NCBI GenBank assembly: GCA_934572465.1
Contig: CAKTLG010000006.1
Location: 1-64,000 of the forward strand
DNA from: an uncultured Oscillospiraceae bacterium
GTDB lineage: Bacteria; Bacillota; Clostridia; Oscillospirales; Oscillospiraceae
Length of the DNA: 64,000 bases
Direction: 5' to 3'
Positions within the stretch are counted from its first letter, which is position 1, and each line of letters starts with the position of its first letter. The notes under the pieces were generated by a model. It searched no databases and was not told the origin of the DNA. It worked only from the letters and a program-made list of their open reading frames with translations. A program made the position numbers and the translations under genes. Shown here in pieces: positions 1-64,000 of this stretch.

Positions 1-93
1 TGGGGTCAGGATACGACACACCCCTTCATCATGGAGAACGATACTCTGATGGACGGATACCGACCGAACCCTCTGGAAGAAACAAACCCTTAA
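1..93 (+). CDS. 3' end of an unidentified CDS (cut by window edge)
   Basis: Frame 1 is open from the first base to a TAA at 91-93 and gives about 30 residues ending ENDTLMDGYRPNPLEETNP. The stop is followed within 10 bases by a hairpin, as expected at the end of a gene. No domain can be named from so short a tail. The neighbours suggest it belongs to the same mobile or accessory region as the next three genes. Confidence 0.4.
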   Translation, partial: WGQDTTHPFIMENDTLMDGYRPNPLEETNP

Positions 94-101
94 AATTGAA
101 A

Positions 102-134
102 CAGCAGCGGGATGGCATTACCATTCCGCTGCTG
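102..134 (+). terminator. Hairpin after the partial CDS, probable weak terminator
   Basis: Arms 102-115 and 121-134 (CAGCAGCGG.ATGG against CCATTCCGCTGCTG) pair over 14 bp with one G-U pair and a 5-nt loop. Only a short CTACTTT follows, so termination may be inefficient. Confidence 0.45.
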
Positions 135-178
135 CTACTTTACAGAATAAGCGCACAGCGCCGGAAAGGAGAAAGCCC

Positions 179-703
179 ATGAACATCCGCAAACCCATAG
201 ATTACAGCATCTTGTTTTCGGAAATAGACAAGCTCATGGCAGGGCAGCTTCCACAGATGAAATTGTACTGTGAGATCGGTCGGCTGGTCAGCGACCGAGC
301 GGAGAAAGGCGCAGCTGTCGCGGCGTCGGAATACCTGCAAGCGGCCTATCCCACAGCCGAGGGCTTCTCTCCCCGCAATCTGCGCCGGATGCGGGCGTTT
401 TACGCAGCCTACGAGGAATCCCCTGAAATCATGCGGCTGGCAATGAACCTTGGCTGGACGCGGAATGTGGCGATTTTAGAGGGGTGCGGCAGCAGCGAAG
501 AACGGGCGTGGTACATCCGAGCCGTGCTGCACTTCGGTTGGAAGAAAGCGAGATTGCTGGAAGCTATAGAATCTCAGGTGTGGCTATATTCTTCTCTCGA
601 CGAACAGATGGTTTCCTGCTATACTGAAGAAAAAGAAGTAATGCAGGAGAGCGAGAGCGATGAAAAAGATACTCTTTGTGTGCCACGGCAACATCTGCCG
701 TAG
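179..703 (+). CDS. DUF1016 N-terminal domain protein (YhcG-like, lacks nuclease domain)
   Basis: A 174-residue protein resembling the DUF1016_N module of YhcG-type proteins: an FSEIDKLM start, a helical middle with SPRNLRRMRAFYAAY, and a WYIRAVLHFGW segment typical of the family. Full-length members carry a C-terminal PDDEXK nuclease domain, which is absent here, so this is a stand-alone N-domain or a truncated copy. A strong GGAAAGGAG site lies just before the ATG. Its last 44 bases overlap the next gene out of frame, so its C-terminal tail is probably not conserved. Such genes are common on integrative elements. The domain is thought to act in DNA or protein interaction; its role here is unknown. 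Confidence 0.7.
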   Translation: MNIRKPIDYSILFSEIDKLMAGQLPQMKLYCEIGRLVSDRAEKGAAVAASEYLQAAYPTAEGFSPRNLRRMRAFYAAYEESPEIMRLAMNLGWTRNVAILEGCGSSEERAWYIRAVLHFGWKKARLLEAIESQVWLYSSLDEQMVSCYTEEKEVMQESESDEKDTLCVPRQHLP

Positions 704-1130
704 CCCAATGGCAGAGTTCGTAATGAAGGACTTGGTCAGGAAGGCTGGGCTGGCGTCACAGTTCCATATCGAGTCGGCAGCAACCAGTCGGGAGGAAATC
801 GGCAACCCGGTCTATCCTCCGGCACTGCGCAAGCTATCCGAGCACGGGATCGCCTGCGGCGGTCACGCGGCACGCCAGCTTACGAAGCAGGACTACGACG
901 AATACGATCTGCTGATCGGCATGGACAGCGCGAACCTGCGGAATATGCAGCGCATCTGCGGCGGCGATCCGGACGGCAAGCTGCACCTCCTGATGAACTA
1001 CACCGACCACCCCCGCGATGTTGCCGACCCGTGGTACACCGACGATTTCGAAGCAACCTGGAGGGATGTGCTGTCGGGATGCCAAGGGCTGCTGCATGAG
1101 ATAACTGACCATCTTCATACGAGGGAATGA
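660..1130 (+). CDS. Low-molecular-weight protein tyrosine phosphatase
   Basis: A 156-residue cytoplasmic phosphatase with the complete LMW-PTP signature at its N-terminus: the CX5R P-loop CHGNICRS (Cys8, Arg14) followed by PMAEFVM. The general-acid loop DPWYTDDF lies near residue 125. The family removes phosphate from tyrosine (and sometimes arginine) residues through a phosphocysteine intermediate. It starts inside the DUF1016 gene with an AGGAG site and shares an ATGA stop/start with the following RhuM gene, so the three are probably translated from one message. An LMW-PTP between these two element-associated genes is unusual. The physiological substrate cannot be inferred. Confidence 0.88.
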   Translation: MKKILFVCHGNICRSPMAEFVMKDLVRKAGLASQFHIESAATSREEIGNPVYPPALRKLSEHGIACGGHAARQLTKQDYDEYDLLIGMDSANLRNMQRICGGDPDGKLHLLMNYTDHPRDVADPWYTDDFEATWRDVLSGCQGLLHEITDHLHTRE

Positions 1131-2173
1131 ACATGAAAAATAATGACATAGAAAAAAACAGAAAAGCCATCCGCAATAGTACGGTCGATTTCCTCGTTTT
1201 CACCAAGGACGCCGGTGAAGACAGTATTGAAGTCCGTGTGCAGGATGGCGAGGTCTGGCTGACTCAGGATGGGATCGCGCAGCTTTTTGATGTAGACCGA
1301 AGCGTAGTGACCAAGCACCTCAAGAATATCTTTCAGGATGGGGAGTTGACGGAAGAAGCAACTCGTGCAAAATTTGCACAAGTTGCTGACAACGGAAAAA
1401 CCTATCAATATAACTCCTATGCGCTGCCGGCAATTATTGCGGTGGGATACCGCACCAATTCTTCCAGAGCGGTGCAATTCCGGCAATGGGCAACAAAGGT
1501 GCTGGAAACCTTTACGAAACAGGGATATGTGTTGGACAAGGAGCGTCTGACCAATGGTCAGATTTTCGACGAATCCTACTTTGATCACCTAATTTCTGAA
1601 ATTCAGGAGATTCGTGCCAGCGAACGCCGTTTTTATCAGAAAATCACTGATATCTACGCAACCGCTGTAGACTATTCCCTGGACAGCAAAACGACCAAGG
1701 ACTTCTTCGCAACTGTCCAGAATAAGATGCATTATGCGGTGCATGGCAGCACTGCGGCAGAAGTTATCATGTCCAGAGCAGATCACACCAAAGAGCACAT
1801 GGGACTAACATCATGGAAAAACGCTCCGAACGGAAAAATCGTGAAAGCAGATGTATCCGTCGCAAAGAACTATCTGCTTCAGGACGAATTGCAAGAGCTC
1901 AACGAGATCGTCACGATGTATCTCGACTATGCGACCAGACAAGCCAGACGTCATATTCCAATGACGATGGAAGACTGGGCATCTAAGCTGGACGCATTTC
2001 TGCAATTCAACGATGCTGAGATTTTGCAGGACAAGGGAAAGGTCACAGCAGCCATAGCCAAGGCGTTTGCGGAAAGCGAATTTGAAAAGTATCGCGTCAT
2101 TCAGGACAAAAATTATCAGAGTGACTTCGACCGATTGATGGCTGAAACGGATGAAGCAAAATATCCGAATTGA
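1127..2173 (+). CDS. rhuM: RhuM-family protein
   Basis: A 348-residue protein of the virulence RhuM family. The N-terminal third has the diagnostic TQDGIAQLFDVDRSVVTKHL stretch, which looks like a helix-turn-helix, and the conserved YNSYALPAIIAVGYR and RAVQFRQWAT blocks. A helical C-terminal half follows. The first ATG (1127) has GAGGG immediately beside it. The ATG at 1133 has better ribosome-site spacing, so the real protein may be two residues shorter. Family members are frequent on genomic islands and beside restriction or toxin genes, but their biochemical role is not established. The name RhuM derives from a Salmonella island gene. Confidence 0.85.
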   Translation: MNMKNNDIEKNRKAIRNSTVDFLVFTKDAGEDSIEVRVQDGEVWLTQDGIAQLFDVDRSVVTKHLKNIFQDGELTEEATRAKFAQVADNGKTYQYNSYALPAIIAVGYRTNSSRAVQFRQWATKVLETFTKQGYVLDKERLTNGQIFDESYFDHLISEIQEIRASERRFYQKITDIYATAVDYSLDSKTTKDFFATVQNKMHYAVHGSTAAEVIMSRADHTKEHMGLTSWKNAPNGKIVKADVSVAKNYLLQDELQELNEIVTMYLDYATRQARRHIPMTMEDWASKLDAFLQFNDAEILQDKGKVTAAIAKAFAESEFEKYRVIQDKNYQSDFDRLMAETDEAKYPN

Positions 2174-2190
2174 AGCCGCCTGACAGATCG

Positions 2191-2229
2191 AAAAAACCTT
2201 GGAATCTCAACGGTTCCAAGGTTTTTTCT
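2191..2229 (+). terminator. Intrinsic terminator of the DUF1016/PTP/RhuM cassette
   Basis: Perfect 14-bp stem, AAAAAACCTTGGAA (2191-2204) against TTCCAAGGTTTTTT (2214-2227), with a 9-nt loop. The descending arm itself supplies the T run. It begins 17 bases after the rhuM stop codon. Confidence 0.9.
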
Positions 2230-2346
2230 TGCTTTTGACGAAAAACGCTTTTGCAACTTTTGGCGGGCTTTGGCTTGGTTAATTTTGCTCTGTGGGCTAC
2301 AAAATGGGCTACATACTTGCAGCGATTTTCTTGAAATATTTGCAGA

Positions 2347-2387
2347 AAACCATTCCGAGATTTTTAGAAAAAATCTCGGAATGGTTT
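2347..2387. repeat. 19-bp perfect inverted repeat with 3-nt loop
   Basis: Arms 2347-2365 and 2369-2387 are exact reverse complements (AAACCATTCCGAGATTTTT), separated by AGA. Lacking a following T run on either strand, it is a poor terminator. It is more like an element end, a transposon remnant or a structured RNA. It lies in AT-rich DNA unlike the chromosome downstream. Confidence 0.7.
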
Positions 2388-2451
2388 GGATCGATTTAAG
2401 GCAATTATACCGGAAAGCTGAAAATAAACCTACTGCTTTTCGTGACGGAAA

Positions 2452-2491
2452 AAATAACGGGTATCCGGTTTTCGCCGGATACCCGTTATTT
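2452..2491. repeat. 17-bp perfect inverted repeat with 6-nt loop
   Basis: Arms AAATAACGGGTATCCGG (2452-2468) and CCGGATACCCGTTATTT (2475-2491) are exact, with a TTTTCG loop. It could work as a weak bidirectional terminator, but it sits 100 bases from the end of the leftward amidohydrolase gene and beside a second long palindrome. Confidence 0.65.
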
Positions 2492-2593
2492 CGCTGCTGA
2501 TCCCGCCTGACAGATGCGCATTTCGTAATTCCGGTCTGAACCTGTTTTACGAACACATGTCTATCGAGCGGCAGTCCATGTATCAGAATGAGC

Positions 2594-4039
2594 TTATTCG
2601 ATCACAACGGCCTCAAGTCCGGTGGGAACGACCTCGTCGGGCATGGGCTGATAGACGCGGCCATGCAGATGCTTCTCCCATTCATCACGGGCGGCGGCGA
2701 CGAGCTCGGGCTGCGTCAAAAGGTCGATGGCCGTGCCGGCCAGCACGCGGCCCGCGTACAGCATTCCTTTGTGCGCGAGTGCGCTCTTGCCCTGCGCGGT
2801 GCGCTGCCAGGTGTGGCTGCCGGTGTTGGCGCACATCGTGCAGATCTGCGCCTGCGAGGTCGGGCACACCCAGCTCACATCGCCCACGTCCGTCGAGGAG
2901 GACGGCGTAATGGTCACGGGCAGCTCAGGGATGACCATGTTGTGGATGGGTTCGTCCGCGTGCTGCGCGGCAAAGGCCGCGAGCTTGCCGCCAAGCTTTT
3001 CCGCGTGCTTGACGAGCAGATCCTTGCTTGCGGGGATGGTATCTCTCATGCGCTGGGCATAGGCGATGTCCTCCTCCGTAAAATCCGGCAGGGGCATCTC
3101 TGCGAGGTTCTGGCTCAGCGCGTGGGAGAGCACCTTGTTCGGAATAATGTTGGCGCAGCTTTTGTTGAAGGTGATCTTCACCTCGGTCTCGGTCATCATG
3201 GCCGCGCCGCGCGCGACCTTGTTCACGCGCTCAACGATGGGCGCAAGGCCCTCGGCCGACGGCGTGCGGATAAGATACATCGCTGATGCCGTGGACTGCA
3301 CCACATTTGGCGAGATGCCGCCTGTGTCGAGCACGGCGTAATGGATGCGCGTGCTGGTGGGAACGTGCTCGCGCAGGAACTGCACGCCGGTGTTCATCAG
3401 CGTGAGCGCGTCGAGCGCGCTGCGGCCGCGTTCGGGGCTTGCCGCCGCATGGGAGCTGACGCCCGTGAATTCATAGAGCATCTGCTGGTTGGCGAGCGAG
3501 GAATGCGCGGGCGCGGCATTGAGGTAGCCGGGGTGCCATGTCAGCGCGCAGTCCACCCCCTTGAAAACACCGGCGCGGACCATGAAGGCCTTGCCGCTGC
3601 CGCCCTCCTCCGCGGGGCAGCCATAGTAGACGACGGTGCCGGAGAGCCTGTTTTCCTTCAGGTAATCCTTTACAGCGATGGCGGCGGCGAGAGAGCCGAC
3701 GCCGAGCAGGTTGTGCCCGCAGCCGTGGCCGTTCCCGCCGGGGACGATGGGCTCGGGGTGCGTGACATCCGCCTGCTGGCTCATGCCGGCGAGCGCGTCA
3801 TACTCGCCGAGAATGCCGATGACCGGCTTTCCCTCGCCGAAGCGGCCGAGAAAGGCCGTCGGGATACCGGCAATGCCTTCTTCAACGGCAAAGCCCTCCT
3901 GACGCAGCGCGTCGCACAATAGATCTGCCGCGAACGTCTCGTGGAACGCAAGCTCGGGATGGTCCCAGATCGCGTCGGACAGGCCGGACAGCCATTCGCC
4001 GCGCCGGTCGATGGAATGAATGATAGCTTCCTTTTTCAT
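2594..4039 (-). CDS. M20D-family amidohydrolase, AbgB-like
   Basis: A 481-residue cytoplasmic metallo-amidohydrolase close to AbgB (p-aminobenzoyl-glutamate hydrolase subunit B) and other M20D enzymes. Visible signatures are the WDHPELAFHE start, GGNGHGCGHNLLGVG with metal-binding Cys/His, the catalytic Glu pair in CPAEEGGSGK, HPG, and the dimerisation-domain SSHAAASPERGRSAL. The enzyme should cleave an amide bond in an N-acyl amino acid or similar compound; the substrate is unknown. The ATG at 4039 is preferred over 4051 because GGAGA lies six bases before it. It follows a disrupted symporter gene on the same strand after 18 bases, so the two form a take-up-and-cleave unit divergent from a LysR regulator. 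Confidence 0.85.
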   Translation of the reverse strand: MKKEAIIHSIDRRGEWLSGLSDAIWDHPELAFHETFAADLLCDALRQEGFAVEEGIAGIPTAFLGRFGEGKPVIGILGEYDALAGMSQQADVTHPEPIVPGGNGHGCGHNLLGVGSLAAAIAVKDYLKENRLSGTVVYYGCPAEEGGSGKAFMVRAGVFKGVDCALTWHPGYLNAAPAHSSLANQQMLYEFTGVSSHAAASPERGRSALDALTLMNTGVQFLREHVPTSTRIHYAVLDTGGISPNVVQSTASAMYLIRTPSAEGLAPIVERVNKVARGAAMMTETEVKITFNKSCANIIPNKVLSHALSQNLAEMPLPDFTEEDIAYAQRMRDTIPASKDLLVKHAEKLGGKLAAFAAQHADEPIHNMVIPELPVTITPSSSTDVGDVSWVCPTSQAQICTMCANTGSHTWQRTAQGKSALAHKGMLYAGRVLAGTAIDLLTQPELVAAARDEWEKHLHGRVYQPMPDEVVPTGLEAVVIE

Positions 4040-4057
4040 GGTATTCTCCATTTACGT

Positions 4058-5444
4058 TCAGTTCTTTTTCTTTTTATCCACAGACTTGATCGGGTACAGG
4101 CGCATACCGATGATCGAGCAGACGTCGGAGAAGATCGTCGGTATGGCGAGCAGCAGGATGATCGCCGTCAGGACTTCGGCCGGCTGGGCGACGTTCGGAA
4201 CATAGCCCGCCGCATCGAGCACGGCGGTCGAGACCGTGGAACCGAGCGCCTGCACGAGCTTGTCCGTAAAGGTCAGCACCGAGGCGACCGCACCGGCCGC
4301 GACGACGCCCGATATCTGATAGCCGTAGTCCACGCAGTCGGGCATCATGATCTGCATACACATCGTGCAGGTGAGCGCCGTGATTTTTGAAAGCGCCATG
4401 CTGATGACCATAACGTAGAAGTTGTGCGAGAAGCCGCAGAGCAGCAGCACCGGAAAGACGAGATGCAGGATGGTCGCATAGAGGAAGATCTTGCACTTGG
4501 GGATGCGGCGCGAGAGCCAGAGCACCAGCAGGAACATCGGTACCGTCAGGATCGTGGAGATGGTGCCGGTCAGGGAGATGAACTTCATGTTTTCCAGATA
4601 GTATTTTGCGTAATACTGCTGGTTGGAGGAGACGAACTTGTCCGCAAACGCGTTGGTCGAATAGGCGAGCATCAGGCAGAAGAGCGCCTTGTTGCCCTTC
4701 ACGGCGCGCAGGATATCGGATACGCGCAGCTTTTCGCCCTTTTCGTTTCTGGACGTAGTCGCGGATATCTCGGCGTTATCAAAGCGCCGCGCGGCATGAG
4801 ACGAGATCCACATCGTCGCCACCATGATAACGCCGCACAGAGCGGTCATCATGAACCAACCAGCCCTGCGCCTCGTTGCCTTCGCCCGCCTGCTTGACGA
4901 TCTGATGCGCAAACGAAAGGAGCAGGCCCACAGGCGTTGCGAAGAGCTTGCCGACCGTGACGATGGTGTTGCGCGTCGCGCGATCCGAGCTGAGCGTTGC
5001 CGTCAGGCCGTGGCGCGCCATGCTTGTCATCGTGTAGCCGAGCTTATAGAGGCAGTAGACGCAAAGGTAATAGACTGCGGCGGCGTTGCCCTCGGCGGGG
5101 ATCTTGAAAAAGAGCATCACTGTGGCGACCGCCGAAATGGGCGAGCCGATGATGAGGTACGGGCGGTAACGGCCGAAGCGCCCGCTGGTCTTGTCCTCGA
5201 GAAACGCGACGAGCGGGTCGGTCACCGCGTCGAAAATGATGGACAGGCTGACGATCAGGCCCGCCACCGACACGGAAAGGCCCGCAACATCGGTCATGAA
5301 GTACAGCGCGTAGGTGTTGATGAGCATTGTGAGGATGTTTGCACCCATGCCGCCCACACCGTAGGCCGTGATCTCGCCGCGGGTGATCGGCTTCTGCTCT
5401 TTGAACTGGGGGATGGTATCCACTTGCCGGTTTTGCGTATCCAT
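4058..5444 (-). pseudogene. GPH-family cation symporter (MFS-type), frameshifted
   Basis: Reading left from the ATG at 5444 (AGGAGGG site, 5-base spacing) the protein begins MDTQNRQVDTIPQFKEQKP and shows MelB/GPH features: AYGVGGMGANILTMLINTYA, then FDAVTDPLVAFLEDKT and GRFGRYRPYLIIG. After EGNEAQGW the frame breaks. The missing half (FMMTALCGVIMVATMWISS to the SVDKKKKN end) continues in another frame down to 4058. The break coincides with a tandem AACCAACC at 4854-4861. Removing one AACC restores a 460-residue protein, the normal GPH length. The gene is therefore either a recent pseudogene or carries an assembly error. The intact carrier would import the substrate of the adjacent amidohydrolase. 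Confidence 0.85.
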
Positions 5445-5517
5445 AGGGTCCCTCCTATTAGTTGATCCATTCCGCAGCATGGGAAAAGATGCTTCCCTTT
5501 TCGACGGAATGTTTCGT

Positions 5518-5564
5518 ATTATAAGCAGAAAGCGGCCCCGATGCATAACTGAAATTTTCATTAT
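5518..5564. promoter_or_regulatory. Divergent control region between LysR gene and symporter/amidohydrolase unit
   Basis: On the minus strand a perfect TATAAT -10 (5518-5523 on the plus strand, ATTATA) lacks a good -35, as is usual for an activator-dependent promoter. Next to it, 5545-5564 holds an imperfect dyad centred on TGAAATTTTCA, matching the T-N11-A pattern bound by LysR-type regulators. Its location suits activation of the leftward unit by the divergent regulator. Confidence 0.55.
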
Positions 5565-5606
5565 CCCTATAGGAAAAAGCCTATGGAAAAGAGGAGGGGA
5601 GAGAGC

Positions 5607-6524
5607 ATGACATCCGAACAGATACGCCTTGCGCTCACCATCGCGGAGGCAGGCTCCATCTCGGGCGCGGCGAAGCGGCTGTATCTGACGCAGCCCACCG
5701 TGAGCGGCACGCTCGCGGCGCTGGAGCGTGAGGTCGGCTGTACGCTTTTCAAGCGCTCCAGCCACGGCGCGGCGCCGACGGCGGAGGGAGCCGAGTTCCT
5801 GCGCGCGGCGCGGCGCATCGCGCAGGAGCTGGACGGCATCGCGCAGCTGAACCGTCAGGGCGAGGTGTGCCGCCTGCATTTGACATCGTTCAGCAGCACG
5901 CGCGTGGAGCGCGCGTTCACGCAGTTTTGCCTCAATTACCAATATCTGCGGCGCCTGGACATCTCCTATGAGATCATGTCCTGCCCGCTCGAGCGGGCGG
6001 CCTCTCTCATCTATGACGGCAAAAGCGACCTTGTCATCATCGCCGCCATGAGCGATCTCTCACCCGCGCAGCGCCAGCTTCTCTCCTCGCGGCAGCTGAC
6101 ATACGAGCCCATCGGGCGGATGCCTGTCGCCGTTACCATGGCGCAGTCGCACCCGCTGCGTCAGGGAGAGCTGACGCTGGAGCGGGCCGCGCAGTTCACG
6201 CGGCTCGAGTCTCCCCATCCGCAGCCGAACAGCGCCATCTATTCCGAGAGCATCCGTCTTCAGCTGCAAAGCGCGCCGTCTATCCAGATCCAGTCGCGCG
6301 CCATGCGCATCCGGCTCGCCGCGGCGGGCATCGGCTTTTTCCTCGGGATGCCGCTGCGCGCGGAGGAGCTTGCACAGAATGGGCTCATCTGCCGGATCCT
6401 TCCCAATCTGCAGATGTATCTTACCGCCGTCCGCTCCACGGCGGCGGTCAATGATCCGCAGCAGGCAGAGTTCCTGTCGCTTGTTCGGCACGAGTATGAA
6501 TGCGATGCCGTTTCCCAGCTGTAA
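5607..6524 (+). CDS. LysR-type transcriptional regulator
   Basis: A 305-residue LysR-family regulator. Residues 1-60 form the winged helix-turn-helix (LALTIAEAGSISGAAKRL, then TQPTVSGTLAALEREVG and LFKR). The remainder is a periplasmic-binding-protein-like effector domain. The ATG at 5607 is chosen because GGAGGG lies about nine bases before it; an in-frame ATG at 5583 has no site. It is transcribed away from the symporter/amidohydrolase pair, the standard layout for a LysR protein controlling its neighbour. The likely effector is the transported amide or its product. Confidence 0.9.
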   Translation: MTSEQIRLALTIAEAGSISGAAKRLYLTQPTVSGTLAALEREVGCTLFKRSSHGAAPTAEGAEFLRAARRIAQELDGIAQLNRQGEVCRLHLTSFSSTRVERAFTQFCLNYQYLRRLDISYEIMSCPLERAASLIYDGKSDLVIIAAMSDLSPAQRQLLSSRQLTYEPIGRMPVAVTMAQSHPLRQGELTLERAAQFTRLESPHPQPNSAIYSESIRLQLQSAPSIQIQSRAMRIRLAAAGIGFFLGMPLRAEELAQNGLICRILPNLQMYLTAVRSTAAVNDPQQAEFLSLVRHEYECDAVSQL

Positions 6525-6733
6525 AAATGCTTTGTGGCGGGCCGGCTGCGGATCATTGGGATGGGTACCGCCGGCTGTCCGCGCTTTTTGTGAAGAAGCG
6601 GCTGGGAAAGACTGTCCGAATAGAGAACGACCGACCCGAGAAGCGGGGGGAAAGCATTGCGCTTTCTCCTGCTTTTTCTTTTTGCTCAGATGTGGCATAC
6701 TATAGCATCATCGAGCGAAACGGAGGACAGATC

Positions 6734-7708
6734 ATGTGTACAGCCGCGACCTACCAAACAAAGGATTTCTATTTTGGAAGAACTCTGGATCACGATACCT
6801 CCTACGGTGAGAAGATCGTGATCACGCCGAGGAACCGCGCCTTCGCGCTGCGCAACGGCAGCCGGATCGAGAACCATTACGCCATGATCGGCATGGCGTG
6901 CATCCTGCGGGACTATCCGCTTTATTACGATGCGGTCAACGAGAGGGGGCTTTGCATCGCAGGGCTCAATTTTGTGGAAAGCGCGCAGTATGGCGGAAGT
7001 GCGGAGGGAAAGGACGCCATCGCGCAGTTTGAGCTGATCCCGTGGCTGCTCGGCAAGTGCGCCACGGTGCGGGAGGCGCGGCGGCTCCTGGAGCGCATGG
7101 CGCTGGTCGACACCCCGTTTATGGAGGGATTGCCGGCCGCGCGGCTCCACTGGCTCGTTGCGGACAGAAACGAGTGCGTTACAGTGGAGTCGGTAAAGGA
7201 GGGGCTGATGGTCTACGAAAATCCGGTGGGCGTGCTGACCAACGAGCCGCCGTTTCCCTGCCAGCTGTTCAACCTGAACAATTACCGCCGCCTTGCCGCG
7301 GAGAACGGTGAGAGCACGTTTGCAAGGGGGCTTGCGCTGAAAGCGTACAGCCGCGGGATGGGGGCGATGGGGCTTCCGGGCGACCTGTCCTCCCAGTCGA
7401 GGTTCGTCCGTGCGGCCTTTGTGAAGCTGAACTCCCTTTCCGGCGATTCGGAGGAGGAGAGCGTGGGCCAGTTTTTTCACATCCTCGGCAGCGTGGACCA
7501 GCAGCGGGGCTGCTGCAGGCTGGAGGACGGCAGGTACGAGATCACGCTGTATACCTCCTGCTGCAACGCGGACAGGGGGATCTACTATTATACGACCTAC
7601 GGCAACCGCCAGATCAGCGCCGTGGATATGCACAGGGAAACGCTGGACGGCGATGAGCTGATCGCCTATGCGCTGGCAGAGGGCGAGCGGATCCGGATGC
7701 AGAACTGA
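6734..7708 (+). CDS. bsh: Choloylglycine (bile salt) hydrolase family enzyme
   Basis: A 324-residue N-terminal-nucleophile hydrolase. Met1 removal would expose Cys2 (MCTAATYQ). All six positions conserved in bile salt hydrolases are present: Cys2, Arg16 and Asp19 (FGRTLDHD), Asn79 (NERGLCIAGLNF), Asn170 (GVLTNEPPF) and Arg223 (DLSSQSRF). No signal peptide is seen, consistent with the cytoplasmic location of characterised enzymes. The expected reaction is release of glycine or taurine from conjugated bile acids; penicillin V acylase activity is the main alternative in the family. The start at 6734 has CGGAGGA eight bases upstream and leaves Cys at position 2, which settles it over longer in-frame starts. 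It is separate from the LysR gene by 209 bases. Confidence 0.9.
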   Translation: MCTAATYQTKDFYFGRTLDHDTSYGEKIVITPRNRAFALRNGSRIENHYAMIGMACILRDYPLYYDAVNERGLCIAGLNFVESAQYGGSAEGKDAIAQFELIPWLLGKCATVREARRLLERMALVDTPFMEGLPAARLHWLVADRNECVTVESVKEGLMVYENPVGVLTNEPPFPCQLFNLNNYRRLAAENGESTFARGLALKAYSRGMGAMGLPGDLSSQSRFVRAAFVKLNSLSGDSEEESVGQFFHILGSVDQQRGCCRLEDGRYEITLYTSCCNADRGIYYYTTYGNRQISAVDMHRETLDGDELIAYALAEGERIRMQN

Positions 7709-7779
7709 GCGCGCCGCGCGGCGTATGCTTTGTGCGCTTTCTGCAAATCCTATCGAAAAATACATCGGGAGGACTTGCC

Positions 7780-8490
7780 ATGAGAAGCGAAACGAAACCG
7801 CCGCGGGACGAAGAGAAGAACGGGCAGGAGCCGCTGCTGCCGCCCATCCAGCCGGTCATCGACTTCGGCTCGGTCGTCATCAAAAATAACCGTGCCGCCA
7901 TCCACTGCCTGACGATCTCCGGCCAGATCGAGGGGCATATGGTGCTGCCGAACACGCAGAAGGCGACGAAGTATGAGCACGTGATGCCGCTTTTGGCGTA
8001 TCTTGAGGAGAGCGAGGAGATCGACGGCGTTTTGTTTCTGCTCAACACCGTCGGCGGCGACGTGGAGGCGGGGCTCGCCATCGCGGAGCTGATCTCGGGG
8101 ATGAAAAAGCCGACGGTCTCGCTCGTGCTCGGCGGGGGGCACTCCATCGGCGTGCCGCTGGCCGTCGCGCCGATGGTGACGATGATCGCGCCGTCGGCGT
8201 CGATGACCATTCATCCCGTGCGCACGAGCGGCACCATCATCGCCGCCCCGCAGACGTATCAGTACTTCGAGCGGCTGCAGGAGCGCATCGTGCGCTTTGT
8301 GACAAGAAATTCCCATATCGGGCGTGAGGAGTTCCTGAAGCTGATGATGGACACGCAGGACTTGGCCTCCGACGTCGGCAGCGTGCTCTACGGCGAGGAG
8401 GCGGTGGCGCACGGCCTGATCGACCGGCTCGGCAGCCTTTCCGACGCGCTCGACGCGCTGTATCGGCTCATTGACGAAAAGAAAAAGTAA
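7780..8490 (+). CDS. tepA: ClpP-fold serine protease, TepA-like
   Basis: A 236-residue Clp/crotonase-fold protein of the TepA (translocation-enhancing protein) type found in Firmicutes. After a polar 40-residue N-terminus come GQIEGH, FLLNTVGGDVEAGLAIAE, the presumed nucleophile in GGGHSIGVPL (Ser in GHSIG), and SMTIHPV with the catalytic His. No signal peptide is seen. The Bacillus homologue lies beside spoIIIE; here it precedes smc. Reported roles include cleanup of cleaved signal peptides and spore-protein turnover; which applies here is unknown. GGGAGG lies seven bases before the ATG at 7780. Confidence 0.85.
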   Translation: MRSETKPPRDEEKNGQEPLLPPIQPVIDFGSVVIKNNRAAIHCLTISGQIEGHMVLPNTQKATKYEHVMPLLAYLEESEEIDGVLFLLNTVGGDVEAGLAIAELISGMKKPTVSLVLGGGHSIGVPLAVAPMVTMIAPSASMTIHPVRTSGTIIAAPQTYQYFERLQERIVRFVTRNSHIGREEFLKLMMDTQDLASDVGSVLYGEEAVAHGLIDRLGSLSDALDALYRLIDEKKK

Positions 8491-8780
8491 AAAGCCTCGC
8501 AGAGTTTCGTGCCGCGCACGGCACGAAATCGATTTAAATCCGTTTTCTGCCGCGACATGTGCGCGGCAGAAACCACTTCACGCGGAGCGGAAAACGGTGA
8601 AGCGCCGCCTGCGGCGGAAACAGCGAGCCGTTTTCGAGGAAGCGGCACGATTGGCGCGCCTGAAGGGGCGCGGGAATCGTAATGCCGCGACGGTGCAATG
8701 TCGCAGACGCCCTTTGGGCGGCAAGGCACGAAGCGCAGCGAAGCTTTCTCACAAAAGCGGCACGCCGCTTTTGTGAAGTG
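8491..8780. repeat. Intergenic palindromic repeat, copy 1
   Basis: No gene is visible. The stretch begins with a 24-nt palindrome at 8505-8528 (arms TTTCGTGCCG and CGGCACGAAA around CGCA). A second follows at 8545-8571 (arms TTCTGCCGCG and CGCGGCAGAA), then CACTTCACGCGGAGCG. The same order of modules recurs near 30.2-30.6 kb with altered but still complementary arms. Further GC-rich inverted segments continue to the smc-side terminator. Confidence 0.75.
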
Positions 8781-8808
8781 AAAAAGACGCCTGCGGGCGT
8801 CTTTTTTA
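8781..8808 (+). terminator. Intrinsic terminator after tepA and its repeat tail
   Basis: AAAAAGACGCC, a TGCG loop, then GGCGTC and six Ts. The hairpin insulates smc from the upstream repeat-rich transcript. Confidence 0.85.
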
Positions 8809-8829
8809 CGCTTTGTTCATCAAATGCCC

Positions 8830-8858
8830 TTGAAAAGCGGGCGGAAAAATGATATATA
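8830..8858 (+). promoter_or_regulatory. Probable sigma-A promoter of smc-ftsY
   Basis: TTGAAA (8830-8835), a 17-base spacer and TATATA (8853-8858), placed 53 bases before the smc GTG start and after the terminator. Confidence 0.65.
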
Positions 8859-8911
8859 GTATAAGTTAAAATGTGTCCATTGTACCCCTTTTTACGAGGA
8901 GGAAGCAGTTC

Positions 8912-11900
8912 GTGTACTTAAAGGCATTGGAGATCCAGGGCTTCAAGAGCTTTCCGGATAAAACGGTGCTCAACTTCGGCGAGGATATCACCGCCATCGT
9001 CGGGCCCAACGGGAGCGGAAAATCGAATATTTCCGACGCCATCCGCTGGGTCATGGGCGAGCAGTCGAGCAAGTCGCTGCGCGGTGCGAAGATGGAGGAC
9101 GTCATCTTCGGCGGCACGGAGAAGCGCAGCCAGATGGGCTTTGCGCAGGTGACGCTCGTGCTCGACAACACCGAGCATATTTTCCCCAGCATGGAGGAAG
9201 CCGAGGTCGCCGTCACCCGCCGCTACTACCGCAGCGGCGAATCGGAATACTACATCAACAAGCAGTCCGTGCGCCTGCGCGACGTGAACGAGCTGTTCAT
9301 GGATACCGGCATGGGGCGCGAGGGCTATTCCATCATCGGTCAGGGCCGCATCGACGAGATCTTGTCGCAGAAGAGCGCCGACCGCCGCGAAATTTTTGAA
9401 GAGGCGGCGGGCATTTCGCGCTTCCGCTACCGCAAGGAGGAGACGGAGCGCAAGCTTGAGCGCACGGAGGAAAATCTCGTGCGCATCAACGACAAGATAT
9501 CCGAGCTTGAGCTGCAGGTCGAGCCTTTGCGCGCGCAGGCGGAGACGGCGAAGCAGTATCTCGTCTACCGCGACGAGCTGCGCGTGCTGGAGATCTCCGT
9601 GTGGCTTGAGAATCTGGAGGCGCTCAAGACGAACGCCATCAAGCTCGATACCGACCTTGCCATCGCGCAGGAGGAACTGAAAAAGGCGAATGCCGACCTC
9701 GAGGCGCTCTATGCGTCCTCCGAGCAGTTTTCCACGCGCATCCACGAAAACGACATCGCGCAGGAGGGCCTGCGCGCGGAGAGTGCGGAGCTGGACGGCC
9801 AGATCAGCGAGCAGGAGTCGCAGATCGCCGTGCTGAAGACCGGCATCGCGCACAATGAAGAAAACATTGCCCGCGTGGAGGAGGAGCTTCGCAGCCAGTC
9901 TGACCGCGTGGGCTCCATGGACGCGCAGCTCGCGCAGCAGCGCGCGCGCATCGGGGAGCTGGAGCAGCGCCGCGGCGAGGTGGAAACGGAGCTTGCCGGA
10001 TTGCTTGCGCAGGCGGAGGAGCTTTCCAAAAGCGCGGGAGAGGCGGCGAGCGAGGCGGAAAGCCTGCGCGGCCGCGAGGCGCTGGCGCTCTCCGCCGCCG
10101 CCGACAGCCGTGCCGATCTTGCCGCGCTGCGCTCGGCGCTTTCCGAGATGGACGAGCGCGAGGCCGCCATCACGGGCGAGCAGGAGAGCGGTGAGACGCA
10201 GCTTGCCGATACGCGCAAGAGCGCCGCGGAGAACCGCCGCGCGCTGGACGCCGCGCAGGAGGAGGCTGACGCCATCCGCAATATCATCGCCGGCCACACG
10301 ATGAAGATGCAGGGCAGGGTCGCGCGCGAGCAGGAGACAGGCGAAAAGCAGGTCTCCCTCACGATGGAGATGAACAACCTCGATTCCCGCATCCGGCTTT
10401 TGAGCGAGATGGAAAAGGAGTACGAGGGCTTCAACAAGGCCGTGCGCCTTATCATGCAGGCGGCGGAGAAGAAGACGCTGCGCGGCGTGCGCGGGCCGGT
10501 CGCCAATCTGATGAAGGTCGACAAGAAGTACGCCGTCGCCATCGAGATCGCGCTGGGCGCGGGGCTGCAGAACATCGTTGTCGAGCGCGAGGAGGACGCC
10601 AAGAGCGCCATCGGCTTTTTGAAACAGCGCGACGGCGGCCGCGCGACGTTCCTGCCGATGTCCGCCATCCGCGGCGAGGCGCTGCGCGAGATGCGCGTGA
10701 AGGGTGAATACGGCTACATCGCGCTCGCCAGCGAGCTGGTGGAGCACGATGCGGCCTACGACGATATTTTCCGCAATCTGCTTGGCCGCACGGTCGTGGT
10801 CGAGGATCTTGACTGCGGCATCAGCATTTCCAGAAAGTTTTCCAATGCCTTCCGCATCGTCACGCTCGATGGTCAGGTCCTGAACCGCGGCGGCTCGATG
10901 ACGGGTGGATCGATCTCCCGCAGCGCGGGCATCCTGAGCCGCGCCGGCGAGCTGCGCGAGCTGAACGCCCGCCGCGCGGGCCTTGCCGAAAAGCTGGAGC
11001 TTGCCGCAAAGGACGCGGGCGAGGCCAAGCGGGAGCTTGCCAAGGCGCGTTACGAGCTGGAGGTCGCGCAGAGCCAGCAGCGCGCGGCGGAGGACGCCGT
11101 GCTCAAGCTGCAGGGCGACAAGAATCACTATGACTTATTGCTCTCGTCGCTGTGCGAGCGGCTGGAGAGCCTGGATACCGAGCGCGAGACCATCGCGCGC
11201 CGCCGCGGCGAAATGAAGCGCGCGGCGGAGGAAAAGGAAGCGCTCGCGCTTTCTCAGGAGAAGGAAGCGGGCGCACTGCGCGCACAGGCGGAAAAGAGCC
11301 TGAGCGGGCAGACGGAGCTGCTGCGCTCAGGCTCCCGCCTTGGCGACGAGATCGCCGCGCGCAAGAGCGCGCTCGCAGGCTTTGCCGCCGAGCGCGAGAC
11401 GACGGAACGGTCGCTTGAAAATCTTGAGGCGCTGCGCGCGCAGCTGCAGGGCGACGAGCAGAGCCGCCGCGCGCTTATCGGACAGTATCAGGCGGCAAGC
11501 GAGCAGGCGCGGCGCGAGATCGCCGCGCACGAGACCGAGATCGCCGCGCTGCGCGAAAAGAGCGCGGAAAAGCGCGCCGCGCTCGAGGAGCTCTCGAAGG
11601 CCAAGCTTGCGCTCGAGGCCGAGCGCGGACAGAGCGACCGCCGCGGCCGCGAGCTGAACGAGACGGTGCTCAACGTGGAGCGCAGCGTCGGCAGACTCGA
11701 GCAGAAGCGCGCGACGAGCGCGATGGAGGAGCAGCAGATCCTCGACAGGCTGTGGGAAAACTACGAGCTGTCGCATTCCGCCGCGCAGGCGCAGCGCATC
11801 GAGCTGGAGAGCGTTCCCAAGGCGAGCCGCCGCATCGGCGAGCTCAAGCGCGCCATCAGCGGTCTCGGCACGGTGAACGTCGGCGCGATCGACGAATTCG

Positions 11901-12487
11901 AGCGCGTGAACACGCGCTACACCTATCTGACCACCCAGCGCGACGACGTGGAAAAGGCCAAGGAGGAGCTGCTGGGCGTCATCGAGAGCATCACAGGTGA
12001 GATGACCGTCATTTTCAAAGAGCAGTTTGCGCTCATCCGCGAGAGCTTTCAGGAGACGTTTCTGGAGCTTTTCGGCGGCGGCAAGGCCACGCTCGAGCTT
12101 GAGGACGAGAACGACGTGCTCTCCTGCGGCATCGAGATCAAGGTCCAGCCGCCGGGCAAGGCGCTCAAGACCATCACGCTGCTCTCCGGCGGCGAGAAGG
12201 CCTTCGTCGCCATCGCGCTGTATTTCGCCATCCTGAAAGTCCATCCGACGCCGTTCTGCGTGATGGACGAGATCGAGGCAGCGCTTGACGAGCCGAACGT
12301 GGTGCGCGTGGCGAACTATATGCGCCGCATCACGCAGAAGACGCAGTTCATCGTCATCACACACCGCCGCGGCACGATGGAGGCCGCCGACGTGCTCTAC
12401 GGCGTGACGATGCAGGAGCGCGGCGTGAGCCGCATCCTCACGATCAATATGAACGACATGACCAGAGAGCTGGGCATCAAGGAATAA
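8912..12487 (+). CDS. smc: Chromosome segregation ATPase SMC
   Basis: A 1191-residue SMC, the usual bacterial length. The N-terminal head has Walker A GPNGSGKSN near residue 34 followed by AIRWVMGEQS. Two long coiled-coil arms flank a hinge at roughly residues 510-670 (GVRGPVANLM through GGSMTGGS). The C-terminal head has the signature LLSGGEKAFVAIAL and Walker B VMDEIEAALDEPN. It compacts and helps separate sister chromosomes with ScpAB, not seen here. Start: GTG at 8912 with AGGAGGAAG before it; an in-frame ATG at 8873 lacks a ribosome site and would add residues not typical of the family. ftsY follows after 15 bases. Confidence 0.97.
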   Translation: MYLKALEIQGFKSFPDKTVLNFGEDITAIVGPNGSGKSNISDAIRWVMGEQSSKSLRGAKMEDVIFGGTEKRSQMGFAQVTLVLDNTEHIFPSMEEAEVAVTRRYYRSGESEYYINKQSVRLRDVNELFMDTGMGREGYSIIGQGRIDEILSQKSADRREIFEEAAGISRFRYRKEETERKLERTEENLVRINDKISELELQVEPLRAQAETAKQYLVYRDELRVLEISVWLENLEALKTNAIKLDTDLAIAQEELKKANADLEALYASSEQFSTRIHENDIAQEGLRAESAELDGQISEQESQIAVLKTGIAHNEENIARVEEELRSQSDRVGSMDAQLAQQRARIGELEQRRGEVETELAGLLAQAEELSKSAGEAASEAESLRGREALALSAAADSRADLAALRSALSEMDEREAAITGEQESGETQLADTRKSAAENRRALDAAQEEADAIRNIIAGHTMKMQGRVAREQETGEKQVSLTMEMNNLDSRIRLLSEMEKEYEGFNKAVRLIMQAAEKKTLRGVRGPVANLMKVDKKYAVAIEIALGAGLQNIVVEREEDAKSAIGFLKQRDGGRATFLPMSAIRGEALREMRVKGEYGYIALASELVEHDAAYDDIFRNLLGRTVVVEDLDCGISISRKFSNAFRIVTLDGQVLNRGGSMTGGSISRSAGILSRAGELRELNARRAGLAEKLELAAKDAGEAKRELAKARYELEVAQSQQRAAEDAVLKLQGDKNHYDLLLSSLCERLESLDTERETIARRRGEMKRAAEEKEALALSQEKEAGALRAQAEKSLSGQTELLRSGSRLGDEIAARKSALAGFAAERETTERSLENLEALRAQLQGDEQSRRALIGQYQAASEQARREIAAHETEIAALREKSAEKRAALEELSKAKLALEAERGQSDRRGRELNETVLNVERSVGRLEQKRATSAMEEQQILDRLWENYELSHSAAQAQRIELESVPKASRRIGELKRAISGLGTVNVGAIDEFERVNTRYTYLTTQRDDVEKAKEELLGVIESITGEMTVIFKEQFALIRESFQETFLELFGGGKATLELEDENDVLSCGIEIKVQPPGKALKTITLLSGGEKAFVAIALYFAILKVHPTPFCVMDEIEAALDEPNVVRVANYMRRITQKTQFIVITHRRGTMEAADVLYGVTMQERGVSRILTINMNDMTRELGIKE

Positions 12488-12502
12488 GAACGAGGAGAGA
12501 CT

Positions 12503-13372
12503 ATGGGAATTTTTTCCAAGATCAAGAAGGCGTGGTACGACACCATCGTGTGGGAGACCATCGACGAGGAGTTTTATGACGAGCTGGAGGAGAGCCTGAT
12601 CCTGGCAGACCTCGGCGCGTCCGTTGCGCACGACGCGGTGAAAAAGCTGCGCGATGTGGTATATCAGAAGAGCATCCAGAGCGGCGAGGGCGTGAAGCAG
12701 GCGCTGCGCGAGATCCTCATCGAAAAGCTGAACGTCGGCGATACGGCGCTCGACCTGTCGACGAAGCCCTCGGTCGTGCTGGTCATCGGCGTGAACGGCG
12801 TGGGCAAGACCACGTCCATCGGCAAGCTGGCGCACCGCCTGAAGGGCGAGGGCAAACGCGTGCTGCTGTGCGCGGCGGACACGTTCCGCGCGGCGGCGGC
12901 CGACCAGCTCGAGATCTGGGCGAACCGCGCCGAGTGCGAGATCGTCCGCTCGGTCGAGGGCGCCGACCCCGGCGCGGTGCTGTTCGATTCGCTCGCGGCG
13001 GCGAAGGCGAGGAACGTCGACGTTGTCCTCTGCGATACGGCGGGCAGGCTCCACAACAAGGTGAACCTGATGAACGAGCTTTCAAAGCTCCGCAAGATCA
13101 TCGACCGCGAGACGCCGGACGCCGCGAAGGAGACGCTTCTGGTGCTCGACGCGACGACGGGGCAGAACGGCTTGCAGCAGGCCAAGGTCTTCCGCGAGAC
13201 GGCGGGGCTGACGGGTATCATCTTAACGAAGCTCGACGGCACGGCCAAGGGCGGCATCTGCGTCGCTATCGCGCAGGAGCTGGGCGTGCCGGTGAAGTTC
13301 GTCGGTCTTGGCGAGGGCATCGACGATCTCCAGCCGTTCGACGCGGAGGAATACGTCAAGGCGCTGATCTAA
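12503..13372 (+). CDS. ftsY: Signal recognition particle receptor FtsY
   Basis: A 289-residue SRP GTPase that docks SRP-ribosome complexes at the membrane. It has a four-helix N domain, then the G domain: GVNGVGKTTSIGKLA (P-loop), DTFRAAAADQLE, DTAGRLHNKVNLMNEL, TKLDGTAKGG, and the closing GLGEGIDDLQPFD. The long acidic A domain of enterobacterial FtsY is absent, as in many Firmicutes. It is coupled to smc in the common Firmicute smc-ftsY order and uses an AGGAGAG site. Confidence 0.97.
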   Translation: MGIFSKIKKAWYDTIVWETIDEEFYDELEESLILADLGASVAHDAVKKLRDVVYQKSIQSGEGVKQALREILIEKLNVGDTALDLSTKPSVVLVIGVNGVGKTTSIGKLAHRLKGEGKRVLLCAADTFRAAAADQLEIWANRAECEIVRSVEGADPGAVLFDSLAAAKARNVDVVLCDTAGRLHNKVNLMNELSKLRKIIDRETPDAAKETLLVLDATTGQNGLQQAKVFRETAGLTGIILTKLDGTAKGGICVAIAQELGVPVKFVGLGEGIDDLQPFDAEEYVKALI

Positions 13373-13414
13373 AACAGGAAAAACAGGACCCTGCGCGACA
13401 AAAAGGAGACGAAT

Positions 13415-13798
13415 ATGGAAATCACTTCTGTTTGCCCCTATTGCGGAAAAGAAATGCGAGATGGAGCCATCCCTGTCTTGCGTGATATTTACTGGCGTCC
13501 AAGAGGTGAGGACGGCATGCTCAAAGACGGATTTGGCGACGAGAAGGAACAGGTCTGTCTTGGCAGAGAGGGGCTGTTAGGAGATTATTACACGCCCGCC
13601 CGTTACTGTGAGAGCTGCAAGGTGGTCATCGTGCCCGTGCCGGAGATCGAATCTACGCTTGACAAGCTCGACAGAAAGCTGGATGAATGGCGCGAGAAGC
13701 GCAGTGCACGGCAGCAGGTGCGTCAGGCACAGCGCGAGGAAAAAAAGCGCGAAGAAAGAAGCAAAACGAGACGGGAAAAGGACCCGTGGGAGGTTTGA
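13415..13798 (+). CDS. Small zinc-ribbon protein of unknown function
   Basis: A 127-residue soluble protein with two Cys pairs, CPYCGKEM at residues 7-10 and RYCESCKV near residue 68, making a likely split zinc ribbon. The layout is like DUF6487-type proteins. The last 50 residues are highly charged and helical (Lys/Arg/Glu-rich), suggesting nucleic-acid or protein contact. It sits between ftsY and rdgB in one direction with short gaps and ends two bases before the next start, so it is probably co-transcribed. No function can be assigned. Confidence 0.7.
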   Translation: MEITSVCPYCGKEMRDGAIPVLRDIYWRPRGEDGMLKDGFGDEKEQVCLGREGLLGDYYTPARYCESCKVVIVPVPEIESTLDKLDRKLDEWREKRSARQQVRQAQREEKKREERSKTRREKDPWEV

Positions 13799-13800
13799 CG

Positions 13801-14412
13801 ATGAAATTTGTTCTGGCAACGCAGAACCCTAAGAAGCTCAAGGAGATGCGCGCCATTCTGGAAGACCTCGGCGTGGAGATCGTGTCCGAGGCGGAGCTCG
13901 GCGTGAAGATCGAGGTCGAGGAGACCGGCGAAACGTTCGCCGAGAATTCGCTTTTGAAGGCAAAGGCTGTGATGGAGGCGACGAAGCTGCCCGCCATTGC
14001 AGACGATTCCGGCCTTTGCGTTGATGCGCTGAACGGCGGCCCGGGCGTATACAGCGCGCGCTTTGGCGGTGAGGGGCTGGACGACGCGGGGCGCTACCGG
14101 CTGCTGCTGGAGCTGCTGCGCGGGCAGAGCGACCGCCGCGCGCACTTCCACACGACCATCACCTGCGCGTTCCCGAATGGGGACGTGCTGCGCGCGGACG
14201 GCGAGGTGCAGGGCACCATCGCCTTTGCCCCTATGGGCGAGGGCGGCTTCGGCTATGATCCGGTGTTCTTCGTGCCGGACAAGCGCAAGACCTTCGCCCA
14301 GCTGACGGCGGAGGAAAAGGCGGAGATCTCACACCGCGGCAACGCGCTGCGGGCGTTTAAGGAAAAGCTCGCGGACTATCTCGCGGGCGCAAAACAGGAA
14401 GAAAAGGAATAA
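13801..14412 (+). CDS. rdgB: dITP/XTP pyrophosphatase (RdgB/HAM1 family)
   Basis: A 203-residue nucleotide-pool sanitiser that hydrolyses dITP, XTP and related non-canonical purine triphosphates to the monophosphate. Family blocks are present in order: FVLATQNPKKLKEM, ETGETFAENSLLKA, ADDSGLCVDALNGGPGVYSARFGG, FGYDPVFFVP, and the end SHRGNALRAF. The ATG at 13801 has GGGAGG upstream; a longer in-frame start inside the previous gene is unlikely. yhbY follows after four bases. Confidence 0.96.
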   Translation: MKFVLATQNPKKLKEMRAILEDLGVEIVSEAELGVKIEVEETGETFAENSLLKAKAVMEATKLPAIADDSGLCVDALNGGPGVYSARFGGEGLDDAGRYRLLLELLRGQSDRRAHFHTTITCAFPNGDVLRADGEVQGTIAFAPMGEGGFGYDPVFFVPDKRKTFAQLTAEEKAEISHRGNALRAFKEKLADYLAGAKQEEKE

Positions 14413-14416
14413 GGAT

Positions 14417-14740
14417 ATGGAACTCAACAGCAAGCAGCGCGCGTATCTGCGCAGCCTTTCAAATAACCTCGACGTGATCGTCCACATCGGCAAGGACGGC
14501 ATCGGCGAGAACCTTGTCAAGCAGGCGAACGACGCGCTGGAGGCGCGCGAGCTCATCAAGTGCCGCGTGCTTGAAAACAGCATGCTCACCGCGCGCGAGG
14601 CCTGCGACGAGCTGAGCGCGCTGACGCGCAGCGAGCAGGTGCAGGTCATCGGCACGAAGTTCGTGCTCTACCGCCCCTCGCACAAAAAGGACAAGAAAGA
14701 CAAGATCGTGCTGCCGAAAGCGGCGAAGAAGACCGTTTGA
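14417..14740 (+). CDS. yhbY: CRM-domain RNA-binding protein YhbY
   Basis: A 107-residue protein with a single CRM (CRS1/YhbY) domain: LNSKQRAYLRSL, VHIGKDGIGENLV and the late GTKFVLYRPSHK. The family binds ribosomal precursor particles and is linked to large-subunit assembly. The C-terminus is a short Lys-rich tail. It lies in the conserved order rdgB-yhbY-nadD. Confidence 0.94.
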   Translation: MELNSKQRAYLRSLSNNLDVIVHIGKDGIGENLVKQANDALEARELIKCRVLENSMLTAREACDELSALTRSEQVQVIGTKFVLYRPSHKKDKKDKIVLPKAAKKTV

Positions 14741-14762
14741 CAGAAGAAGAGGTCGAAGTATT

Positions 14763-15971
14763 TTGAAGATCGGAATTTACGGCGGCAGCTTCAACCCGCC
14801 GCATCTGGGGCATCTGGCCGCGGCTGAGGGCGCCGCGCGGTATCTGAAGCTCGACAAGCTCGTGCTGATCCCCGCAGGCGACCCGCCGCACAAGGCGCTT
14901 TCATCGGACGCGCCCTCAGGCGCGCACCGCTTTGCGATGACGCGCATGATGGGCGAGCAGGCGGCGTTCGACACGGGCATCTCCGTTGAGGTCTCCGACA
15001 TGGAGCTGACGCGCGAGGGCAAGAGCTACACTGCTGACACCGTGCGCCTCCTGCGCGCGCAGTATCCGGACGATGAGCTGTGGCTGCTGATGGGCACCGA
15101 CATGTTCCTCACGTTCCAGAGCTGGTGCCGGCCCGAGGAGATCGTGCGCCATGCGGGCATCTGCGCCTTTGGCCGCGCGGAGACGGACGGCGAGGAGCTG
15201 TTTGCCCCGCAGCGCGCGCTTCTCAGCGCGAGATTTCCGCACAGCCGCATTGTGACGATGACGCTGCCGGATCTTGTGGATATTTCCTCCACGGCGCTGC
15301 GCGCGCGCATCCCGCGCATGGAGACGGAGGGGTATCTTGCCCCCGCCGTGCTCGGCTACATCCTGCGCAGACATTTATATGGAACAAATCTCGATCTGAA
15401 GCGTCTAACAATAGAGGAGCTGAGACCCATCGCGCTCTCCTACCTCAAGCCCAAGCGCATCCCGCACGTCCTCGGTACGGAGAAGACGGCCGTGGCGCTT
15501 GCGGAAAAGTACGGCGCGGACGTTCACAAGGCGCGCGCGGCGGCGCTGCTGCACGACGCGACCAAGCGCCTTTCGATGGAAGAGCAGCTTACGATGTGCG
15601 CGCATTACCACATCGCGCTCGACGAGCTGGAGCAGAAGACGCTCAAGCTGCTGCACGCGAAGACCGGCGCGGCGCTTGCGCGCGACGTGTACGGCGCGGA
15701 CGACGACATTTACAACGCCATCCTCTGGCACACGACCGGAAAGCCCGATATGACGCTTTTGGAAAAGGTCATCTACCTTGCCGATTTTATCGAGCCGAGC
15801 CGTGACTTTGACGGCGTTGACGCGCTGCGGAAGGTCGTGTGGGAGGATCTGGACCGCGGACTTGAGATGGGCCTCGCCATGACGGTGGAGGAGATGACGG
15901 AGATGGGCAATCCCGTTCACCGCAACACACTGGAAGCACTGGACTATCTGAGAGGACATACCCATGAGTGA
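14763..15971 (+). CDS. nadD-yqeK: NadD-YqeK fusion: nicotinate-nucleotide adenylyltransferase plus HD-domain hydrolase
   Basis: A 402-residue two-domain protein. Residues 1-205 are NadD (GIYGGSFNPPHLGHL with the HxGH-type site, LIPAGDPPHK, ISSTALRARI), making deamido-NAD from NaMN and ATP. Residues about 218-402 are YqeK, an HD-domain hydrolase of Ap4A-type dinucleotides: HVLGTEKTAVALAEKYG, the metal site AALLHDATK, and YLADFIEPSRDFDGVD. In many Firmicutes these are adjacent separate genes; here no stop separates them, which directly shows a fusion. The start is TTG at 14763 with a modest site; no better ATG fits the conserved first residues. Its last eight bases overlap the LCP gene. Confidence 0.93.
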   Translation: MKIGIYGGSFNPPHLGHLAAAEGAARYLKLDKLVLIPAGDPPHKALSSDAPSGAHRFAMTRMMGEQAAFDTGISVEVSDMELTREGKSYTADTVRLLRAQYPDDELWLLMGTDMFLTFQSWCRPEEIVRHAGICAFGRAETDGEELFAPQRALLSARFPHSRIVTMTLPDLVDISSTALRARIPRMETEGYLAPAVLGYILRRHLYGTNLDLKRLTIEELRPIALSYLKPKRIPHVLGTEKTAVALAEKYGADVHKARAAALLHDATKRLSMEEQLTMCAHYHIALDELEQKTLKLLHAKTGAALARDVYGADDDIYNAILWHTTGKPDMTLLEKVIYLADFIEPSRDFDGVDALRKVVWEDLDRGLEMGLAMTVEEMTEMGNPVHRNTLEALDYLRGHTHE

Positions 15972-17526
15972 CTACAAGGATACCTATGAAAGAGACGGCG
16001 GATACGACGCGCCGCGCGACGACGGCTTTTTTGCGCGCAACTGCGACGAGGCGTGGGCGCAGATCTGCGAGACGTTTTCCCATCCGGGCAGATTGATCGG
16101 GCGCGTGCTGCTGGTGCTGCTGGCCGTCGGCCTCGTCGCGGGCGGGAGCTATCTTCTGAAGATCCGCGCGCCGGAGCTGCCGAATAAGGGAGACGACGCG
16201 CAGAGCGATCCCAACCAGCCGCAGGTCGATGAGATCGACTACGGCGACGGTGTGCGCCCGCGCGTGGACGGCGAGCGCAAGAGCAAGGATTTCTACACCG
16301 TGCTCGTCCTTGGCCGCGATACGGGCGGCGGCGGCAACACCGACACGATGCTGCTGGCGAGCTATGATGTGACAAACCAGAAGGCGACGGTCATGTCCAT
16401 CCCGCGCGACACGATGGTCAACGTCCCATGGGATGTCAAGAAGATCAACTCCGTCTACAATTATTACGGCGGCGGAGACAAGGGCATCAAGGCGCTCTAC
16501 AAGGAAATTTCCCAGCTCATCGGCTTTGAGCCGGATTATCAGGTGGTCGTGGAATGGGAGGCCGTCGGAAAGATCGTGGAAGCGATCGGCGGCGTATATT
16601 TTGATGTGCCTTATACCATGGACTACCATGATCCGTATCAGGACCTTGTGATCGAGCAGGAAAAGGGCTATCGCCTGCTCGATGGCGATGACGCCATGCA
16701 GGTCATCCGCTGGCGCAAAAACGACAAAAACAGTCCCTACGGCAATCCGGAGATCGGAGACAGCGGGCGGATGCAGATCCAGCAGGACTTTCTCAAGGCG
16801 GTCCTCAAGCAGCTGCTGCAGCTGAAGAACGTGACAAACATCGGCAAGATCGCCAAGGTGTTTCAGGAGAATGTGGAAACGGATCTTTCGTTTGAGAACA
16901 TCCTCTGGTTCGGCAAGCAGGCGGTTTTCGGCGGCCTTTCGGTGGACGATGTGACCTTTACCACCATGCCGTGGTACGGCGTGTATGTTTACAGCCGCTC
17001 GATCAGCTCGGCGTATGGCAGGCCCATGAAGCTTGACTATGTAGCGCCGAACGCGACGAAGCTGCTCGATCTGGTGAACGATGGATTGAGCCCCTTTGTC
17101 GAAAGGTTCTCAATGAGCGATCTGGATATCATGTCCGTGAACGAGGACGGTTCGCTCGCCTCCTCTACCGGCCATGTGGAGGACAGCAAGGCCGCGGCGC
17201 GCCCGCCGGTCCATGTGGACCGCTACACTGGAGCGATCACGGCGTGGCCGGGCAGCGAAACCGATACCGGCGAAACAGACACCGGCGACGGTACGGAGAC
17301 GACCGATCCCGCCGGCGGCACCGGCGATACCGGTACGACGACGCCCGAAAGCCCCGATGCGCCGGTCACAGTGCCGGACGGCGGCGACACCGATACGGCG
17401 ACGCCGGACAGTCCTGATGCGCCGATCACGACGCCGGACGCCTCCGGCGGCACGGACGGCAGCGGTACCGGCGATGCCGGCGCGGGCAGCGTCGTGGATG
17501 AAATGCCGGAATGGCTGCGGCCGTAG
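15964..17526 (+). CDS. LytR-CpsA-Psr family cell-wall glycopolymer ligase with low-complexity tail
   Basis: A 520-residue membrane-anchored LCP enzyme: about 45 cytoplasmic residues, one transmembrane helix (LLVLLAVGLVAGG), then the extracellular LCP domain (FYTVLVLGRDTGGGGNTDTM, MSIPRDTMVNV, KINSVYNYYGG, VIRWRKN). It would transfer wall teichoic acid or capsule-type polymers to peptidoglycan. From about residue 420 the protein ends in repeated Thr/Asp/Gly/Pro segments (TPESPDAPVTVPD, then TPDSPDAPITTPD), a flexible wall-spanning tail. Its start overlaps nadD-yqeK by eight bases; rsfS follows, in the usual Firmicute order. Confidence 0.92.
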   Translation: MSDYKDTYERDGGYDAPRDDGFFARNCDEAWAQICETFSHPGRLIGRVLLVLLAVGLVAGGSYLLKIRAPELPNKGDDAQSDPNQPQVDEIDYGDGVRPRVDGERKSKDFYTVLVLGRDTGGGGNTDTMLLASYDVTNQKATVMSIPRDTMVNVPWDVKKINSVYNYYGGGDKGIKALYKEISQLIGFEPDYQVVVEWEAVGKIVEAIGGVYFDVPYTMDYHDPYQDLVIEQEKGYRLLDGDDAMQVIRWRKNDKNSPYGNPEIGDSGRMQIQQDFLKAVLKQLLQLKNVTNIGKIAKVFQENVETDLSFENILWFGKQAVFGGLSVDDVTFTTMPWYGVYVYSRSISSAYGRPMKLDYVAPNATKLLDLVNDGLSPFVERFSMSDLDIMSVNEDGSLASSTGHVEDSKAAARPPVHVDRYTGAITAWPGSETDTGETDTGDGTETTDPAGGTGDTGTTTPESPDAPVTVPDGGDTDTATPDSPDAPITTPDASGGTDGSGTGDAGAGSVVDEMPEWLRP

Positions 17527-17594
17527 GATGAAACGGCAGCGATAAGAGAAGGATAGAAAAACCAATTATATCGGAAAAGGAAAGGAGATCCTAC

Positions 17595-17957
17595 ATGATT
17601 CCTGCAAAAGAATTGGCTGAGATCGCCGTCCGCGCGCTCGACGATAAGAAGGGCAAGGAGATCAGGCTCATCCGCATCGACAAGATCACGACGCTTGCGG
17701 AATACTTCGTCATCTGCACCGGCTCGTCCAACACGCAGATCAACGCGCTGTGCGACGAGGTGGAAAAGCGGCTGACGGAGAATGGCGAGGAGCCGTTGCA
17801 CCGCGAGGGTTATCGCGGCGGCACGTGGGTGCTGCTCGACTACGGCTGCGTCGTCGTTCACGTGTTCAATGACGAGGCGCGCAAGTTCTATTCCCTCGAG
17901 CACCTTTGGGCCGACGGCGAGGAGGTTGACCTCAGCGGCGTGCTCACGCGCGAGTGA
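17595..17957 (+). CDS. rsfS: Ribosomal silencing factor RsfS
   Basis: A 120-residue RsfS/Iojap protein that binds L14 on the large subunit and blocks subunit joining when nutrients are scarce. Signatures: ITTLAEYFVICTGSSNTQ, the HREGYRGGTWVLLDYG block and VVHVFNDEARKFYSLEHLW. AAAGGAG lies eight bases before the ATG. It closes the nadD-yqeK/LCP/rsfS operon. Confidence 0.96.
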   Translation: MIPAKELAEIAVRALDDKKGKEIRLIRIDKITTLAEYFVICTGSSNTQINALCDEVEKRLTENGEEPLHREGYRGGTWVLLDYGCVVVHVFNDEARKFYSLEHLWADGEEVDLSGVLTRE

Positions 17958-17970
17958 GCGAAATTAACGC

Positions 17971-17999
17971 TTGACAAGGCGGGGAAGACCGCCTACAAT
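17971..17999 (+). promoter_or_regulatory. Promoter of the leuS T-box transcript
   Basis: Consensus TTGACA (17971-17976), 17-base spacer, TACAAT (17994-17999). It begins 13 bases after the rsfS stop and directly precedes the leader RNA. Confidence 0.92.
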
Positions 18000-18005
18000 A
18001 GAAAC

Positions 18006-18274
18006 GCTGTGAATATGGCATAAACGCGAAGATGGAGCATAAAGACGTGCGATTTCCGCCCCAAGAGAGCCGGCGGTCGGTGCAAGCCGGCGGGGAAGCG
18101 CGCGTGAATGACTCACTCCGGAGCAGTCCGCCTGAAAGGACGGGACGGCCCGCCCCCGTTACGGGCGAAGCTATCGAAGCTGCCGAGGGCACGCGGGCGA
18201 CCGCGCGCCGAATCAGGGTGGTATCGCGTAAGTTTTTGCGCCCCTGACCGTTTTATAACGGTCAGGGGCTTTTT
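18006..18274 (+). promoter_or_regulatory. T-box riboswitch (leucine) upstream of leuS
   Basis: The leader contains the Stem I distal-loop signature AGAGAGCCGGCGGTCGGTGC followed by AAGCCGG, a likely specifier CTC (Leu) at 18112-18114 followed by A, and the T-box sequence AGGGTGGTATCGCG at 18215-18228. The terminator stem CCCCTGACCG/CGGTCAGGGG (18241-18268) plus CTTTTT competes with the antiterminator. Uncharged tRNA-Leu should bind and allow read-through into leuS. The specifier is inferred from position and from the downstream gene. Confidence 0.93.
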
Positions 18275-18321
18275 CAGCGTCAGAAGTATTTTTTCACATA
18301 AAGGAGAAAAGGAGAAGATCC

Positions 18322-20829
18322 ATGAAGTACGATTTTGCAGCCATTGAGAAGAGATGGCAGGACAGGTGGGAGCAGGAAAAGCCCTACGCCGCGATCACAG
18401 GCGACCCCCGCCCCAAGTTTTACGGCCTCATCGAGTTCCCGTACCCCTCCGCCGCGGGCCTGCACGTCGGCCACCCGCGCCCGTTCACGGCGATGGACAT
18501 CATCTGCCGCAAGAAGCGTATGCAGGGCTATAATGTCCTCAACCCCATCGGCTTTGACGCCTTCGGCCTGCCGACGGAGAACTTTGCCATCAAGAACCAC
18601 ATCCATCCCGCCATCGTCACCCAGCAGAACATCAGAAACTTTACCCGCCAGCTCAAGATGCTCGGCTACGGCTTCGACTGGGACCGCGTGATCGACACGA
18701 CCGACCCTCAGTACTACAAGTGGACGCAGTGGATCTTCCTCCAGCTGTTCAAGCACGACCTTGCCTATAAGACCACGATGCCCGTCAACTGGTGCACGAG
18801 CTGCAAATGCGTGCTTGCCAATGAAGAGGTCGTCGAGGGCGTGTGCGAGCGCTGCGGCGCGCCCGTCATCCGCAAGGAGAAATCCCAGTGGATGCTGCGC
18901 ATCACGAAGTATGCCGACCGTTTGATCGACGATCTCGACGGCGTGGACTATATCGAGCGCGTGAAGACCCAGCAGCGCAACTGGATCGGCCGCTCCACCG
19001 GCACTGAGGTCACGTTCAAGACCAACACGCCGGACGATATCACCGTTTACACCACCCGCGTCGACACGCTTTTCGGCGTGACGTATACCGTCATCTCTCC
19101 CGAGCACCCGCTGCTCAAAAAGTGGCAGCCCATCATCAGGAACTGGGACGCCGTCGCCGCCTATCAGGAGGCCGCCGCGCGCAAGAGCGATTTCGAGCGC
19201 GGCGAGCTCAACAAGGAAAAGACCGGCGTGCGCCTTGAGGGCATTGAGGTCATCAACCCCGCGACCGGCAAGGCCGTGCCGATGTTCGTCTCCGACTATG
19301 TCCTCATGGGCTACGGCACGGGCATCGTCATGGGCGTTCCCGGCCACGACCAGCGCGACTGGGACTTCGCCACGGCCTTTGGCCTTCCCATCGTGGAGGT
19401 CGTCGAGGGCGGCGACATCACGAAGGAGGCCTTCACGCTCAAGGACGACACCGGCATTATGGTCAACTCCGGCTTCTTGAACGGCATGACTGTCAAGGAA
19501 GCCATCCCCGCGATGAAGCAGTATGCCGTCGAGCAGGGCTGGGGTCATGAAAAGGTCAACTACAAGCTGCGCGACTGGGTCTTCTCCCGCCAGCGCTACT
19601 GGGGCGACCCGATCCCCCTTATCAACTGCCCGAAGTGCGGCTGGGTGCCCGTTCCCGAGGAGGAGCTGCCGCTCGTTCTGCCGCAGGTTGAGAGCTATGA
19701 GCCGACCGACGACGGCGAGAGCCCCATCTCCAAGATGACCGATTGGGTCAACACCAAGTGCCCCAAGTGCGGAGGCGACGCCAAGCGCGAGACCGACACC
19801 ATGCCCCAGTGGGCCGGCTCTTCGTGGTACTTCCTGCGCTATATGGACCCGCACAACGATCACGAGCTCGTCTCTCACGAGGCCGAGCAGTATTGGGGCC
19901 CTGTGGACTGGTACAACGGCGGCATGGAGCACACCACGCTCCACCTGCTCTACTCCCGCTTCTGGCACAAGTTCCTCTACGACATCGGCGTTGTTCACAC
20001 GAAGGAGCCCTACGCCAAGCGCACGAGCCACGGCATGATCCTCGGCCAGAACCCGCACTACGTCGGCAACGTCTCCACGCAGGAGGAGAAGGACGCGCTC
20101 ATCGCCAAGTACGGCAATCAGGCGCTGCGCCCGGCGGTCAAGATGAGTAAGTCCCTCGGCAACGTCGTCAACCCCGATGATGTGGTCAAGGCCTACGGCG
20201 CGGATACGATGCGCCTTTATATCATGTTCATCGGCGACTTTGAAAAGGTCGCCACATGGTCCGACGACGCCGTCAAGGGCTGCAAGCGCTTCCTCGACCG
20301 CGTGTGGAACCTCGCCGATCAGGCGACGGAGGAGAAGGGCATTTCGGAAAAGAACGCGCCCGTCGTCCACAAGACCATCAAGAAGGTTACGGACGATATC
20401 GACACGCTCAAGATGAATACCGCCATCGCCGCGCTCATGGCCATGGTCAACGAGTTTTACGCGAACGGCCTGAGCCATGGCGATCTTGAGGCGCTGCTGC
20501 TCATGCTCTCTCCCTTCGCCCCCCATATGGTCGAGGAGCTCTGGGAGCAGAAGGGCTTTGCCGCCGCGCATGAAGGCAGGATGGCGATGCAGTGCGCATG
20601 GCCCGAATACGACGAGAGCAAGACGGTCGCTTCCTCCGTCGAAATGGCGGTGCAGGTGGGCGGCAAGCTCAAGGGTACGATCACCGTTCCCGTGGACAGC
20701 GAGCAGGATGCCGTCGTCGCGGCCGCGCAGGCGAACGAGAAGGTCGCCAAGGCGCTTGCCGGTATGCAGATCGTCAAGGTCATCCACGTGAAAAACAAGC
20801 TCGTGAACCTGATCGTGAAGCCCTGCTGA
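18322..20829 (+). CDS. leuS: Leucyl-tRNA synthetase
   Basis: An 835-residue class I synthetase charging tRNA-Leu. The HIGH-class motif is HVGHPRPFTAMD near residue 50; many LeuRS have HVGHPEGY, so the PRPF form is a variant. Zinc-type clusters CTSCKC...CERCG and CPKCGWVP...CPKCGGD are present. The CP1 editing domain carries TTRVDTLFGVTY and GVPGHDQRDWDFA. KMSKSLGNVVNPDDVV is the KMSKS loop, and the C-terminal anticodon domain ends VKNKLVNLIVK. The gene is under T-box control. AGGAGAAAAGGAGA precedes the ATG. Confidence 0.97.
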   Translation: MKYDFAAIEKRWQDRWEQEKPYAAITGDPRPKFYGLIEFPYPSAAGLHVGHPRPFTAMDIICRKKRMQGYNVLNPIGFDAFGLPTENFAIKNHIHPAIVTQQNIRNFTRQLKMLGYGFDWDRVIDTTDPQYYKWTQWIFLQLFKHDLAYKTTMPVNWCTSCKCVLANEEVVEGVCERCGAPVIRKEKSQWMLRITKYADRLIDDLDGVDYIERVKTQQRNWIGRSTGTEVTFKTNTPDDITVYTTRVDTLFGVTYTVISPEHPLLKKWQPIIRNWDAVAAYQEAAARKSDFERGELNKEKTGVRLEGIEVINPATGKAVPMFVSDYVLMGYGTGIVMGVPGHDQRDWDFATAFGLPIVEVVEGGDITKEAFTLKDDTGIMVNSGFLNGMTVKEAIPAMKQYAVEQGWGHEKVNYKLRDWVFSRQRYWGDPIPLINCPKCGWVPVPEEELPLVLPQVESYEPTDDGESPISKMTDWVNTKCPKCGGDAKRETDTMPQWAGSSWYFLRYMDPHNDHELVSHEAEQYWGPVDWYNGGMEHTTLHLLYSRFWHKFLYDIGVVHTKEPYAKRTSHGMILGQNPHYVGNVSTQEEKDALIAKYGNQALRPAVKMSKSLGNVVNPDDVVKAYGADTMRLYIMFIGDFEKVATWSDDAVKGCKRFLDRVWNLADQATEEKGISEKNAPVVHKTIKKVTDDIDTLKMNTAIAALMAMVNEFYANGLSHGDLEALLLMLSPFAPHMVEELWEQKGFAAAHEGRMAMQCAWPEYDESKTVASSVEMAVQVGGKLKGTITVPVDSEQDAVVAAAQANEKVAKALAGMQIVKVIHVKNKLVNLIVKPC

Positions 20830-20870
20830 GCATAAGCTGTGGATTTTTTGAAAATGTGAGAAAAATATTA

Positions 20871-20899
20871 TTGACAAGCTGTGATTTTTCTCATATAAT
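20871..20899 (+). promoter_or_regulatory. Strong promoter of rpsU
   Basis: Perfect consensus TTGACA (20871-20876), 17-base spacer, TATAAT (20894-20899), in a short AT-rich window between leuS and rpsU. The 70-base leader after it has no obvious fold. Confidence 0.95.
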
Positions 20900-20977
20900 A
20901 CCCCCGTTAGTCATGTGAATGACTCTTAAAGAGCACTCAGGATCAAGCCGGGTGCATCGGAGGGAGGGAAAATATAA

Positions 20978-21163
20978 ATGTCCGAGATCCATGTCAAGGA
21001 GGGCGAATCTCTCGACAGCGCGCTCAAGCGCTTCAAGAGAAGCTGCGCTAAGGCTGGTATCGTGGCGGAGGTTCGCAAGAGAGAGTGCTATGAAAGCCCC
21101 AGTGTCAAGCGCCGCAAGAAGAGCGAAGCCGCCCGCAAGAACCGCAACAAGCGCTACTACTAA
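20978..21163 (+). CDS. rpsU: Small-subunit ribosomal protein bS21
   Basis: A 61-residue, very basic protein matching S21 throughout ([38 protein letters not shown]). The GGAGGGAGGG ribosome site is unusually long. The gene is monocistronic between a consensus promoter and a strong terminator, as expected for an abundant ribosomal protein. Confidence 0.97.
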
Positions 21164-21171
21164 GCGATTTG

Positions 21172-21208
21172 AAAAAAGACCCGCCGCATATGCGGCGGGT
21201 CTTTTTTT
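21172..21208 (+). terminator. Terminator of rpsU (bidirectional)
   Basis: AAAAAAGACCCGCCGCA pairs perfectly with TGCGGCGGGTCTTTTTT, leaving almost no loop. Runs of A and T on the two sides allow it to end the leftward gene as well. Confidence 0.95.
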
Positions 21209-21250
21209 GCGTCATGCCCTCTGCGGGATATGGGCAGGATGCCGCGCGGC

Positions 21251-22012
21251 TCAGAGCTGCGCCAGCTCCGGAAGGATATCCGCCACCTCTGGATACATGA
21301 GGAACGCCTCCTGTATCCCAAGGCTTTGCGCGAGGCGGCGTTTCTGGCGCAGCGTGCCGGCGTCATCAAAGAGAACGAAGTGCCCCGACTCCCCGTCGGT
21401 GTAGGTAAAGTAGTTCGCCATCAGCTCGCGGGCGTAGTAGACGGAGCTGGGATGCTGACGGCGCAGCGCGAGCAGCTCGCTGCGCGTCAGCGGCGTGCCG
21501 CAGCCCGTGGGACAGGGAAGGGGAAAGTCCATCTGCACGCGCTCCAGATCGAGCGCAAGGCGGTTTGCACCGTAACGGCTCACCGCGCTTTCCAGCAGCG
21601 CGCGCAGCGAGCCGCCGGAAACGGCAGTGCCGACGAGCAGCACCGCGCCCTCGGCGGGAAGGGCGAGCGGACAATAGAGCGGCAGGCCCCGCGCGCTGAG
21701 CGCGCGGGCAAGGCGCGTGAGAAAGGGCAGCCGGTCAGCGGGACACGCCGCGTCAAAGTCCGCCAGCACGCCGCGGTGCCCGTGCGCGCGGCACTCGTTC
21801 ACAATGGCGCGGCACAGGGCGTCCGCACGCGGCAGCGTGAGCGCGCAGCGGTCGATGAGTCCCATCAATCCGCCGTGCGGCGCCTCCGGCGCGCGCGTGC
21901 GCGCAAGGCAGCCGCTCTCATCGACGGCATAGGCGACGTGGACGAGCGGAAGCTCCGGCGGCCGGTCGAGCCGCGCGAGCGCGGCGGGCGTGATGGCAAG
22001 ATGTACGGCCAG
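21251..22012 (-). CDS. Conserved protein of unknown function, possible TIM-barrel hydrolase
   Basis: About 253 residues. Strand-like segments LPLVHVAYAVDESG, GHRGVLADFDA, GLPLYCPLALPAEGAVLLVGTA and ANRLALDLERVQMDFPLP, and a final HFVLFDDAGT, recall glycoside-hydrolase-18-like barrels of spore or wall proteins. No catalytic motif is certain. The protein-like stretch begins near 22012, where AAGGGGGG precedes a CTG codon by seven bases; no ATG, GTG or TTG fits, so a rare CTG start is proposed. Longer in-frame starts would run into the divergent yqeG gene and read as low-quality sequence. It is divergent from yqeG and ends at the shared terminator beside rpsU. Confidence 0.55.
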   Translation of the reverse strand: MAVHLAITPAALARLDRPPELPLVHVAYAVDESGCLARTRAPEAPHGGLMGLIDRCALTLPRADALCRAIVNECRAHGHRGVLADFDAACPADRLPFLTRLARALSARGLPLYCPLALPAEGAVLLVGTAVSGGSLRALLESAVSRYGANRLALDLERVQMDFPLPCPTGCGTPLTRSELLALRRQHPSSVYYARELMANYFTYTDGESGHFVLFDDAGTLRQKRRLAQSLGIQEAFLMYPEVADILPELAQL

Positions 22013-22025
22013 AAAAAATCCCCCC

Positions 22026-22054
22026 TTGTGCAGCGCGGGACAAATGCGTATAAT
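22026..22054 (+). promoter_or_regulatory. Promoter of the yqeG-like gene
   Basis: TTGTGC (22026-22031), 17-base spacer, TATAAT (22049-22054), 55 bases before the ATG. It overlaps the leader of the leftward gene, so the two may be co-regulated. Confidence 0.75.
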
Positions 22055-22108
22055 AAACAGGCGGGCGCGCTGCGTCCTGCGATACCTTATGCAACACGGG
22101 AGTTCGAT

Positions 22109-22630
22109 ATGCTCAGCCTGCTTTGCCCGCAATGGGTGTTTGACGATCATACCGCCGTCACGCCGGCGTTTCTGAGGGAGCACGGCGTGCGGCTGCTGCT
22201 GTGCGACCTTGACTATACGCTCGCGCCCAAAAGCCAGCGCGAGCCGGACGAGGCGCTCAGGCAATGGATCGGCGCGCTGCGCGGCGCGGGGATCACGGTC
22301 GCCATCCTCTCCAACAACCGAAGTCCCGCGCGTGTGGAGCGCTTCTGCAAGCCGCTCGGCATCGGCTATGTGGGGCACGCGGGCAAGCCCGCGGTGCGCG
22401 GCTTCCGCGAGGCGATGGCGCGCTATGGTGTGCGCGCGGACGAGACGGCGATGCTTGGCGACAAGCTGCTGACCGACGTGCTCGGCGCGCGGCGCAGCGG
22501 CGTGCTGGCGCTGATGGTCGAGCCGAAGGGCGGGCCGCGCGGCGCATGGAACCGCGCGCTGCACGCGATGCAGCAGCCGTTCAAGGCCGCCAGCGCCCAC
22601 GACGAACGTGCAGGATCGAAAAATTTGTGA
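22109..22630 (+). CDS. yqeG: YqeG-family HAD phosphatase
   Basis: A 173-residue HAD-superfamily IIIA phosphatase. Motif I is LLLCDLDYTLAP (nucleophile Asp and acid Asp in DxDYT), motif II is AILSNN, Lys of motif III is in HAGKPAVRG, and motif IV is MLGDKLLTDV. The leading segment LCPQWVFDDHTAVTPAFL is typical of YqeG. It starts at ATG 22109 with GGGAG upstream. The substrate is unknown; mitochondrial relatives dephosphorylate phosphatidylglycerophosphate, so a lipid role is possible. Confidence 0.9.
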   Translation: MLSLLCPQWVFDDHTAVTPAFLREHGVRLLLCDLDYTLAPKSQREPDEALRQWIGALRGAGITVAILSNNRSPARVERFCKPLGIGYVGHAGKPAVRGFREAMARYGVRADETAMLGDKLLTDVLGARRSGVLALMVEPKGGPRGAWNRALHAMQQPFKAASAHDERAGSKNL

Positions 22631-22658
22631 AAATCTACCGCAATATCAAGAAAACCAC

Positions 22659-22687
22659 TTGCAAAGGCGCGCTGTATGCGGTAAAAT
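22659..22687 (+). promoter_or_regulatory. Promoter of efp
   Basis: TTGCAA (22659-22664), 17-base spacer, TAAAAT (22682-22687), 79 bases before the efp start. Confidence 0.75.
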
Positions 22688-22765
22688 ACCTAAGGTTATC
22701 AACCGATACTTTTTTGAATTTGAGGATAGCAACGGATATCCTCGGGAATACAGGAGGAAAAAGCA

Positions 22766-23332
22766 ATGGCAACGATTACGGCTGGTGATTTCAGAAACGG
22801 TAAGGTCTTCGAGATGGACGGCAAGTATTATCAGGTCGTCGAGTTCCAGCATGTCAAGCCTGGCAAGGGCGCGGCCTTTGTGCGCACCAAGATGAAGAAC
22901 GTCGTCACCGGCGGCGTGACCGAGACCTCTTTCAACCCCACCGCGAAGTTCGACGAGGTGGCCATCGAGCGCAAGAACATGGAGTACAGCTACAACGACG
23001 GCGATCTGTACTACTTCATGGATCAGGAGACCTACGACATGGTCCCGCTGAACCGCGATATGCTCGGCGACGCGTTCCGCTTCGTCAAGGAGAATACCAT
23101 GTGCATGATCCTGTCCATCAAGGGCAATGTCTTCGGCGTGGAAGCGCCGAACTTCGTCGACCTTGAGGTCACCGATACCGAGCCGGGCCTGGCCGGCAAC
23201 ACCGCCACCAACACCCTCAAGCCCGCCACGCTCGAGACCGGCGCGCAGATCAAGGTGCCCCTGTTCGTCAACATCGGCGACAAGATCACGATCGACACCC
23301 GCACGGGCGAGTATCTCAGCCGCGCCAAGTAA
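22766..23332 (+). CDS. efp: Elongation factor P
   Basis: A 188-residue EF-P that rescues ribosomes stalled at proline runs. Domain I holds [19 protein letters not shown] with the modifiable Lys in the PGKG loop. The OB domains and the end [18 protein letters not shown] are standard. An AGGAGGAAAAA site precedes the ATG. No modification enzyme gene is nearby. Confidence 0.97.
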
Positions 23333-23401
23333 GGCATACGGCCCGCATACGATAGCAGCCACAGGAGGATTGTAGTTCCGCTCAAGGAAAGGAGTTTTAC
23401 G

Positions 23402-23821
23402 ATGGGTATTTCTGAAAAGATCGCATATCTCAAGGGCCTGATGGAAGGCCTGAAGCTCGACGCCGAGTCCAACGAGGGCAAGCTGTTCCGCGCGATCGTG
23501 GACGTGCTCGACGAGGTCGCGCTCGAGGTCGAGGATCTGACCGACGAGGTCATGGAGCTTGGCGACGGGCTCGATGTCGTCAGCGACGATCTCAGCGACG
23601 TGGAGGATCTTGTCTATGATGAGGACGAGGACGACTACGACGAGGAAGAAGACGAGGATGACGAGGAGGAGTGCTACGCCACGACCTGCCCCGAGTGTGA
23701 GGAGGAGATCTTCTTCGACGATTCCGTTCTGGAAGACGGCAAGGTGATCTGCCCCAACTGCGGCGCGACTCTCGAGTTTGATCCCGCCGACCTGGAGGAC
23801 GACGAGGAGAAGGACGACTGA
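23402..23821 (+). CDS. CD1247-type acidic zinc-ribbon protein
   Basis: A 139-residue protein: a helical N-terminal domain (ISEKIAYLKGLMEGLKLD) matching the clostridial CD1247 N-terminal domain, a very acidic Asp/Glu linker at about residues 70-92, then a zinc ribbon (CPECEEEI, ICPNCGATLEF) and an acidic tail. It follows efp by 69 bases with an AAAGGAG site and ends at a strong terminator, so it is likely co-transcribed with efp. Function is unknown. The ribbon plus acidic linker suggests contact with the transcription or translation machinery; this is an inference only. Confidence 0.8.
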   Translation: MGISEKIAYLKGLMEGLKLDAESNEGKLFRAIVDVLDEVALEVEDLTDEVMELGDGLDVVSDDLSDVEDLVYDEDEDDYDEEEDEDDEEECYATTCPECEEEIFFDDSVLEDGKVICPNCGATLEFDPADLEDDEEKDD

Positions 23822-23847
23822 GCGCCTTGAATTCCATAAAGCAAAAG

Positions 23848-23884
23848 GCCGCCGCAGCAGGATTTCTGCTGCGGCGGCTTTTTG
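23848..23884 (+). terminator. Terminator after efp operon
   Basis: GCCGCCGCAGCAG pairs perfectly with CTGCTGCGGCGGC across a GATTT loop, followed by TTTTT. Confidence 0.92.
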
Positions 23885-23916
23885 GGCTGCGTCATAGAGA
23901 AAGAAGACCGCTGCGG

Positions 23917-24825
23917 TCAACCGTTGGACACTGACTTCGGCCGCCCGTATTTTTCTTCCATTTCTTTCGTGTGTGCATGAAGCAGCTTCAGCGCCTGCGT
24001 CCGGATACAGGGCAGCGACCTTTGATCCGTGCCTGCAAACTCGCGCTTGATCCGCGCGGCTGCTGCCGCATGACTGTCGCCTGTCCTGCTTTCATCCGCT
24101 TCCGATAAGAACTTCTGCAGCAGCCCCAAATCGCCGGAGTAGTGGAGCTCCACCAGTTTTGCCCGGTACTCCAGCTCCGCGGGGGCGATCCCCGGAAACC
24201 GTTTCATATCCATCGTATGCTGCGCTTCGTGCTTCAGAAGCGAAACAAGAAACCGCTCGCTCTCGAAGTCATACGCCTGTTCAACGCAGTTGATCGTGCC
24301 GTCGGCCGAGGCCCAGCCGCCCGTACCGTACCGGCCGAAGGTCAGATAATCCATCCAGCTTCGGAATACGAAGCCCTTGAGAATATTGACCGTATATTCC
24401 GCCGTTCCGTCCGGCAGCTCGACAGAGTAGACGGTCGGCACCGTATCCCGCCAGACATAAGGGCCGTAATATCCCTGTGTCTTCCCGAAAAGCGCATGAT
24501 AGCCGTTCGCTTCAAACACCGATCGAAGCTGCTCGGTCAGAAGCGCTTCATCCGCGTCCGGCATATGCAGGAGCGCTCTCAGCCCTGTCAGCAGCCTGCC
24601 CGCGGCCTCTGCCTCCGGCAAGCCGCAGTAAAAGGCATCGCGGAAATAGACCTGATACAGCCGCAGGATGTCGTTGAGCATATCCGGTATTTCAAACGTG
24701 CGGTATTCGCAGTTTTCAAAGATCGCGGCATACGCGGGAAGAATGTCCTTGAATTCCTCGTGCTCGCGCATGTATGCAATGGCGCCCTTCATGTCTCCAT
24801 TCAGAAAAAACTGACTGATCTGCAT
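23917..24825 (-). CDS. Uncharacterised protein with HExxH-type motif (putative metallohydrolase)
   Basis: A 302-residue soluble protein without a signal peptide. The notable element is LLKHEAQHTMDM near residue 210, an HExxH zinc-binding helix, followed 15-20 residues later by ELEYRAKLVEL, where a Glu could be the third ligand. The N-terminal half is helical (NGDMKGAIAYMREHEEF) and may bind a partner or inhibit. GAGGGGAG lies before the ATG. It faces the NifX-thioredoxin gene. I do not recognise the family; zinc peptidase activity is inferred from the motif alone. Confidence 0.6.
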   Translation of the reverse strand: MQISQFFLNGDMKGAIAYMREHEEFKDILPAYAAIFENCEYRTFEIPDMLNDILRLYQVYFRDAFYCGLPEAEAAGRLLTGLRALLHMPDADEALLTEQLRSVFEANGYHALFGKTQGYYGPYVWRDTVPTVYSVELPDGTAEYTVNILKGFVFRSWMDYLTFGRYGTGGWASADGTINCVEQAYDFESERFLVSLLKHEAQHTMDMKRFPGIAPAELEYRAKLVELHYSGDLGLLQKFLSEADESRTGDSHAAAAARIKREFAGTDQRSLPCIRTQALKLLHAHTKEMEEKYGRPKSVSNG

Positions 24826-24960
24826 GGCTGCGCTCCCCTCTATAGGTTTGGACTTGGCGGCGAAAGAGTCTCAGCGATGCAACGATCATAGCATAGTGGG
24901 GAATAAATGTCAAAGCAAGGCGGCGCTGCGGACGATCGCGGTTTGTTTACAAATTTCCGG

Positions 24961-24989
24961 TTGTACGGAGAGGAAAAGCGTGGTACACT
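24961..24989 (+). promoter_or_regulatory. Probable promoter of the NifX-thioredoxin/FTR-like operon
   Basis: TTGTAC (24961-24966), 17-base spacer, TACACT (24984-24989), 57 bases before the start codon. The rest of the 221-base gap holds nothing else recognisable. Confidence 0.6.
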
Positions 24990-25046
24990 ACGGACAAAGC
25001 ACGGGGCGCGGCATCCCGCCGCGCTGCCGAAGAAAGGAAAAACACG

Positions 25047-25805
25047 ATGAAAATTGCCATTCCCTGTGAAAACGGCCAGGTGATGCAGCACTTCGGCCAT
25101 ACACGGACCTTTAACCTCTACACCATCGAGGATATCAAGCCCATCGAAAAGGACAGCGTGACCTTTGATGATCTCGACCATGAGAAGGTCGCGGGCGGGC
25201 TCAAGGCGCGCGGCGTCGACCTTATTATCTGCGGCGATATCGGCCCGGGCGCGCGCAGCGCCGTGGAAAACGCGCACATGCTGCTCATCTCCGGCGTATC
25301 CGGCGAGGCGGACGAGGCGGTCGACAGCTTTCTTGAGGGCCGGCTCGAGCTGATGACCGGCGACAGCGCCGCGGGCGCGGGCGGCTGCGGCGCGGGCTGC
25401 GGCAGCGGATGCAGTGCATGCGGCGCGGGCTGCGGCGGCTGTGGCGGCGGCTTCCATGAGCCGTATGTCGAGACGCGCAGCTTTACCGACATCGTCACGC
25501 TGACGGAGGAGAACTTCGAGGCCGAGGTGCTGAACGATCCGGGCCTTATCATCATTGACTTCTGGGCCGAGTGGTGCCAGCCGTGCAAAATGATGGCACC
25601 CGTCTTTGCCGCGCTCAACGAGGAAGAGGACAAGGTCAAGTTCTGCAAGGTCAACGTTGACGAGCAGCCGAATCTTGCCTCGATGTTCGGCATCGATTCC
25701 ATCCCGACGCTCGCCGTCGTGCAGGACCGCCACACGCTCACCGGCATGGTCGGCGTGCATGACAAGGCCGACATCAAGGCGATGCTGGAGAAGTGCAAGG
25801 CATGA
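25047..25805 (+). CDS. NifX/NifB-type cofactor-binding domain fused to thioredoxin by a Cys/Gly linker
   Basis: A 252-residue fusion. Residues 1 to about 105 are a dinitrogenase iron-molybdenum cofactor biosynthesis (NifX/NafY-like) domain: KIAIPCENGQVMQHFGHTRT and VDLIICGDIGPGA. Then comes a short linker of almost only Gly, Ala and Cys with six cysteines spaced two to three residues apart. From about residue 150 a complete thioredoxin follows: IIIDFWAEWCQPCKMMAPV with the redox pair WCQPC, and IPTLAVVQ with the cis-Pro. NifX domains carry metal clusters, so the protein may couple cluster or metal handling to disulfide exchange. It shares ATGA with the FTR-like gene downstream. No nitrogenase genes are present. 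Confidence 0.9.
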   Translation: MKIAIPCENGQVMQHFGHTRTFNLYTIEDIKPIEKDSVTFDDLDHEKVAGGLKARGVDLIICGDIGPGARSAVENAHMLLISGVSGEADEAVDSFLEGRLELMTGDSAAGAGGCGAGCGSGCSACGAGCGGCGGGFHEPYVETRSFTDIVTLTEENFEAEVLNDPGLIIIDFWAEWCQPCKMMAPVFAALNEEEDKVKFCKVNVDEQPNLASMFGIDSIPTLAVVQDRHTLTGMVGVHDKADIKAMLEKCKA

Positions 25806-25999
25806 AGATACGATACAACGAGGACGCCGAGGTCGTCGCCCGCCTGCGCGCGGCGCTTTTGAAGCGCGAGCTGCAATGTCCCTGCCGCTTTCAGAAAACG
25901 GAGGACAACGTCTGCATGTGCAGGGAGTTCCGCGAACAGATCGCGGACCCCGAGTTTGAGGGTTACTGCCACTGCCGGCTCTACTACAAGGAAAAATGA
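25802..25999 (+). CDS. Short ferredoxin:thioredoxin reductase catalytic-domain protein
   Basis: A 65-residue protein with three CxC pairs: Cys26-Pro-Cys28, Cys38-Met-Cys40 and Cys56-His-Cys58, in the setting ELQCPCRF, DNVCMCREFRE and GYCHCRLYY. This is the short Firmicute form of the FTR catalytic chain, which holds a 4Fe-4S cluster beside an active disulfide and passes ferredoxin electrons to thioredoxin. Spacing differs from the plastid enzyme, so activity is inferred. The ATG at 25802 overlaps the preceding stop (ATGA); the encoded thioredoxin domain is its obvious partner. Confidence 0.85.
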   Translation: MKIRYNEDAEVVARLRAALLKRELQCPCRFQKTEDNVCMCREFREQIADPEFEGYCHCRLYYKEK

Positions 26000-26000
26000 G

Positions 26001-26030
26001 AAAAAGCACCGCGAGAAGCGGTGCTTTTTT
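26001..26030 (+). terminator. Terminator between FTR-like gene and rluD-like gene (bidirectional)
   Basis: AAAAAGCACCGC, GAGAA loop, GCGGTGCTTTTTT. It starts one base after the FTR-like stop and abuts the stop of the leftward gene. Confidence 0.92.
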
Positions 26031-26914
26031 CATTCCAGCAGGCGCGCCATGTCCTCCGGCAGCGGTGCGGTAAAATGCAGTTCCTGCCCTGTGACCGGCT
26101 GCGTGAACGTAAGCTCGCAGGAGTGCAGCGCGGGGCGGGCGATGAGACCCTTGTCCTCCGTGCCGTAGAGCCAGTCGCCCGCAAGGGGATAGCCGAGGTG
26201 CGCCATGTGGACGCGCAGCTGGTGCGTGCGTCCCGTCTGCGGGCGGAGACGCAGGAGCGTGAAGCGCTCGGTCGTTTGCAGCGTCTCATACTCCGTGACG
26301 CTCGGAAGGCCGTCCGCGCGCACGCAGCGGCGAATGATGGAGCCGTCCGCGCGGCCGATGGGCGCGTCGATCACGCCGCATGGCGGCGCGACCTGTCCCA
26401 CGGCGATGCCGCGGTATTCGCGCCTGAGCGCATCGGAATGCAGCGCACGGGCAAGGCGGTCGTGGACGTAGCCGCTTTTCGCGGCGATGAGCAGCCCTGA
26501 CGTGCCCTTGTCGAGACGGCTGACAAAGTGCGGCACGCTGCCCTCGCCGAGATAGCCCGTCAGCATCGCGGCAAGGCTCGGCGCGCCCGTGCCGTCCGCC
26601 TTCGGGTGCATGGCGATGCCCGCAGGCTTGTTGAGCACCAGCAGGTCCTCGTCCTCATAGACGATATCCGGCGCATTCGCGCCCATGACGCTGAGCGTCT
26701 GGCGCGGCGCGCGCTCATCGAGCGCGACGCTGACCACGTCCCCGGCGCGGACGCACGCGTTGACGTGAACGCTCCGTCCGTTGAGCAGGATCGCGTTCTC
26801 GCGCCATTTGAGACTCTTGAGCAGCGTGTAGGAGATGTGCAGCTCGCCGCGCAGGATGCCCTTGACCATGCGGCCCTCGAGCGCGGGGGGGACGGTGTAG
26901 GTCAGTATGCGCAT
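26030..26914 (-). CDS. RluD/RluA-family pseudouridine synthase
   Basis: A 294-residue RNA pseudouridine synthase. An N-terminal S4-like segment (LLKSLKWRENAILLNGRSV) precedes the catalytic domain with VLNKPAGIAMHP, the active-site Asp in VSRLDKGTSGLLIAAK, and the C-terminal RPQTGRTHQLRVHMAHLG. It likely modifies 23S rRNA or tRNA; the exact uridine cannot be told from sequence. The gene starts at 26914 with GGAGG upstream and is divergent from the glycosyltransferase. Confidence 0.93.
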   Translation of the reverse strand: MRILTYTVPPALEGRMVKGILRGELHISYTLLKSLKWRENAILLNGRSVHVNACVRAGDVVSVALDERAPRQTLSVMGANAPDIVYEDEDLLVLNKPAGIAMHPKADGTGAPSLAAMLTGYLGEGSVPHFVSRLDKGTSGLLIAAKSGYVHDRLARALHSDALRREYRGIAVGQVAPPCGVIDAPIGRADGSIIRRCVRADGLPSVTEYETLQTTERFTLLRLRPQTGRTHQLRVHMAHLGYPLAGDWLYGTEDKGLIARPALHSCELTFTQPVTGQELHFTAPLPEDMARLLE

Positions 26915-26964
26915 GGAGCCTCCTTTCCGCGCCGCAATATAAACGGGCTGTAAAATTCACATAC

Positions 26965-26997
26965 AGTATACCATCTTTTTTCCGAAGATGATATACT
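26965..26997. promoter_or_regulatory. Inverted repeat containing both divergent -10 boxes
   Basis: AGTATACCATCTT (26965-26977) and AAGATGATATACT (26985-26997) are reverse complements with one mismatch. Each arm ends in TATACT or its complement, a good -10 for the outward gene (rluD-like to the left, glycosyltransferase to the right). The -35 sites are weak. It may be either an operator over two promoters or simply back-to-back promoters. Confidence 0.5.
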
Positions 26998-27057
26998 GAA
27001 CTCGAAATTCCGGTGCTGCGCGCCGGAGAAAACTCTGCTTTTCCGGAGGGTAACGCC

Positions 27058-28470
27058 ATGGACAGCAAGACCATCTGCCTTTTGAACGATTCTTTCCCGC
27101 CCGAGATCGACGGCGTGGCCAACGCCGTTTTGAACTACGCGAAAAATATCACCGCGCACGGCTCGCGCGCGGTGGTCGCAGCGCCGGCCATGCCGGGCGC
27201 GGACGACAGCGCCTATCCCTTCCCCGTGCTGCGCTATCCGAGCATCGATACGCGAAAGCTCGTCGGCTATGTAGCGGGTTACCCCTTCTCGCCCGAGGTC
27301 GCGCGCGTGCTGGCGGAGGAAAAGCCGGACGTGCTGCACACGCACTGCCCGATCACCTCGTGCCTGCTGGCGCGCTCGCTGCGCGCGCAGCTGGATGCGC
27401 CGCTCGTGCTGACCTATCACACGAAGTACGACATCGACATCGCCAGAGCGGTGCGCGGCAAGCTTTTGCAGGAGAGCGCCATCCGCGCGCTGGTGCAAAA
27501 CGTCTCGAGCTGCGACGAGGTCTGGGTCGTGAGCCGCGGCGCGGGAGAGGATCTGCGCTCGCTCGGCTACGAGGGGGACTACATCGTGATGGAAAACGGC
27601 GTGGATGTGCCGCGCGGGCGGGTGTCCGACGAGGCCGTCGCCGCAGCGGTGGGCGGGTACGACCTGCCGCATGACGTGCCGGTGTTCCTGTTCGTCGGGC
27701 GGCTGATGTGGTACAAGGGCATCCGCATCATTCTGGATGCGCTGGGCGCGCTGCGGGAGCAAAACGTTGACTTCCGCATGGTGTTTGTCGGCGACGGCGC
27801 GGACGGCGCGGCGATCCGCGCCTATGCGCAGGAGCTGCGGCTGTCCGACCGCTGCTTTTTCACCGGCGCGATCGCTGACCGCGAGGTCATTCGCGCATGG
27901 TATAGCCGCGCCGACCTCTTCCTTTTCCCCTCGACCTTTGACACGAATGGCCTTGTCGTGCGCGAGGCCGCGGCCAGCGGCACGGCGACGGTGATGATCC
28001 GCGGCTCGTGCGCCGCGGAGGGCGTGAGCGATGGGCGCAACGGCTTTTTCATCGAGGAGAACGCCGCGTCGATGGCGGCAAAGCTTGCAGAGCTCTGCCG
28101 CGCGCCGGAGACGATGCGCATCGTCGGCGAAAACGCGCAGCGCGAGCTGTACGTTTCGTGGGAGACGGCGGTGGAGCGCGCGATGGCGCGCTACGAGGTC
28201 GTCGTCGACAACTATCGCAGCGGGAAATATCCCCGTCACGAGCGCTTCGGCGACGGGTTCTTTAAGACGCAGGGAGAGCTGATGGAGCTGCTCGCGGGCG
28301 TTGGAGAATTGCAGGACGAGATCGCGGCGGGACTGGAGCGCGAACGCCGCGAGGCGGAGCAGGGGTTTGCGCGCTCGTGTGCGGAGATGCAGGAGCTGCT
28401 GCGCGGCACGAAGCAGGAGTTTTCCGAGCTTTACCGGACGCTGCTGCAAAAAATGGACCGCTACTTATAA
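27058..28470 (+). CDS. GT4-family glycosyltransferase with C-terminal coiled-coil
   Basis: A 470-residue retaining glycosyltransferase. The N-terminal Rossmann half has CLLNDSFPPEIDGVANAVLN and HTHCPITSC. The C-terminal half has PVFLFVGRLMWYKGIRIIL, the nucleotide-sugar site FLFPSTFDTNGLVVREAAA (EX7E type), and GTATVMIRGSCAAEGV. It resembles the diacylglycerol glucosyl/mannosyl transferases and phosphatidyl-inositol mannosyl transferases of the family, so a glycolipid product is plausible. The last 80 residues are Glu/Arg-rich helix (ELMELLAGVGELQDEIAAGL), perhaps for membrane or partner contact. GGAGGG lies before the ATG at 27058. Confidence 0.87.
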   Translation: MDSKTICLLNDSFPPEIDGVANAVLNYAKNITAHGSRAVVAAPAMPGADDSAYPFPVLRYPSIDTRKLVGYVAGYPFSPEVARVLAEEKPDVLHTHCPITSCLLARSLRAQLDAPLVLTYHTKYDIDIARAVRGKLLQESAIRALVQNVSSCDEVWVVSRGAGEDLRSLGYEGDYIVMENGVDVPRGRVSDEAVAAAVGGYDLPHDVPVFLFVGRLMWYKGIRIILDALGALREQNVDFRMVFVGDGADGAAIRAYAQELRLSDRCFFTGAIADREVIRAWYSRADLFLFPSTFDTNGLVVREAAASGTATVMIRGSCAAEGVSDGRNGFFIEENAASMAAKLAELCRAPETMRIVGENAQRELYVSWETAVERAMARYEVVVDNYRSGKYPRHERFGDGFFKTQGELMELLAGVGELQDEIAAGLERERREAEQGFARSCAEMQELLRGTKQEFSELYRTLLQKMDRYL

Positions 28471-28471
28471 G

Positions 28472-28510
28472 AAAAAAGGACGGCCGAAGATATTCTTCGG
28501 CCGTCTTTTT
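28472..28510 (+). terminator. Bidirectional terminator after the glycosyltransferase
   Basis: GACGGCCGAAGA pairs with TCTTCGGCCGTC across TAT, with As before and TTTTT after. It begins at the glycosyltransferase stop and ends four bases before the leftward small ORF stop. Confidence 0.92.
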
Positions 28511-28513
28511 CGT

Positions 28514-28795
28514 TCAGTCCTCATGCGCCGGCTTGCGCTCGGCAAACCACATATTCCACTGGAAGGTATAGGCTTTGTAAGCCGTCTCATCCGCGCAGAC
28601 AAGGCGCACGCGGGACGGCCGCTCGTGCTCGTAGCCGTAGTCCATAACAGCGCGCAGCACGCGATAGGCGGCCTTCAGATCGCCGTTCGTGCAGGCGAGC
28701 GTAAGGGTGTCGCCCGCTGTAAGCGGCAGCAGCGCCGCGGCGCGGTCGGCAGGGGGGAGGGCGGCGGTGCCGCCGCATACAATTTCAACGGTCAT
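28514..28795 (-). CDS. Uncharacterised 93-residue protein in the purine island
   Basis: A compact soluble alpha/beta protein: TVEIVCGGTAALPPADRAAAL, TAGDTLTLACTNGDLKAAYRV, then SRVRLVCADETAYKAYTFQW. No signal peptide and no cysteine cluster. The late VRLVCADETAYKAY phrase is reminiscent of macro-domain proteins, but the rest is too short to be one. The ATG at 28795 has GAGG nearby and lies eight bases past the stop of the 8-oxoguanine-deaminase-like gene, so the two are probably translated from one message. No function is assigned. Confidence 0.65.
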   Translation of the reverse strand: MTVEIVCGGTAALPPADRAAALLPLTAGDTLTLACTNGDLKAAYRVLRAVMDYGYEHERPSRVRLVCADETAYKAYTFQWNMWFAERKPAHED

Positions 28796-28803
28796 AGTGC
28801 GCC

Positions 28804-30162
28804 TCAGCGGCCAAGATACGCGCGGCACTTGGCCTCGGCCTCGCGCGCGAGTTTTTCCTCGTCGACCGTGACAAGGCGGCCATGCTCGACCGTCACGCGG
28901 CCGTGGACGATGGTGTAGTCGACTGTGCCGCGCACGCCGACGGTGCCGAGCACGCTTTTGGGGTCGAAGAACGAGCCGACCAGCTCGAGGCGGCGCGAGT
29001 CGATCATAAAGAGGTCGCAGCACTTGCCGAGCGCGAGCGAGCCGATATCCTCGCTGCGGCCAAGGAGCTGCGCGCTGCCGCGTGTGGCCATTTTGAGCAC
29101 ATCATAGCCGCTGGGAGCCTTCTTGCTGGCGCTGAGCCGATGCAGCAGAAAAGCGACGCGCAGCTCCTCCATGAGTGACGAACCGTCGTTCGAGGCGGAG
29201 CCATCGACGGCAAGGCCCACCGGCACGCCGAGCGAGAGCATCTCGGGGATGTGTGCAACGCCGGAGGAAAGCTTCATGTTCGAGATCGGGCAGTGGGCAA
29301 CGCCGGTGCCGGTTCTGGCGAGCACGCGCAGCTCCTCGTCGTTGAAGTGGATGCCGTGGGCAAACCAGACGTCGCTGCCCGTCCAGCCAAGGCGCTCCAT
29401 ATACTCGAGCGGACGCACGCCTTCGCGCGCGAGCATGAAGTTTTCCTCATCCTTCGTCTCGCACAGGTGCGTGTGCAGGCGCACGCCGTACTGACGCGCC
29501 AGCGCCGCACTCTCGCGCAGAAGCTCCGCGGACACGGAAAACGGCGAGCAGGGCGCGAGCGCAATGCGGTGCATCGCACCGAACGACCTGTCGTGGTACG
29601 TTTCGATCAGGCGCGCGGAGTCGGCCATGATCTCATCGACCGTCTGTACCACGCTGTCGGGCGGAAGCCCGCCGTCCTTGACGGAAAGATCCATGCTGCC
29701 GCGCGAGGCATACATGCGCGCGCCGATTTCGTCGGCGGCCGCGAACTGCGCGCCGATCAGGTCGCCTGCGCCTGCGGGGAAGACATAGTGATGGTCGAAG
29801 CAGGTCGTGCAGCCGTGCTTCATCAGCTCGCCAAGCCCCGTGAGCGTGGAGAGACGGATGACGTCTTCATCGAGGTTCTTCCAGATCTCATAGAGCGTCT
29901 TGAGCCAGTCAAACAGCTCCATGTTCTGCACCTCCGGCAGATTGCGCGAGAAGATCTGGTAGAGGTGGTGGTGCGTGTTCACAAGCCCCGGATAGCAGAG
30001 CATATGACGCGCGTCGATGGTCCTGTCTGCCGTGTACGGCAGGGTGGGGCCGATGGCGCGGATGAAGCCGTCTTCGGCGTAGAGGTCGACGTTTTCGTAC
30101 ACGGTGTCATTCTCGTCGCACGAGACGAGCGTCCGAATATTCTGGATGAGCAGAGTGGACAT
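28804..30162 (-). CDS. 8-oxoguanine deaminase-like amidohydrolase (COG0402)
   Basis: A 452-residue metal-dependent deaminase. Metal and substrate signatures: VNTHHHLYQIFSRNLP (the HxH strand with an extra His, as in 8-oxoguanine deaminases), HTHLCETKDEENF, HGIHFNDEEL, AHCPISNMKL and the metal Asp in VDGSASND. Expected chemistry is hydrolytic deamination of an oxidised or oxo-purine such as 8-oxoguanine to urate. Triazine and guanine deaminases are nearest alternatives. The start at 30162 has AAAGGAG before it. Urate as product would feed directly into the neighbouring ygfK/ssnA-type genes. It is followed by the small ORF and preceded by a repeat-filled gap. Confidence 0.78.
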   Translation of the reverse strand: MSTLLIQNIRTLVSCDENDTVYENVDLYAEDGFIRAIGPTLPYTADRTIDARHMLCYPGLVNTHHHLYQIFSRNLPEVQNMELFDWLKTLYEIWKNLDEDVIRLSTLTGLGELMKHGCTTCFDHHYVFPAGAGDLIGAQFAAADEIGARMYASRGSMDLSVKDGGLPPDSVVQTVDEIMADSARLIETYHDRSFGAMHRIALAPCSPFSVSAELLRESAALARQYGVRLHTHLCETKDEENFMLAREGVRPLEYMERLGWTGSDVWFAHGIHFNDEELRVLARTGTGVAHCPISNMKLSSGVAHIPEMLSLGVPVGLAVDGSASNDGSSLMEELRVAFLLHRLSASKKAPSGYDVLKMATRGSAQLLGRSEDIGSLALGKCCDLFMIDSRRLELVGSFFDPKSVLGTVGVRGTVDYTIVHGRVTVEHGRLVTVDEEKLAREAEAKCRAYLGR

Positions 30163-30199
30163 AATAGTCTCCTTTCCGGTAAAGGGCACGCTGCCGTTT

Positions 30200-30640
30200 G
30201 CGCGTCATTTTGCGCCGCGCACAGTGCAAATGATTTTGCCGCGACAGAAGGTGAATTGCCGCAAAGCGGCAAGAGATGCCGCTCTGGGGCGTGCGCGTGG
30301 CAAAAGCGTCGCAGACTTTGCCGCCGCGCACTCCGATTGCGCCGCGCACGGCGCAATTATTTTCAATTGTTTTTTGCCGTGACAGAAGGTGAATTGCCGC
30401 AAAGCGGCAAGAGATACCGCCCTGGGGCGTGCGCGTGGCAAAAAGCGTCGCAGACTTTGCCGCCGCGCACGGCGGCAAATAAATTGAGATCCGTCGCGAA
30501 GGACGACATGCGCTTCGATTGCGCCGCGCACGGCGCAATTACTTTCAATTGTTTTTTTGCCGCGACACGTGCGTGGCAAAAAACACTTTGCGCGGAGCGA
30601 GCGTGCGCGCCTGTGGCGCGTGCGCAGAGCGGAGTGTGAG
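30200..30640. repeat. Imperfect tandem and palindromic repeat block
   Basis: No gene is visible. Two related units start at 30234 and 30372 (TTTTGCCGCGACAGAAGG and TTTTGCCGTGACAGAAGG), a 138-base period, and share about 95 further bases nearly unchanged. A third start occurs near 30554. Palindromes with a GCCGCGCACGGC core lie at 30336-30357, 30456-30479 and 30518-30539, with different but complementary flanks. A 12-bp hairpin at 30553-30583 and the CACTT.GCGGAGCG module match the copy after tepA at 8.5 kb. Confidence 0.85.
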
Positions 30641-30645
30641 CCTAC

Positions 30646-30680
30646 TCAAAAACGGCAACCAATTCGGTTGCCGTTTTTGA
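30646..30680 (-). terminator. Terminator of the ABC transporter operon (bidirectional)
   Basis: TCAAAAACGGCAACC pairs with GGTTGCCGTTTTTGA over 15 bp across AATTC. It lies five bases past the last permease stop. Confidence 0.93.
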
Positions 30681-30685
30681 AAGCG

Positions 30686-31678
30686 TTAGCGCTCTTCGCG
30701 GAAGTAGTTCAGGCCCAGCGAGGCGGGCGGCTGCTTCTCCTTGTTGTTGCGCGTGCTGGAGATGATCAGCACGATGACCGTGACCACATAGGGCAGGATC
30801 TTGTAGAGCTGCGTGGGGATGAACGCGACCACCAGACGCAGATACAGGATCATCAGCGCGCCGAAGAGCACGCTGCCCCAGATGGCGCTGAGCGGACGCC
30901 ACAGGCAGAAGATGACCAGCGCGACGGCCAGCCAGCCTACACCGGACAGACCCTCGTGGTTCCAAACGCCGCCCGCGATGGTCATGATGTAGACCATGCC
31001 GCCGATGGCGCTCACGCCGCCGCCGATGATGGTGGCGAGGTACTTATACTTCGTAACATTGATGCCGGCCGCGTCGGCAGTGGCGGGGCTTTCGCCCACG
31101 CTGCGCAGATACAGGCCGCTGCGGGTCTTGTTCAGGTAATAGAACAGGCCCACGGCGCAGAGCACCGAAAGATAGAAGAAAAAGCTGTTGCCGAAGAGGA
31201 TGCCGCCGATATAGGGAATGTTCTGCAGCCCCTTGGGGAACGGAGAGTTCTGGAAGTAGCCCTTGAGCATATTGCTCACGGAGATGTAGCCGTTCTCGCT
31301 CACACGCATATACTCGCCAATGAACTGGCCGACGCCGGTGCCGAAGATCGAGAGCGCAAGGCCCGTGACGTTCTGGTTGGCGCGCAGCGAGATCGTCAGG
31401 AAGCTGAAGATCAGCGAGGCGAGCGCGCCGGCAAGGAACGCGCAGAGGATGCCGATGAGGATAGCAAGGTAGCCGTTGGGCGCGGAGGCGAACTTCTCGT
31501 AGTAGTACACGCCGCCGAGGCCCATCGCGCCGCCCATGAACATGATACCCTCAACGCCGAGGTTGAGGTTGCCGGATTTCTCCGTCAGGATCTCGCCGAG
31601 CGTACCGAACAGCAGCGGTGTGCCGTAGGTGATGGCGGCGATGATGAGGGTGATGAAAAGCGTTGCAAAGTTAGCCAT
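30686..31678 (-). CDS. Nucleoside-type ABC transporter permease (NupQ/YufQ-like)
   Basis: A 330-residue integral membrane protein with about ten hydrophobic helices. It begins FITLIIAAITYGTPLLFGTLGE and has EKSGNLNLGVEGIMFMGG, the conserved block of the second permease in BMP-dependent nucleoside importers, plus the coupling-loop region VGESPATADAAGINV. It pairs with the permease upstream to form the channel. Its ATG overlaps the previous stop by one base. Terminator follows immediately. Confidence 0.9.
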   Translation of the reverse strand: MANFATLFITLIIAAITYGTPLLFGTLGEILTEKSGNLNLGVEGIMFMGGAMGLGGVYYYEKFASAPNGYLAILIGILCAFLAGALASLIFSFLTISLRANQNVTGLALSIFGTGVGQFIGEYMRVSENGYISVSNMLKGYFQNSPFPKGLQNIPYIGGILFGNSFFFYLSVLCAVGLFYYLNKTRSGLYLRSVGESPATADAAGINVTKYKYLATIIGGGVSAIGGMVYIMTIAGGVWNHEGLSGVGWLAVALVIFCLWRPLSAIWGSVLFGALMILYLRLVVAFIPTQLYKILPYVVTVIVLIISSTRNNKEKQPPASLGLNYFREER

Positions 31679-32781
31679 TACTTAGCCGCCTCCTTTTCAG
31701 TTTTCGACGAGCGGAAGATCAGCCGGTAGTTGATGAAGAATTCGCAGCCGAGCATGCAGAACAGCAGGATGCCGGTGATGATATCGGAGATGGAGGCCGG
31801 CACGGCAAGGCGCGTCTGGAGCGTTTCGGCGCCCTTGGAGATGACCGCGAGCATCATGGAGATGACGATCATCGCAAACGCGTTGAGCTGGCTGAGCCAG
31901 GCGACCGTGATGGACGTGAAGCCCACGCCCGCAGCCACGCCGTCATAGAGCGTAGTGTTCGCGCCGGAGGCGACGATGAAGCCGACCAGACCGGAGATCG
32001 CGCCGGAGAGGAACATCGTGCGCATCATCACGTGACCGACGTTCATGCCCGCATAGCGCGCGGTGTTGATGGAGTCGCCGATGACGGCGATCTCATAGCC
32101 GTGCTTGGTGTGGTTCATGTAAACGTGCATGAACACGACGAGGATCAGCACGATGATCCAGCCGCAATGGACGCCAAGCACCTTGGGGAGCGTCGCGGCA
32201 GCGTCGAACTGCGGGATGATCTGCGAGCCGGGACGGCCTTCCCACGGGCCGCCCTGGAGCCAGCGCACCACGCCGATGATGATGTAGTTCATCATCAGGG
32301 TAAAGAGCGTCTCGTTGGTGTTCCATCTGGCCTTGAAAAACGCGGGGATCAGCGCCCAGATGCCGCCGGCGACCGCGCCGGACAGGCCCATGATGATGAG
32401 CAGCAGCGCCGACGGGACCTTGCCGACCCAGTAGAGCGCAAAGTAGCTCGCGGCGATGGCGCCCGCGGTGATCTGGCCCTCGGCGCCGATGTTCCAGAAG
32501 CGCATCTTGAAGCACGGGGCGATGGCCAGCGCGCAGCCCAGCAGCGGGACGGCAAGCTTGACGGTCTGGCGGATGGCGGTCTTTTTACCGAGCGCGCCGG
32601 TGATGATGGTGGCGTAGCCCGTGATGGGGGACGCGCCGTCGGGCAGGGCGATCATCATGACGAGACCGCCGAGGATCAGCGCCACGAGGATGGAGGCAAG
32701 GCGGATGCACCAGACCTTCCACGGCTCCATCATGTCGCGCTTGGCGAGACGGATCAGGGGTACCTTGTTCTCGTTATGCAT
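31678..32781 (-). CDS. Nucleoside-type ABC transporter permease (NupP/YufP-like)
   Basis: A 367-residue membrane permease with an N-terminal cytoplasmic segment, then roughly ten helices (VALILGGLVMMIALPDG, IGAEGQITAGAIAA). FWNIGAEGQ is the counterpart of the NLGVEG block in the partner subunit, and YEIAVIGDSINTARYAGM is the coupling loop. Its start overlaps the ATPase stop by eight bases, with GGAGGAGG upstream. Family members import guanosine and other purine nucleosides, which suits the island. Confidence 0.9.
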   Translation of the reverse strand: MHNENKVPLIRLAKRDMMEPWKVWCIRLASILVALILGGLVMMIALPDGASPITGYATIITGALGKKTAIRQTVKLAVPLLGCALAIAPCFKMRFWNIGAEGQITAGAIAASYFALYWVGKVPSALLLIIMGLSGAVAGGIWALIPAFFKARWNTNETLFTLMMNYIIIGVVRWLQGGPWEGRPGSQIIPQFDAAATLPKVLGVHCGWIIVLILVVFMHVYMNHTKHGYEIAVIGDSINTARYAGMNVGHVMMRTMFLSGAISGLVGFIVASGANTTLYDGVAAGVGFTSITVAWLSQLNAFAMIVISMMLAVISKGAETLQTRLAVPASISDIITGILLFCMLGCEFFINYRLIFRSSKTEKEAAK

Positions 32782-34321
32782 GGACTGCCTCCTCCTTTCC
32801 GCCGCCGATGCGGGTCATCATCAGGCCGATCTCCTCCTTGGTGGTGGTGCGGGCATCGACGATGCCGCTGACCTTGCCGCCGCAGAGCACGAGGATGCGG
32901 TCGCACAGCTCGAGCAGCACGTCCAGATCCTCGCCGACGAAGATGACGGCAACGCCCTTCATCTTCTGCCCGGTCATGAGGTTGTAGATGGTGTAAGAGG
33001 TGTTGATGTCAAGGCCGCGCACGGCGTAGGCGGACATCAGCACGTTCGGAGAGGACGCGATCTCGCGTCCGACGAGCACCTTCTGCACGTTGCCGCCGGA
33101 CATCCGGCGCACGGGGAACTCGGTGCTGGGCGTTACGACCTCGAGCTCCTTCCAGATGCTCATGGCCAGCTCGTTGGGGTCCTTGCGGTTGACGAACACA
33201 CCCTTGCCCTTTTTCCACGAGCGGAGCATCATGTTGCCCGTCATGCCCATCGAGCCGACAAGGCCCATGCCAAGGCGGTCCTCCGGCACGAACGCGAGCG
33301 CGACGCCGGATTTTTTGATCTGCATCGGCGTTTTGCCGACCAGCTCGGATTCGGGCGCGCCCTCGGGCGTGTAGCGGATGCTGCCGCCCTCGGCCACGGG
33401 ATAAAGGCCCGCGATGGATTCGAGCAGCTCGCGCTGGCCGCTGCCCGCGATGCCCGCGACGCCGAGGATCTCGCCGCCCATGGCGGTGAACGAGACGTGG
33501 TCGAGGCGGGCGACGCCTTCGGCATCGTAGCACGTGACGTCCTTGAGCGTCAGGCGCGGGACGGGGTTTTCATAGCGCGGGCGGTCGATGTTCAGCGTGA
33601 CCGCGTGGCCGACCATCATGTCGGTCAGCGCCTGAGGGTTGGTCTCGGCGGTGTTGACGGTGCCGATGTACTGTCCCTTGCGCAGCACCGCGACCTTGTC
33701 CGAAAGGGACATGACCTCGTGCAGCTTGTGGGTGATGATGACGATGGCCTTGCCGTCGGCGCGCATGTTGCGCAGCACGTTGAAGAGCTTTTCCGTTTCC
33801 TGCGGGGTCAGAACGGCGGTCGGCTCGTCGAGGATCAGGATGTCCGCGCCGCGGTAGAGCACCTTGACGATCTCCACCGTCTGCTTCTGCGAGACGGACA
33901 TGTCGTAGATCTTCTTCGTGGGGTCGATATCGAAGCCGTAGCGGTCGCAGATCTCCTTGACCTTTGCGTTGGCGGCCTTGATGTCCAGCTTGCCCGACTC
34001 GTCGCGGCCGAGAACAATGTTCTCCGCCGCGGTGAACACGTCAACGAGCTTGTAGTGCTGGTGGATCATGCCGATGTGGTTGTCGAAGGCGTCCTTCGGG
34101 GAGCGGATGGAGGTGAGCACGCCGTTGACATAGATCTCGCCCTCATCGGGGAAGTAAATGCCGGCGAGCATGTTCATCAGCGTGGTCTTACCGCTGCCGT
34201 TTTCTCCCAGCAGGGAGAGGATCTCGCCGCGGTTGATGGTCAGGTCGATGCTGTCGTTGGCAACGACCTTGCCAAAGCGCTTGGTAATGTGTCTCAGTTC
34301 GATTGCACATGCGTTGTCCAA
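32774..34321 (-). CDS. Nucleoside-type ABC transporter ATPase, two nucleotide-binding domains
   Basis: A 515-residue protein with tandem ABC domains (NupO/YufO-like). The first is complete: SLLGENGSGKTTLMNML (Walker A), MSVSQKQTVEIVKVL (signature-like), ADILILDEPTAVLTPQE (Walker B) and THKLHEV. The second is divergent: GVAGIAGSGQRELLE, RRMSGGNVQKVLVGREI and a Walker B reading LMSAYAVRGLDINT in which the usual catalytic Glu is missing, as in many second domains of this family. The TTG at 34321 is preferred because AAAGGATG lies nine bases before it; the GTG at 34357 has no clear site. A promoter lies upstream. Confidence 0.9.
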   Translation of the reverse strand: MDNACAIELRHITKRFGKVVANDSIDLTINRGEILSLLGENGSGKTTLMNMLAGIYFPDEGEIYVNGVLTSIRSPKDAFDNHIGMIHQHYKLVDVFTAAENIVLGRDESGKLDIKAANAKVKEICDRYGFDIDPTKKIYDMSVSQKQTVEIVKVLYRGADILILDEPTAVLTPQETEKLFNVLRNMRADGKAIVIITHKLHEVMSLSDKVAVLRKGQYIGTVNTAETNPQALTDMMVGHAVTLNIDRPRYENPVPRLTLKDVTCYDAEGVARLDHVSFTAMGGEILGVAGIAGSGQRELLESIAGLYPVAEGGSIRYTPEGAPESELVGKTPMQIKKSGVALAFVPEDRLGMGLVGSMGMTGNMMLRSWKKGKGVFVNRKDPNELAMSIWKELEVVTPSTEFPVRRMSGGNVQKVLVGREIASSPNVLMSAYAVRGLDINTSYTIYNLMTGQKMKGVAVIFVGEDLDVLLELCDRILVLCGGKVSGIVDARTTTKEEIGLMMTRIGGGKEEAVHA

Positions 34322-34409
34322 GGTTCTGTCATCCTTTCTGTCTAAGGCTGCAGCCACCTTACCGGAGGGAACGAGGGAAGCTCCGATAAATGCTGATTAT
34401 TCAATACCT

Positions 34410-34438
34410 ATATTAACATAATCGAGCCATGATGTAAA
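34410..34438 (-). promoter_or_regulatory. Internal promoter before the ABC ATPase-permease genes
   Basis: On the minus strand TTTACA (34433-34438), 17-base spacer, TAATAT (34410-34415). It lies between the solute-binding-protein terminator and the ATPase start. Confidence 0.7.
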
Positions 34439-34535
34439 TGAAAAAGCTATCGGCGAATCCATCAAAAGTGGGTGCAAAAAAATGGGAAAATCAACAAAAA
34501 GTTTGATGACCTTACTTTTTTTCAGGGGAAGACGC

Positions 34536-34567
34536 AAAAAAGGAGAGCTGCCCGCAGGCAGCTCTCC
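34536..34567 (-). terminator. Terminator between binding-protein gene and ATPase gene
   Basis: On the minus strand GGAGAGCTGCC, four-base loop, GGCAGCTCTCC and TTTTTT. It lies 24 bases past the binding-protein stop. Partial read-through would give more binding protein than transporter. Confidence 0.9.
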
Positions 34568-34590
34568 GATGGGATGTACAAAGCGTTGAC

Positions 34591-35838
34591 TTAGAACGCG
34601 GAGTTCAGCCACTCGATGCCGTCGATCTGGATGGCAAAGTAAGGAGCGGACTGGAAGTAGGACTCGTGGAACGCGCCGTCGAACACGGCCTCCTCGGAGT
34701 CGGGGGTGAAGTCGCCGTCGGTATCGAGGGCGAAAGCGGAGGTCAGGGTCTCGCCGCCAACGGTGAAGGTGGAGGTGTCGAAGACCTTGATGGAGCCGTC
34801 CTTGAGACCGGCCTCGACCTCGGCGAGCTTTTCAGCGGTGCCGGGGGCGGCGATGGCTTCGTTCAGATCGGTCAGCACGACGCTGCCGTCAGCATAGCCC
34901 TTGCAGAAGTCCTGATCGAAGGCCTGGCCGTTGGCAACAGCCTCGATGGCATAGACGAAGTACGGCGCCCAGTCGATGCGGCAGCCGATGATGGAGGCCT
35001 CGGGAGCAACGCCGGTCATGTCGTTGTTGTAGCCGGTGTGGAACGCGCCCTTGGACTGTGCCATGGTGGCGGGGGTGGTGTTATCGGAGTGCTGGGAGAT
35101 GATCTTGCAGCCGAGGTCGCACAGAGCGGACGCGGCGTTGGACTCCTCAGTGGCGTCGGACCAGGAGCCGACGAACTGGACCTTCATGGTCGCGCTCGGG
35201 CAGACGGAGCGGGCGCCCAGGAAGTAAGAGGTCATGCCGGAGATAACTTCGGCGAAGGAGTACGCGCCGACGTAGCCGATGACGGCCTCTTCGGGCTTGA
35301 TGGTGCCGTCGTCGATGAGCTGCTGGAGCTTCATACCGGCGGCGACGCCGGCGAGGTAACGGCCTTCATAGATGTTGGCGAAGGCGTTGTGGGTGTTGTC
35401 AAGACCATCGTTCCAGGAGCCCTGGTTGGTGCAGCCGACGAACTGGATCTCGGGATAGTCGGGCGCGACCTTGAGCATGAACGGCTCAAAGCCATAGGAG
35501 TTGTTGAAGATCAGCTCGCAGCCTTCTTCAGCCAGCTCGATGTTCGCATCCTCGCAGGTGGAATCCTCGCCGATGTTGTACTTGACGACCCACTCGACAT
35601 TGATGCCCTTGGCCGCAAGCTCGTCGGTGGCGGCTTCCTTGCCGCGGATAAAGTTGTAGGTGTAGCCCTGGTCGTTTTCGTCACCGATGCAGATGAGGCC
35701 GACCTTGACGGTCTTGGTCTCGTCGGTGGTCTGCTGCTGGTCGTCGGTGTTGGGGGTCTCGTCCTGAGCCTTATCGCCGCAGGCAACAAGGGAGAGGACC
35801 ATGATGACAGACAGCAGGATCGCAAGAAGCTTCTTCAT
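34591..35838 (-). CDS. BMP-family nucleoside-binding lipoprotein
   Basis: A 415-residue exported lipoprotein: signal peptide MKKLLAILLSVIMVLSLVAC with the lipobox cysteine at position 20, a short Asp/Gln/Thr linker, then the BMP/PnrA-like fold (VGLICIGDENDQGYTYNFIRG, CELIFNNSYGFEPFM, VIGYVGAYSFAEVISGM, IISQHSDNTTPATMAQ). BMP proteins deliver purine nucleosides (or similar ligands) to the permease pair encoded downstream. AAGGAGG lies ahead of the ATG at 35838. The longer upstream frame is not protein-like. Confidence 0.92.
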   Translation of the reverse strand: MKKLLAILLSVIMVLSLVACGDKAQDETPNTDDQQQTTDETKTVKVGLICIGDENDQGYTYNFIRGKEAATDELAAKGINVEWVVKYNIGEDSTCEDANIELAEEGCELIFNNSYGFEPFMLKVAPDYPEIQFVGCTNQGSWNDGLDNTHNAFANIYEGRYLAGVAAGMKLQQLIDDGTIKPEEAVIGYVGAYSFAEVISGMTSYFLGARSVCPSATMKVQFVGSWSDATEESNAASALCDLGCKIISQHSDNTTPATMAQSKGAFHTGYNNDMTGVAPEASIIGCRIDWAPYFVYAIEAVANGQAFDQDFCKGYADGSVVLTDLNEAIAAPGTAEKLAEVEAGLKDGSIKVFDTSTFTVGGETLTSAFALDTDGDFTPDSEEAVFDGAFHESYFQSAPYFAIQIDGIEWLNSAF

Positions 35839-35895
35839 GTGGTAAATCCTCCTTAAAAGTTGGCACGCCCTGACGGGACAATACCTTTGGCTACT

Positions 35896-35924
35896 ATCAT
35901 ACAGAATTTTCCGGCAAAACGCAA
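35896..35924 (-). promoter_or_regulatory. Promoter of the nucleoside transporter operon
   Basis: On the minus strand TTGCGT (35919-35924), 17-base spacer, TATGAT (35896-35901), 58 bases before the start codon. The -35 is imperfect, leaving room for an activator. Confidence 0.65.
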
Positions 35925-36018
35925 CGGGGCAAAAACAAAAATGGTTCGAAAAATTTACCAAAATTCTACAGGAATTTTAAGCAGATGGGAGAAAATTCAA
36001 AAAAATCGTCAGGAAAGC

Positions 36019-36056
36019 AAACAAAAGGTTTGCCCGCAGGGGCAAACCTTTTGTTT
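36019..36056 (-). terminator. Terminator of arcC
   Basis: 17-bp perfect stem AAACAAAAGGTTTGCCC / GGGCAAACCTTTTGTTT around GCAG. It ends 42 bases past the arcC stop and separates it from the transporter promoter. Confidence 0.88.
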
Positions 36057-36098
36057 ATCTTGTACGGAACGTTTGGCGCTTTTGCAGGCGCCGGGGCC

Positions 36099-37034
36099 TT
36101 ACATCTGGACGCGGGTGCCGGTCTTGCCCTCGATGCCCTCGGCTGCCTTCTCAAGCAGCGTGATGAGCGCGGTGCGGCCGCTCTTGCTCTCGGCGAAGGA
36201 CATCGCAGCCTGAACCTTCGGCAGCATGGAGCCGGGGGCGAACTGCTTTTCTTCGATATACTTGCGCGCCTCATCGGGGGTCAGCGTGTCGAGACCCTTC
36301 TGATCGGGCTTGCCGAAGTTGATGGCGACCTTCTCAACGGCGGTCAGGATGACGAGCATATCGGCGTCGAGGAGCTCCGCGAGCTTGGCGGAGGCGAAGT
36401 CCTTGTCGATGACGGCGGGCGTGCCGTAGAGCTTGCCGTCCTTGCGCACGACGGGGATGCCGCCGCCGCCGACCGTGATGACGACCGTGCCGTTGTCAAC
36501 GAGCGCCTTGACGGTGTTCTTCTCAATGACGTCGATCGGCTTGGGGGAGGGGACGACCTGACGGTAGCCGCGGCCGGCGTCCTCGACCATGGTGTAGCCC
36601 TTTTCGGCGGCGATTCGCTCGGCGGTCTCCTTGTCGTAGAACGCGCCGACGGGCTTGGTGGGATGCTGGAAAGCGGGGTCGGCCTCGTCGACGAGCACCT
36701 GCGTCACGACGGTGGCGACGTCCTTGTTCATGCCGCGGGAGGCGAGCTCGTTGCCGATGGCGTTCTGCAGGTGATAGCCGATATAGCCCTGGCTCATCGC
36801 GCCGCACTCGGGGAAGGGCATGTCGGACTTGATGGCCTTGGCCTCGGCGGCGGTGGCCATGCCGAGGTTGATCATGCCGACCTGCGGGCCGTTGCCGTGG
36901 GCGATGATGACCTCGTTGCCCTGCGCGATCAGGTCGACGATGGGCTTGGCGGTCTCGGTGACGAGGGCGAGCTGCTCATAGGGGGTGTTGCCCAGCGCGT
37001 TGCCGCCGAGGGCGATGACGATTCTCTTGCTCAT
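36099..37034 (-). CDS. arcC: Carbamate kinase
   Basis: A 311-residue carbamate kinase: IVIALGGNALGNTPYEQ, IIAHGNGPQVGMINLG, VDEADPAFQHPTKPVG, the ATP-site VITVGGGGIPVV and ILTAVEKVAINFGKPDQ. It converts carbamoyl phosphate and ADP to ATP, CO2 and ammonia. There is no arginine deiminase here; its partner is the YgeW carbamoyltransferase encoded just upstream. The pair mirrors the carbamate kinase gene of ygeW/ygfK clusters elsewhere and would make the ATP-yielding end of ring degradation. Confidence 0.96.
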   Translation of the reverse strand: MSKRIVIALGGNALGNTPYEQLALVTETAKPIVDLIAQGNEVIIAHGNGPQVGMINLGMATAAEAKAIKSDMPFPECGAMSQGYIGYHLQNAIGNELASRGMNKDVATVVTQVLVDEADPAFQHPTKPVGAFYDKETAERIAAEKGYTMVEDAGRGYRQVVPSPKPIDVIEKNTVKALVDNGTVVITVGGGGIPVVRKDGKLYGTPAVIDKDFASAKLAELLDADMLVILTAVEKVAINFGKPDQKGLDTLTPDEARKYIEEKQFAPGSMLPKVQAAMSFAESKSGRTALITLLEKAAEGIEGKTGTRVQM

Positions 37035-37085
37035 GATGACGATCTCTCCTTAATTGTATGATGGTTTGGAATTTCTCTCATTGCC

Positions 37086-37112
37086 AAAAAAAGCGGCAGA
37101 GCCGCTTTTTTT
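37086..37112 (-). terminator. Terminator between ygeW and arcC (bidirectional)
   Basis: AAAAAAAGCGGC, AGA loop, GCCGCTTTTTTT. It sits 27 bases past the ygeW stop and 52 bases before the arcC start, so arcC needs read-through or its own promoter. None with good spacing is visible. Confidence 0.9.
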
Positions 37113-37138
37113 GTAATTGCGTCGGGAACGGTGTGGAC

Positions 37139-38332
37139 TTAGAACATCTTGCGCTCGGCGTCGGACTTGTCCATCTCCATCAGCGCGCGGACGGGATCCT
37201 TGACTTGGGCCAGGAAGATCATCGCGGCGATGATGTAGGGCTTGTAGGAGGCCTGCTTGTACAGGGGGACGATATAGCGGTCGAACACGCTGTTGTCGAC
37301 CTCGCCCTCGGGGCAGGAAAGGCCGGTGATGTCGGCGGGCAGGCAGTGCAGGTAGAGCGCCTTGCCGTCCTTGGTGAGCTTCATCATCTCTTCGGTGCAG
37401 GCCCAGTCCTTGTGCTCGGCGTTCTGGGCGAGGAGCTTCTTCTCCAGCGCGTCGATGCCGGCCTTGTCGCCCTTCTGATAGAGCTTCGTGCGCTCCTCCA
37501 TGGCCTTGAACGGGGCCCAGGACTTGGGATACACGATGTCGGCGCCCTTGAAGGCTTCCTTCATGTCGTTGCACTTCTTGAAGCTGCCGCCGGTGGCCGC
37601 CGCGTTCTTCTTGGCGATCTCCTCGACCTCGGGCATGACCTCATAGCCCTCGGGATGGGCGAGCGTGACGTCCATGCCGAAGCGGGTGAACAGGCCGATG
37701 ACGCCCTGCGGAACGGACAGGGGCTTGCCGTAGCTGGGGGAATAGGCCCAGGTCATGGCGACCTTCTTGCCCTTGAGGTTCTCCACGCCGCCGAAGTAGT
37801 GGATGATGTGGAGCATATCGGCCATGCACTGGGTGGGATGGTCGACGTCACACTGGAGGTTGACGAGCGTCGGGCGCTGCTCGAGGATACCGTCGCGGTA
37901 GCCCTCTTCGAGCGCGTCGATGAAGGTCTTCTGATACTTGTGGCCCTCGCCGATGAACATATCGTCGCGGATGCCGATGACGTCGGCCATGAAGGAGACC
38001 ATGTTGGCGGTCTCGCGCACGGTCTCGCCGTGGGCGATCTGGCTCACCTTTTCGTCGAGCACCTGCTCCTCAAGACCGAGGAGGTTGCAGGCGGAGGCGA
38101 AGGAGAAGCGGGTGCGGGTGGAGTTGTCGCGGAAGATGGAGATGCCGAGGCCCGAGTTGAAGATCTTGGTGTTCTTGTTGCGCTCGCGCAGGTCGCGCAG
38201 GGCGTCGGCCACGGTGAAAACGGCGTCGATCTCTTCGTCGGTCTTGTCCCAGGTCCAATAGAAATCGTTCTTGTACATGTTGTTGATGTGCAGGGTCTCG
38301 AGATGACGCGCCAGTTCAACAGTCTTGCTCAT
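37139..38332 (-). CDS. ygeW: YgeW-type carbamoyltransferase
   Basis: A 397-residue member of the aspartate/ornithine carbamoyltransferase superfamily, longer than OTCase and matching YgeW. The phosphate site is IFRDNSTRTRFSFASA; later come MTWAYSPSYGKPLSVPQG (in place of the ornithine-binding loop) and LYLHCLPADITG. YgeW proteins are knotted and do not use ornithine or aspartate; the natural carbamoyl acceptor is unsettled, with ureido or diaminopropionate-type compounds of purine breakdown proposed from genomic context. Working backward it would make carbamoyl phosphate for carbamate kinase. Confidence 0.93.
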   Translation of the reverse strand: MSKTVELARHLETLHINNMYKNDFYWTWDKTDEEIDAVFTVADALRDLRERNKNTKIFNSGLGISIFRDNSTRTRFSFASACNLLGLEEQVLDEKVSQIAHGETVRETANMVSFMADVIGIRDDMFIGEGHKYQKTFIDALEEGYRDGILEQRPTLVNLQCDVDHPTQCMADMLHIIHYFGGVENLKGKKVAMTWAYSPSYGKPLSVPQGVIGLFTRFGMDVTLAHPEGYEVMPEVEEIAKKNAAATGGSFKKCNDMKEAFKGADIVYPKSWAPFKAMEERTKLYQKGDKAGIDALEKKLLAQNAEHKDWACTEEMMKLTKDGKALYLHCLPADITGLSCPEGEVDNSVFDRYIVPLYKQASYKPYIIAAMIFLAQVKDPVRALMEMDKSDAERKMF

Positions 38333-38406
38333 GGTGGATGTTCTCCTTTATCTCTTAGTATGGTTAAATTCGTTCTGAATATTTGCGCCGCGCGCTGAAA
38401 GCCTTC

Positions 38407-38431
38407 TCAAAACGCGCGGGCGCGTTTTTGA
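38407..38431 (-). terminator. GC-rich hairpin between ygeY and ygeW
   Basis: On the minus strand TCAAAAACGCG and CGCGTTTTGA can pair around a short GC loop, seven bases past the ygeY stop, without a clear U tract. Probably an attenuator or RNA-stabilising hairpin rather than a full terminator. Confidence 0.5.
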
Positions 38432-38437
38432 AGTAAG

Positions 38438-39835
38438 TTACTTGATGTCGTTGCCGGTCAGTTCCTGACGGAAGGAGGTGGCGGAGCCGTCCTTGTTCTC
38501 GGGCTTGTAGAGGCCGGGAACGGCGGCGTACAGCGCCGCGCAGGTGACGAGATCCTGCTTCCAGGTGATCTCGTTGGGGGCGTGGGCCTGAGACTCGGCG
38601 CCCGGGCCGAAGCCGACACAGGGGATGCCGTAGCGGCCCTGAATGGAAACGCCGTTGGTGGAGAAGGTCCACTTATCGGTCAGCGGACGGCCGGCGCGGG
38701 TGGACATGGCCTTCTCGTCGGCGCCGATGCGCTCGGTGCCCCAGAGGGCGTGATGCGCGTCGACGAGCGCCTGCACGTGGGGCGCGGACTCCTTGTTGAT
38801 CCAGGTGGGGAAGAAGCACTCGGTCTCGTAGACGTGACCGGTCCACGCCGGACGGTCATACATATACATGCTGACCTTGACGTCCTTGGCGTACTTCTTG
38901 CACGCGGGCAGATCCTCGATCTCCTTGAGGCAGGACTGGTAGGTCTCGCCCGCGGTCATGCGGCGGTCGATGGAGATCGCGCAGCTGTCGGCGACGGCGC
39001 AGCGGGAGGGAGAGGTGTAGAAGATCTGGCTCGTGGTGCAGGTGCCGCGGCCGAGGAAGCGGGCATCCTCCCAGTGCTCGGGATTGTACTTCGGGTCGAG
39101 CATCTTGACAAGGCCCTTGATCTCCTTGTCGTCGCCCGCGTCGTTCTCGTTCAGGTCGCGCACGTTGAGCAGCACCTCGGCCATCTTGTGGATGGCGTTG
39201 TCGCCGCGCTCGGGGGCGGAGCCGTGGCAGGAGACGCCGTGCATATCGACGCGGATCTCCATGCGGCCGCGGTGACCGCGGTAGATGCCGCCGTCGGTCG
39301 GCTCGGTGGAGATGACGAACTCGATCTTGCTGCGCGCGTCCTCGGGGCCGTTGAAGTACTCGTTGACGATGGACTGCCAGCACATACCGTCGCAGTCCTC
39401 CTCCTGCACGGAGCCGACGACCATGATCTTGTAGCCCTCGGGGATGAGGCCGAGATCCTTCATGATCTTCGTGCCGTAAGCGGCGGCGGCCATGCCGCCC
39501 TCCTGATCGGAGCCGCCGCGGCCGTAGATGACCTTCTCGTCCTCGTAGCCCTCGTAGGGGTCGTTGGTCCAGTTCTCGCGGTTGCCGATGCCGACGGTGT
39601 CGATGTGGGAGTCGATGGCGATGATCTTGTCGCCCTCGCCCATCCAGCCGATGACGTTGCCGAGCTGATCGATCTCGACCTTATCGTAGCCGAGCTTCTC
39701 AAGCTCCGCCTTGATGCGCATGACAACGCCCTTTTCCTCGCAGCTCTCGCTGGGGATGGCGATCATGTCGCGCAGGAAGCGGGTCATGTCGGGGCCGTAG
39801 GCGGCAGCAGCCTTTTTGATAGCTTCGAAATCCAT
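38438..39835 (-). CDS. ygeY: YgeY-family M20 metallohydrolase
   Basis: A 465-residue M20-type amidohydrolase. Metal ligands are seen in [13 protein letters not shown] (His, Asp), [22 protein letters not shown] (Glu pair) and [18 protein letters not shown]. The lid domain contains [17 protein letters not shown]. YgeY homologues are annotated as selenium-metabolism-linked hydrolases because they travel with selD, ssnA and ygfK. The reaction is presumed hydrolysis of an amide or ureido bond in a purine-derived intermediate. First gene of the ygeY-ygeW leftward run; promoter at 39.9 kb, divergent from the regulator. Confidence 0.92.
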
Positions 39836-39901
39836 GGTTGACCTCCGTAATAAATGTATTTTTTGAACGAAATAAAAGGAAGTATCTGTTACACTGTCCC
39901 T

Positions 39902-39929
39902 ATCATATCATAAGAACTGTAGAAGTCAA
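39902..39929 (-). promoter_or_regulatory. Promoter of ygeY-ygeW
   Basis: On the minus strand TTGACT (39924-39929), 16-base spacer, TATGAT (39902-39907), 67 bases before the ygeY start. It lies back to back with the regulator promoter. Confidence 0.75.
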
Positions 39930-39970
39930 ACAAAAAATTTGAAAAGCTAAATATTTTTTTGAAAAAATGA

Positions 39971-39998
39971 TTGCATTCTTTTTGATTTATGGTATGAT
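39971..39998 (+). promoter_or_regulatory. Promoter of the regulator/PLP enzyme operon
   Basis: TTGCAT (39971-39976), 16-base spacer, TATGAT (39993-39998). Distance to the opposing promoter (-35 boxes about 42 bases apart) leaves a shared operator space. Confidence 0.7.
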
Positions 39999-40046
39999 GA
40001 ACAAGAGATATAGGGGGAGAGGAGGAGATAGGTTATAGAAACTGCC

Positions 40047-40676
40047 ATGCTGAAAGCGCTGGAGCAGGTCGCAAAGGGCATTGCCGCGACCTTTGGCAGC
40101 AGCTGCGAGGTCGTCGTTCACGATGTCGGGGCCAAGCATCCGGAGCACTCCATCGTCGCCATCGAGAACGGGCACGTTACCGGCAGAAAGGTGGGCGACG
40201 GCGCGTCGCACGTTGTTCTGGAGCAGGTGCGTCAGGCCGACGCGCAGCCGAACGATCATCTGAGCTATCTGATGAAAACGCCGGACGGCAAGATCCTCAA
40301 GTCCTCGACCATGTACATCCGCGGGCGCAGCGGCAAGGTCGCGGCCATCCTCGGCATCAACTACGACATTTCCTCGCTTTTGATGATCGAGGGCGCGCTG
40401 CACGAGCTGACCGACACGCAGGACCGCACGCAGAGCGAGCCGGAGCGGATCGTCAACGTCAACGACCTGCTCGATGAGCTGATCGCGCAGTCCGTCGCGC
40501 TGGTGGGCAAGCCCGCCGCCCTGATGAACAAGGAGGACAAGATGCGCGCCATTGGCTTTCTCAGCCAGAACGGGGCGTTTCTCGTCACAAAATCCGGCGA
40601 TAAGATCGCCAAATACTTCGGGATATCCAAATACACATTATATTCTTATATCGACAAACAACAGGAGGAGAAGTAA
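40047..40676 (+). CDS. YheO/DauR-type regulator (PAS-like sensor plus HTH)
   Basis: A 209-residue regulator with the YheO-like PAS domain (SSCEVVVHDVGAKHPEHSIV, GILGINYDISS-like AAILGINYDISSLLM) and a C-terminal helix-turn-helix (MRAIGFLSQNGAFLVTKSGD, then YFGISKYTLYSYID). Relatives control amino acid or diaminopropionate-type catabolism. It is divergent from ygeY and two bases ahead of the PLP enzyme gene, so it is the natural regulator of both arms. The GGAGGAG site at 40021-40027 is 19 bases before the ATG, too far for normal use; a non-standard start near 40032-40035 is possible. Confidence 0.87.
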   Translation: MLKALEQVAKGIAATFGSSCEVVVHDVGAKHPEHSIVAIENGHVTGRKVGDGASHVVLEQVRQADAQPNDHLSYLMKTPDGKILKSSTMYIRGRSGKVAAILGINYDISSLLMIEGALHELTDTQDRTQSEPERIVNVNDLLDELIAQSVALVGKPAALMNKEDKMRAIGFLSQNGAFLVTKSGDKIAKYFGISKYTLYSYIDKQQEEK

Positions 40677-40678
40677 CC

Positions 40679-42160
40679 ATGGGCAAAATCGATCTGACCA
40701 TCAACAAGACCGGCCTGCAGCACAACATCCAGAAGGCCAAGGAAAACAACGTCATCATCCCCACCATCGCGCAGATGCAGCATCCTGAGACCATCCCCGA
40801 GAAGATCCAGGAAAAGCTCAAGACCGTGGGCCTCTGGGACGTCAACCCCCTCAACCTTTTCCGCATCACGTGGAAGAACGAGGCCAAGGAGTCCGGCGGT
40901 CTCTATCAGGCCGTCCCCAACTACGTCGAGATCCCCTCTGAGCTCTCCGGCGTGAAGTGCCGTATCCTCGCCATGGCGGGCAAGTGGTTCCCCACCGGCT
41001 GCCACAAGGTCGGCGCGTCCTTTGGCTGCCTGGCCCCGCGTCTCGTCACCGGCCAGTTCGACGCGGACTATCACCATGCCGTGTGGCCCTCCACGGGCAA
41101 CTACTGCCGCGGCGGTGCCTTCAACTCCAAGCTCCTCGCCGTCGACTCCGTCGCCATTCTCCCCGCCGAGATGAGCAAGGAGCGCTTCGACTGGCTCTCT
41201 AAGATCGCCGGTCAGGTCATCGCCACCCCGGGCTGCGAGTCCAACGTCAAGGAGATCTTCGATAAGACCTGGGAGCTCAAGCAGGATCCCAGCATGATGA
41301 TCTTCAACCAGTTTGAGGAGATGGGCAACCCGCTGTGGCACTACAATGTCACGGGCTATGCCCTCGCCGACCTCTTTGAAGCCGTGAAGAAGCCCGGCCA
41401 GCGTCTTGCGGGCGCGTGCTTCACCTCCGGCTCCGCCGGCACGATGTCGGCTGGCGATCTTCTCAAGGAGCGCTATCCCGGCCTGAAGCTCGGCGTCGGC
41501 GAAGCGCTGCAGTGCCCCACCATCCTCAATAACGGCTTCGGCGGCCACCGCATCGAGGGCATCGGCGACAAGCACATCCCCTGGATCCACAACGTGAAGA
41601 ACACCGACATGGCCATCGCCATCGACGATGAGGACTCCCAGCGTCTGCTGCGCCTGTTCAACACCAAGGACGGCCAGAAGTACCTCAAGGAAGAGCTCAA
41701 GCTCTCCGACGAGCTCATCGAAAAGCTCACCTGGCTCGGCATCTCCGGCATCGCCAACGTGCTCTGCTGCATCAAGATGGCCAAGTACTATGAGCTGACC
41801 GAGGACGACGTGCTCTGCACCGTTCTGACCGACTCCGCCGTCATGTACGGCAGCCGCATCGAGGAGCTCAACGAGATGCACGGCGCTTACAGCGAGGCCG
41901 AGGCCCGCCTCGACCACAACCTGCATATGCTCGGCCTGAAGACCGACAATATGCTCGAGCTGACCTACAACGACCGCAAGCGCATCCACAACCTCAAGTA
42001 TTACACCTGGGTCGAGCAGCAGGCGCGCGACGTCAAGGACCTCAACGCCCTCTGGTACGACACCAAGGGCACGTGGGACGCCGTCCACGCGCAGGCGAGC
42101 GAGCTCGACGAGCTCATCAACGAGTTCAACGAGGCCACCGGTCTTCTCAAGGCGCTCTAA
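40679..42160 (+). CDS. Fold-type II PLP enzyme in the ygeX position
   Basis: A 493-residue PLP-dependent enzyme of the tryptophan-synthase-beta/cysteine-synthase superfamily. The region FPTGCHKVGASFGCLAPRL holds the likely Schiff-base Lys, and PSTGNYCRGGAFNSKLLAV and FTSGSAGTMSAGDLL look like phosphate and cofactor loops. It is about 95 residues longer than E. coli YgeX (398) and lacks the YgeX-type N-terminus, so I do not call it ygeX. Co-transcription with the regulator, and divergence from ygeY-ygeW, suggest an ammonia-lyase or beta-replacement step on an amino acid released from the purine ring. An AGGAGGAGA site precedes the start. Confidence 0.75.
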   Translation: MGKIDLTINKTGLQHNIQKAKENNVIIPTIAQMQHPETIPEKIQEKLKTVGLWDVNPLNLFRITWKNEAKESGGLYQAVPNYVEIPSELSGVKCRILAMAGKWFPTGCHKVGASFGCLAPRLVTGQFDADYHHAVWPSTGNYCRGGAFNSKLLAVDSVAILPAEMSKERFDWLSKIAGQVIATPGCESNVKEIFDKTWELKQDPSMMIFNQFEEMGNPLWHYNVTGYALADLFEAVKKPGQRLAGACFTSGSAGTMSAGDLLKERYPGLKLGVGEALQCPTILNNGFGGHRIEGIGDKHIPWIHNVKNTDMAIAIDDEDSQRLLRLFNTKDGQKYLKEELKLSDELIEKLTWLGISGIANVLCCIKMAKYYELTEDDVLCTVLTDSAVMYGSRIEELNEMHGAYSEAEARLDHNLHMLGLKTDNMLELTYNDRKRIHNLKYYTWVEQQARDVKDLNALWYDTKGTWDAVHAQASELDELINEFNEATGLLKAL

Positions 42161-42180
42161 GATATCGACTCACAAATGCC

Positions 42181-42207
42181 GAAGGGCGGGCGCTGCGCCC
42201 GCCCTTC
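42181..42207 (+). terminator. Hairpin between the two PLP enzyme genes
   Basis: GAAGGGCGGGC, five-base loop, GCCCGCCCTTC, followed by GATTTCC rather than a T run. Likely a processing or attenuating hairpin that sets the ratio of the two enzymes. Confidence 0.55.
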
Positions 42208-42229
42208 GATTTCCTGAAGGGAGAACACT

Positions 42230-43474
42230 ATGCTCAAGAACGTCAAGTGCGCCCGCTGCGTCAAGTGCGGGAAGGAATACGAGGCCGTGCCGAACCTTAC
42301 GAACTGCGAATGCGGCGGCATCCTCGATATCATCTACGATTACGACTACATCAAGGCGAACCTTACAAAAGAGAAGCTCAAGTCCCGCCCGAACACGATG
42401 TGGCGCTACCGCGAGCTGCTGCCCGTCGAGGAGACGACGCCCGACACGCCGCTGCGCGTGGGCTGGAGCCCGCTCTATGAGGAGCCGCGCCTTGCAAAGC
42501 AGCTGGGCCTCAAGCAGCTCTGGGTCAAGGACGACGGACAGAACCCGACCGCGTCCTTGAAAGACCGCGCTTCCGCCATGGCGGTCGCCAAGGCGGGCGA
42601 GGCGGGCGCAAAGATCATCGCCTGCTCGTCCACGGGCAACGCGGCGAGCTCCCTTGCGGGCAACGCCGCGGCCGCGGGGCTCAAGACCTTTATTTTCGTC
42701 CCCGAGCGCGCGCCCAAGGGCAAGGTCGCGCAGCTGATGACCTTCGGCGCGAACGTCATCTCCGTCAAGGGCAACTATGAAGAGACCTTCGAGCTTTCCA
42801 AGAAGGCCATCGACAAGTGGGGCTGGTATAACCGCAACGCGGCCATCAACCCGTATCTCTCCGAGGGCAAGAAGACCGTTTCGCTCGAGATCGCCGAGCA
42901 GCTCGACTGGAAGATGCCGGACTATCTGGCCATCTCCGTCGGCGACGGCTGCACCATCGCGGGCGTGTGGAAGGGCCTCAAGGATCTCTACGCCATCGGC
43001 TTTATCGACAGGCTCCCGCGTCTCATCTCCGCGCAGGCCGAGGGTTGCCACCCCATCAACCGCGCCATCGCGGAGAACAAGCCCTGGGAGCCGATGGAGG
43101 AGAACACGCTGGCCGACTCTATCGCCGTCGGTGTGCCGCGCAACGCGGACAAGGCGCTCATGGCGATCCGCGAGTCGAACGGCATCGTCGTGAACGTAAC
43201 GGATGAGGAGATCATGGCGGCGCAGAAGCTGCTGGGCATGACCTGCGGCGTCTTCGGCGAGCCGGCGGGCGTCACCGGTACGGCGGCGGTCAGGAAGCTC
43301 TGCGAGCAGGGCGTGCTTGGCGAGAACGACACGGTCGTCTCCGTCGTGACGGGCAACGGCCTCAAGGACGTTGCCAACGCCATCAGGTTCTGCGGCGAGC
43401 CGATGAGCCTGCCGAACGACCTTGATCTGCTGGTCGAGGAATTCGACAAGCGCGGCATCAGGACCGAGGCGTAA
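42230..43474 (+). CDS. Threonine synthase-like PLP enzyme with N-terminal zinc ribbon
   Basis: A 414-residue fold-type II enzyme resembling archaeal-type threonine synthase. Residues 6-30 carry CARCVKCGKEY and NCECGG, a zinc ribbon. The PLP Lys is in NPTASLKDRASAMAVAKAG, the phosphate loop in CSSTGNAASSLAGNAAAAG, and GDGCTIAGVWKGLKDLY follows. True ThrC makes threonine from phosphohomoserine; no homoserine genes are near. Paired with the 493-residue PLP enzyme after 69 bases and inside the purine island, it may instead act on a diamino or ureido amino acid. Which is correct cannot be told from sequence. Confidence 0.75.
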   Translation: MLKNVKCARCVKCGKEYEAVPNLTNCECGGILDIIYDYDYIKANLTKEKLKSRPNTMWRYRELLPVEETTPDTPLRVGWSPLYEEPRLAKQLGLKQLWVKDDGQNPTASLKDRASAMAVAKAGEAGAKIIACSSTGNAASSLAGNAAAAGLKTFIFVPERAPKGKVAQLMTFGANVISVKGNYEETFELSKKAIDKWGWYNRNAAINPYLSEGKKTVSLEIAEQLDWKMPDYLAISVGDGCTIAGVWKGLKDLYAIGFIDRLPRLISAQAEGCHPINRAIAENKPWEPMEENTLADSIAVGVPRNADKALMAIRESNGIVVNVTDEEIMAAQKLLGMTCGVFGEPAGVTGTAAVRKLCEQGVLGENDTVVSVVTGNGLKDVANAIRFCGEPMSLPNDLDLLVEEFDKRGIRTEA

Positions 43475-43485
43475 CGAAAAAGCGA

Positions 43486-43520
43486 AAAAGGCCCGCGAGC
43501 ATACCGCTCGCGGGCCTTTT
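43486..43520 (+). terminator. Terminator after the PLP enzyme operon (bidirectional)
   Basis: AAAAGGCCCGCGAGC, ATACC loop, GCTCGCGGGCCTTTT. It is shared with the leftward acyltransferase gene that ends nine bases further on. Confidence 0.93.
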
Positions 43521-43528
43521 GTCATACG

Positions 43529-44584
43529 TCATACAATGTACTTTTTGACCACGGGGATCTGGTGCAGCAGCGCCGAGAGCAGGAATGAAAGCGTCCCCAC
43601 CAGCAGCGCCAGCAGCGGCACGGAGAAGAACGCGTTGCACGAGAGCGTGTTCAGCCCCAGCTGCAAATTCAGCGTCTCGATCACCATGGGGTGGATAAGA
43701 TAGGCGCCGAAGCTCCAGCGCGAGAGCGCGCGGATCGCCGCGCGGCCTTTCCCGCCGAGCGACGGGAAGCCGAGGTGCCGCCTGCCGAAGAGGAAGACGG
43801 CGATGCTCGTGAGCAGCACGCCCACGGTATTGTAGCCGTAGAACCGCTCCGTCGCCGCGCCGTCCATGACGCTCGCGCGCCAGGAGAGAACGAGCGTGAG
43901 CGCAAAGCCCAGCACGCCGAGCAGCATCAGCCCCGTTTCCGCCCGCCGCGGCAGCTCCGCGCGGCTGAGATAGAAGCCGCCGATGAAATACGCGGTGAAG
44001 CCGAGCGTGAAGTAGAAGAAAAATTTGCCGAGCACAGCGGAGAACACGGCGGAAAACTTTCCACCCGTCAGCGTGAGCAGCGATGCGATCTGCGGCAGCA
44101 GGAACGTAAAGAGCAGCGAGAGCGTGAGGAAGTATTCCATCAGCGCGCGGTCCGCCGCGATGCGCCGCAGCAGCGGGATCAGCAGGTACAGCCCCACGAT
44201 CATAAAGAGGAACCACATATGATAGTGACCCTTGAGGAAGCGGAAGAACGTATCCTCCCACGTCAGATCATAGGCGCTGTGCGCGTAGAGCGCATAGGCC
44301 GCCGACCAGAAAAGGAACGCCGTGACAAGGCGCAGCACGTTCTTTTTGAGGATGCCGGAAAGGCGCTGCGTGCCGGAGAGGAACAGCGCGCCGCTGATCA
44401 TCACGAACACCGGCACGGCCCAGCGCACGGCGCTGTCGTAAAGGTTGAAGGCAAACCACGCGCGCGAGGAAACGTCGATATCCGCCCAGTGCTGCGCCGA
44501 AAGGTGCAGCACGATGACCGCGAGCGTCGCAAGCACGCGCAGCGTGTCGAAATAGTCGACGCGCGAACGTTCCGGCTGCGTCAT
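43529..44584 (-). CDS. Membrane acyltransferase (acyltransferase-3 family)
   Basis: A 351-residue integral membrane O-acyltransferase with about ten helices. The start VDYFDTLRVLATLAVIVLHLSAQ has the family His, and HYHMWFLFMIVGLYLLIPL and SFGAYLIHPMVIE are typical. Members acetylate cell-surface sugars or peptidoglycan. It overlaps the small membrane protein gene by ATGA and is therefore downstream of hydA in one message, although no link with hydantoin hydrolysis is obvious. Confidence 0.87.
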   Translation of the reverse strand: MTQPERSRVDYFDTLRVLATLAVIVLHLSAQHWADIDVSSRAWFAFNLYDSAVRWAVPVFVMISGALFLSGTQRLSGILKKNVLRLVTAFLFWSAAYALYAHSAYDLTWEDTFFRFLKGHYHMWFLFMIVGLYLLIPLLRRIAADRALMEYFLTLSLLFTFLLPQIASLLTLTGGKFSAVFSAVLGKFFFYFTLGFTAYFIGGFYLSRAELPRRAETGLMLLGVLGFALTLVLSWRASVMDGAATERFYGYNTVGVLLTSIAVFLFGRRHLGFPSLGGKGRAAIRALSRWSFGAYLIHPMVIETLNLQLGLNTLSCNAFFSVPLLALLVGTLSFLLSALLHQIPVVKKYIV

Positions 44585-45072
44585 AGCGCCGTTCCGTCCT
44601 GCTCCGGCGCACCGGAAACGGGTGCGGCGGGCGCGGGCGGCTCCTCAATATGCGCAGCTTCTGACTGCTGCGCCTGCTCGGCCAGCACCTCGGCGCGGCC
44701 CTCCTCGCGCGCCTGCGCAACGGCCTGCTCGCGTTCCTTTTCCGCCTTTGTGCGCTCCTTTTCGACCATGTGCTTTGCGTGCCTGCTTTGCAGCCGGAAC
44801 GCAAGGCGCAGCACGAGCACGAGCGCCACGATGGCAACGCCGAGCCAGCTCCAGAACTTCAGCTCAAAGAGCGTTTTGACCGTCCAGTACTTTGCCTGAA
44901 TGCCGAGGATGCAGAGCAGGATCGACATTGCGAGCGCCGCGCCGAACAGCAGCACCCACAGCACGGACTTGACCGCGCTGCGCTTGCGCACGCGCAGATG
45001 CGCGATGAGGAACAGCACGCTCAGCAGGAAGAACGCGGGGAACTGCGCGAACAGGATCTCTCTTACGTCCAT
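44581..45072 (-). CDS. Small membrane protein with charged C-terminal helix
   Basis: About 163 residues. Three hydrophobic segments (FPAFFLLSVLFLIAHL, SVLWVLLFGAALAMSILL, WLGVAIVALVLVLRLAF) are followed by a Lys/Glu/Ala-rich helix that looks coiled and a Pro/Ala tail. The ATG at 45072 with GAGG eight bases upstream is preferred to the GTG at 45081. It lies 10 bases after hydA and overlaps the acyltransferase. No family is recognised. Confidence 0.7.
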   Translation of the reverse strand: MDVREILFAQFPAFFLLSVLFLIAHLRVRKRSAVKSVLWVLLFGAALAMSILLCILGIQAKYWTVKTLFELKFWSWLGVAIVALVLVLRLAFRLQSRHAKHMVEKERTKAEKEREQAVAQAREEGRAEVLAEQAQQSEAAHIEEPPAPAAPVSGAPEQDGTAL

Positions 45073-45082
45073 TTCCGGCACC

Positions 45083-46465
45083 TCACAGAGCGTATTTGCT
45101 GCGCGCGAGATACTCGCCGCGCTTTCCGCCTACGACCGCGCCGCCGTCGACCTGCAGCGCGCCGCGCAGATAGACCTTATCGACGCCGCCGCTCGTGCGG
45201 AAGCCCTCAAACGGCGTGTAGCCCGCCCTGGAGAGCATGTCCGCGCCGTGGAGCACGCGGCTCGCGCCCGGATCGTAAACGACAATGTCGGCGTCGCTGC
45301 CCGCGGCGATCACGCCCTTGCGGGGGAAGAGACCGTAGAGCTTTGCGGGATTCTCGCTCAGCGCGCGGCAGACACCGGCAAGCGAGAGCTTCTTTTCCTG
45401 CTCGGCGATGGTATAGACGACCTCGCCGCGCGTCTCAACGCCCGGCAGGCCGCCGGGGATCTTCGTGAAATCGTCGCGCCCCATGTCCTTCTGCGCAAGC
45501 GTGAACGAGCAGTGGTCAGTCGAAATGGTCTGCACCTCGCCGCGGCGCAGCGCCTTCCACAGTGCCTCGCTGTCCTCCTTCGTGCGGATGGGCGGCGCGC
45601 AGACATAGCGCGCGGCGGCGGAATAGTCGGGGTCGTAGTAGACGCTGTCGTCCAGCGCCAGATACTGCGGGCAGGTCTCGACATACACGGTCTGCCCGCG
45701 GCGGCGCGCCGCCGTGATCTCGTCGAGCGAGGACTTGTTCGTCGTGTGCACGATGATGACGGGCGCGTCCGCCGCCTGCGCGATGCGCAGCAGCCGTCCG
45801 ACAGCCTCGGCCTCCAGATAGTCGGGCCGCGCCATCGGGTGCGAGGCCACATCCGCGCCGAGCCCGCTCGCTTTCAGCTCCTCGATGCGCGCGTCGATCA
45901 CACCGGCGTTTTCGCAGTGCACGCCCGCGATGCCGCCGCGGACCTTCAGCGCCTTGAGCGCGCGGTAGACCGCGCCGTCGCCGATCATCATGGCGGGATA
46001 GGTGAGATACATCTTGAACGACGTGATGCCGGCGGCGAACATATCGTCCAGCTCGGACTCGATGCCCGCGTTCCAGTCGTCGATCGTCATATGGAAGCCG
46101 TAGTCGCAATAGCATTTACCGTCGGCCTTTTCGTGCCAGAGGGCAAGGCCGTGGGCGAGCGTCTCGCCCTTGTTGGGGCAGGCGAAGTCGATCACCGTCG
46201 TCGTGCCGCCGCGGATGGCGCTGCGGCTGCCGCTTTCAAAGTCGTCGGCGGTCGTGGTGTTGCACACGTCGAGATCAAAGTGCGTGTGCGCATCGATAAA
46301 GCCGGGGAAGAGCAGACGGCCCGTCACGTCGACGATCTCGCTCTGCGCGGCAAGCTCCGGCGGGATGTGGCCGACCGCGGCGATCTTTTCCCCGTCGATG
46401 AGCACGTCGGCGCGGCGGCGGCCGCGTCCGCTGACAACAAAGCCGCCCCTGAGCAGCGTTTTCAT
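45083..46465 (-). CDS. hydA: Dihydropyrimidinase/D-hydantoinase family hydrolase
   Basis: A 460-residue cyclic amidohydrolase. The binuclear metal site is complete: GFIDAHTHFDLDV, the carboxylated Lys in GITSFKMYLTYP, HCENAG, VIIVHTTNKSS and the Asp of TISTDHCSF. It opens five- or six-membered cyclic ureides such as hydantoins and dihydropyrimidines. In ygfK/ssnA clusters the HydA/HyuA enzyme is thought to open a ring of a reduced urate derivative. The ATG at 46465 has AAGGAG eight bases upstream and is preferred to 46474 or 46471. It is divergent from the 5'-nucleotidase. Confidence 0.92.
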   Translation of the reverse strand: MKTLLRGGFVVSGRGRRRADVLIDGEKIAAVGHIPPELAAQSEIVDVTGRLLFPGFIDAHTHFDLDVCNTTTADDFESGSRSAIRGGTTTVIDFACPNKGETLAHGLALWHEKADGKCYCDYGFHMTIDDWNAGIESELDDMFAAGITSFKMYLTYPAMMIGDGAVYRALKALKVRGGIAGVHCENAGVIDARIEELKASGLGADVASHPMARPDYLEAEAVGRLLRIAQAADAPVIIVHTTNKSSLDEITAARRRGQTVYVETCPQYLALDDSVYYDPDYSAAARYVCAPPIRTKEDSEALWKALRRGEVQTISTDHCSFTLAQKDMGRDDFTKIPGGLPGVETRGEVVYTIAEQEKKLSLAGVCRALSENPAKLYGLFPRKGVIAAGSDADIVVYDPGASRVLHGADMLSRAGYTPFEGFRTSGGVDKVYLRGALQVDGGAVVGGKRGEYLARSKYAL

Positions 46466-46612
46466 ATCCATCACTCCTTATCAGAAAAAACATGGTTCCA
46501 AATTAAAGCAAGCATATCATATTCTGCGTGGAAATTCCATACGTCAGAGACAAAAAAAGGAAATTGTCCAAAAGCGACAAGAAATGCAGGGAAAATTCAG
46601 AAAAATGCTGAC

Positions 46613-46641
46613 TTGAGAAAAAATACGCCGCACGATACAAT
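46613..46641 (+). promoter_or_regulatory. Promoter of the 5'-nucleotidase gene
   Basis: TTGAGA (46613-46618), 17-base spacer, TACAAT (46636-46641). A leader of about 130 bases follows, with GC-rich inverted stretches but no riboswitch that I recognise. Confidence 0.75.
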
Positions 46642-46776
46642 AAGTTCATAATCCATTCTGGTGTACTCTGTCCGGCAAGGTCTGCTGCGCACTATGGTTG
46701 AGAGATGGAAGCGCAGGTGCGTACCGGCCGCGTTCGGAGCAGGGAGCCGAATGAAAAAATGAGGAGGAAAAACATT

Positions 46777-48882
46777 ATGCGCAAGTTCTTATCCGTCCTG
46801 CTCGCACTGGCCATGGCTCTTTCTCTGACCGTGACCAGCTTTGCGACGGAGGAAACGGCGGGCGAGGCCGCGGCCACGACTGCCGAAACCGCGACGATGG
46901 CGGGCAAGACCGTCATCCTGCACTCGAACGACGTCCATGGCGCGATCGAGGGTTACGCCTACATCGCACAGCTCAAGGCCGACTACGAGGCCAAGGGCGC
47001 CGAGGTCATCCTTGTCGATGCCGGCGACTACAGCCAGGGCACGACCTACGTCAGCACCACCAAGGGCGCCGACGCGGTCACGATGATGAACGCTGCGGGC
47101 TATGATGTCGTCTCTCTCGGCAACCACGAGTTCGACTATGGCTACGCCCAGCTCAAGGACAATATGTCCAAGGCCAAGTTCAAGGTCCTCTGCGCCGATG
47201 TTTTCAACGCTGACGGCACGCCCATCTTCGACGCCAACTACACCTATACCACCAAGTCCGGCGTGAAGATCGGCTTCTTCGGCATGGAGACCCCCGAGAC
47301 CCAGACCAAGACCAACCCCGCGCTCATCAAGGGCCTTACCTTTGCGACGAAGGACGCCTTCACCAAGGCGGCCGCCGACCAGGTCGAGGCGCTCAAGGAC
47401 AGCGATATCGTTGTCTGCATCTCCCATCTGGGCGTTGACGCCGAGTCTGAGCCCTATCGCTCCACCGATCTGTATGCCGCCGTCAAGGGCATCGACTTTG
47501 TCATCGACGCGCACTCCCATACCGTGATGACCAAGGGCGAGAACGGCGAGCCCATCCAGTCCACCGGTACCGCGTTCGCCAACATCGGTGTGATCGTCAT
47601 TGACGACGCCACCAAGAAGATCGAGAGCAACTCCCTCTTTGAGATCAAGGAAGACACCGCCAAGGACGAGACCGTGGCTGCCGCCGCAAAGGTCATCGTT
47701 GACCGTGTCAATGCCGAGTACGGCGCCGTCTTCGCCAAGAGCGAGGTCGAGCTCAACGGTGCGAAGGCTCCCAACGGCAACCGCGACGGCGAGACCAACA
47801 ATGGCGATCTCATCACTGACGCAATGGTCTGGAAGGTCCTGCAGAACAAGGACGGCCTGACCGTGGATGAGGATCATGTTGTCGCCATCACCAACGGCGG
47901 CGGCATCCGCGCGGCCATCAAGGTCGGCGACGTCACCAAGAAGGACATCAACACCGTTCTGCCGTTCGGCAATACGGTCGCGGTCGTCTATGTCACCGGC
48001 GCCGAGCTGCTTGAGGCGCTCGAGGCTTCCACCTACAGCCTGCCCGTCGGCGGCTTCCCGCAGGTCAGCGGCATCAACTTCACGCTCTCCACGGGCGCGG
48101 CCTATGACGCCAACGCTGAGACCTATCCCGCTTCCACCTACTACGGCCCCAAGACCATCAACCGCGTGAGCATCAACAGCATCAACGGCAAGGAGTTCAA
48201 GGCTGAGGACACTTACGCTGTCGTCACCAACAACTTCTGCGCTGCCGGCGGCGATACCTATTATGCCTTCGTGGCCGCTTCTGCGCAGTTCGACACCGGC
48301 GTTCCTCTGGATGAGGCCGTGATGGAATACGTCACTACCGAGCTCAAGGGCGTGATCGGCGAGAAGTACGCCGCCCCGCAGGGCCGCATCGTCATGAATC
48401 CGTTTGCCGACGTCAAGGCTTCCTCCTGGTTCGGCAAGTATGTCATCGACCTCTACAATGACGGCATCATCGCCGGCACCAGCGCCACCACCTATGCTCC
48501 CAGCGACACCCTGACCTGGGGCGCGGCGCTCAAGCTCCTGCTCGTCAGCAAGGGCGAGCTGAAGGCTGAGGACGCCACCGGCGCCGACTGGCTGAAGAAC
48601 ACCATGGCCAAGGCTGCTGAGCTGGGCCTCGTCGCCGAGGATGCGGACGGCAAGGCTGCCATCTCCCGTCTCGCGTTCTGCCAGACCGCTGCCAAGCTCT
48701 ACAAGCTGGAAGAGTCCAAGACCGAGAGCCCCTTCACCGACTGCACTGACGGTTACGTGATGGCGCTCGTCGACGCGAAGGTCATCGACGGTATGAGCGA
48801 GAACACCTTTGCGCCCGACAGCTCTCTGACCCGCGCGCAGATCGCCAAGATCCTCTATCAGCTCAACCTGATCGAGAAGTAA
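46777..48882 (+). CDS. Exported 5'-nucleotidase/2',3'-cyclic phosphodiesterase with SLH domains
   Basis: A 701-residue secreted enzyme. A signal peptide (KFLSVLLALAMALSLTVTSFA) precedes the metallophosphatase domain: VILHSNDVHGAIEG, LVDAGDYSQGTTY, VVSLGNHEFDYGYAQL, ISHLGVD and DAHSHTVM supply metal ligands. The substrate domain has AITNGGGIRAAIK and VVTNNFCAAGGDTYYAF. From about residue 550 two S-layer homology repeats (SSWFGKYVIDLYNDGIIAGT; TDGYVMALVDAKVIDGMSE) anchor it to the wall. It would free nucleosides outside the cell for the BMP transporter in the same island. GAGGAGG precedes the ATG at 46777. Confidence 0.94.
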   Translation: MRKFLSVLLALAMALSLTVTSFATEETAGEAAATTAETATMAGKTVILHSNDVHGAIEGYAYIAQLKADYEAKGAEVILVDAGDYSQGTTYVSTTKGADAVTMMNAAGYDVVSLGNHEFDYGYAQLKDNMSKAKFKVLCADVFNADGTPIFDANYTYTTKSGVKIGFFGMETPETQTKTNPALIKGLTFATKDAFTKAAADQVEALKDSDIVVCISHLGVDAESEPYRSTDLYAAVKGIDFVIDAHSHTVMTKGENGEPIQSTGTAFANIGVIVIDDATKKIESNSLFEIKEDTAKDETVAAAAKVIVDRVNAEYGAVFAKSEVELNGAKAPNGNRDGETNNGDLITDAMVWKVLQNKDGLTVDEDHVVAITNGGGIRAAIKVGDVTKKDINTVLPFGNTVAVVYVTGAELLEALEASTYSLPVGGFPQVSGINFTLSTGAAYDANAETYPASTYYGPKTINRVSINSINGKEFKAEDTYAVVTNNFCAAGGDTYYAFVAASAQFDTGVPLDEAVMEYVTTELKGVIGEKYAAPQGRIVMNPFADVKASSWFGKYVIDLYNDGIIAGTSATTYAPSDTLTWGAALKLLLVSKGELKAEDATGADWLKNTMAKAAELGLVAEDADGKAAISRLAFCQTAAKLYKLEESKTESPFTDCTDGYVMALVDAKVIDGMSENTFAPDSSLTRAQIAKILYQLNLIEK

Positions 48883-48903
48883 GACAAGGCACAAAAGCGA
48901 GCA

Positions 48904-48937
48904 AAGGCTCCGCACCCATTGGGTGCGGAGCCTTTTT
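48904..48937 (+). terminator. Terminator of the 5'-nucleotidase gene
   Basis: AAGGCTCCGCACCC, ATT loop, GGGTGCGGAGCCTTTTT, placed 21 bases past the stop. Confidence 0.93.
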
Positions 48938-48950
48938 CCCGTCTGGAGAA

Positions 48951-48983
48951 GCGGGGAGTCGGTGCATCGCACCGGCTCCCCGC
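48951..48983 (-). terminator. Second hairpin, probably ending ygfK
   Basis: GCGGGGAGTCGGTGC and GCACCGGCTCCCCGC pair over 15 bp (one G-U) around ATC, 13 bases past the ygfK stop. On the minus strand only TTCT follows, so the neighbouring 48904-48937 hairpin may assist. Confidence 0.6.
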
Positions 48984-48996
48984 CTTTTGCGGTTTC

Positions 48997-51945
48997 TTAC
49001 AGATACAGGTAGCTGTACTTGTCGCGCAGGGTAAGGATCAGCGCCTCGAGTTCGACGGGCAGATCGTTGTCGCAGGAGCCGAGATCGTATTCCTTCACAT
49101 CGGCAAGACGCAGACGGATTTTGTCGCCGTCCAGGAACAGCACGCCTGCGTTTTCGCTCTCGTCCATGTCCTCGCGGGTCTGGAAGAGGGTGAACTTGTC
49201 GTGGCAGGGCTCGCTGTCATAGGGGCAGAACTGCGTGCAGTTGCCGCACTCGTTGCACATCTTGTCGACGTGGACGATCTGGTGCGAGCCGTCGGCCATC
49301 TTGATGACGACGTTCGCGCGGTTCGGGCAGGAATCGACGCAGTTTTCGCATACGGTGGAGCACTGCAGGCAGCGCTCGCCGTCGCAATGGCACTTGCAGG
49401 ACATGGCGAGCACGCCCTTCTTGGCCTGTGCGTCAAACTCGGTCACGTCGGCCTCGGCGGGGATGTCGTAGACGTGCGGATGGCCGACGACCACTTCGGC
49501 AAAGCGCGCGGCGTCGGCGATGCCCTCGACCACGGTGGCGGGGCCGCGGTGCGCGTCGCCCGCGCAGTACACGCCGGGAACGTTCGTCTCGAACGCGGGG
49601 CCCTTGCGGCCCATCTCAATGCCGTTGGCGGCCATGAGCTCGGCGTCGACCTGCTCGCCGACGGCGGAGATGACCATGTCGCAGGGAATGGTGAACTGCT
49701 CGCCGGACTTGACGGGGCTGCGGCGGCCGGTCTCGTCCGGCTCGCCGAGGATCATCCTATCGCACAGCAGCTGGCCGCGGCTCTGCCTGACGGGCGCGGC
49801 AAGCTCGACGAACTCGACGCCGTCCTCGATGGCGAGCTGGAGCTCGTGCTCGTCGGCGGGCATGAACTTCTTCGTGCGGCGGTAGAGGATGGTCGCGTGC
49901 GCGCCCATGCGCTTGGCGACGCGCGCGGCGTCCATGGCGGTGTTGCCCGCGCCGACGACGACGATGTTGCCGTGAAGAATGGGCTTGACCTGCTTTTTCA
50001 TCTTCTTCATCCACTCGATGACGCCCTGCACGTTGCCCTCGATGTCGAGCTTGCCGGCCTTCCATGCGCCGGTGGCCATCAGAATATGGGTGTAGCCCAT
50101 CTTCTTGAGCTCGTCGACGGACGGAGCGGGCTTGCCGAGCCTGACCTCGACGCCGTAGCGTTCCATGAGCGCAATGTCCTTGTCGATGGCCTCGTCGCTG
50201 ATGCGGAAGGCGGGGATGACGTGGCGCGGCACGCCGCCGAGCTTGCGCTCGCGCTCAAAGATCGTGGTGGGAACGCCCTCGCGGCCGAGGAAGTAGGCTG
50301 CGGCGATGCCGGTCGGGCCGCCGCCGACGATGGCGACCTTCTTGTCCTCGACCTGCTCGGGCAGGCGGATGGACGCCATGAGCGCACCGTAACCCTTTTC
50401 AGCGGCAAGGAGCTTCGTGTCGCGGATGTGGACGGACTCGTCGTAGAAGTTGCGCGAGCACTTGCCCTGGCAGCGGTGCGCGCAGATGGTGCCGGTGATG
50501 AACGGCAGCGCGTTCTTCTCGGTGATGAGCTTCAGCGCGGGGCCGTAAAGGCCCTTGCGGCACAGCTCGAGGTATTCGGGGATATCCTGCTCGATGGGGC
50601 AGCCGCCCTTGCAGGGCGCGGTGAAGCAGTCGAGCCAGGGCACCTGCTCGCTGCTCTTGCGGGAGGGCAGGGGCTTGATGGGCTTTAAGTGGTGGAAGTC
50701 GTGCAGCGCGGCGGCGGCAAGGTCGGAGATCGCGGCGGGATCGTTGCCCGCAAACGCGCGGTACGGCATGGCCTCGACCTTTTCGACCATCTGATGCAGG
50801 CGGTTGTAGCCGCCGGGTTTCAGGATCGTGGTGGCGACGGTGATGGGCCAGATGCCCGCGGCGAACAGCTTGTCGCAGTTGAAGTATTCCGCGCCGCCCG
50901 CAAACGAGATGCGCATCTTGCCGTTGAACGTGCGGGAGATGCGGCTGCACATCTCGATCGTCAGCGGGAAGAGGCTGCGGCCGGACATGTACATCTCCTC
51001 GTTGGGGAGCTCGCCGCGCGTCGTGTCGACGGGGAAGGTGTTGGAGAGCTTGAGACCGAACTCAAGGCCCTGCTTGTCCGCGAGCTTCTGCAGCCGCTCG
51101 AACATCGGCACGGCATCCTCCCACTGGAGGTCCTCGTTGAAGTGGTGCTCGTCGAAGACGATGTAGTCATAGCCCATGGAATCGAGGATGCTGCGGGCGG
51201 TCTTGTAGCCAAGGATGGTGGGGTTGCACTTGACGAAGGTGTGCAGGTGCTTGTCCTTCAGAAGATAGCTTGCGATGCGCTCGATCTCCTGCGGCGGGCA
51301 GCCGTGGAGCGTGGAGACGGTGACGGAGCGGGAGACGGCGGGGGAGATGGAGGCGATGAAGTCCTTCTCCTCGGGGAAAAGCTCGGTGAGGACCTTTTTG
51401 CACTCCTTGAACTGCGCGGTCTTGCTCGCGTCCATCATGTTGTTGATGTAGGTGTTGACCTTGCGGCCCTTGATGCCGTCGAGATCGTAGCCGACGGACA
51501 TATTGAACACGAACCCGTCGGGATCGCCGAAGCCGTAGACCTTGCTCATCACCTTGAGCGCGCACCAGGCCTTGATGTACTCGTCCTGCGCCTGCTGGAC
51601 GGTCAGCTCGGTCGACCACTCCTGATTGTAGCCCTCGTCGGCGGCGAGGATGCAGGGGCGGGGAACGCAGGCGGCAAGCTCCGCGCCGTCCATCTTCTGG
51701 ACGGTCTTGACCTCAAAGAAGCGCGCGCCGGCAGCGTAGGCCGCGATGATGTTTTGCGCAAGCTGGCTGTTGGGGCCGGCGGCGGGGCCGAACGGCGTTT
51801 CGATGCGCTCGCCGAAGATCGGCAGGCTCTTGCCGCCCGCGTGATAGTGTTTATGAACGCCGAACACATCGCCGCTCTGGGCGTATTCGGTCGTGACCCA
51901 GTTCATCAAAGAGTCGAACGGGATCGGATACATTTTTTCAGACAT
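48997..51945 (-). CDS. ygfK: YgfK-type multidomain iron-sulfur flavoprotein oxidoreductase
   Basis: A 982-residue YgfK protein. Roughly residues 1-440 are a dihydroorotate-dehydrogenase-like barrel (PFGPAAGPNSQLAQNIIAAY, STLHGCPPQEIE). Next is a GltD-like part: DCFTAPCKGGCPIEQDIPEY and GTICAHRCQGKCSR, the FAD fold VAIVGGGPTGIAAAYFLG, the NADPH fold NIVVVGAGNTAMDAARVAKR and GVYCAGDAHRGPATVVEG. The C-terminus has Cys clusters CDGERCLQCSTVCENCVDSC and CNECGNCTQFCPYD for Fe-S centres. Named after a putative selenate reductase, it is now linked to reductive urate breakdown. It follows ssnA by 34 bases. Confidence 0.94.
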   Translation of the reverse strand: MSEKMYPIPFDSLMNWVTTEYAQSGDVFGVHKHYHAGGKSLPIFGERIETPFGPAAGPNSQLAQNIIAAYAAGARFFEVKTVQKMDGAELAACVPRPCILAADEGYNQEWSTELTVQQAQDEYIKAWCALKVMSKVYGFGDPDGFVFNMSVGYDLDGIKGRKVNTYINNMMDASKTAQFKECKKVLTELFPEEKDFIASISPAVSRSVTVSTLHGCPPQEIERIASYLLKDKHLHTFVKCNPTILGYKTARSILDSMGYDYIVFDEHHFNEDLQWEDAVPMFERLQKLADKQGLEFGLKLSNTFPVDTTRGELPNEEMYMSGRSLFPLTIEMCSRISRTFNGKMRISFAGGAEYFNCDKLFAAGIWPITVATTILKPGGYNRLHQMVEKVEAMPYRAFAGNDPAAISDLAAAALHDFHHLKPIKPLPSRKSSEQVPWLDCFTAPCKGGCPIEQDIPEYLELCRKGLYGPALKLITEKNALPFITGTICAHRCQGKCSRNFYDESVHIRDTKLLAAEKGYGALMASIRLPEQVEDKKVAIVGGGPTGIAAAYFLGREGVPTTIFERERKLGGVPRHVIPAFRISDEAIDKDIALMERYGVEVRLGKPAPSVDELKKMGYTHILMATGAWKAGKLDIEGNVQGVIEWMKKMKKQVKPILHGNIVVVGAGNTAMDAARVAKRMGAHATILYRRTKKFMPADEHELQLAIEDGVEFVELAAPVRQSRGQLLCDRMILGEPDETGRRSPVKSGEQFTIPCDMVISAVGEQVDAELMAANGIEMGRKGPAFETNVPGVYCAGDAHRGPATVVEGIADAARFAEVVVGHPHVYDIPAEADVTEFDAQAKKGVLAMSCKCHCDGERCLQCSTVCENCVDSCPNRANVVIKMADGSHQIVHVDKMCNECGNCTQFCPYDSEPCHDKFTLFQTREDMDESENAGVLFLDGDKIRLRLADVKEYDLGSCDNDLPVELEALILTLRDKYSYLYL

Positions 51946-51979
51946 AACTTTCTCTCCCTTTTTACAGTGTCCGATTGAT

Positions 51980-53323
51980 TTAGTATTCGCAGTGGTTGAG
52001 GCTGCCCCAGAGCTTCTTGGCGGCTTCGAGGATGTGGGCGTTTTCGGCCTCCTCGTCGATGCCGACGAGCTCGCGGTCGAGCATGAGCGTCTTGCCGGCG
52101 GCAATGGTGGTCTGGCACTGGCGGCCCGTCATGCCGAAGATCATGTGCCCGTCGATGTTCGCGTCGGAGAACGGGGTGAACGGCTTATAGTCCATGACGA
52201 TGATGTCCGCCGCCGCGCCGGCCTTCAGAACGCCGAGCTGGTCGGGGAAGTACTTCGCGCCGATTTTCGCGTTGTTCTTAAAGAGCATATCCGTGACCTC
52301 GCACCAGCCGACGTTCGGCAGGCAGTTCTGGCTGCGCTGGGAGCAGAGGGCGACCTTGATCGACTCGAGCATATCGTTCGTGTAGGCGTCGGTGCCCATG
52401 CCGAGCAGGATGCCGCGCTTGTAGAGCTGGAGCACGGGGCAGATGCCGATGGCGTTGCCCATGTTGGACTCGGGGTTGTTGACGACCATCGTACCCGTTT
52501 CCTTGATGATCTCCATCTCGGCGGTGTTGACGTGGATGCAGTGGCCGAGGATGGTCCTGGGGCCGAGGATGCCGTGATCCTGCAGGCGCTGCACGGGGCG
52601 GCGGCCGTAGTTCTGGAGGGAGTCGTACACGTCGTTCATGCCCTCGGAGACATGGATGTGGTAGCCCGTGCGGCCGTTGTTGGCCGCGACCATGCGGTCG
52701 AAGGTCTTGTCCGAGATCGTGAACAGCGCGTGGCCGCCGAACATCGCCGCGAGCATGGGATCTTTGCGCTGCTCGCATTCGGTGATGAAGTCGGCGTTTT
52801 CCTGAATGGCCTGAAGGCACTTTTCCTCGCCGTCGCGGTCGGAGACCTCGTAGCACAGGCAGGAGCGAAGGCCCAGACGCTTGCTCTCCTCGGCGATCGT
52901 GTGCAGCGTGCCGGGGATCTCGCCGTAGGAGGCGTGGTGGTCGAAGATCGTGGTCACGCCCTGCTTGATCGAGTCGATGTAGAGCGCGGTGGCGCTGGCC
53001 TTCGTGCCGTCCATCATCAGGTGGCGGTCGATGGCCCACCACGTGCCGTCGAGCACCTCGTAGAAGTTCGTCGGATTGTTGCCGACGATCGACAGGCCGC
53101 GGGCGAGGGCGGAGTAGATGTGCGTGTGCGCGTTGATGAACGCGGGCATGATGACGCCGCCTCTGGCGTCGATGAGCTCGGCGTCGGGATACTTCGCGCG
53201 CAGCGCGGCCTCCTCGCCGACTTCGACGATCTTCGCGCCCTCGTAGGCGACGGCGCCGTGCTCGTAGTAGCCCCGCCCCTCAGCGTCGCGGGTGATGAGC
53301 CGTCCGTTGGTGATTAGCTTCAT
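51980..53323 (-). CDS. ssnA: SsnA-type amidohydrolase
   Basis: A 447-residue COG0402 metal-dependent deaminase/amidohydrolase. Ligands lie in AFINAHTHIYSALARGLS, YHIHVSEGMNDVYD, LGHCIHVNTAEME, and the Asp of MGTDAYTNDM. SsnA always travels with ygfK, and the pair is one of the markers of the selenium/purine cluster; it likely deaminates or hydrolyses a ring intermediate after YgfK. The ATG at 53323 has AAAGGAGG nine bases upstream. A distant paralogue of the 8-oxoguanine-deaminase-like protein at 28.8 kb, giving two such enzymes in one island. Confidence 0.93.
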   Translation of the reverse strand: MKLITNGRLITRDAEGRGYYEHGAVAYEGAKIVEVGEEAALRAKYPDAELIDARGGVIMPAFINAHTHIYSALARGLSIVGNNPTNFYEVLDGTWWAIDRHLMMDGTKASATALYIDSIKQGVTTIFDHHASYGEIPGTLHTIAEESKRLGLRSCLCYEVSDRDGEEKCLQAIQENADFITECEQRKDPMLAAMFGGHALFTISDKTFDRMVAANNGRTGYHIHVSEGMNDVYDSLQNYGRRPVQRLQDHGILGPRTILGHCIHVNTAEMEIIKETGTMVVNNPESNMGNAIGICPVLQLYKRGILLGMGTDAYTNDMLESIKVALCSQRSQNCLPNVGWCEVTDMLFKNNAKIGAKYFPDQLGVLKAGAAADIIVMDYKPFTPFSDANIDGHMIFGMTGRQCQTTIAAGKTLMLDRELVGIDEEAENAHILEAAKKLWGSLNHCEY

Positions 53324-53356
53324 AGGTGATCCTCCTTTTATGGTGCCGGCGCGCCG

Positions 53357-53389
53357 TTTCCCACCGCTTGCAGCGGTACCGCAGGGAAA
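53357..53389 (-). promoter_or_regulatory. Nested hairpin in the ssnA leader
   Basis: TTTCCC/GGGAAA enclose ACCGCT/AGCGGT (plus-strand 53357-53389), about 35 bases before the ssnA start. The 276-base gap between ssnA and the 6S gene also has G/C-rich inverted segments near 53430-53460. The fold could be a regulatory leader; it matches no riboswitch class I can name. Confidence 0.4.
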
Positions 53390-53599
53390 AAGAAAAAGCG
53401 CTTCCCCGTACAGGCCGAAAACGCGCCCTCCCGTGGGGGGGAGAGATAGTTCAGCCCGTGCGCGAAGCACTTCGTTGCAGCTACCGGTACGATATTTACA
53501 AAATTATTTTACAGGAAACGCGAACAAATTGCACGTTTTTTCCGTCTAAGACAGTGTAGAAAATGAAAAAGGAATTTTGTGCAATCTGCTGTGCGGGCA

Positions 53600-53800
53600 A
53601 AAAGACGCCCCGCAGCGGCCGTGTAAGCCCCGTCAAACCTGCACCTTCTGGAACAGGTGGGTCGCCTCTGTCCGGTTTTACTGCTTCCAACGTCCAGCCG
53701 CAGAAGGCAGCCGGGAGGCCTGCAAACCACCGGAGCGTACCGGCGTCCCTTATGACGAAATGTGGGTTTATAAAGAGCTTATCACGAACCCCGCAGGGCA
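53600..53800 (-). ncRNA. ssrS: 6S RNA
   Basis: On the minus strand the order of conserved blocks follows 6S RNA. A 5' GCCCTGCGGGGTTCGTGATA arm comes first, then a purine-rich half with GAAGCAGTAAAACCGGACAG, and GGCGACCCACCTGTTCC. The 3' half is GGGGCTTACACGGCCGCTGC closing back on the 5' arm, then GGGGCGTCTTTTT as the terminator. The E. coli RNA has matching phrases (AAGCCUUAAAACUGCGACGA and GGGUUACAGCCUGCGGCGGC). Ends are approximate. 6S RNA mimics an open promoter and holds sigma-A polymerase in stationary phase. No credible protein is encoded here. Confidence 0.75.
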
Positions 53801-53849
53801 GCTTCAGTTTACCGCAGACGGCGGGAAAATACCGTCGCAACAGGGGAGC

Positions 53850-54140
53850 TCATTCCTCGTCGGCGAGGAGCTGCTCCATAAACTGGTCATAGACCGTGTC
53901 GAGCTCCTGCTCGTCGTCGACGGTGACGAGGAATTCCTCGCCGTTCTCCATCTGGCTCTTGAGAATGATGAGGCCGTATTCCTCCTCGTTCCCGTCCTCC
54001 TCGCCGTCCTCCTCGACGACAGGGAAGAAGGCCATATAGGTCGTGCCGTTGTACTCCAGCGCGTCGATGTATTCAAGCTCAATGTCGTTGCCGTCATCAT
54101 CGGTCAGCGTGATGAAATTGGGGCCAAGATCCTCACTCAT
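53850..54140 (-). CDS. DUF1292 (YrzB-family) protein
   Basis: A 96-residue acidic cytoplasmic protein of the DUF1292 family: NFITLTDDDGNDIELEYIDAL, YMAFFPV and GLIILKSQMENGEEFLVTVDD. These small Firmicute proteins often sit beside yrrK/yqgF-type genes; function is unknown. AGGAGGTG precedes the ATG. Its promoter is the TTGCAA/TATACT pair upstream. The 6S gene lies in the same direction 50 bases downstream and might be processed from a longer transcript. Confidence 0.88.
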   Translation of the reverse strand: MSEDLGPNFITLTDDDGNDIELEYIDALEYNGTTYMAFFPVVEEDGEEDGNEEEYGLIILKSQMENGEEFLVTVDDEQELDTVYDQFMEQLLADEE

Positions 54141-54170
54141 GGGGACACCTCCTGATCGTTTCTATACCGT

Positions 54171-54199
54171 AGTATACCGCACATCGAAAAAAATTGCAA
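54171..54199 (-). promoter_or_regulatory. Promoter of the DUF1292 gene
   Basis: On the minus strand TTGCAA (54194-54199), 17-base spacer, TATACT (54171-54176), 30 bases before the start codon. The plus strand just beyond has TTGACA at 54217 for the PBP gene but no -10 at standard spacing. Confidence 0.8.
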
Positions 54200-54305
54200 G
54201 ACAAGATGCGTGGTACTTGACAGCTATGCTATACTATATTCTGTATCAGCATGGACAGCTATGCGGATATCCGCATATTTTTCACTACCGCAGAGGAGGC
54301 GTTTT

Positions 54306-56888
54306 ATGGAAGAAAACCGCGCGAACCAGCAGCCGTCCGGAGGACAGCGCCGTCCCCGCCCGAAAAAGAAAAAAACGGGGACGGTCTGGAAGGTCCTCGG
54401 CACGATTTTTGCCATCGGACTTGTGACGGGGCTGATGTTCATGGGCATTTTTATGGTCTACGTCAACACGACGCTCGAGCCCGAGCTGGACGTGGACATT
54501 TCCGCCTATACGCTCAAGCAGAGCTCGACGGTCTACTATCAGGACAAGGCCACGGGCGAGTGGCTGGAGCTGACGAAGCTCCACGGAACGGAAAACCGCA
54601 CGCTCGTCAATTTTGAAGATATCCCCGACCATGTGTGGAAGGCGCTGGTGTCGATCGAGGACGAGCGCTTCTTCGAGCACGGGGGCGTTGACTGGAAGAG
54701 CACGGCGCGCGCCATTTTCGACAAGCTGACCGGCAGCTCCACGCGCGGCGGCTCCACGATCACGCAGCAGGTCATCAAGAACGTGACGGGCGACAAGGAG
54801 GTCACGATCAAGCGCAAGGTGACGGAGATCTTCCGCGCGCTGCGCCTTGCGAAGAACTATTCGCGTCCGGAGATCCTGGAGACCTATCTCAACACCGTTT
54901 ACTTCGGCAGCGGCAGCTACGGCATCGAGGCGGCGGCGGAGACCTACTTCGGCAAGAGCGTCGGCGAGCTGACGGTCGCCGAGGCGGCGGCCATCGTCGG
55001 CATCACGCAGAATCCGTATAAATACGATCCCGCCAAGGGCGACTGGTACCGCGAGCAGAACAAGGAGCGCCAGCTCACGGTGCTCTACAAGATGCATGAG
55101 CTGGGCTATCTCGACGATGCAGAGTACGAGCAGGCGCAGAACGAGACGCTCGTATTCACATGGGACGAGGCATATGTCCCGAAGGACGCTGGCGAGGCGG
55201 AGACCGTTTCGAGCAGCTCCTACGACTCCTACTTTGTCGAGCGTATGTTCAACGACATCGTTGCCGACATGGTCGCGGAAAAGGGGTACGAGACGGATGT
55301 CGCTAAGGATATGCTCTACACCGGCGGCTATTCGATCTACTGCACGATCGACCCTGAGATACAGGCGATCGTGGAGAGCGTTTACGCCGACCGCAGCAAT
55401 CTGGACTACACCTCCGCCAAGGGCGAGCTTTTGCAGTCCGGCGCGACGATCATCGACAATTCGACCGGCGATATCGTCGCCGTCGCGGGACGCGTCGGCG
55501 AGCGCGAGGGGCGCTTCCTGCTCGACTATTCGACCGTTGTGCGTCAGTGCGGTTCGGCGATCAAGCCCTTGAGCGTTTACGCGCCTGCGCTGGATGCGGG
55601 TGTCATCACGCCGGCGAGCGTCATCGACGACTATCCCGTGCAGATGATGAACGACAGCGTCTGGCCGGTGAACGCCTATAAGGGCTACCGCAGCATCATG
55701 ACGCTGCAGGACGCGATCCGCAACTCCTCGAATCCCACGGCGGTGCGCACGGTGCAGAGCCTGACGCTCTCGGCCTCCTACACGTTCATGACCGAGAAGC
55801 TGGGCTTCACCACGCTGACGAACGACGATATCACCGCGGCGGGCGCGCTGGCGCTCGGCGGGCTTTCCAAGGGCGTGACCACGCGCGAGATGGCCGCGGC
55901 CTACGCGAGCTTTGCCAACAGCGGCATCTATACGACGCCGCGCACCTATGTCGAGGTGCGCGACCACAACGGCAACACGATCCTGGAAAAGAAGACGGAA
56001 TCGCACGTTGCGATGAAGGAGAGCACGGCCTACGCGATGAACGAGCTGCTCAAGGAGGTCGTCAGCAGCGGCACCGGCACGGGCGCGAAGTTCTCCGGCA
56101 TGACCATCGCCGGTAAGACCGGCTCGACCAACAGCAACAACGACCGCTACTTTGTCGGCTACACGCCGTACTATACGGCGGCGGTGTGGGTCGGCTACAA
56201 CACGCCCACGCGCATCGTGGCGAGCGGCAACCCCGCCGCAACGATGTGGAAGACCTTTATGAGCAAGATCCACGACGGGCTGCCCAACAAGGACTTTGCC
56301 GTCAGCGGCAGCGACATGGAGAGCGTGACCGTCTGCTCGCAGACGGGGCTGCGGCCCTCCGGCTCGTGCCCGACGCATACGGTGCAGGTGGCCAAGGGCA
56401 GCGCGCCCGTGCTGACCTGCGACGCGCACATCACCGTGAGCATCTGCGCCGACACGGGCCTGCTGGCGGGCGATTACTGCCCCAACGTCACGACGATGGC
56501 GGTGCTCGATCTGAGCCAGCCGAACGTGAGCGAGGGCTGGGGCTATACGCGCGAGCCTGTGATCGCGCCGCTGAGCGCCGCGCAGCAGGCGACATATCAG
56601 GCGCAGCTCGACGAGGGGCTGATCTCCGCCATTCCGGAGGGCGACGCCGTGGCGACGAACGAGGGCACCGTGCAGCTCTACAGCGACGTGCTGCATAAGG
56701 GCGCGTGCACCACGCACACCGCGCCGCAGTTCCCGTGGTGGCCGGACGGCTCGTCCGACGGCGATACCGGAGACGGCTCCGGCGATACCGGCAGCGCGGG
56801 CGACAACGGCGACACCAGCGGAACGGACGATACGAGCGGCAACGGCAGCTTCCTCGACTGGCTGCTGGGCAACGGCGCGGGCAACTGA
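54306..56888 (+). CDS. Class A penicillin-binding protein (PBP1a-like)
   Basis: An 860-residue bifunctional murein synthase. A basic cytoplasmic N-terminus and one transmembrane helix (VLGTIFAIGLVTGLMFMGIF) precede the GT51 glycosyltransferase (VSIEDERFFEHGGVDWKS with catalytic Glu; RGGSTITQQVIKN). The transpeptidase has the SxxK serine in RQCGSAIKPLSVY, SSN in RNSSNPTAVRT, and KTG in IAGKTGSTN. PASTA-like or Cys-containing segments follow, then a Gly/Asp/Ser/Thr tail (GDGSGDTGSAGDNGDTSGTD) like that of the LCP protein here. ATG at 54306 with GAGGAGG; longer in-frame starts lack a site. Confidence 0.94.
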   Translation: MEENRANQQPSGGQRRPRPKKKKTGTVWKVLGTIFAIGLVTGLMFMGIFMVYVNTTLEPELDVDISAYTLKQSSTVYYQDKATGEWLELTKLHGTENRTLVNFEDIPDHVWKALVSIEDERFFEHGGVDWKSTARAIFDKLTGSSTRGGSTITQQVIKNVTGDKEVTIKRKVTEIFRALRLAKNYSRPEILETYLNTVYFGSGSYGIEAAAETYFGKSVGELTVAEAAAIVGITQNPYKYDPAKGDWYREQNKERQLTVLYKMHELGYLDDAEYEQAQNETLVFTWDEAYVPKDAGEAETVSSSSYDSYFVERMFNDIVADMVAEKGYETDVAKDMLYTGGYSIYCTIDPEIQAIVESVYADRSNLDYTSAKGELLQSGATIIDNSTGDIVAVAGRVGEREGRFLLDYSTVVRQCGSAIKPLSVYAPALDAGVITPASVIDDYPVQMMNDSVWPVNAYKGYRSIMTLQDAIRNSSNPTAVRTVQSLTLSASYTFMTEKLGFTTLTNDDITAAGALALGGLSKGVTTREMAAAYASFANSGIYTTPRTYVEVRDHNGNTILEKKTESHVAMKESTAYAMNELLKEVVSSGTGTGAKFSGMTIAGKTGSTNSNNDRYFVGYTPYYTAAVWVGYNTPTRIVASGNPAATMWKTFMSKIHDGLPNKDFAVSGSDMESVTVCSQTGLRPSGSCPTHTVQVAKGSAPVLTCDAHITVSICADTGLLAGDYCPNVTTMAVLDLSQPNVSEGWGYTREPVIAPLSAAQQATYQAQLDEGLISAIPEGDAVATNEGTVQLYSDVLHKGACTTHTAPQFPWWPDGSSDGDTGDGSGDTGSAGDNGDTSGTDDTSGNGSFLDWLLGNGAGN

Positions 56889-56907
56889 GCGCCGCACGGA
56901 AAAACTG

Positions 56908-56941
56908 AGAGACGGAGGACGTATCCTCCGTCTCTTTTTTT
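56908..56941 (+). terminator. Terminator of the PBP gene
   Basis: AGAGACGGAGGA, CGTA loop, TCCTCCGTCTCT, then TTTTTT. Confidence 0.93.
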
Positions 56942-57120
56942 GACCCAAGCGGCAAGGCGCATTTCGGGCAGGAAAACCATACATTTCGTGCCGAAAGCGC
57001 GCGTGCGCGGCTGAATGGCGGTATAGTAAGCTCAAGCAGCATATGCACATATGCTGTGGGACGGCGGCGCGGAAGCGCCGCAGAGGTAAGAAAAAGCGCG
57101 GTTCTGGGAGGAGAAAGACG

Positions 57121-60100
57121 ATGAAGAAACGGATGGTAAGCCTGCTGCTGACGCTCTGCATGGCGCTGACGCTGCTGCCGGCAACGGCATCGGCAAATTA
57201 TGACGAATCAACGATGCTGTATGTTGCGGGCGTCAATGTTTTTGGCGGCGGCTACTGGGTGAACGACGGCAGCGGCGGCATTACGTCCGAGGGCGCGGAC
57301 GATAGTCACTATAATGTTGCGTATCTGAAGGATTCTGGGATGCTTGTGCTGAACGGCGCAAATATCTGGAATAGCAGCAGTGCTCGGGGCCAGCGCTATG
57401 CCTGCATATGGGCGGACGGCGGCATAAAAATCAGGCTTGAGGGCGAGAATTATGTCGGAAGCCAGAATGTGTCGGTGGAAGGGTATGACAGTGCGGCAAT
57501 TTCTGCTGGTTACACCTATGGATCCAGCCCGAAACAGTACGCCGCGGTCACGTTTTACGGCAGCGGCAGCGCGACGTTTCAGGGAGGTACAAGCGATAAG
57601 AGCAGCTGCGGCATTTACAGCACATGGAAGGTCGAGGCAGAGAACAGCGTAAAGGTGACGGCGCTGGGCGGCCCGTGCGGTACAAGGGCCTCGGATGGCT
57701 ACGGCGGCAGCGGCAGCTATGGCGTCTACCTTGACGGAACCAGCGATGACAACGGCTCGGTGCTCGCCATCAACACGATGACAGACGGCGGCGCGGAGGT
57801 CCGCGTCGGTACAAGCTATGGCTATAAATACAGCTACGGCCTCTATGGTAGTGTGGCGTTTTCACCAAAAGCAAGCTTTACCGGCGTGTTTGAGGCGTGG
57901 TGCGGCGATGCGACAAACGCCGCAGCCATGCGCCAAGCGCCGAGTGATATGCCGATCGGCGCGACGCTGGCGGCAGGAGAATCTTCGGACGGTGCGAATC
58001 TTACGGGTTACAATTCGGTCATGAACGGCAGTTACCGTTATGTGCGTACAGTTCTTGGCGTGCAGCCCGGCGCAAGCGTATCCGGACGCCCCGAGGCGGC
58101 ATCGATCACGCCGTTCAGCATTACGCTGAATCCGCTTACAGTGGCGGGCACTAATCCGGGCGGACAGGTGGTGGAATACGCGCTGGGCGCAACATACACC
58201 AGTGATGTACCCACCAAGGGCTGGCAGACCAGCACGACTTTCATCGGTCTTGCGCCGGGCACGGACTATCGTGTGTGGGCACGCGCCGCGGCTACAGCGG
58301 AATATGCAGCCGGACCTGCGGTCAACAGCGTTATTGTCACGGAGAGGGGCAGTGTTCAGGGGCTGAGCATTGACGGCGTAGAGGTCGATAAGAGAGAAGG
58401 AAACGTCAGCTGGAGCGGTAAAGTGGGCGGCGGCGATGCGTACTACGATGTGGCCAGCCGGACGCTGACGCTGAGCGGCAATATCACCATTTCCAATGGC
58501 TATACCGAGCTGAGCGGCGTCGTGGCGGGTATTTTCTCCAATGCGGATCTCAATATTGTGCTGGCGGACGGCGCGGATGTGACCATTGACATGATGAACA
58601 TGACAAAGGACGAAACGCTGGTCAATCGGGTCTACAAGAACAAAAATTATTATATGAAAGGAACATGCTACGGCATTTTTTGCGCAGGCAATTTGACGAT
58701 CTCCGCTGCGGAGAACTGTGCGGTTGCGCCGAAGCTGATGATCAGGGTCAGCGGCGATGACCGAACTGCCGGCATCTATGCGCAGACATTCGGAGATTTT
58801 GGTGCGCAGATCGGAAAGATCACCCTTGATCTGCCGGAGAGCACGGTCGATGTGACGGCTACACAAACCGGTATTGCTCAGGTCAACGGCATATATGGCT
58901 TAATGGGGGCCGAACTCAGCTGCAATATGCTGAATGTTGCGGTCGATGGTGTAAGCAACGGTGACTTCAGCATGGCCATTTACGGCGCCAGTGGAAAAAT
59001 TGAGCTGAAGTCGGGCACGGTAGTGGCTGAGAACCGCAGCGGCGGCAAAGCGCTCCGCTATTATGCGTGCTGGCTGAAGGAGCTGGGCTACACGGCGCGG
59101 GATGAAAACGGCAGACTGATGGGAGTTGAGGAAGAAGGGGACTACTATCAGGTGTTTGCCCCAGTGGCAAGCCGCATCACCTTTACGCCGAACAGCGTGG
59201 AGACACTGACCGGTACGATCGAGCTGACGGTAACTGGCAGCGATGACGGCAAGCTCCGTGTTGGCAGCACGATCACGGCGCGCCTGATCAACACGAATGC
59301 CAGAGAAGAAGAACTCACATATGAGTGGTACTGGGATGAGGTGTCGCCCAATAGGAAGAGCAGCCAAACAGGGCCGAGCTGTACGGTCGACAAATCCGGT
59401 GTGGGACACTATCTCATATGCCGTGTGACCAGCGCGGGACGTTTGGGCGCGATCGAAAAGAAGAGCGATATGGTCGAGATCAGTCTGGTTCCGGAGCTGT
59501 ACGTGGATGGCGTGCTGCTTACCAAGGAGAATTATCGGCAGATCATACCGGAGGGAAAAGGAACAGCTTCCTATGATTTTGGAACCAATACGCTGACGCT
59601 TGAAAACGCCAACTTGGACACGGTGACGACAAAGAGCAGCGGTATGGCGGTCATTGAATCGAATCTGGAGCTGACGATCATGCTCATAGGCAGCAACAGC
59701 GTGACGCTGCCAGAGGGCGACGGCCATATGGCGGTCTATTCCAAAGAAAAGCTGACATTTACCGGCAGCGGTACGCTGAATATATCCACAAATAACGTAA
59801 CGAAAGGGAATCGTGCTGCGATCGGTACGGTCGGTGACATTACGATCGATGGCGGCTGCACGGTAGAGGCAAAGAGCATTAGCACTGTGCTGAGGACTGA
59901 GAGCGGCAACCTGACGGTCAGCGACGGCGCGACGCTGGCAGTGACCAGCAATGCCAGTAAGAGTACGTTGGCGGTCTATGTGAAGAATGGAACGACAACG
60001 ATTCGCGACGGCGCCAAGATGACGGTAAAGGTGGAAAGGACCGCAAGCGGTACGAACGGCACGGGCGGCGGGCTTAGGACGAACTCATTGCTGATCAGTA

Positions 60101-60753
60101 ATGGCTCGCTTGCCGTGGAAAACATAGCTGACAAAAATTCCAACGCCTTTACGGGTGGCGGTTACTGGGCGAGCCCGGCTGTATATAGTTCCTCCGATCT
60201 CACTATAAAGAATGGCGGAGAGCTGAAAGCCTGCTCTGAGACAGGATGGGGCATCGCTACATATGGTGTCCTTGATGTGCAGTATGGCGGCCGCATGGTT
60301 GTCAGCGGCGGCAATCAAGCAATCAAAACAGGAGTCAACGACGGAGAGATTAAAATCACCGCTCCGGTCAGCATGGTATACGCCGATAAGGATACGATTA
60401 CGGGCGAGAACGCAAGCCGCGTAGCGAATCCGACACAATATACCTATAAGAGCAACAAATACATTCGTGTTGAAACAAAGTTTGCACCGCAGCTGACTGC
60501 GGCGCTGCAGGGCGGTGAACTTGCGGTGACTCTGAGCACCGACGGCGGTATAGGCGAAGCCGTGCTGGTTGCCGCGCACTACGACGCGAACGGCAAGCTG
60601 CTGGCGGTAAAGAGCGTGGACATCGCCGCGGGTACAACGACGAAAAGCGAGGCCGTTCCCTTCGATATGACGGCGGGCGACAGCTACAAGGTCTTCCTGC
60701 TGGATGCAAACGGCGCGCCGCTGTGTGCGGCGGCCGCTGGGACGATATCATAA
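57121..60753 (+). CDS. Large secreted repeat protein, probable beta-helix adhesin or polysaccharide-binding
   Basis: A 1210-residue exported protein. The signal peptide MVSLLLTLCMALTLLPATASA is followed by repeating segments of the style LYVDGVLLTKENYRQIIPEG / ASYDFGTNTLTLENA and AYYDVASRTLTLSGNITISN, rich in Thr, Ser, Gly and Asn, as in right-handed beta-helix surface proteins of gut Firmicutes. An Ig-like segment (ELTYEWYWDEVS, HYLICRVTSAG) lies near residue 740. No LPXTG, SLH or transmembrane anchor is seen at the end (DANGAPLCAAAAGTIS), so it may be released or bind the wall otherwise. Codon use is less GC-rich than its neighbours. GGGAGGAG precedes the ATG at 57121. Function is not known. 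Confidence 0.75.
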   Translation: MKKRMVSLLLTLCMALTLLPATASANYDESTMLYVAGVNVFGGGYWVNDGSGGITSEGADDSHYNVAYLKDSGMLVLNGANIWNSSSARGQRYACIWADGGIKIRLEGENYVGSQNVSVEGYDSAAISAGYTYGSSPKQYAAVTFYGSGSATFQGGTSDKSSCGIYSTWKVEAENSVKVTALGGPCGTRASDGYGGSGSYGVYLDGTSDDNGSVLAINTMTDGGAEVRVGTSYGYKYSYGLYGSVAFSPKASFTGVFEAWCGDATNAAAMRQAPSDMPIGATLAAGESSDGANLTGYNSVMNGSYRYVRTVLGVQPGASVSGRPEAASITPFSITLNPLTVAGTNPGGQVVEYALGATYTSDVPTKGWQTSTTFIGLAPGTDYRVWARAAATAEYAAGPAVNSVIVTERGSVQGLSIDGVEVDKREGNVSWSGKVGGGDAYYDVASRTLTLSGNITISNGYTELSGVVAGIFSNADLNIVLADGADVTIDMMNMTKDETLVNRVYKNKNYYMKGTCYGIFCAGNLTISAAENCAVAPKLMIRVSGDDRTAGIYAQTFGDFGAQIGKITLDLPESTVDVTATQTGIAQVNGIYGLMGAELSCNMLNVAVDGVSNGDFSMAIYGASGKIELKSGTVVAENRSGGKALRYYACWLKELGYTARDENGRLMGVEEEGDYYQVFAPVASRITFTPNSVETLTGTIELTVTGSDDGKLRVGSTITARLINTNAREEELTYEWYWDEVSPNRKSSQTGPSCTVDKSGVGHYLICRVTSAGRLGAIEKKSDMVEISLVPELYVDGVLLTKENYRQIIPEGKGTASYDFGTNTLTLENANLDTVTTKSSGMAVIESNLELTIMLIGSNSVTLPEGDGHMAVYSKEKLTFTGSGTLNISTNNVTKGNRAAIGTVGDITIDGGCTVEAKSISTVLRTESGNLTVSDGATLAVTSNASKSTLAVYVKNGTTTIRDGAKMTVKVERTASGTNGTGGGLRTNSLLISNGSLAVENIADKNSNAFTGGGYWASPAVYSSSDLTIKNGGELKACSETGWGIATYGVLDVQYGGRMVVSGGNQAIKTGVNDGEIKITAPVSMVYADKDTITGENASRVANPTQYTYKSNKYIRVETKFAPQLTAALQGGELAVTLSTDGGIGEAVLVAAHYDANGKLLAVKSVDIAAGTTTKSEAVPFDMTAGDSYKVFLLDANGAPLCAAAAGTIS

Positions 60754-60783
60754 ACAGAACGGAAAACGGAAGGAGAGAAAACC

Positions 60784-61725
60784 ATGGGTCTTTTCAGCAA
60801 CAGCAAGAAGCCCTGCCCCATCTGCGGCGCGCCCACACCGCGCCTGCTGCCGACAAAGGTGGAGGGCATGCCTATCTGCAAGGAGTGCAGCGCGAAGGTC
60901 GACCTGCCGAACGGTATGCCGGCCGATATGACGCTGGACGGCTTTAAGAAGTATCTCGCCTATTACGAGGCGAACGGGGCGCTGCGCGAGCGCTTCCGCG
61001 AGCAGTACCGCTTTGACTTCGGCCTCTGCACGGGCTGGGTGCTCATCGACTTTACGAACGGGCTGTTCCGCGTGCACGACGCCGACGGGGCGTTCGTGTT
61101 TGAGAAATCGGCGCTCAAGTCCTTCCGCGTGCTGGAGGACAAGGAGGTATTGTTCGAGGGCAGCGCGGCGGGGCTGAAGTGCCATGAGAGCAAGAACCCC
61201 GAGCGCGCGTGGCTCATGGCCACGATGATCGACCGCTTCAACGAAAGGCGCGCCGAGCATGAGCGCATTCTGGAGATGGAGCGCGTGCGCTATCTCAACC
61301 GTCCGAGAGAGGAGTGGTGGGATCGCGAGCGCGAGATCGAGCGCGACAAGCCGCGCTTTACGGAGGCGCCGCCGTTCCGGCGCTTCAACGTGGAGCTGAA
61401 GCTCGACCATCCCTACTGGCCGGCGTATGAGGGCAGCGTCAACGCGCCGGACTACGACGACGATTGCCCGAGCGTGGAGGGGTATCTGCACCGCTATCAG
61501 GAGCAGGTCGACACGATGTACGACCTTTCGCACAAGCTGATGCAGCTGATCGCGCCGAACGCGCCGGAGACCGGCTGGGGCACCGAGAGCGCGGCCGCCG
61601 CGCCGGAGGTGATCTCGGGCGGCGATACCGTAGAGGAGCTCAAGCGCTACAAGGAGCTGCTTGACGCGGGTATTCTGACCGCGGAGGAGTTCGCGGCGAA
61701 GAAAAAGCAGCTGCTGGGCATCTGA
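60784..61725 (+). CDS. DUF4428/SHOCT domain protein
   Basis: A 313-residue cytoplasmic protein with an N-terminal zinc ribbon of DUF4428 type (PCPICGAPTPRLLPTKVEG, then ICKECSAKV), a middle beta-rich domain (RVHDADGAFVFEKSALKSF), a charged Arg/Glu stretch, and a C-terminal SHOCT motif (VEELKRYKELLDAGILTAEE then FAAKKKQLLGI). SHOCT helices mediate oligomerisation. It starts 30 bases past the large secreted protein with AAGGAGAG and ends at a terminator, so the two may share a message. Function is unknown. Confidence 0.85.
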   Translation: MGLFSNSKKPCPICGAPTPRLLPTKVEGMPICKECSAKVDLPNGMPADMTLDGFKKYLAYYEANGALRERFREQYRFDFGLCTGWVLIDFTNGLFRVHDADGAFVFEKSALKSFRVLEDKEVLFEGSAAGLKCHESKNPERAWLMATMIDRFNERRAEHERILEMERVRYLNRPREEWWDREREIERDKPRFTEAPPFRRFNVELKLDHPYWPAYEGSVNAPDYDDDCPSVEGYLHRYQEQVDTMYDLSHKLMQLIAPNAPETGWGTESAAAAPEVISGGDTVEELKRYKELLDAGILTAEEFAAKKKQLLGI

Positions 61726-61745
61726 ATTGCATCGAAACGTACAAC

Positions 61746-61782
61746 AAAAGGGCTTCCGGCCGTTAAGGCCGGAAGCCCTTTT
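61746..61782 (+). terminator. Terminator shared by the SHOCT gene and the leftward sortase gene
   Basis: AAAAGGGCTTCCGGCC, GTTAA loop, GGCCGGAAGCCCTTTT, a 16-bp perfect stem with T/A runs on both sides. Confidence 0.95.
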
Positions 61783-61802
61783 CGCTTGCTGCGGGGTGTG
61801 CG

Positions 61803-62429
61803 CTATCGCGCGGCGGCGGGGATCGCTTCGATCAGCGCGCAGCGCGCGGCAAGGCGCGCGCTGCCGCCGAGCGTGCAGGTGAAGAGCGTGAGCTCCCAGT
61901 CCGAGACGGTCATTTCCCCGATGGCGGTGGGGGAGAGCGTCTCAAGCTCGGCGATCTCGTAGCGGAAGACATTGCCGTCTGCATCGGTGAAGCGTACCTC
62001 GTCGCCGACGGCGGCGCGCGCAAGCGGGCCGAAGTGGGAGCGGTAGTTGTGCGCGGCGATGACAAGGTCGTTCTGATAGGCCGAGCCGCTGTAGCGGCAG
62101 GGGGCGAGCTTCAGCGCGGGATAGCTCCACTCGCTCTGCACGGGGAGCGACAGATCGAGCGACGGGAGCTCCAGAAGACCGATGCAGGAGAGGCCGTCGG
62201 CCTCGCGCGACGGCATGGGCATGGCGGGATCGAGCACATAGTCGGGGATGACGGTCTCGCCGGTGTCGGGCGGGAGCGCCGCGCCGATGGACTTGGTGAG
62301 CGCGGCGGCAGCGCTTGCGGAGGCGGCGTCCGCCCGCGCGGACTGGCGGACGTTCCAGAGCGCGAGCAGTGCGGCGGCAAGCAGCAGCGCTATGCCGAGC
62401 GCGGTGAAGAAGACGGAGCGTTTATGCAT
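61803..62429 (-). CDS. Sortase
   Basis: A 208-residue membrane-anchored transpeptidase. An N-terminal helix (FFTALGIALLLAAALLALW) precedes the sortase barrel: GLLELPSLDLSLPV, the catalytic His in VIAAHNYRSHFGPL, the Cys in LTLFTCTLGGS and the Arg in ARLAARC. Class is uncertain; the HNYRSHFG form is not the class C pattern seen in the neighbour. The first ATG overlaps the LPXTG gene by eight bases, so it is a dedicated enzyme for that substrate or for a housekeeping step of the same pilus-like locus. Confidence 0.88.
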   Translation of the reverse strand: MHKRSVFFTALGIALLLAAALLALWNVRQSARADAASASAAAALTKSIGAALPPDTGETVIPDYVLDPAMPMPSREADGLSCIGLLELPSLDLSLPVQSEWSYPALKLAPCRYSGSAYQNDLVIAAHNYRSHFGPLARAAVGDEVRFTDADGNVFRYEIAELETLSPTAIGEMTVSDWELTLFTCTLGGSARLAARCALIEAIPAAAR

Positions 62430-63450
62430 CGGCGCGCTCCCTTCTGCGCAGCAGCGCGCCGCACAGGAGACTGGCGAGCCCCAGCGCGGCGAGCACGGGA
62501 ACGGGCCACCAGAGCTGCCCCGTCTGCGGCAGACGGCCGCCGTCCGGTGAGCCGCCGCTGTCAGGGGTATCGGGCGTGTCCGGCGCGTCGGGGGATGCGG
62601 GGGAATCAGGCGTGTCGGGCGCGGCAGCGCGGGTGTTGGTGATGACGAAGGTGATGCTCTCGCGGAGGAGGGAAACGGTGTAGCCGCTCACCGGCTCCTC
62701 GGCGACCTGCCAGTCGATCGGGAGGCCGGTATCGCCGTATTTCGGCAGCGCGTCCCAGTGCCAGCGCCAGCCGTTCGCGGCGCTGAGCGTGACGGTGTCG
62801 CAGAGCGCGCCGTCGCGCAGGAGGTAGACGGTGATCGCGTCGGGGCGAAGGGAGGCGTCGCTGCCGTCGTCCCAGCACTTGAGCACGCGGCGGGTGACGG
62901 TGCTGCCGTCGTCCGGCTGCGCGTCATCGCGCGTATGCTTGGGGGAGGCGTCGAGCGCGTAGCGCCAGCCGTCGCCGTCGGGCGAGGGAAGACTGACAAG
63001 GAACGGCTCGGCGGTATAGACGTACTGCCCGTCGGAAAAGGGCTGGCCGGTCACAAGGTACAGGCCCGTGCGGAGCGGCGCGAAGCGCAGCGTGCCGTCG
63101 GCATCCGTTTCTGCGCTGAGGAGCGGCGCGAACGCGCCGCGCGCGGCATAGGCGGCGAGCGTTTCGGCGAGCGCGCGCCAGCTGCCGCCCGAAAGGCCGG
63201 TCAGCTGCACCGGACAGCCGGCGAAATCGCCGGAGAGGGTGAACGCACCGTCGGCGTCCACGTCCGCGACGCGCCAGAGGTCGAAGCGCGCGCCGGAGAC
63301 CGGCGCGCCGTCGTGGGCGTAGCGGATGCTCAGGCTGCCGGTGCGGTCAACGTCGATGGACGCGGCGGCCCTTGCGGGGGAAGCGAGAAGCGTGAGCGCG
63401 GCGAGCAGCGCGCACAGCGCCGCGCCGAAATGCTTACGGGTCAAGGTCAT
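62422..63450 (-). CDS. LPXTG-anchored surface protein with Cna-B-like domains
   Basis: A 342-residue sortase substrate. A signal peptide (ALCALLAALTLLASPARA) precedes a domain with SIRYAHDGAPVSGARFDLWR and TDADGTLRFAPLRTGLYLVT, the layout of pilin/Cna-B modules. A second Cna-B-like unit starts at VTRRVLKCWDDGSDASLRPD. Then a Pro/Asp/Ser tail, LPQTG, a hydrophobic stretch (WWPVPVLAALGLASLLCGAL) and RRRERADA complete the cell-wall sorting signal. The ATG at 63450 with AAGGTGA six bases upstream is preferred to the GTG at 63459. It is flanked by sortases on both sides and is the likely pilus backbone or minor pilin. Confidence 0.9.
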   Translation of the reverse strand: MTLTRKHFGAALCALLAALTLLASPARAAASIDVDRTGSLSIRYAHDGAPVSGARFDLWRVADVDADGAFTLSGDFAGCPVQLTGLSGGSWRALAETLAAYAARGAFAPLLSAETDADGTLRFAPLRTGLYLVTGQPFSDGQYVYTAEPFLVSLPSPDGDGWRYALDASPKHTRDDAQPDDGSTVTRRVLKCWDDGSDASLRPDAITVYLLRDGALCDTVTLSAANGWRWHWDALPKYGDTGLPIDWQVAEEPVSGYTVSLLRESITFVITNTRAAAPDTPDSPASPDAPDTPDTPDSGGSPDGGRLPQTGQLWWPVPVLAALGLASLLCGALLRRRERADA

Positions 63451-64000
63451 GGAGATCACCTTCGTCGGATGGTTTCTTCTTTTTCGGGGCGGATAAAAGC
63501 AGCAGCAGGAGCGCCAGCAGCAGCGGCAGCGCCGCAGCGGGGGCGACGAGCAGCGGCTCGATCCGGATGGCGTCCGCCGTGAGGCGGATGGCCTCGGAGC
63601 GGTTGTCCACGCGATGGCCGCGCACCAGCATACGGTGAGAGTTCACGCCGTAGGGCGTGCAGGTGACGAGCGTGCAGAGATCCTGCTCCTCCTCGATGGC
63701 GAGCGACTGTACCTCGCCGGGCTCGACGATGAGGATGCGGTCGACCTCATAGGTCAGGACCTCGTCGAGCGTGCGGATGACAAATTCGTCGCCCGTCGTG
63801 AGCTGGTCGAGGTTGGTGAAGAGCTTGGCGCTGGGGAGGCCGCGGTGGCCGGAGAGGACGCAGTGGGTGCTTGCGCCGCCGACGGGCAGCGAGCTCCATT
63901 CAAGGTGGCCTACGGCGACCTGCAGCACATCGTCGCTCGTGCCGTGGTAGATCGGCAGGGAGAGCTTGATGGTGGGGATCTCGATATAGCCCATGATGCC
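63434..64000 (-). CDS. Class C (pilin-type) sortase, 5' end outside window
   Basis: At least 188 residues, open to the right edge; an in-frame ATG at 63994 (MGYIEIPTIKLSLPIYHGT) is internal in the family, so the true start lies beyond. Catalytic groups are HCVLSGHRGLPSAKLFTNL (His), LCTLVTCTPYGVNSHR (Cys, Arg) and MLVRGHRV. A C-terminal helix (PLLLALLLLLLSAP) and a Lys-rich tail place it in class C, which builds pili by linking pilins. It overlaps the LPXTG gene by 17 bases and is co-transcribed with it and the second sortase. Confidence 0.93.
   Translation of the reverse strand, partial: GIMGYIEIPTIKLSLPIYHGTSDDVLQVAVGHLEWSSLPVGGASTHCVLSGHRGLPSAKLFTNLDQLTTGDEFVIRTLDEVLTYEVDRILIVEPGEVQSLAIEEEQDLCTLVTCTPYGVNSHRMLVRGHRVDNRSEAIRLTADAIRIEPLLVAPAAALPLLLALLLLLLSAPKKKKPSDEGDLHDLDP

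Follow-up and report, generated by a model that had tools for sequence, protein, structure and literature searches.

A predicted reductive urate degradation island, with two other PLP enzymes and no YgeX, in an Oscillibacter-type gut bacterium

The purine and urate genes of an Oscillibacter-type gut bacterium make up most of a reductive urate pathway that was first described in papers of 2025, and their most unusual point is that the middle section of the pathway is complete, YgeX is absent, and two different PLP enzymes, which we name PALP1 and PALP2, are encoded alongside. YgeX is the 2,3-diaminopropionate ammonia-lyase that usually acts as the last enzyme of this pathway. The genes span 28.8–53.3 kb of the window, i.e. 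the 64,000 nucleotides of contig CAKTLG010000006.1 (GCA_934572465.1, uncultured Oscillospiraceae bacterium) that we analysed. A preliminary description of this DNA had mentioned neither PALP1, PALP2 nor the lack of YgeX. Judging from sequence, we consider it moderately probable that the island encodes the known pathway except that YgeX, the enzyme at its end, is replaced by the unrelated PALP1 and PALP2; we document the gene identities, their linkage, the absence of YgeX in relatives and the residue changes, while the roles given to PALP1 and PALP2 are putative.

The island encodes SsnA, YgfK, a D-hydantoinase, YgeW, YgeY, carbamate kinase, a BMP-type importer and a PAS/HTH regulator, and also an exported 5'-nucleotidase and an 8-oxoguanine deaminase (Table 1). 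Both gene combinations that mark a reductive urate cluster were found, namely SsnA with YgfK (yanthine reduction and ring opening) and HyuA with YgeW, YgeY and carbamate kinase, all above their cut-offs. Every gene named in the preliminary description was recovered, and those with a curated NCBIfam model exceeded its cut-off. The anaerobic urate pathway that it had proposed is well supported by gene content, since the window encodes the section from YgfK/SsnA to YgeY and XdhD is encoded elsewhere in a relative, G001 (TIGR03313, 1204 bits; cut-off 1102). The genes are indeed split over both strands, but this dispersal, put forward as a novelty, is not in itself new, because two other loci (L203 and L206) carry the same set as compact clusters; L203 is a single run of ssnA, 8-oxoguanine deaminase, ygfK, ygeY, PALP1, PALP2, xdh and ygeW. 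A search of ygfK against a plasmid collection (near mode) gave no match.

Table 1. Features of the urate island, with window coordinates and supporting matches.
Feature	Position	Strand	Evidence
8-oxoguanine deaminase (COG0402), predicted urate-forming	28804..30162	-	NCBIfam PRK08203, 573 bits (cut-off 532); start read from sequence
ABC importer permease 1	30686..31678	-	best family ABC_B6_perm_1, 145 bits (below cut-off 465)
ABC importer permease 2	31678..32781	-	best family ABC_B6_perm_2, 144 bits (below cut-off 400)
ABC importer ATPase	32774..34357	-	best family ABC_ATP_B6, 397 bits (below cut-off 670)
BMP/PnrA-type binding protein, lipoprotein-like leader	34591..35838	-	Pfam PF02608, 84 bits; start and leader read from sequence
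arcC, carbamate kinase	36099..37034	-	TIGR00746, 387 bits (cut-off 358)
ygeW, knotted carbamoyltransferase	37139..38332	-	TIGR03316, 761 bits (cut-off 500)
ygeY, M20-type hydrolase	38438..39835	-	PRK13004, 592 bits (cut-off 321)
PAS_6/HTH_22 (YheO-type) regulator	40047..40676	+	PF08348, PF13309
PALP1, CysK/CBS-like PLP enzyme, 493 aa	40679..42160	+	below every curated family cut-off
PALP2, threonine-synthase-like PLP enzyme	42230..43474	+	PRK08197, 328 bits (cut-off 303)
hydA/hyuA, D-hydantoinase	45083..46474	-	TIGR02033, 514 bits (cut-off 393)
Exported 5'-nucleotidase with SLH repeats	46777..48882	+	PF02872, PF00395
ygfK, yanthine reductase	48997..51945	-	TIGR03315, 1268 bits (cut-off 835); start read from sequence
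ssnA, amidohydrolase	51980..53323	-	PRK07203, 595 bits (cut-off 444); start read from sequence
ssnA RNA, leader element	53443..53490	-	Rfam RF03031, 53.4 bits (gathering 37.3)

No molybdenum hydroxylase had been seen in the island and the first step had been placed outside it, and our searches fit both points. Xanthine dehydrogenase subunits of relatives had no tblastn match in the whole window at E ≤ 1e-5, and G001 has, in addition to XdhD, a selenium-dependent xanthine dehydrogenase that also lies outside the island (TIGR03311, 1260 bits; cut-off 830). A MocA-type gene lies between the two (135 bits, below the cut-off of 186), and G001 also encodes a YgfM-like subunit (98 bits, below the cut-off of 242). 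The strain of the window presumably carries XdhD as well.

The best tblastn match of a relative's YgeX in the window had an E-value of 0.017 and fell onto PALP1. In 6 out of 8 close genomes, no match to YgeX was better than E = 3.4e-18 (65.6 bits against a cut-off of 532, all matches partial). Among the 55 ygeW loci flanked by 5.3 kb or more, PALP1 was present in 49, PALP1 together with PALP2 in 43, and YgeX in none. A class-wide draw of 391 genomes contained 21 with YgeW: 13 had YgeX, 6 had PALP1, 2 had neither and none had both, a lack of overlap with a chance of 5e-4 if the genomes are counted as unrelated. Both PALPs were found within compact ssnA-ygfK-ygeY-ygeW clusters in two loci from other genomes of the class, and PALP1 and YgeY shared one region in 7 of 10 class-level regions. 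Even in far relatives (L207–L209; PALP1 33–38%), PALP2, PALP1, ygeY, a carbamoyltransferase and arcC stay together.

PALP1 and PALP2 are fold-type-II PLP enzymes that adjoin ygeY-ygeW. The YgeX model, TIGR03528, did not match PALP1 at E ≤ 1e-3 and was not among the best 25 of 40 families for PALP2; in whole-genome searches it gave the PALP2 loci of G001, G002, G004 and G008 20–22 bits, against a cut-off of 532. By hhalign, PALP2 (93%) was nearer to YgeX than PALP1 (32%), a distant relation only and one based on very uniform alignments. Lys110 and an STGN loop occurred in 33/33 aligned PALP1 sequences and STGN in 27/27 aligned PALP2 sequences, whereas YgeX had TDGNH in 13/13; the aspartate of that motif, which we take to be Asp120, is missing from both PALPs. 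Lys77 and Asp120 are named as potential catalytic residues in PMC4000059.

PALP1 is closest by profile to cysteine synthase and cystathionine beta-synthase, whose lysine and STGN loop it retains, but the best matches cover only about residues 130–330. PALP2 exceeds two threonine synthase cut-offs (PRK08197, and TIGR00260 with 220 bits over 167), aligns with threonine synthase (ThrC; 1uim, 2zsj, 6cgq) over most of its length and retains the PLP lysine. Four residues common to these three, T88, S155, R160 and N188 in 1uim numbering, which presumably bind phosphate, are nevertheless changed to A, A, L and D in 27/27 aligned PALP2 sequences, while Asn154 is retained in 26 of the 27. The four changes, and a second ThrC above the cut-off besides PALP2 in all 9 genomes searched, disfavour an ordinary threonine synthase.

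It is possible, though rather unlikely, that the PALP pair is part of the purine regulon but has another job (acting on a ureido intermediate or on one stereoisomer, or in biosynthesis from diaminopropionate), the last enzyme then being an unrecognised one or diaminopropionate being excreted. In a family draw of 150 genomes, 39 had YgeW, all of them with SsnA, and 111 had no YgeW match. PALP1 occurred together with a YgeX match in 14 out of the 39, against 15.4 expected if independent, so that the two do not exclude each other at genome level in this draw; PALP1 was also present in 6 of the 111. Eleven family genomes had YgeX alone next to ygeW, and 7 of those had PALP1 elsewhere, accompanied in the regions inspected by a hydantoinase and a MocA-type gene. 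In YgeX-type genomes, among them G082, G086, G030, G125 and G140, PALP1-PALP2 stand apart from ygeY-ygeW, next to a MocA-type gene and the sole or best hydantoinase of the genome, and in G016 PALP1 directly adjoins YgeX, with no PALP2 there. The coexistence, these locations and the aspartate missing from both PALPs speak for another job; the class draw, in which no genome with YgeW had YgeX as well as PALP1, and the recurrence of YgeY in PALP1 regions speak against it. Simple replacement of YgeX has against it the coexistence, the locations and the missing aspartate, and likewise the PALP1 genomes that had no YgeW match and the two threonine synthase cut-offs exceeded by PALP2.

That an ordinary YgeX lies on another contig of the window's genome, the PALP pair being extra, appears improbable. 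The absence of YgeX was judged from relatives, and both G005 and G007 carry YgeX above the cut-off elsewhere in the genome despite PALP1-PALP2 beside ygeW; likewise, 4 of the 15 family genomes with PALP1 adjoining ygeW have a YgeX match elsewhere, 1 of them above the cut-off. On the other hand, G001–G003, which contain the three loci that match best (completeness unstated), had no YgeX match better than 4.8e-8. It is very improbable that the substrate is another hydantoin or a dihydropyrimidine: the hydantoinase, the ABC importer and carbamate kinase are generally known not to be urate-specific, but SsnA, YgfK, YgeW and YgeY each exceed the cut-off of their model, SsnA accompanies YgeW throughout the family draw, and XdhD is present in a relative.

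Under replacement of YgeX by the PALP pair, purine nucleosides or another purine would be imported via the BMP importer, 8-oxoguanine would be deaminated to urate, and XdhD, encoded elsewhere, would convert urate to yanthine, the ring of which YgfK and SsnA would reduce and open. The hydantoinase product would be 2,3-diureidopropionate, whose two ureido groups would be removed by YgeW and YgeY, with YgeW yielding the carbamoyl phosphate from which carbamate kinase would form ATP. The chemistry up to diaminopropionate is taken from 2025 papers (PMC12507026; PMC12990295). PALP1 and PALP2, not YgeX, would then carry out the last step, from 2,3-diaminopropionate to pyruvate and ammonia, PALP2 being the likelier beta-eliminating enzyme and PALP1 having a helper role or acting on the other stereoisomer or on an adjacent intermediate. 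A more speculative and unlikely variant is that PALP1 and PALP2, instead of simply standing in for YgeX, act one after the other on an intermediate of defined stereochemistry, with a last reaction, and possibly a product, different from those of E. coli and C. difficile.

The E. coli pathway comprises xdhD-ygfM, ygfK, ssnA, hyuA, ygeW, yqeA, ygeY and ygeX (PMC12507026). The window shares with it ygfK, ssnA, the hydantoinase, ygeW, ygeY and carbamate kinase, with XdhD elsewhere in the relative, but it has PALP1 and PALP2 instead of ygeX, its genes are spread over both strands, and an 8-oxoguanine deaminase and a BMP importer lie near the urate genes. The C. difficile variant likewise exchanges pathway enzymes, with UacX for YgfK and UacY for YgeW (PMC12507026), whereas in the window the exchange concerns YgeX. 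Our literature search, which did not extend to two 2023 cluster papers and a 2025 C. sporogenes paper, found no account of two PLP enzymes replacing YgeX. Gut-bacterial urate breakdown influences human urate levels, and surveys of it rely on marker genes; a published survey scores PF00291 neighbours as YgeX (PMC12507026). PALP1 homologues also carry PF00291, and a PF00291 count therefore cannot tell the two enzymes apart; a model specific for YgeX, in turn, would overlook PALP-only genomes. PMC12990295 names as open questions in which order and with which stereochemistry the last steps proceed, and a second enzyme set for the pathway end would offer an independent means to test both.

Any regulation of the island is presumptive. 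The ssnA RNA precedes the start codon of ssnA by 119 nt, and it was found in 5 of 7 further loci, every time immediately upstream of ssnA, and not in L203 and L160. It did not serve to reveal a wider regulon, with a single match per genome in 8/8 genomes (at most 150 candidate places scored in each). The at least six transcripts claimed earlier fit about seven transcription units that strand changes and gaps suggest by spacing; the promoter or terminator ascribed to each unit is supported but not proven by consensus scans of 36000–54300, which gave 11 promoter-like sites (3.4 in shuffles) and 24 terminator-like sites (13.7 in shuffles). Scanning the window for sigma-54 promoters gave 0 sites at up to 1 mismatch, and the only operator words common to the intergenic regions were A-rich or G+C-rich chance-like pairs. 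A sigma-54 regulon (DioR) of some Clostridiales covers ygeW-ygfK-ssnA-ygeY and dpaL, according to PMC6615313, and selenium and yqeB in C. difficile are treated in PMC11448449.

The uptake route described earlier has a BMP domain and ABC-family permeases and ATPase, the latter three below the cut-offs of the named families, and its purine substrate is presumptive. The 8-oxoguanine deaminase model cut-off was also passed in L203 and L206. The deaminase shares these clusters with the urate genes, which suggests oxidised guanine as a further input to the pathway. Nucleotide scavenging was less conserved than the urate genes: the nucleotidase is present in the window (its ORF opens at 46705, and the likelier start was picked ahead of a signal-like stretch), but matches were found in only 4 of 80 ygeW loci, 48 of which had at least 9.9 kb of flank on that side. 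Two of these matches had 81–83% identity (L001 and L002) and two 32–36% (L004 and L020), and the nucleotidase of another genome, at L187, had 54% identity.

The island is a real, well-conserved variant of the recently described urate pathway, and its point of interest is that another enzyme set occupies the position of YgeX (2,3-diaminopropionate ammonia-lyase). The reductive urate route was described by two groups in 2025 (PMC12507026; PMC12990295). As outlined in these papers, XdhD converts urate to yanthine, the product of YgfK and SsnA is ureidomethyl-hydantoin, that of HyuA is 2,3-diureidopropionate, that of YgeW and YgeY is 2,3-diaminopropionate, and that of YgeX is pyruvate (PMC12507026; PMC12990295). 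The window genes cover the steps from YgfK/SsnA through YgeY: the markers named in the preliminary description (ssnA, ygfK, hydantoinase, ygeW, ygeY and the carbamate kinase arcC) were all upheld by curated models, which also identified its COG0402 deaminase as an 8-oxoguanine deaminase. Pfam recovered the 5'-nucleotidase, which bears SLH, as well as the BMP protein and PAS/HTH regulator. Gene spacing gave about 7 transcription units on both strands. The window YgeW shared 99% identity with the YgeW of Oscillibacter sp. MSJ-31, and the source is an Oscillibacter-type bacterium; it is probably a distinct but related species, because the island DNA was ~81–96% identical to the MSJ-31 genome across matching stretches.

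A molybdenum hydroxylase had been reported missing from the window, and indeed tblastn with the xanthine dehydrogenase subunits of relatives gave no match there at E <= 1e-5; 2 to 6 Mo-hydroxylase matches per genome were found in all 8 relatives searched. The preliminary description had also proposed a search of the full genome for genes including xdh/xdhD, yqeB and yqeC. One locus of the close relative G001 contained XdhD and selenium-dependent XDH above the cut-offs of the curated models, together with a MocA-type gene below its cut-off. No yqeB/yqeC relatives were found at E <= 1e-8 in three stretches (~60 kb) around that locus.

The YgeX models listed no island ORF, and the YgeX of a relative matched the window with a best E of 0.017. 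Among the 8 close relatives (E <= 1e-3), YgeX exceeded the cut-off only in G005 and G007, while the best matches in the other six were partial (<= 65.6 bits). The regulator and two PLP enzymes, PALP1 (CysK/CBS-like) and PALP2 (threonine-synthase-like), adjoin ygeY-ygeW; 2 bases separate the regulator from PALP1, and 69 bases separate PALP1 from PALP2. Among the best 80 of at least 591 confirmed ygeW loci, 55 had >= 5.3 kb on the relevant side; PALP1 was present in 49 of these, PALP1 with PALP2 in 43 and YgeX in none. The six loci without PALP1 were L027, L034 and L058, with spirochaete record titles, and L050, L057 and L060. G005 and G007 also have PALP1-PALP2 beside ygeW (L048, L056) and so carry both enzyme kinds.

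We aligned 33 PALP1, 27 PALP2 and 13 YgeX sequences; the PALP counts include the window's own sequences, and the others were chosen from 68, 57 and 17 collected, respectively. The nearest relatives of PALP1 were cysteine synthase and cystathionine beta-synthase, with likeness over ~200 residues. PALP2 exceeded two threonine synthase cut-offs and kept the PLP lysine, but T88, S155, R160 and N188 of 1uim, which we take to be the residues holding the substrate phosphate, were A, A, L and D in 27/27 aligned PALP2. A second ThrC above the cut-off was found in 9/9 genomes searched. By sequence, neither PALP1 nor PALP2 is YgeX, because both retain the lysine with an STGN loop, whereas TDGNH was found in 13/13 YgeX.

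The likeliest, though unproven, reading is that the PALPs simply replace YgeX. This reading is weakened by the coexistence of PALP1 and YgeX (the latter counted at E <= 1e-60) in the family draw of 150 genomes. YgeW and SsnA occurred together in 39 of these, 30 with PALP1 and 20 with YgeX: 16 had PALP1 only, 6 YgeX only, 14 both (15.4 expected under independence) and 3 neither. PALP1 was found in 6 of the remaining 111 genomes. Within 6.5 kb of ygeW (start positions), 15 of the 39 had PALP1, 11 YgeX, 1 both and 12 neither; thus, within the family there is no mutual exclusion by genome, but by position the two almost exclude each other. In G096, which belongs to the 11, a ygeW fragment was additionally found next to PALP1, where a different contig ends (L176).

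In YgeX-type genomes, for example G082, G086, G030, G125 and G140, PALP1 and PALP2 were located apart from ygeW; a MocA-type gene and a hydantoinase accompanied them, joined by xdhABC in G082, G086 and G140. The PALP-linked hydantoinase was the sole one at E <= 1e-60 in G082, G030, G125, G140, G072 and G062. In 9/16 genomes searched, a hydantoinase was no more than ~5 kb away from PALP1 or PALP2; in the other 7 it was not near the PALPs, or only a below-cut-off match was found. This linkage away from ygeW ties the PALP pair to purine genes, not to the YgeX slot. In L163, L169 and L171, where PALP1-PALP2 adjoin hydantoinase, a MocA-type gene and XdhABC, a thiolase gene was close by, and CoA-transferase genes were identified in L163.

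The gene row of G016 (arcC, ygeW, ygeY, ygeX, PALP1) contains PALP1 together with ygeX and lacks PALP2, which suggests that PALP2 rather than PALP1 is the YgeX counterpart. PALP1 without PALP2 was also seen in regions of G047, G019, G075, G287 and G195, and PALP2 was present in 13 of 18 family regions fetched out of 36 PALP1 genomes. In G102, PALP1 was at a contig edge.

The ssnA RNA gave one match per genome in 8/8 relatives. It also directly preceded ssnA at 5 further loci, which include PALP-type and YgeX-type ones; L203 and L160 had no match. The PAS/HTH regulator adjoins PALP1 in the window and ssnA in G086, G082 and G030, a placement that fits a predicted single regulator for the entire gene set. 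We infer the importer substrate solely from the BMP domain; the three other subunits scored below the cut-offs of named families. Deamination of 8-oxoguanine is reported to give urate directly (PMC5270733).

RNA elements and repeats located in the window
Feature	Position	Strand	Remarks
ssnA RNA (RF03031)	53443-53490	-	leader, 119 nt before ssnA
6S RNA	53603-53802	-	just upstream of the ssnA leader, same strand
Imperfect repeats	30190-30685		upstream of 8-oxoguanine deaminase, by eye
T-box leader	18020-18248	+	before an 835-aa ORF

In the class draw, PALP1 matches were found in 11 of 391 genomes, 7 close (61–95%) and 4 distant (33–40%). YgeW was present in 21 genomes: 13 with YgeX, 6 with close PALP1, none with both and 2 with neither, a lack of overlap with a hypergeometric chance of 5e-4 if genomes are counted as unrelated. 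The 10 class-level PALP1 regions (G001 left out) contained PALP2 in 8 cases (all except L202 and L210), ygeY in 7 and YgeX in none; anywhere in those genomes, YgeX was found in G195 only. In L203, ssnA, 8-oxoguanine deaminase, ygfK, ygeY, PALP1, PALP2, xdh subunits and ygeW run in a single direction, and L206 has the same set plus hydantoinase. Even where PALP1 was merely 33–38% identical (L207–L209), PALP2, PALP1, ygeY, a carbamoyltransferase and arcC were still grouped. The carbamoyltransferase of L208 was closer to ornithine carbamoyltransferase than to YgeW. It lies in a divergent cluster (8637-14480 of L208) of XDH, PALP2, PALP1, ygeY, this OTC-like enzyme and carbamate kinase, and this cluster may represent a further route for purines or ureides.
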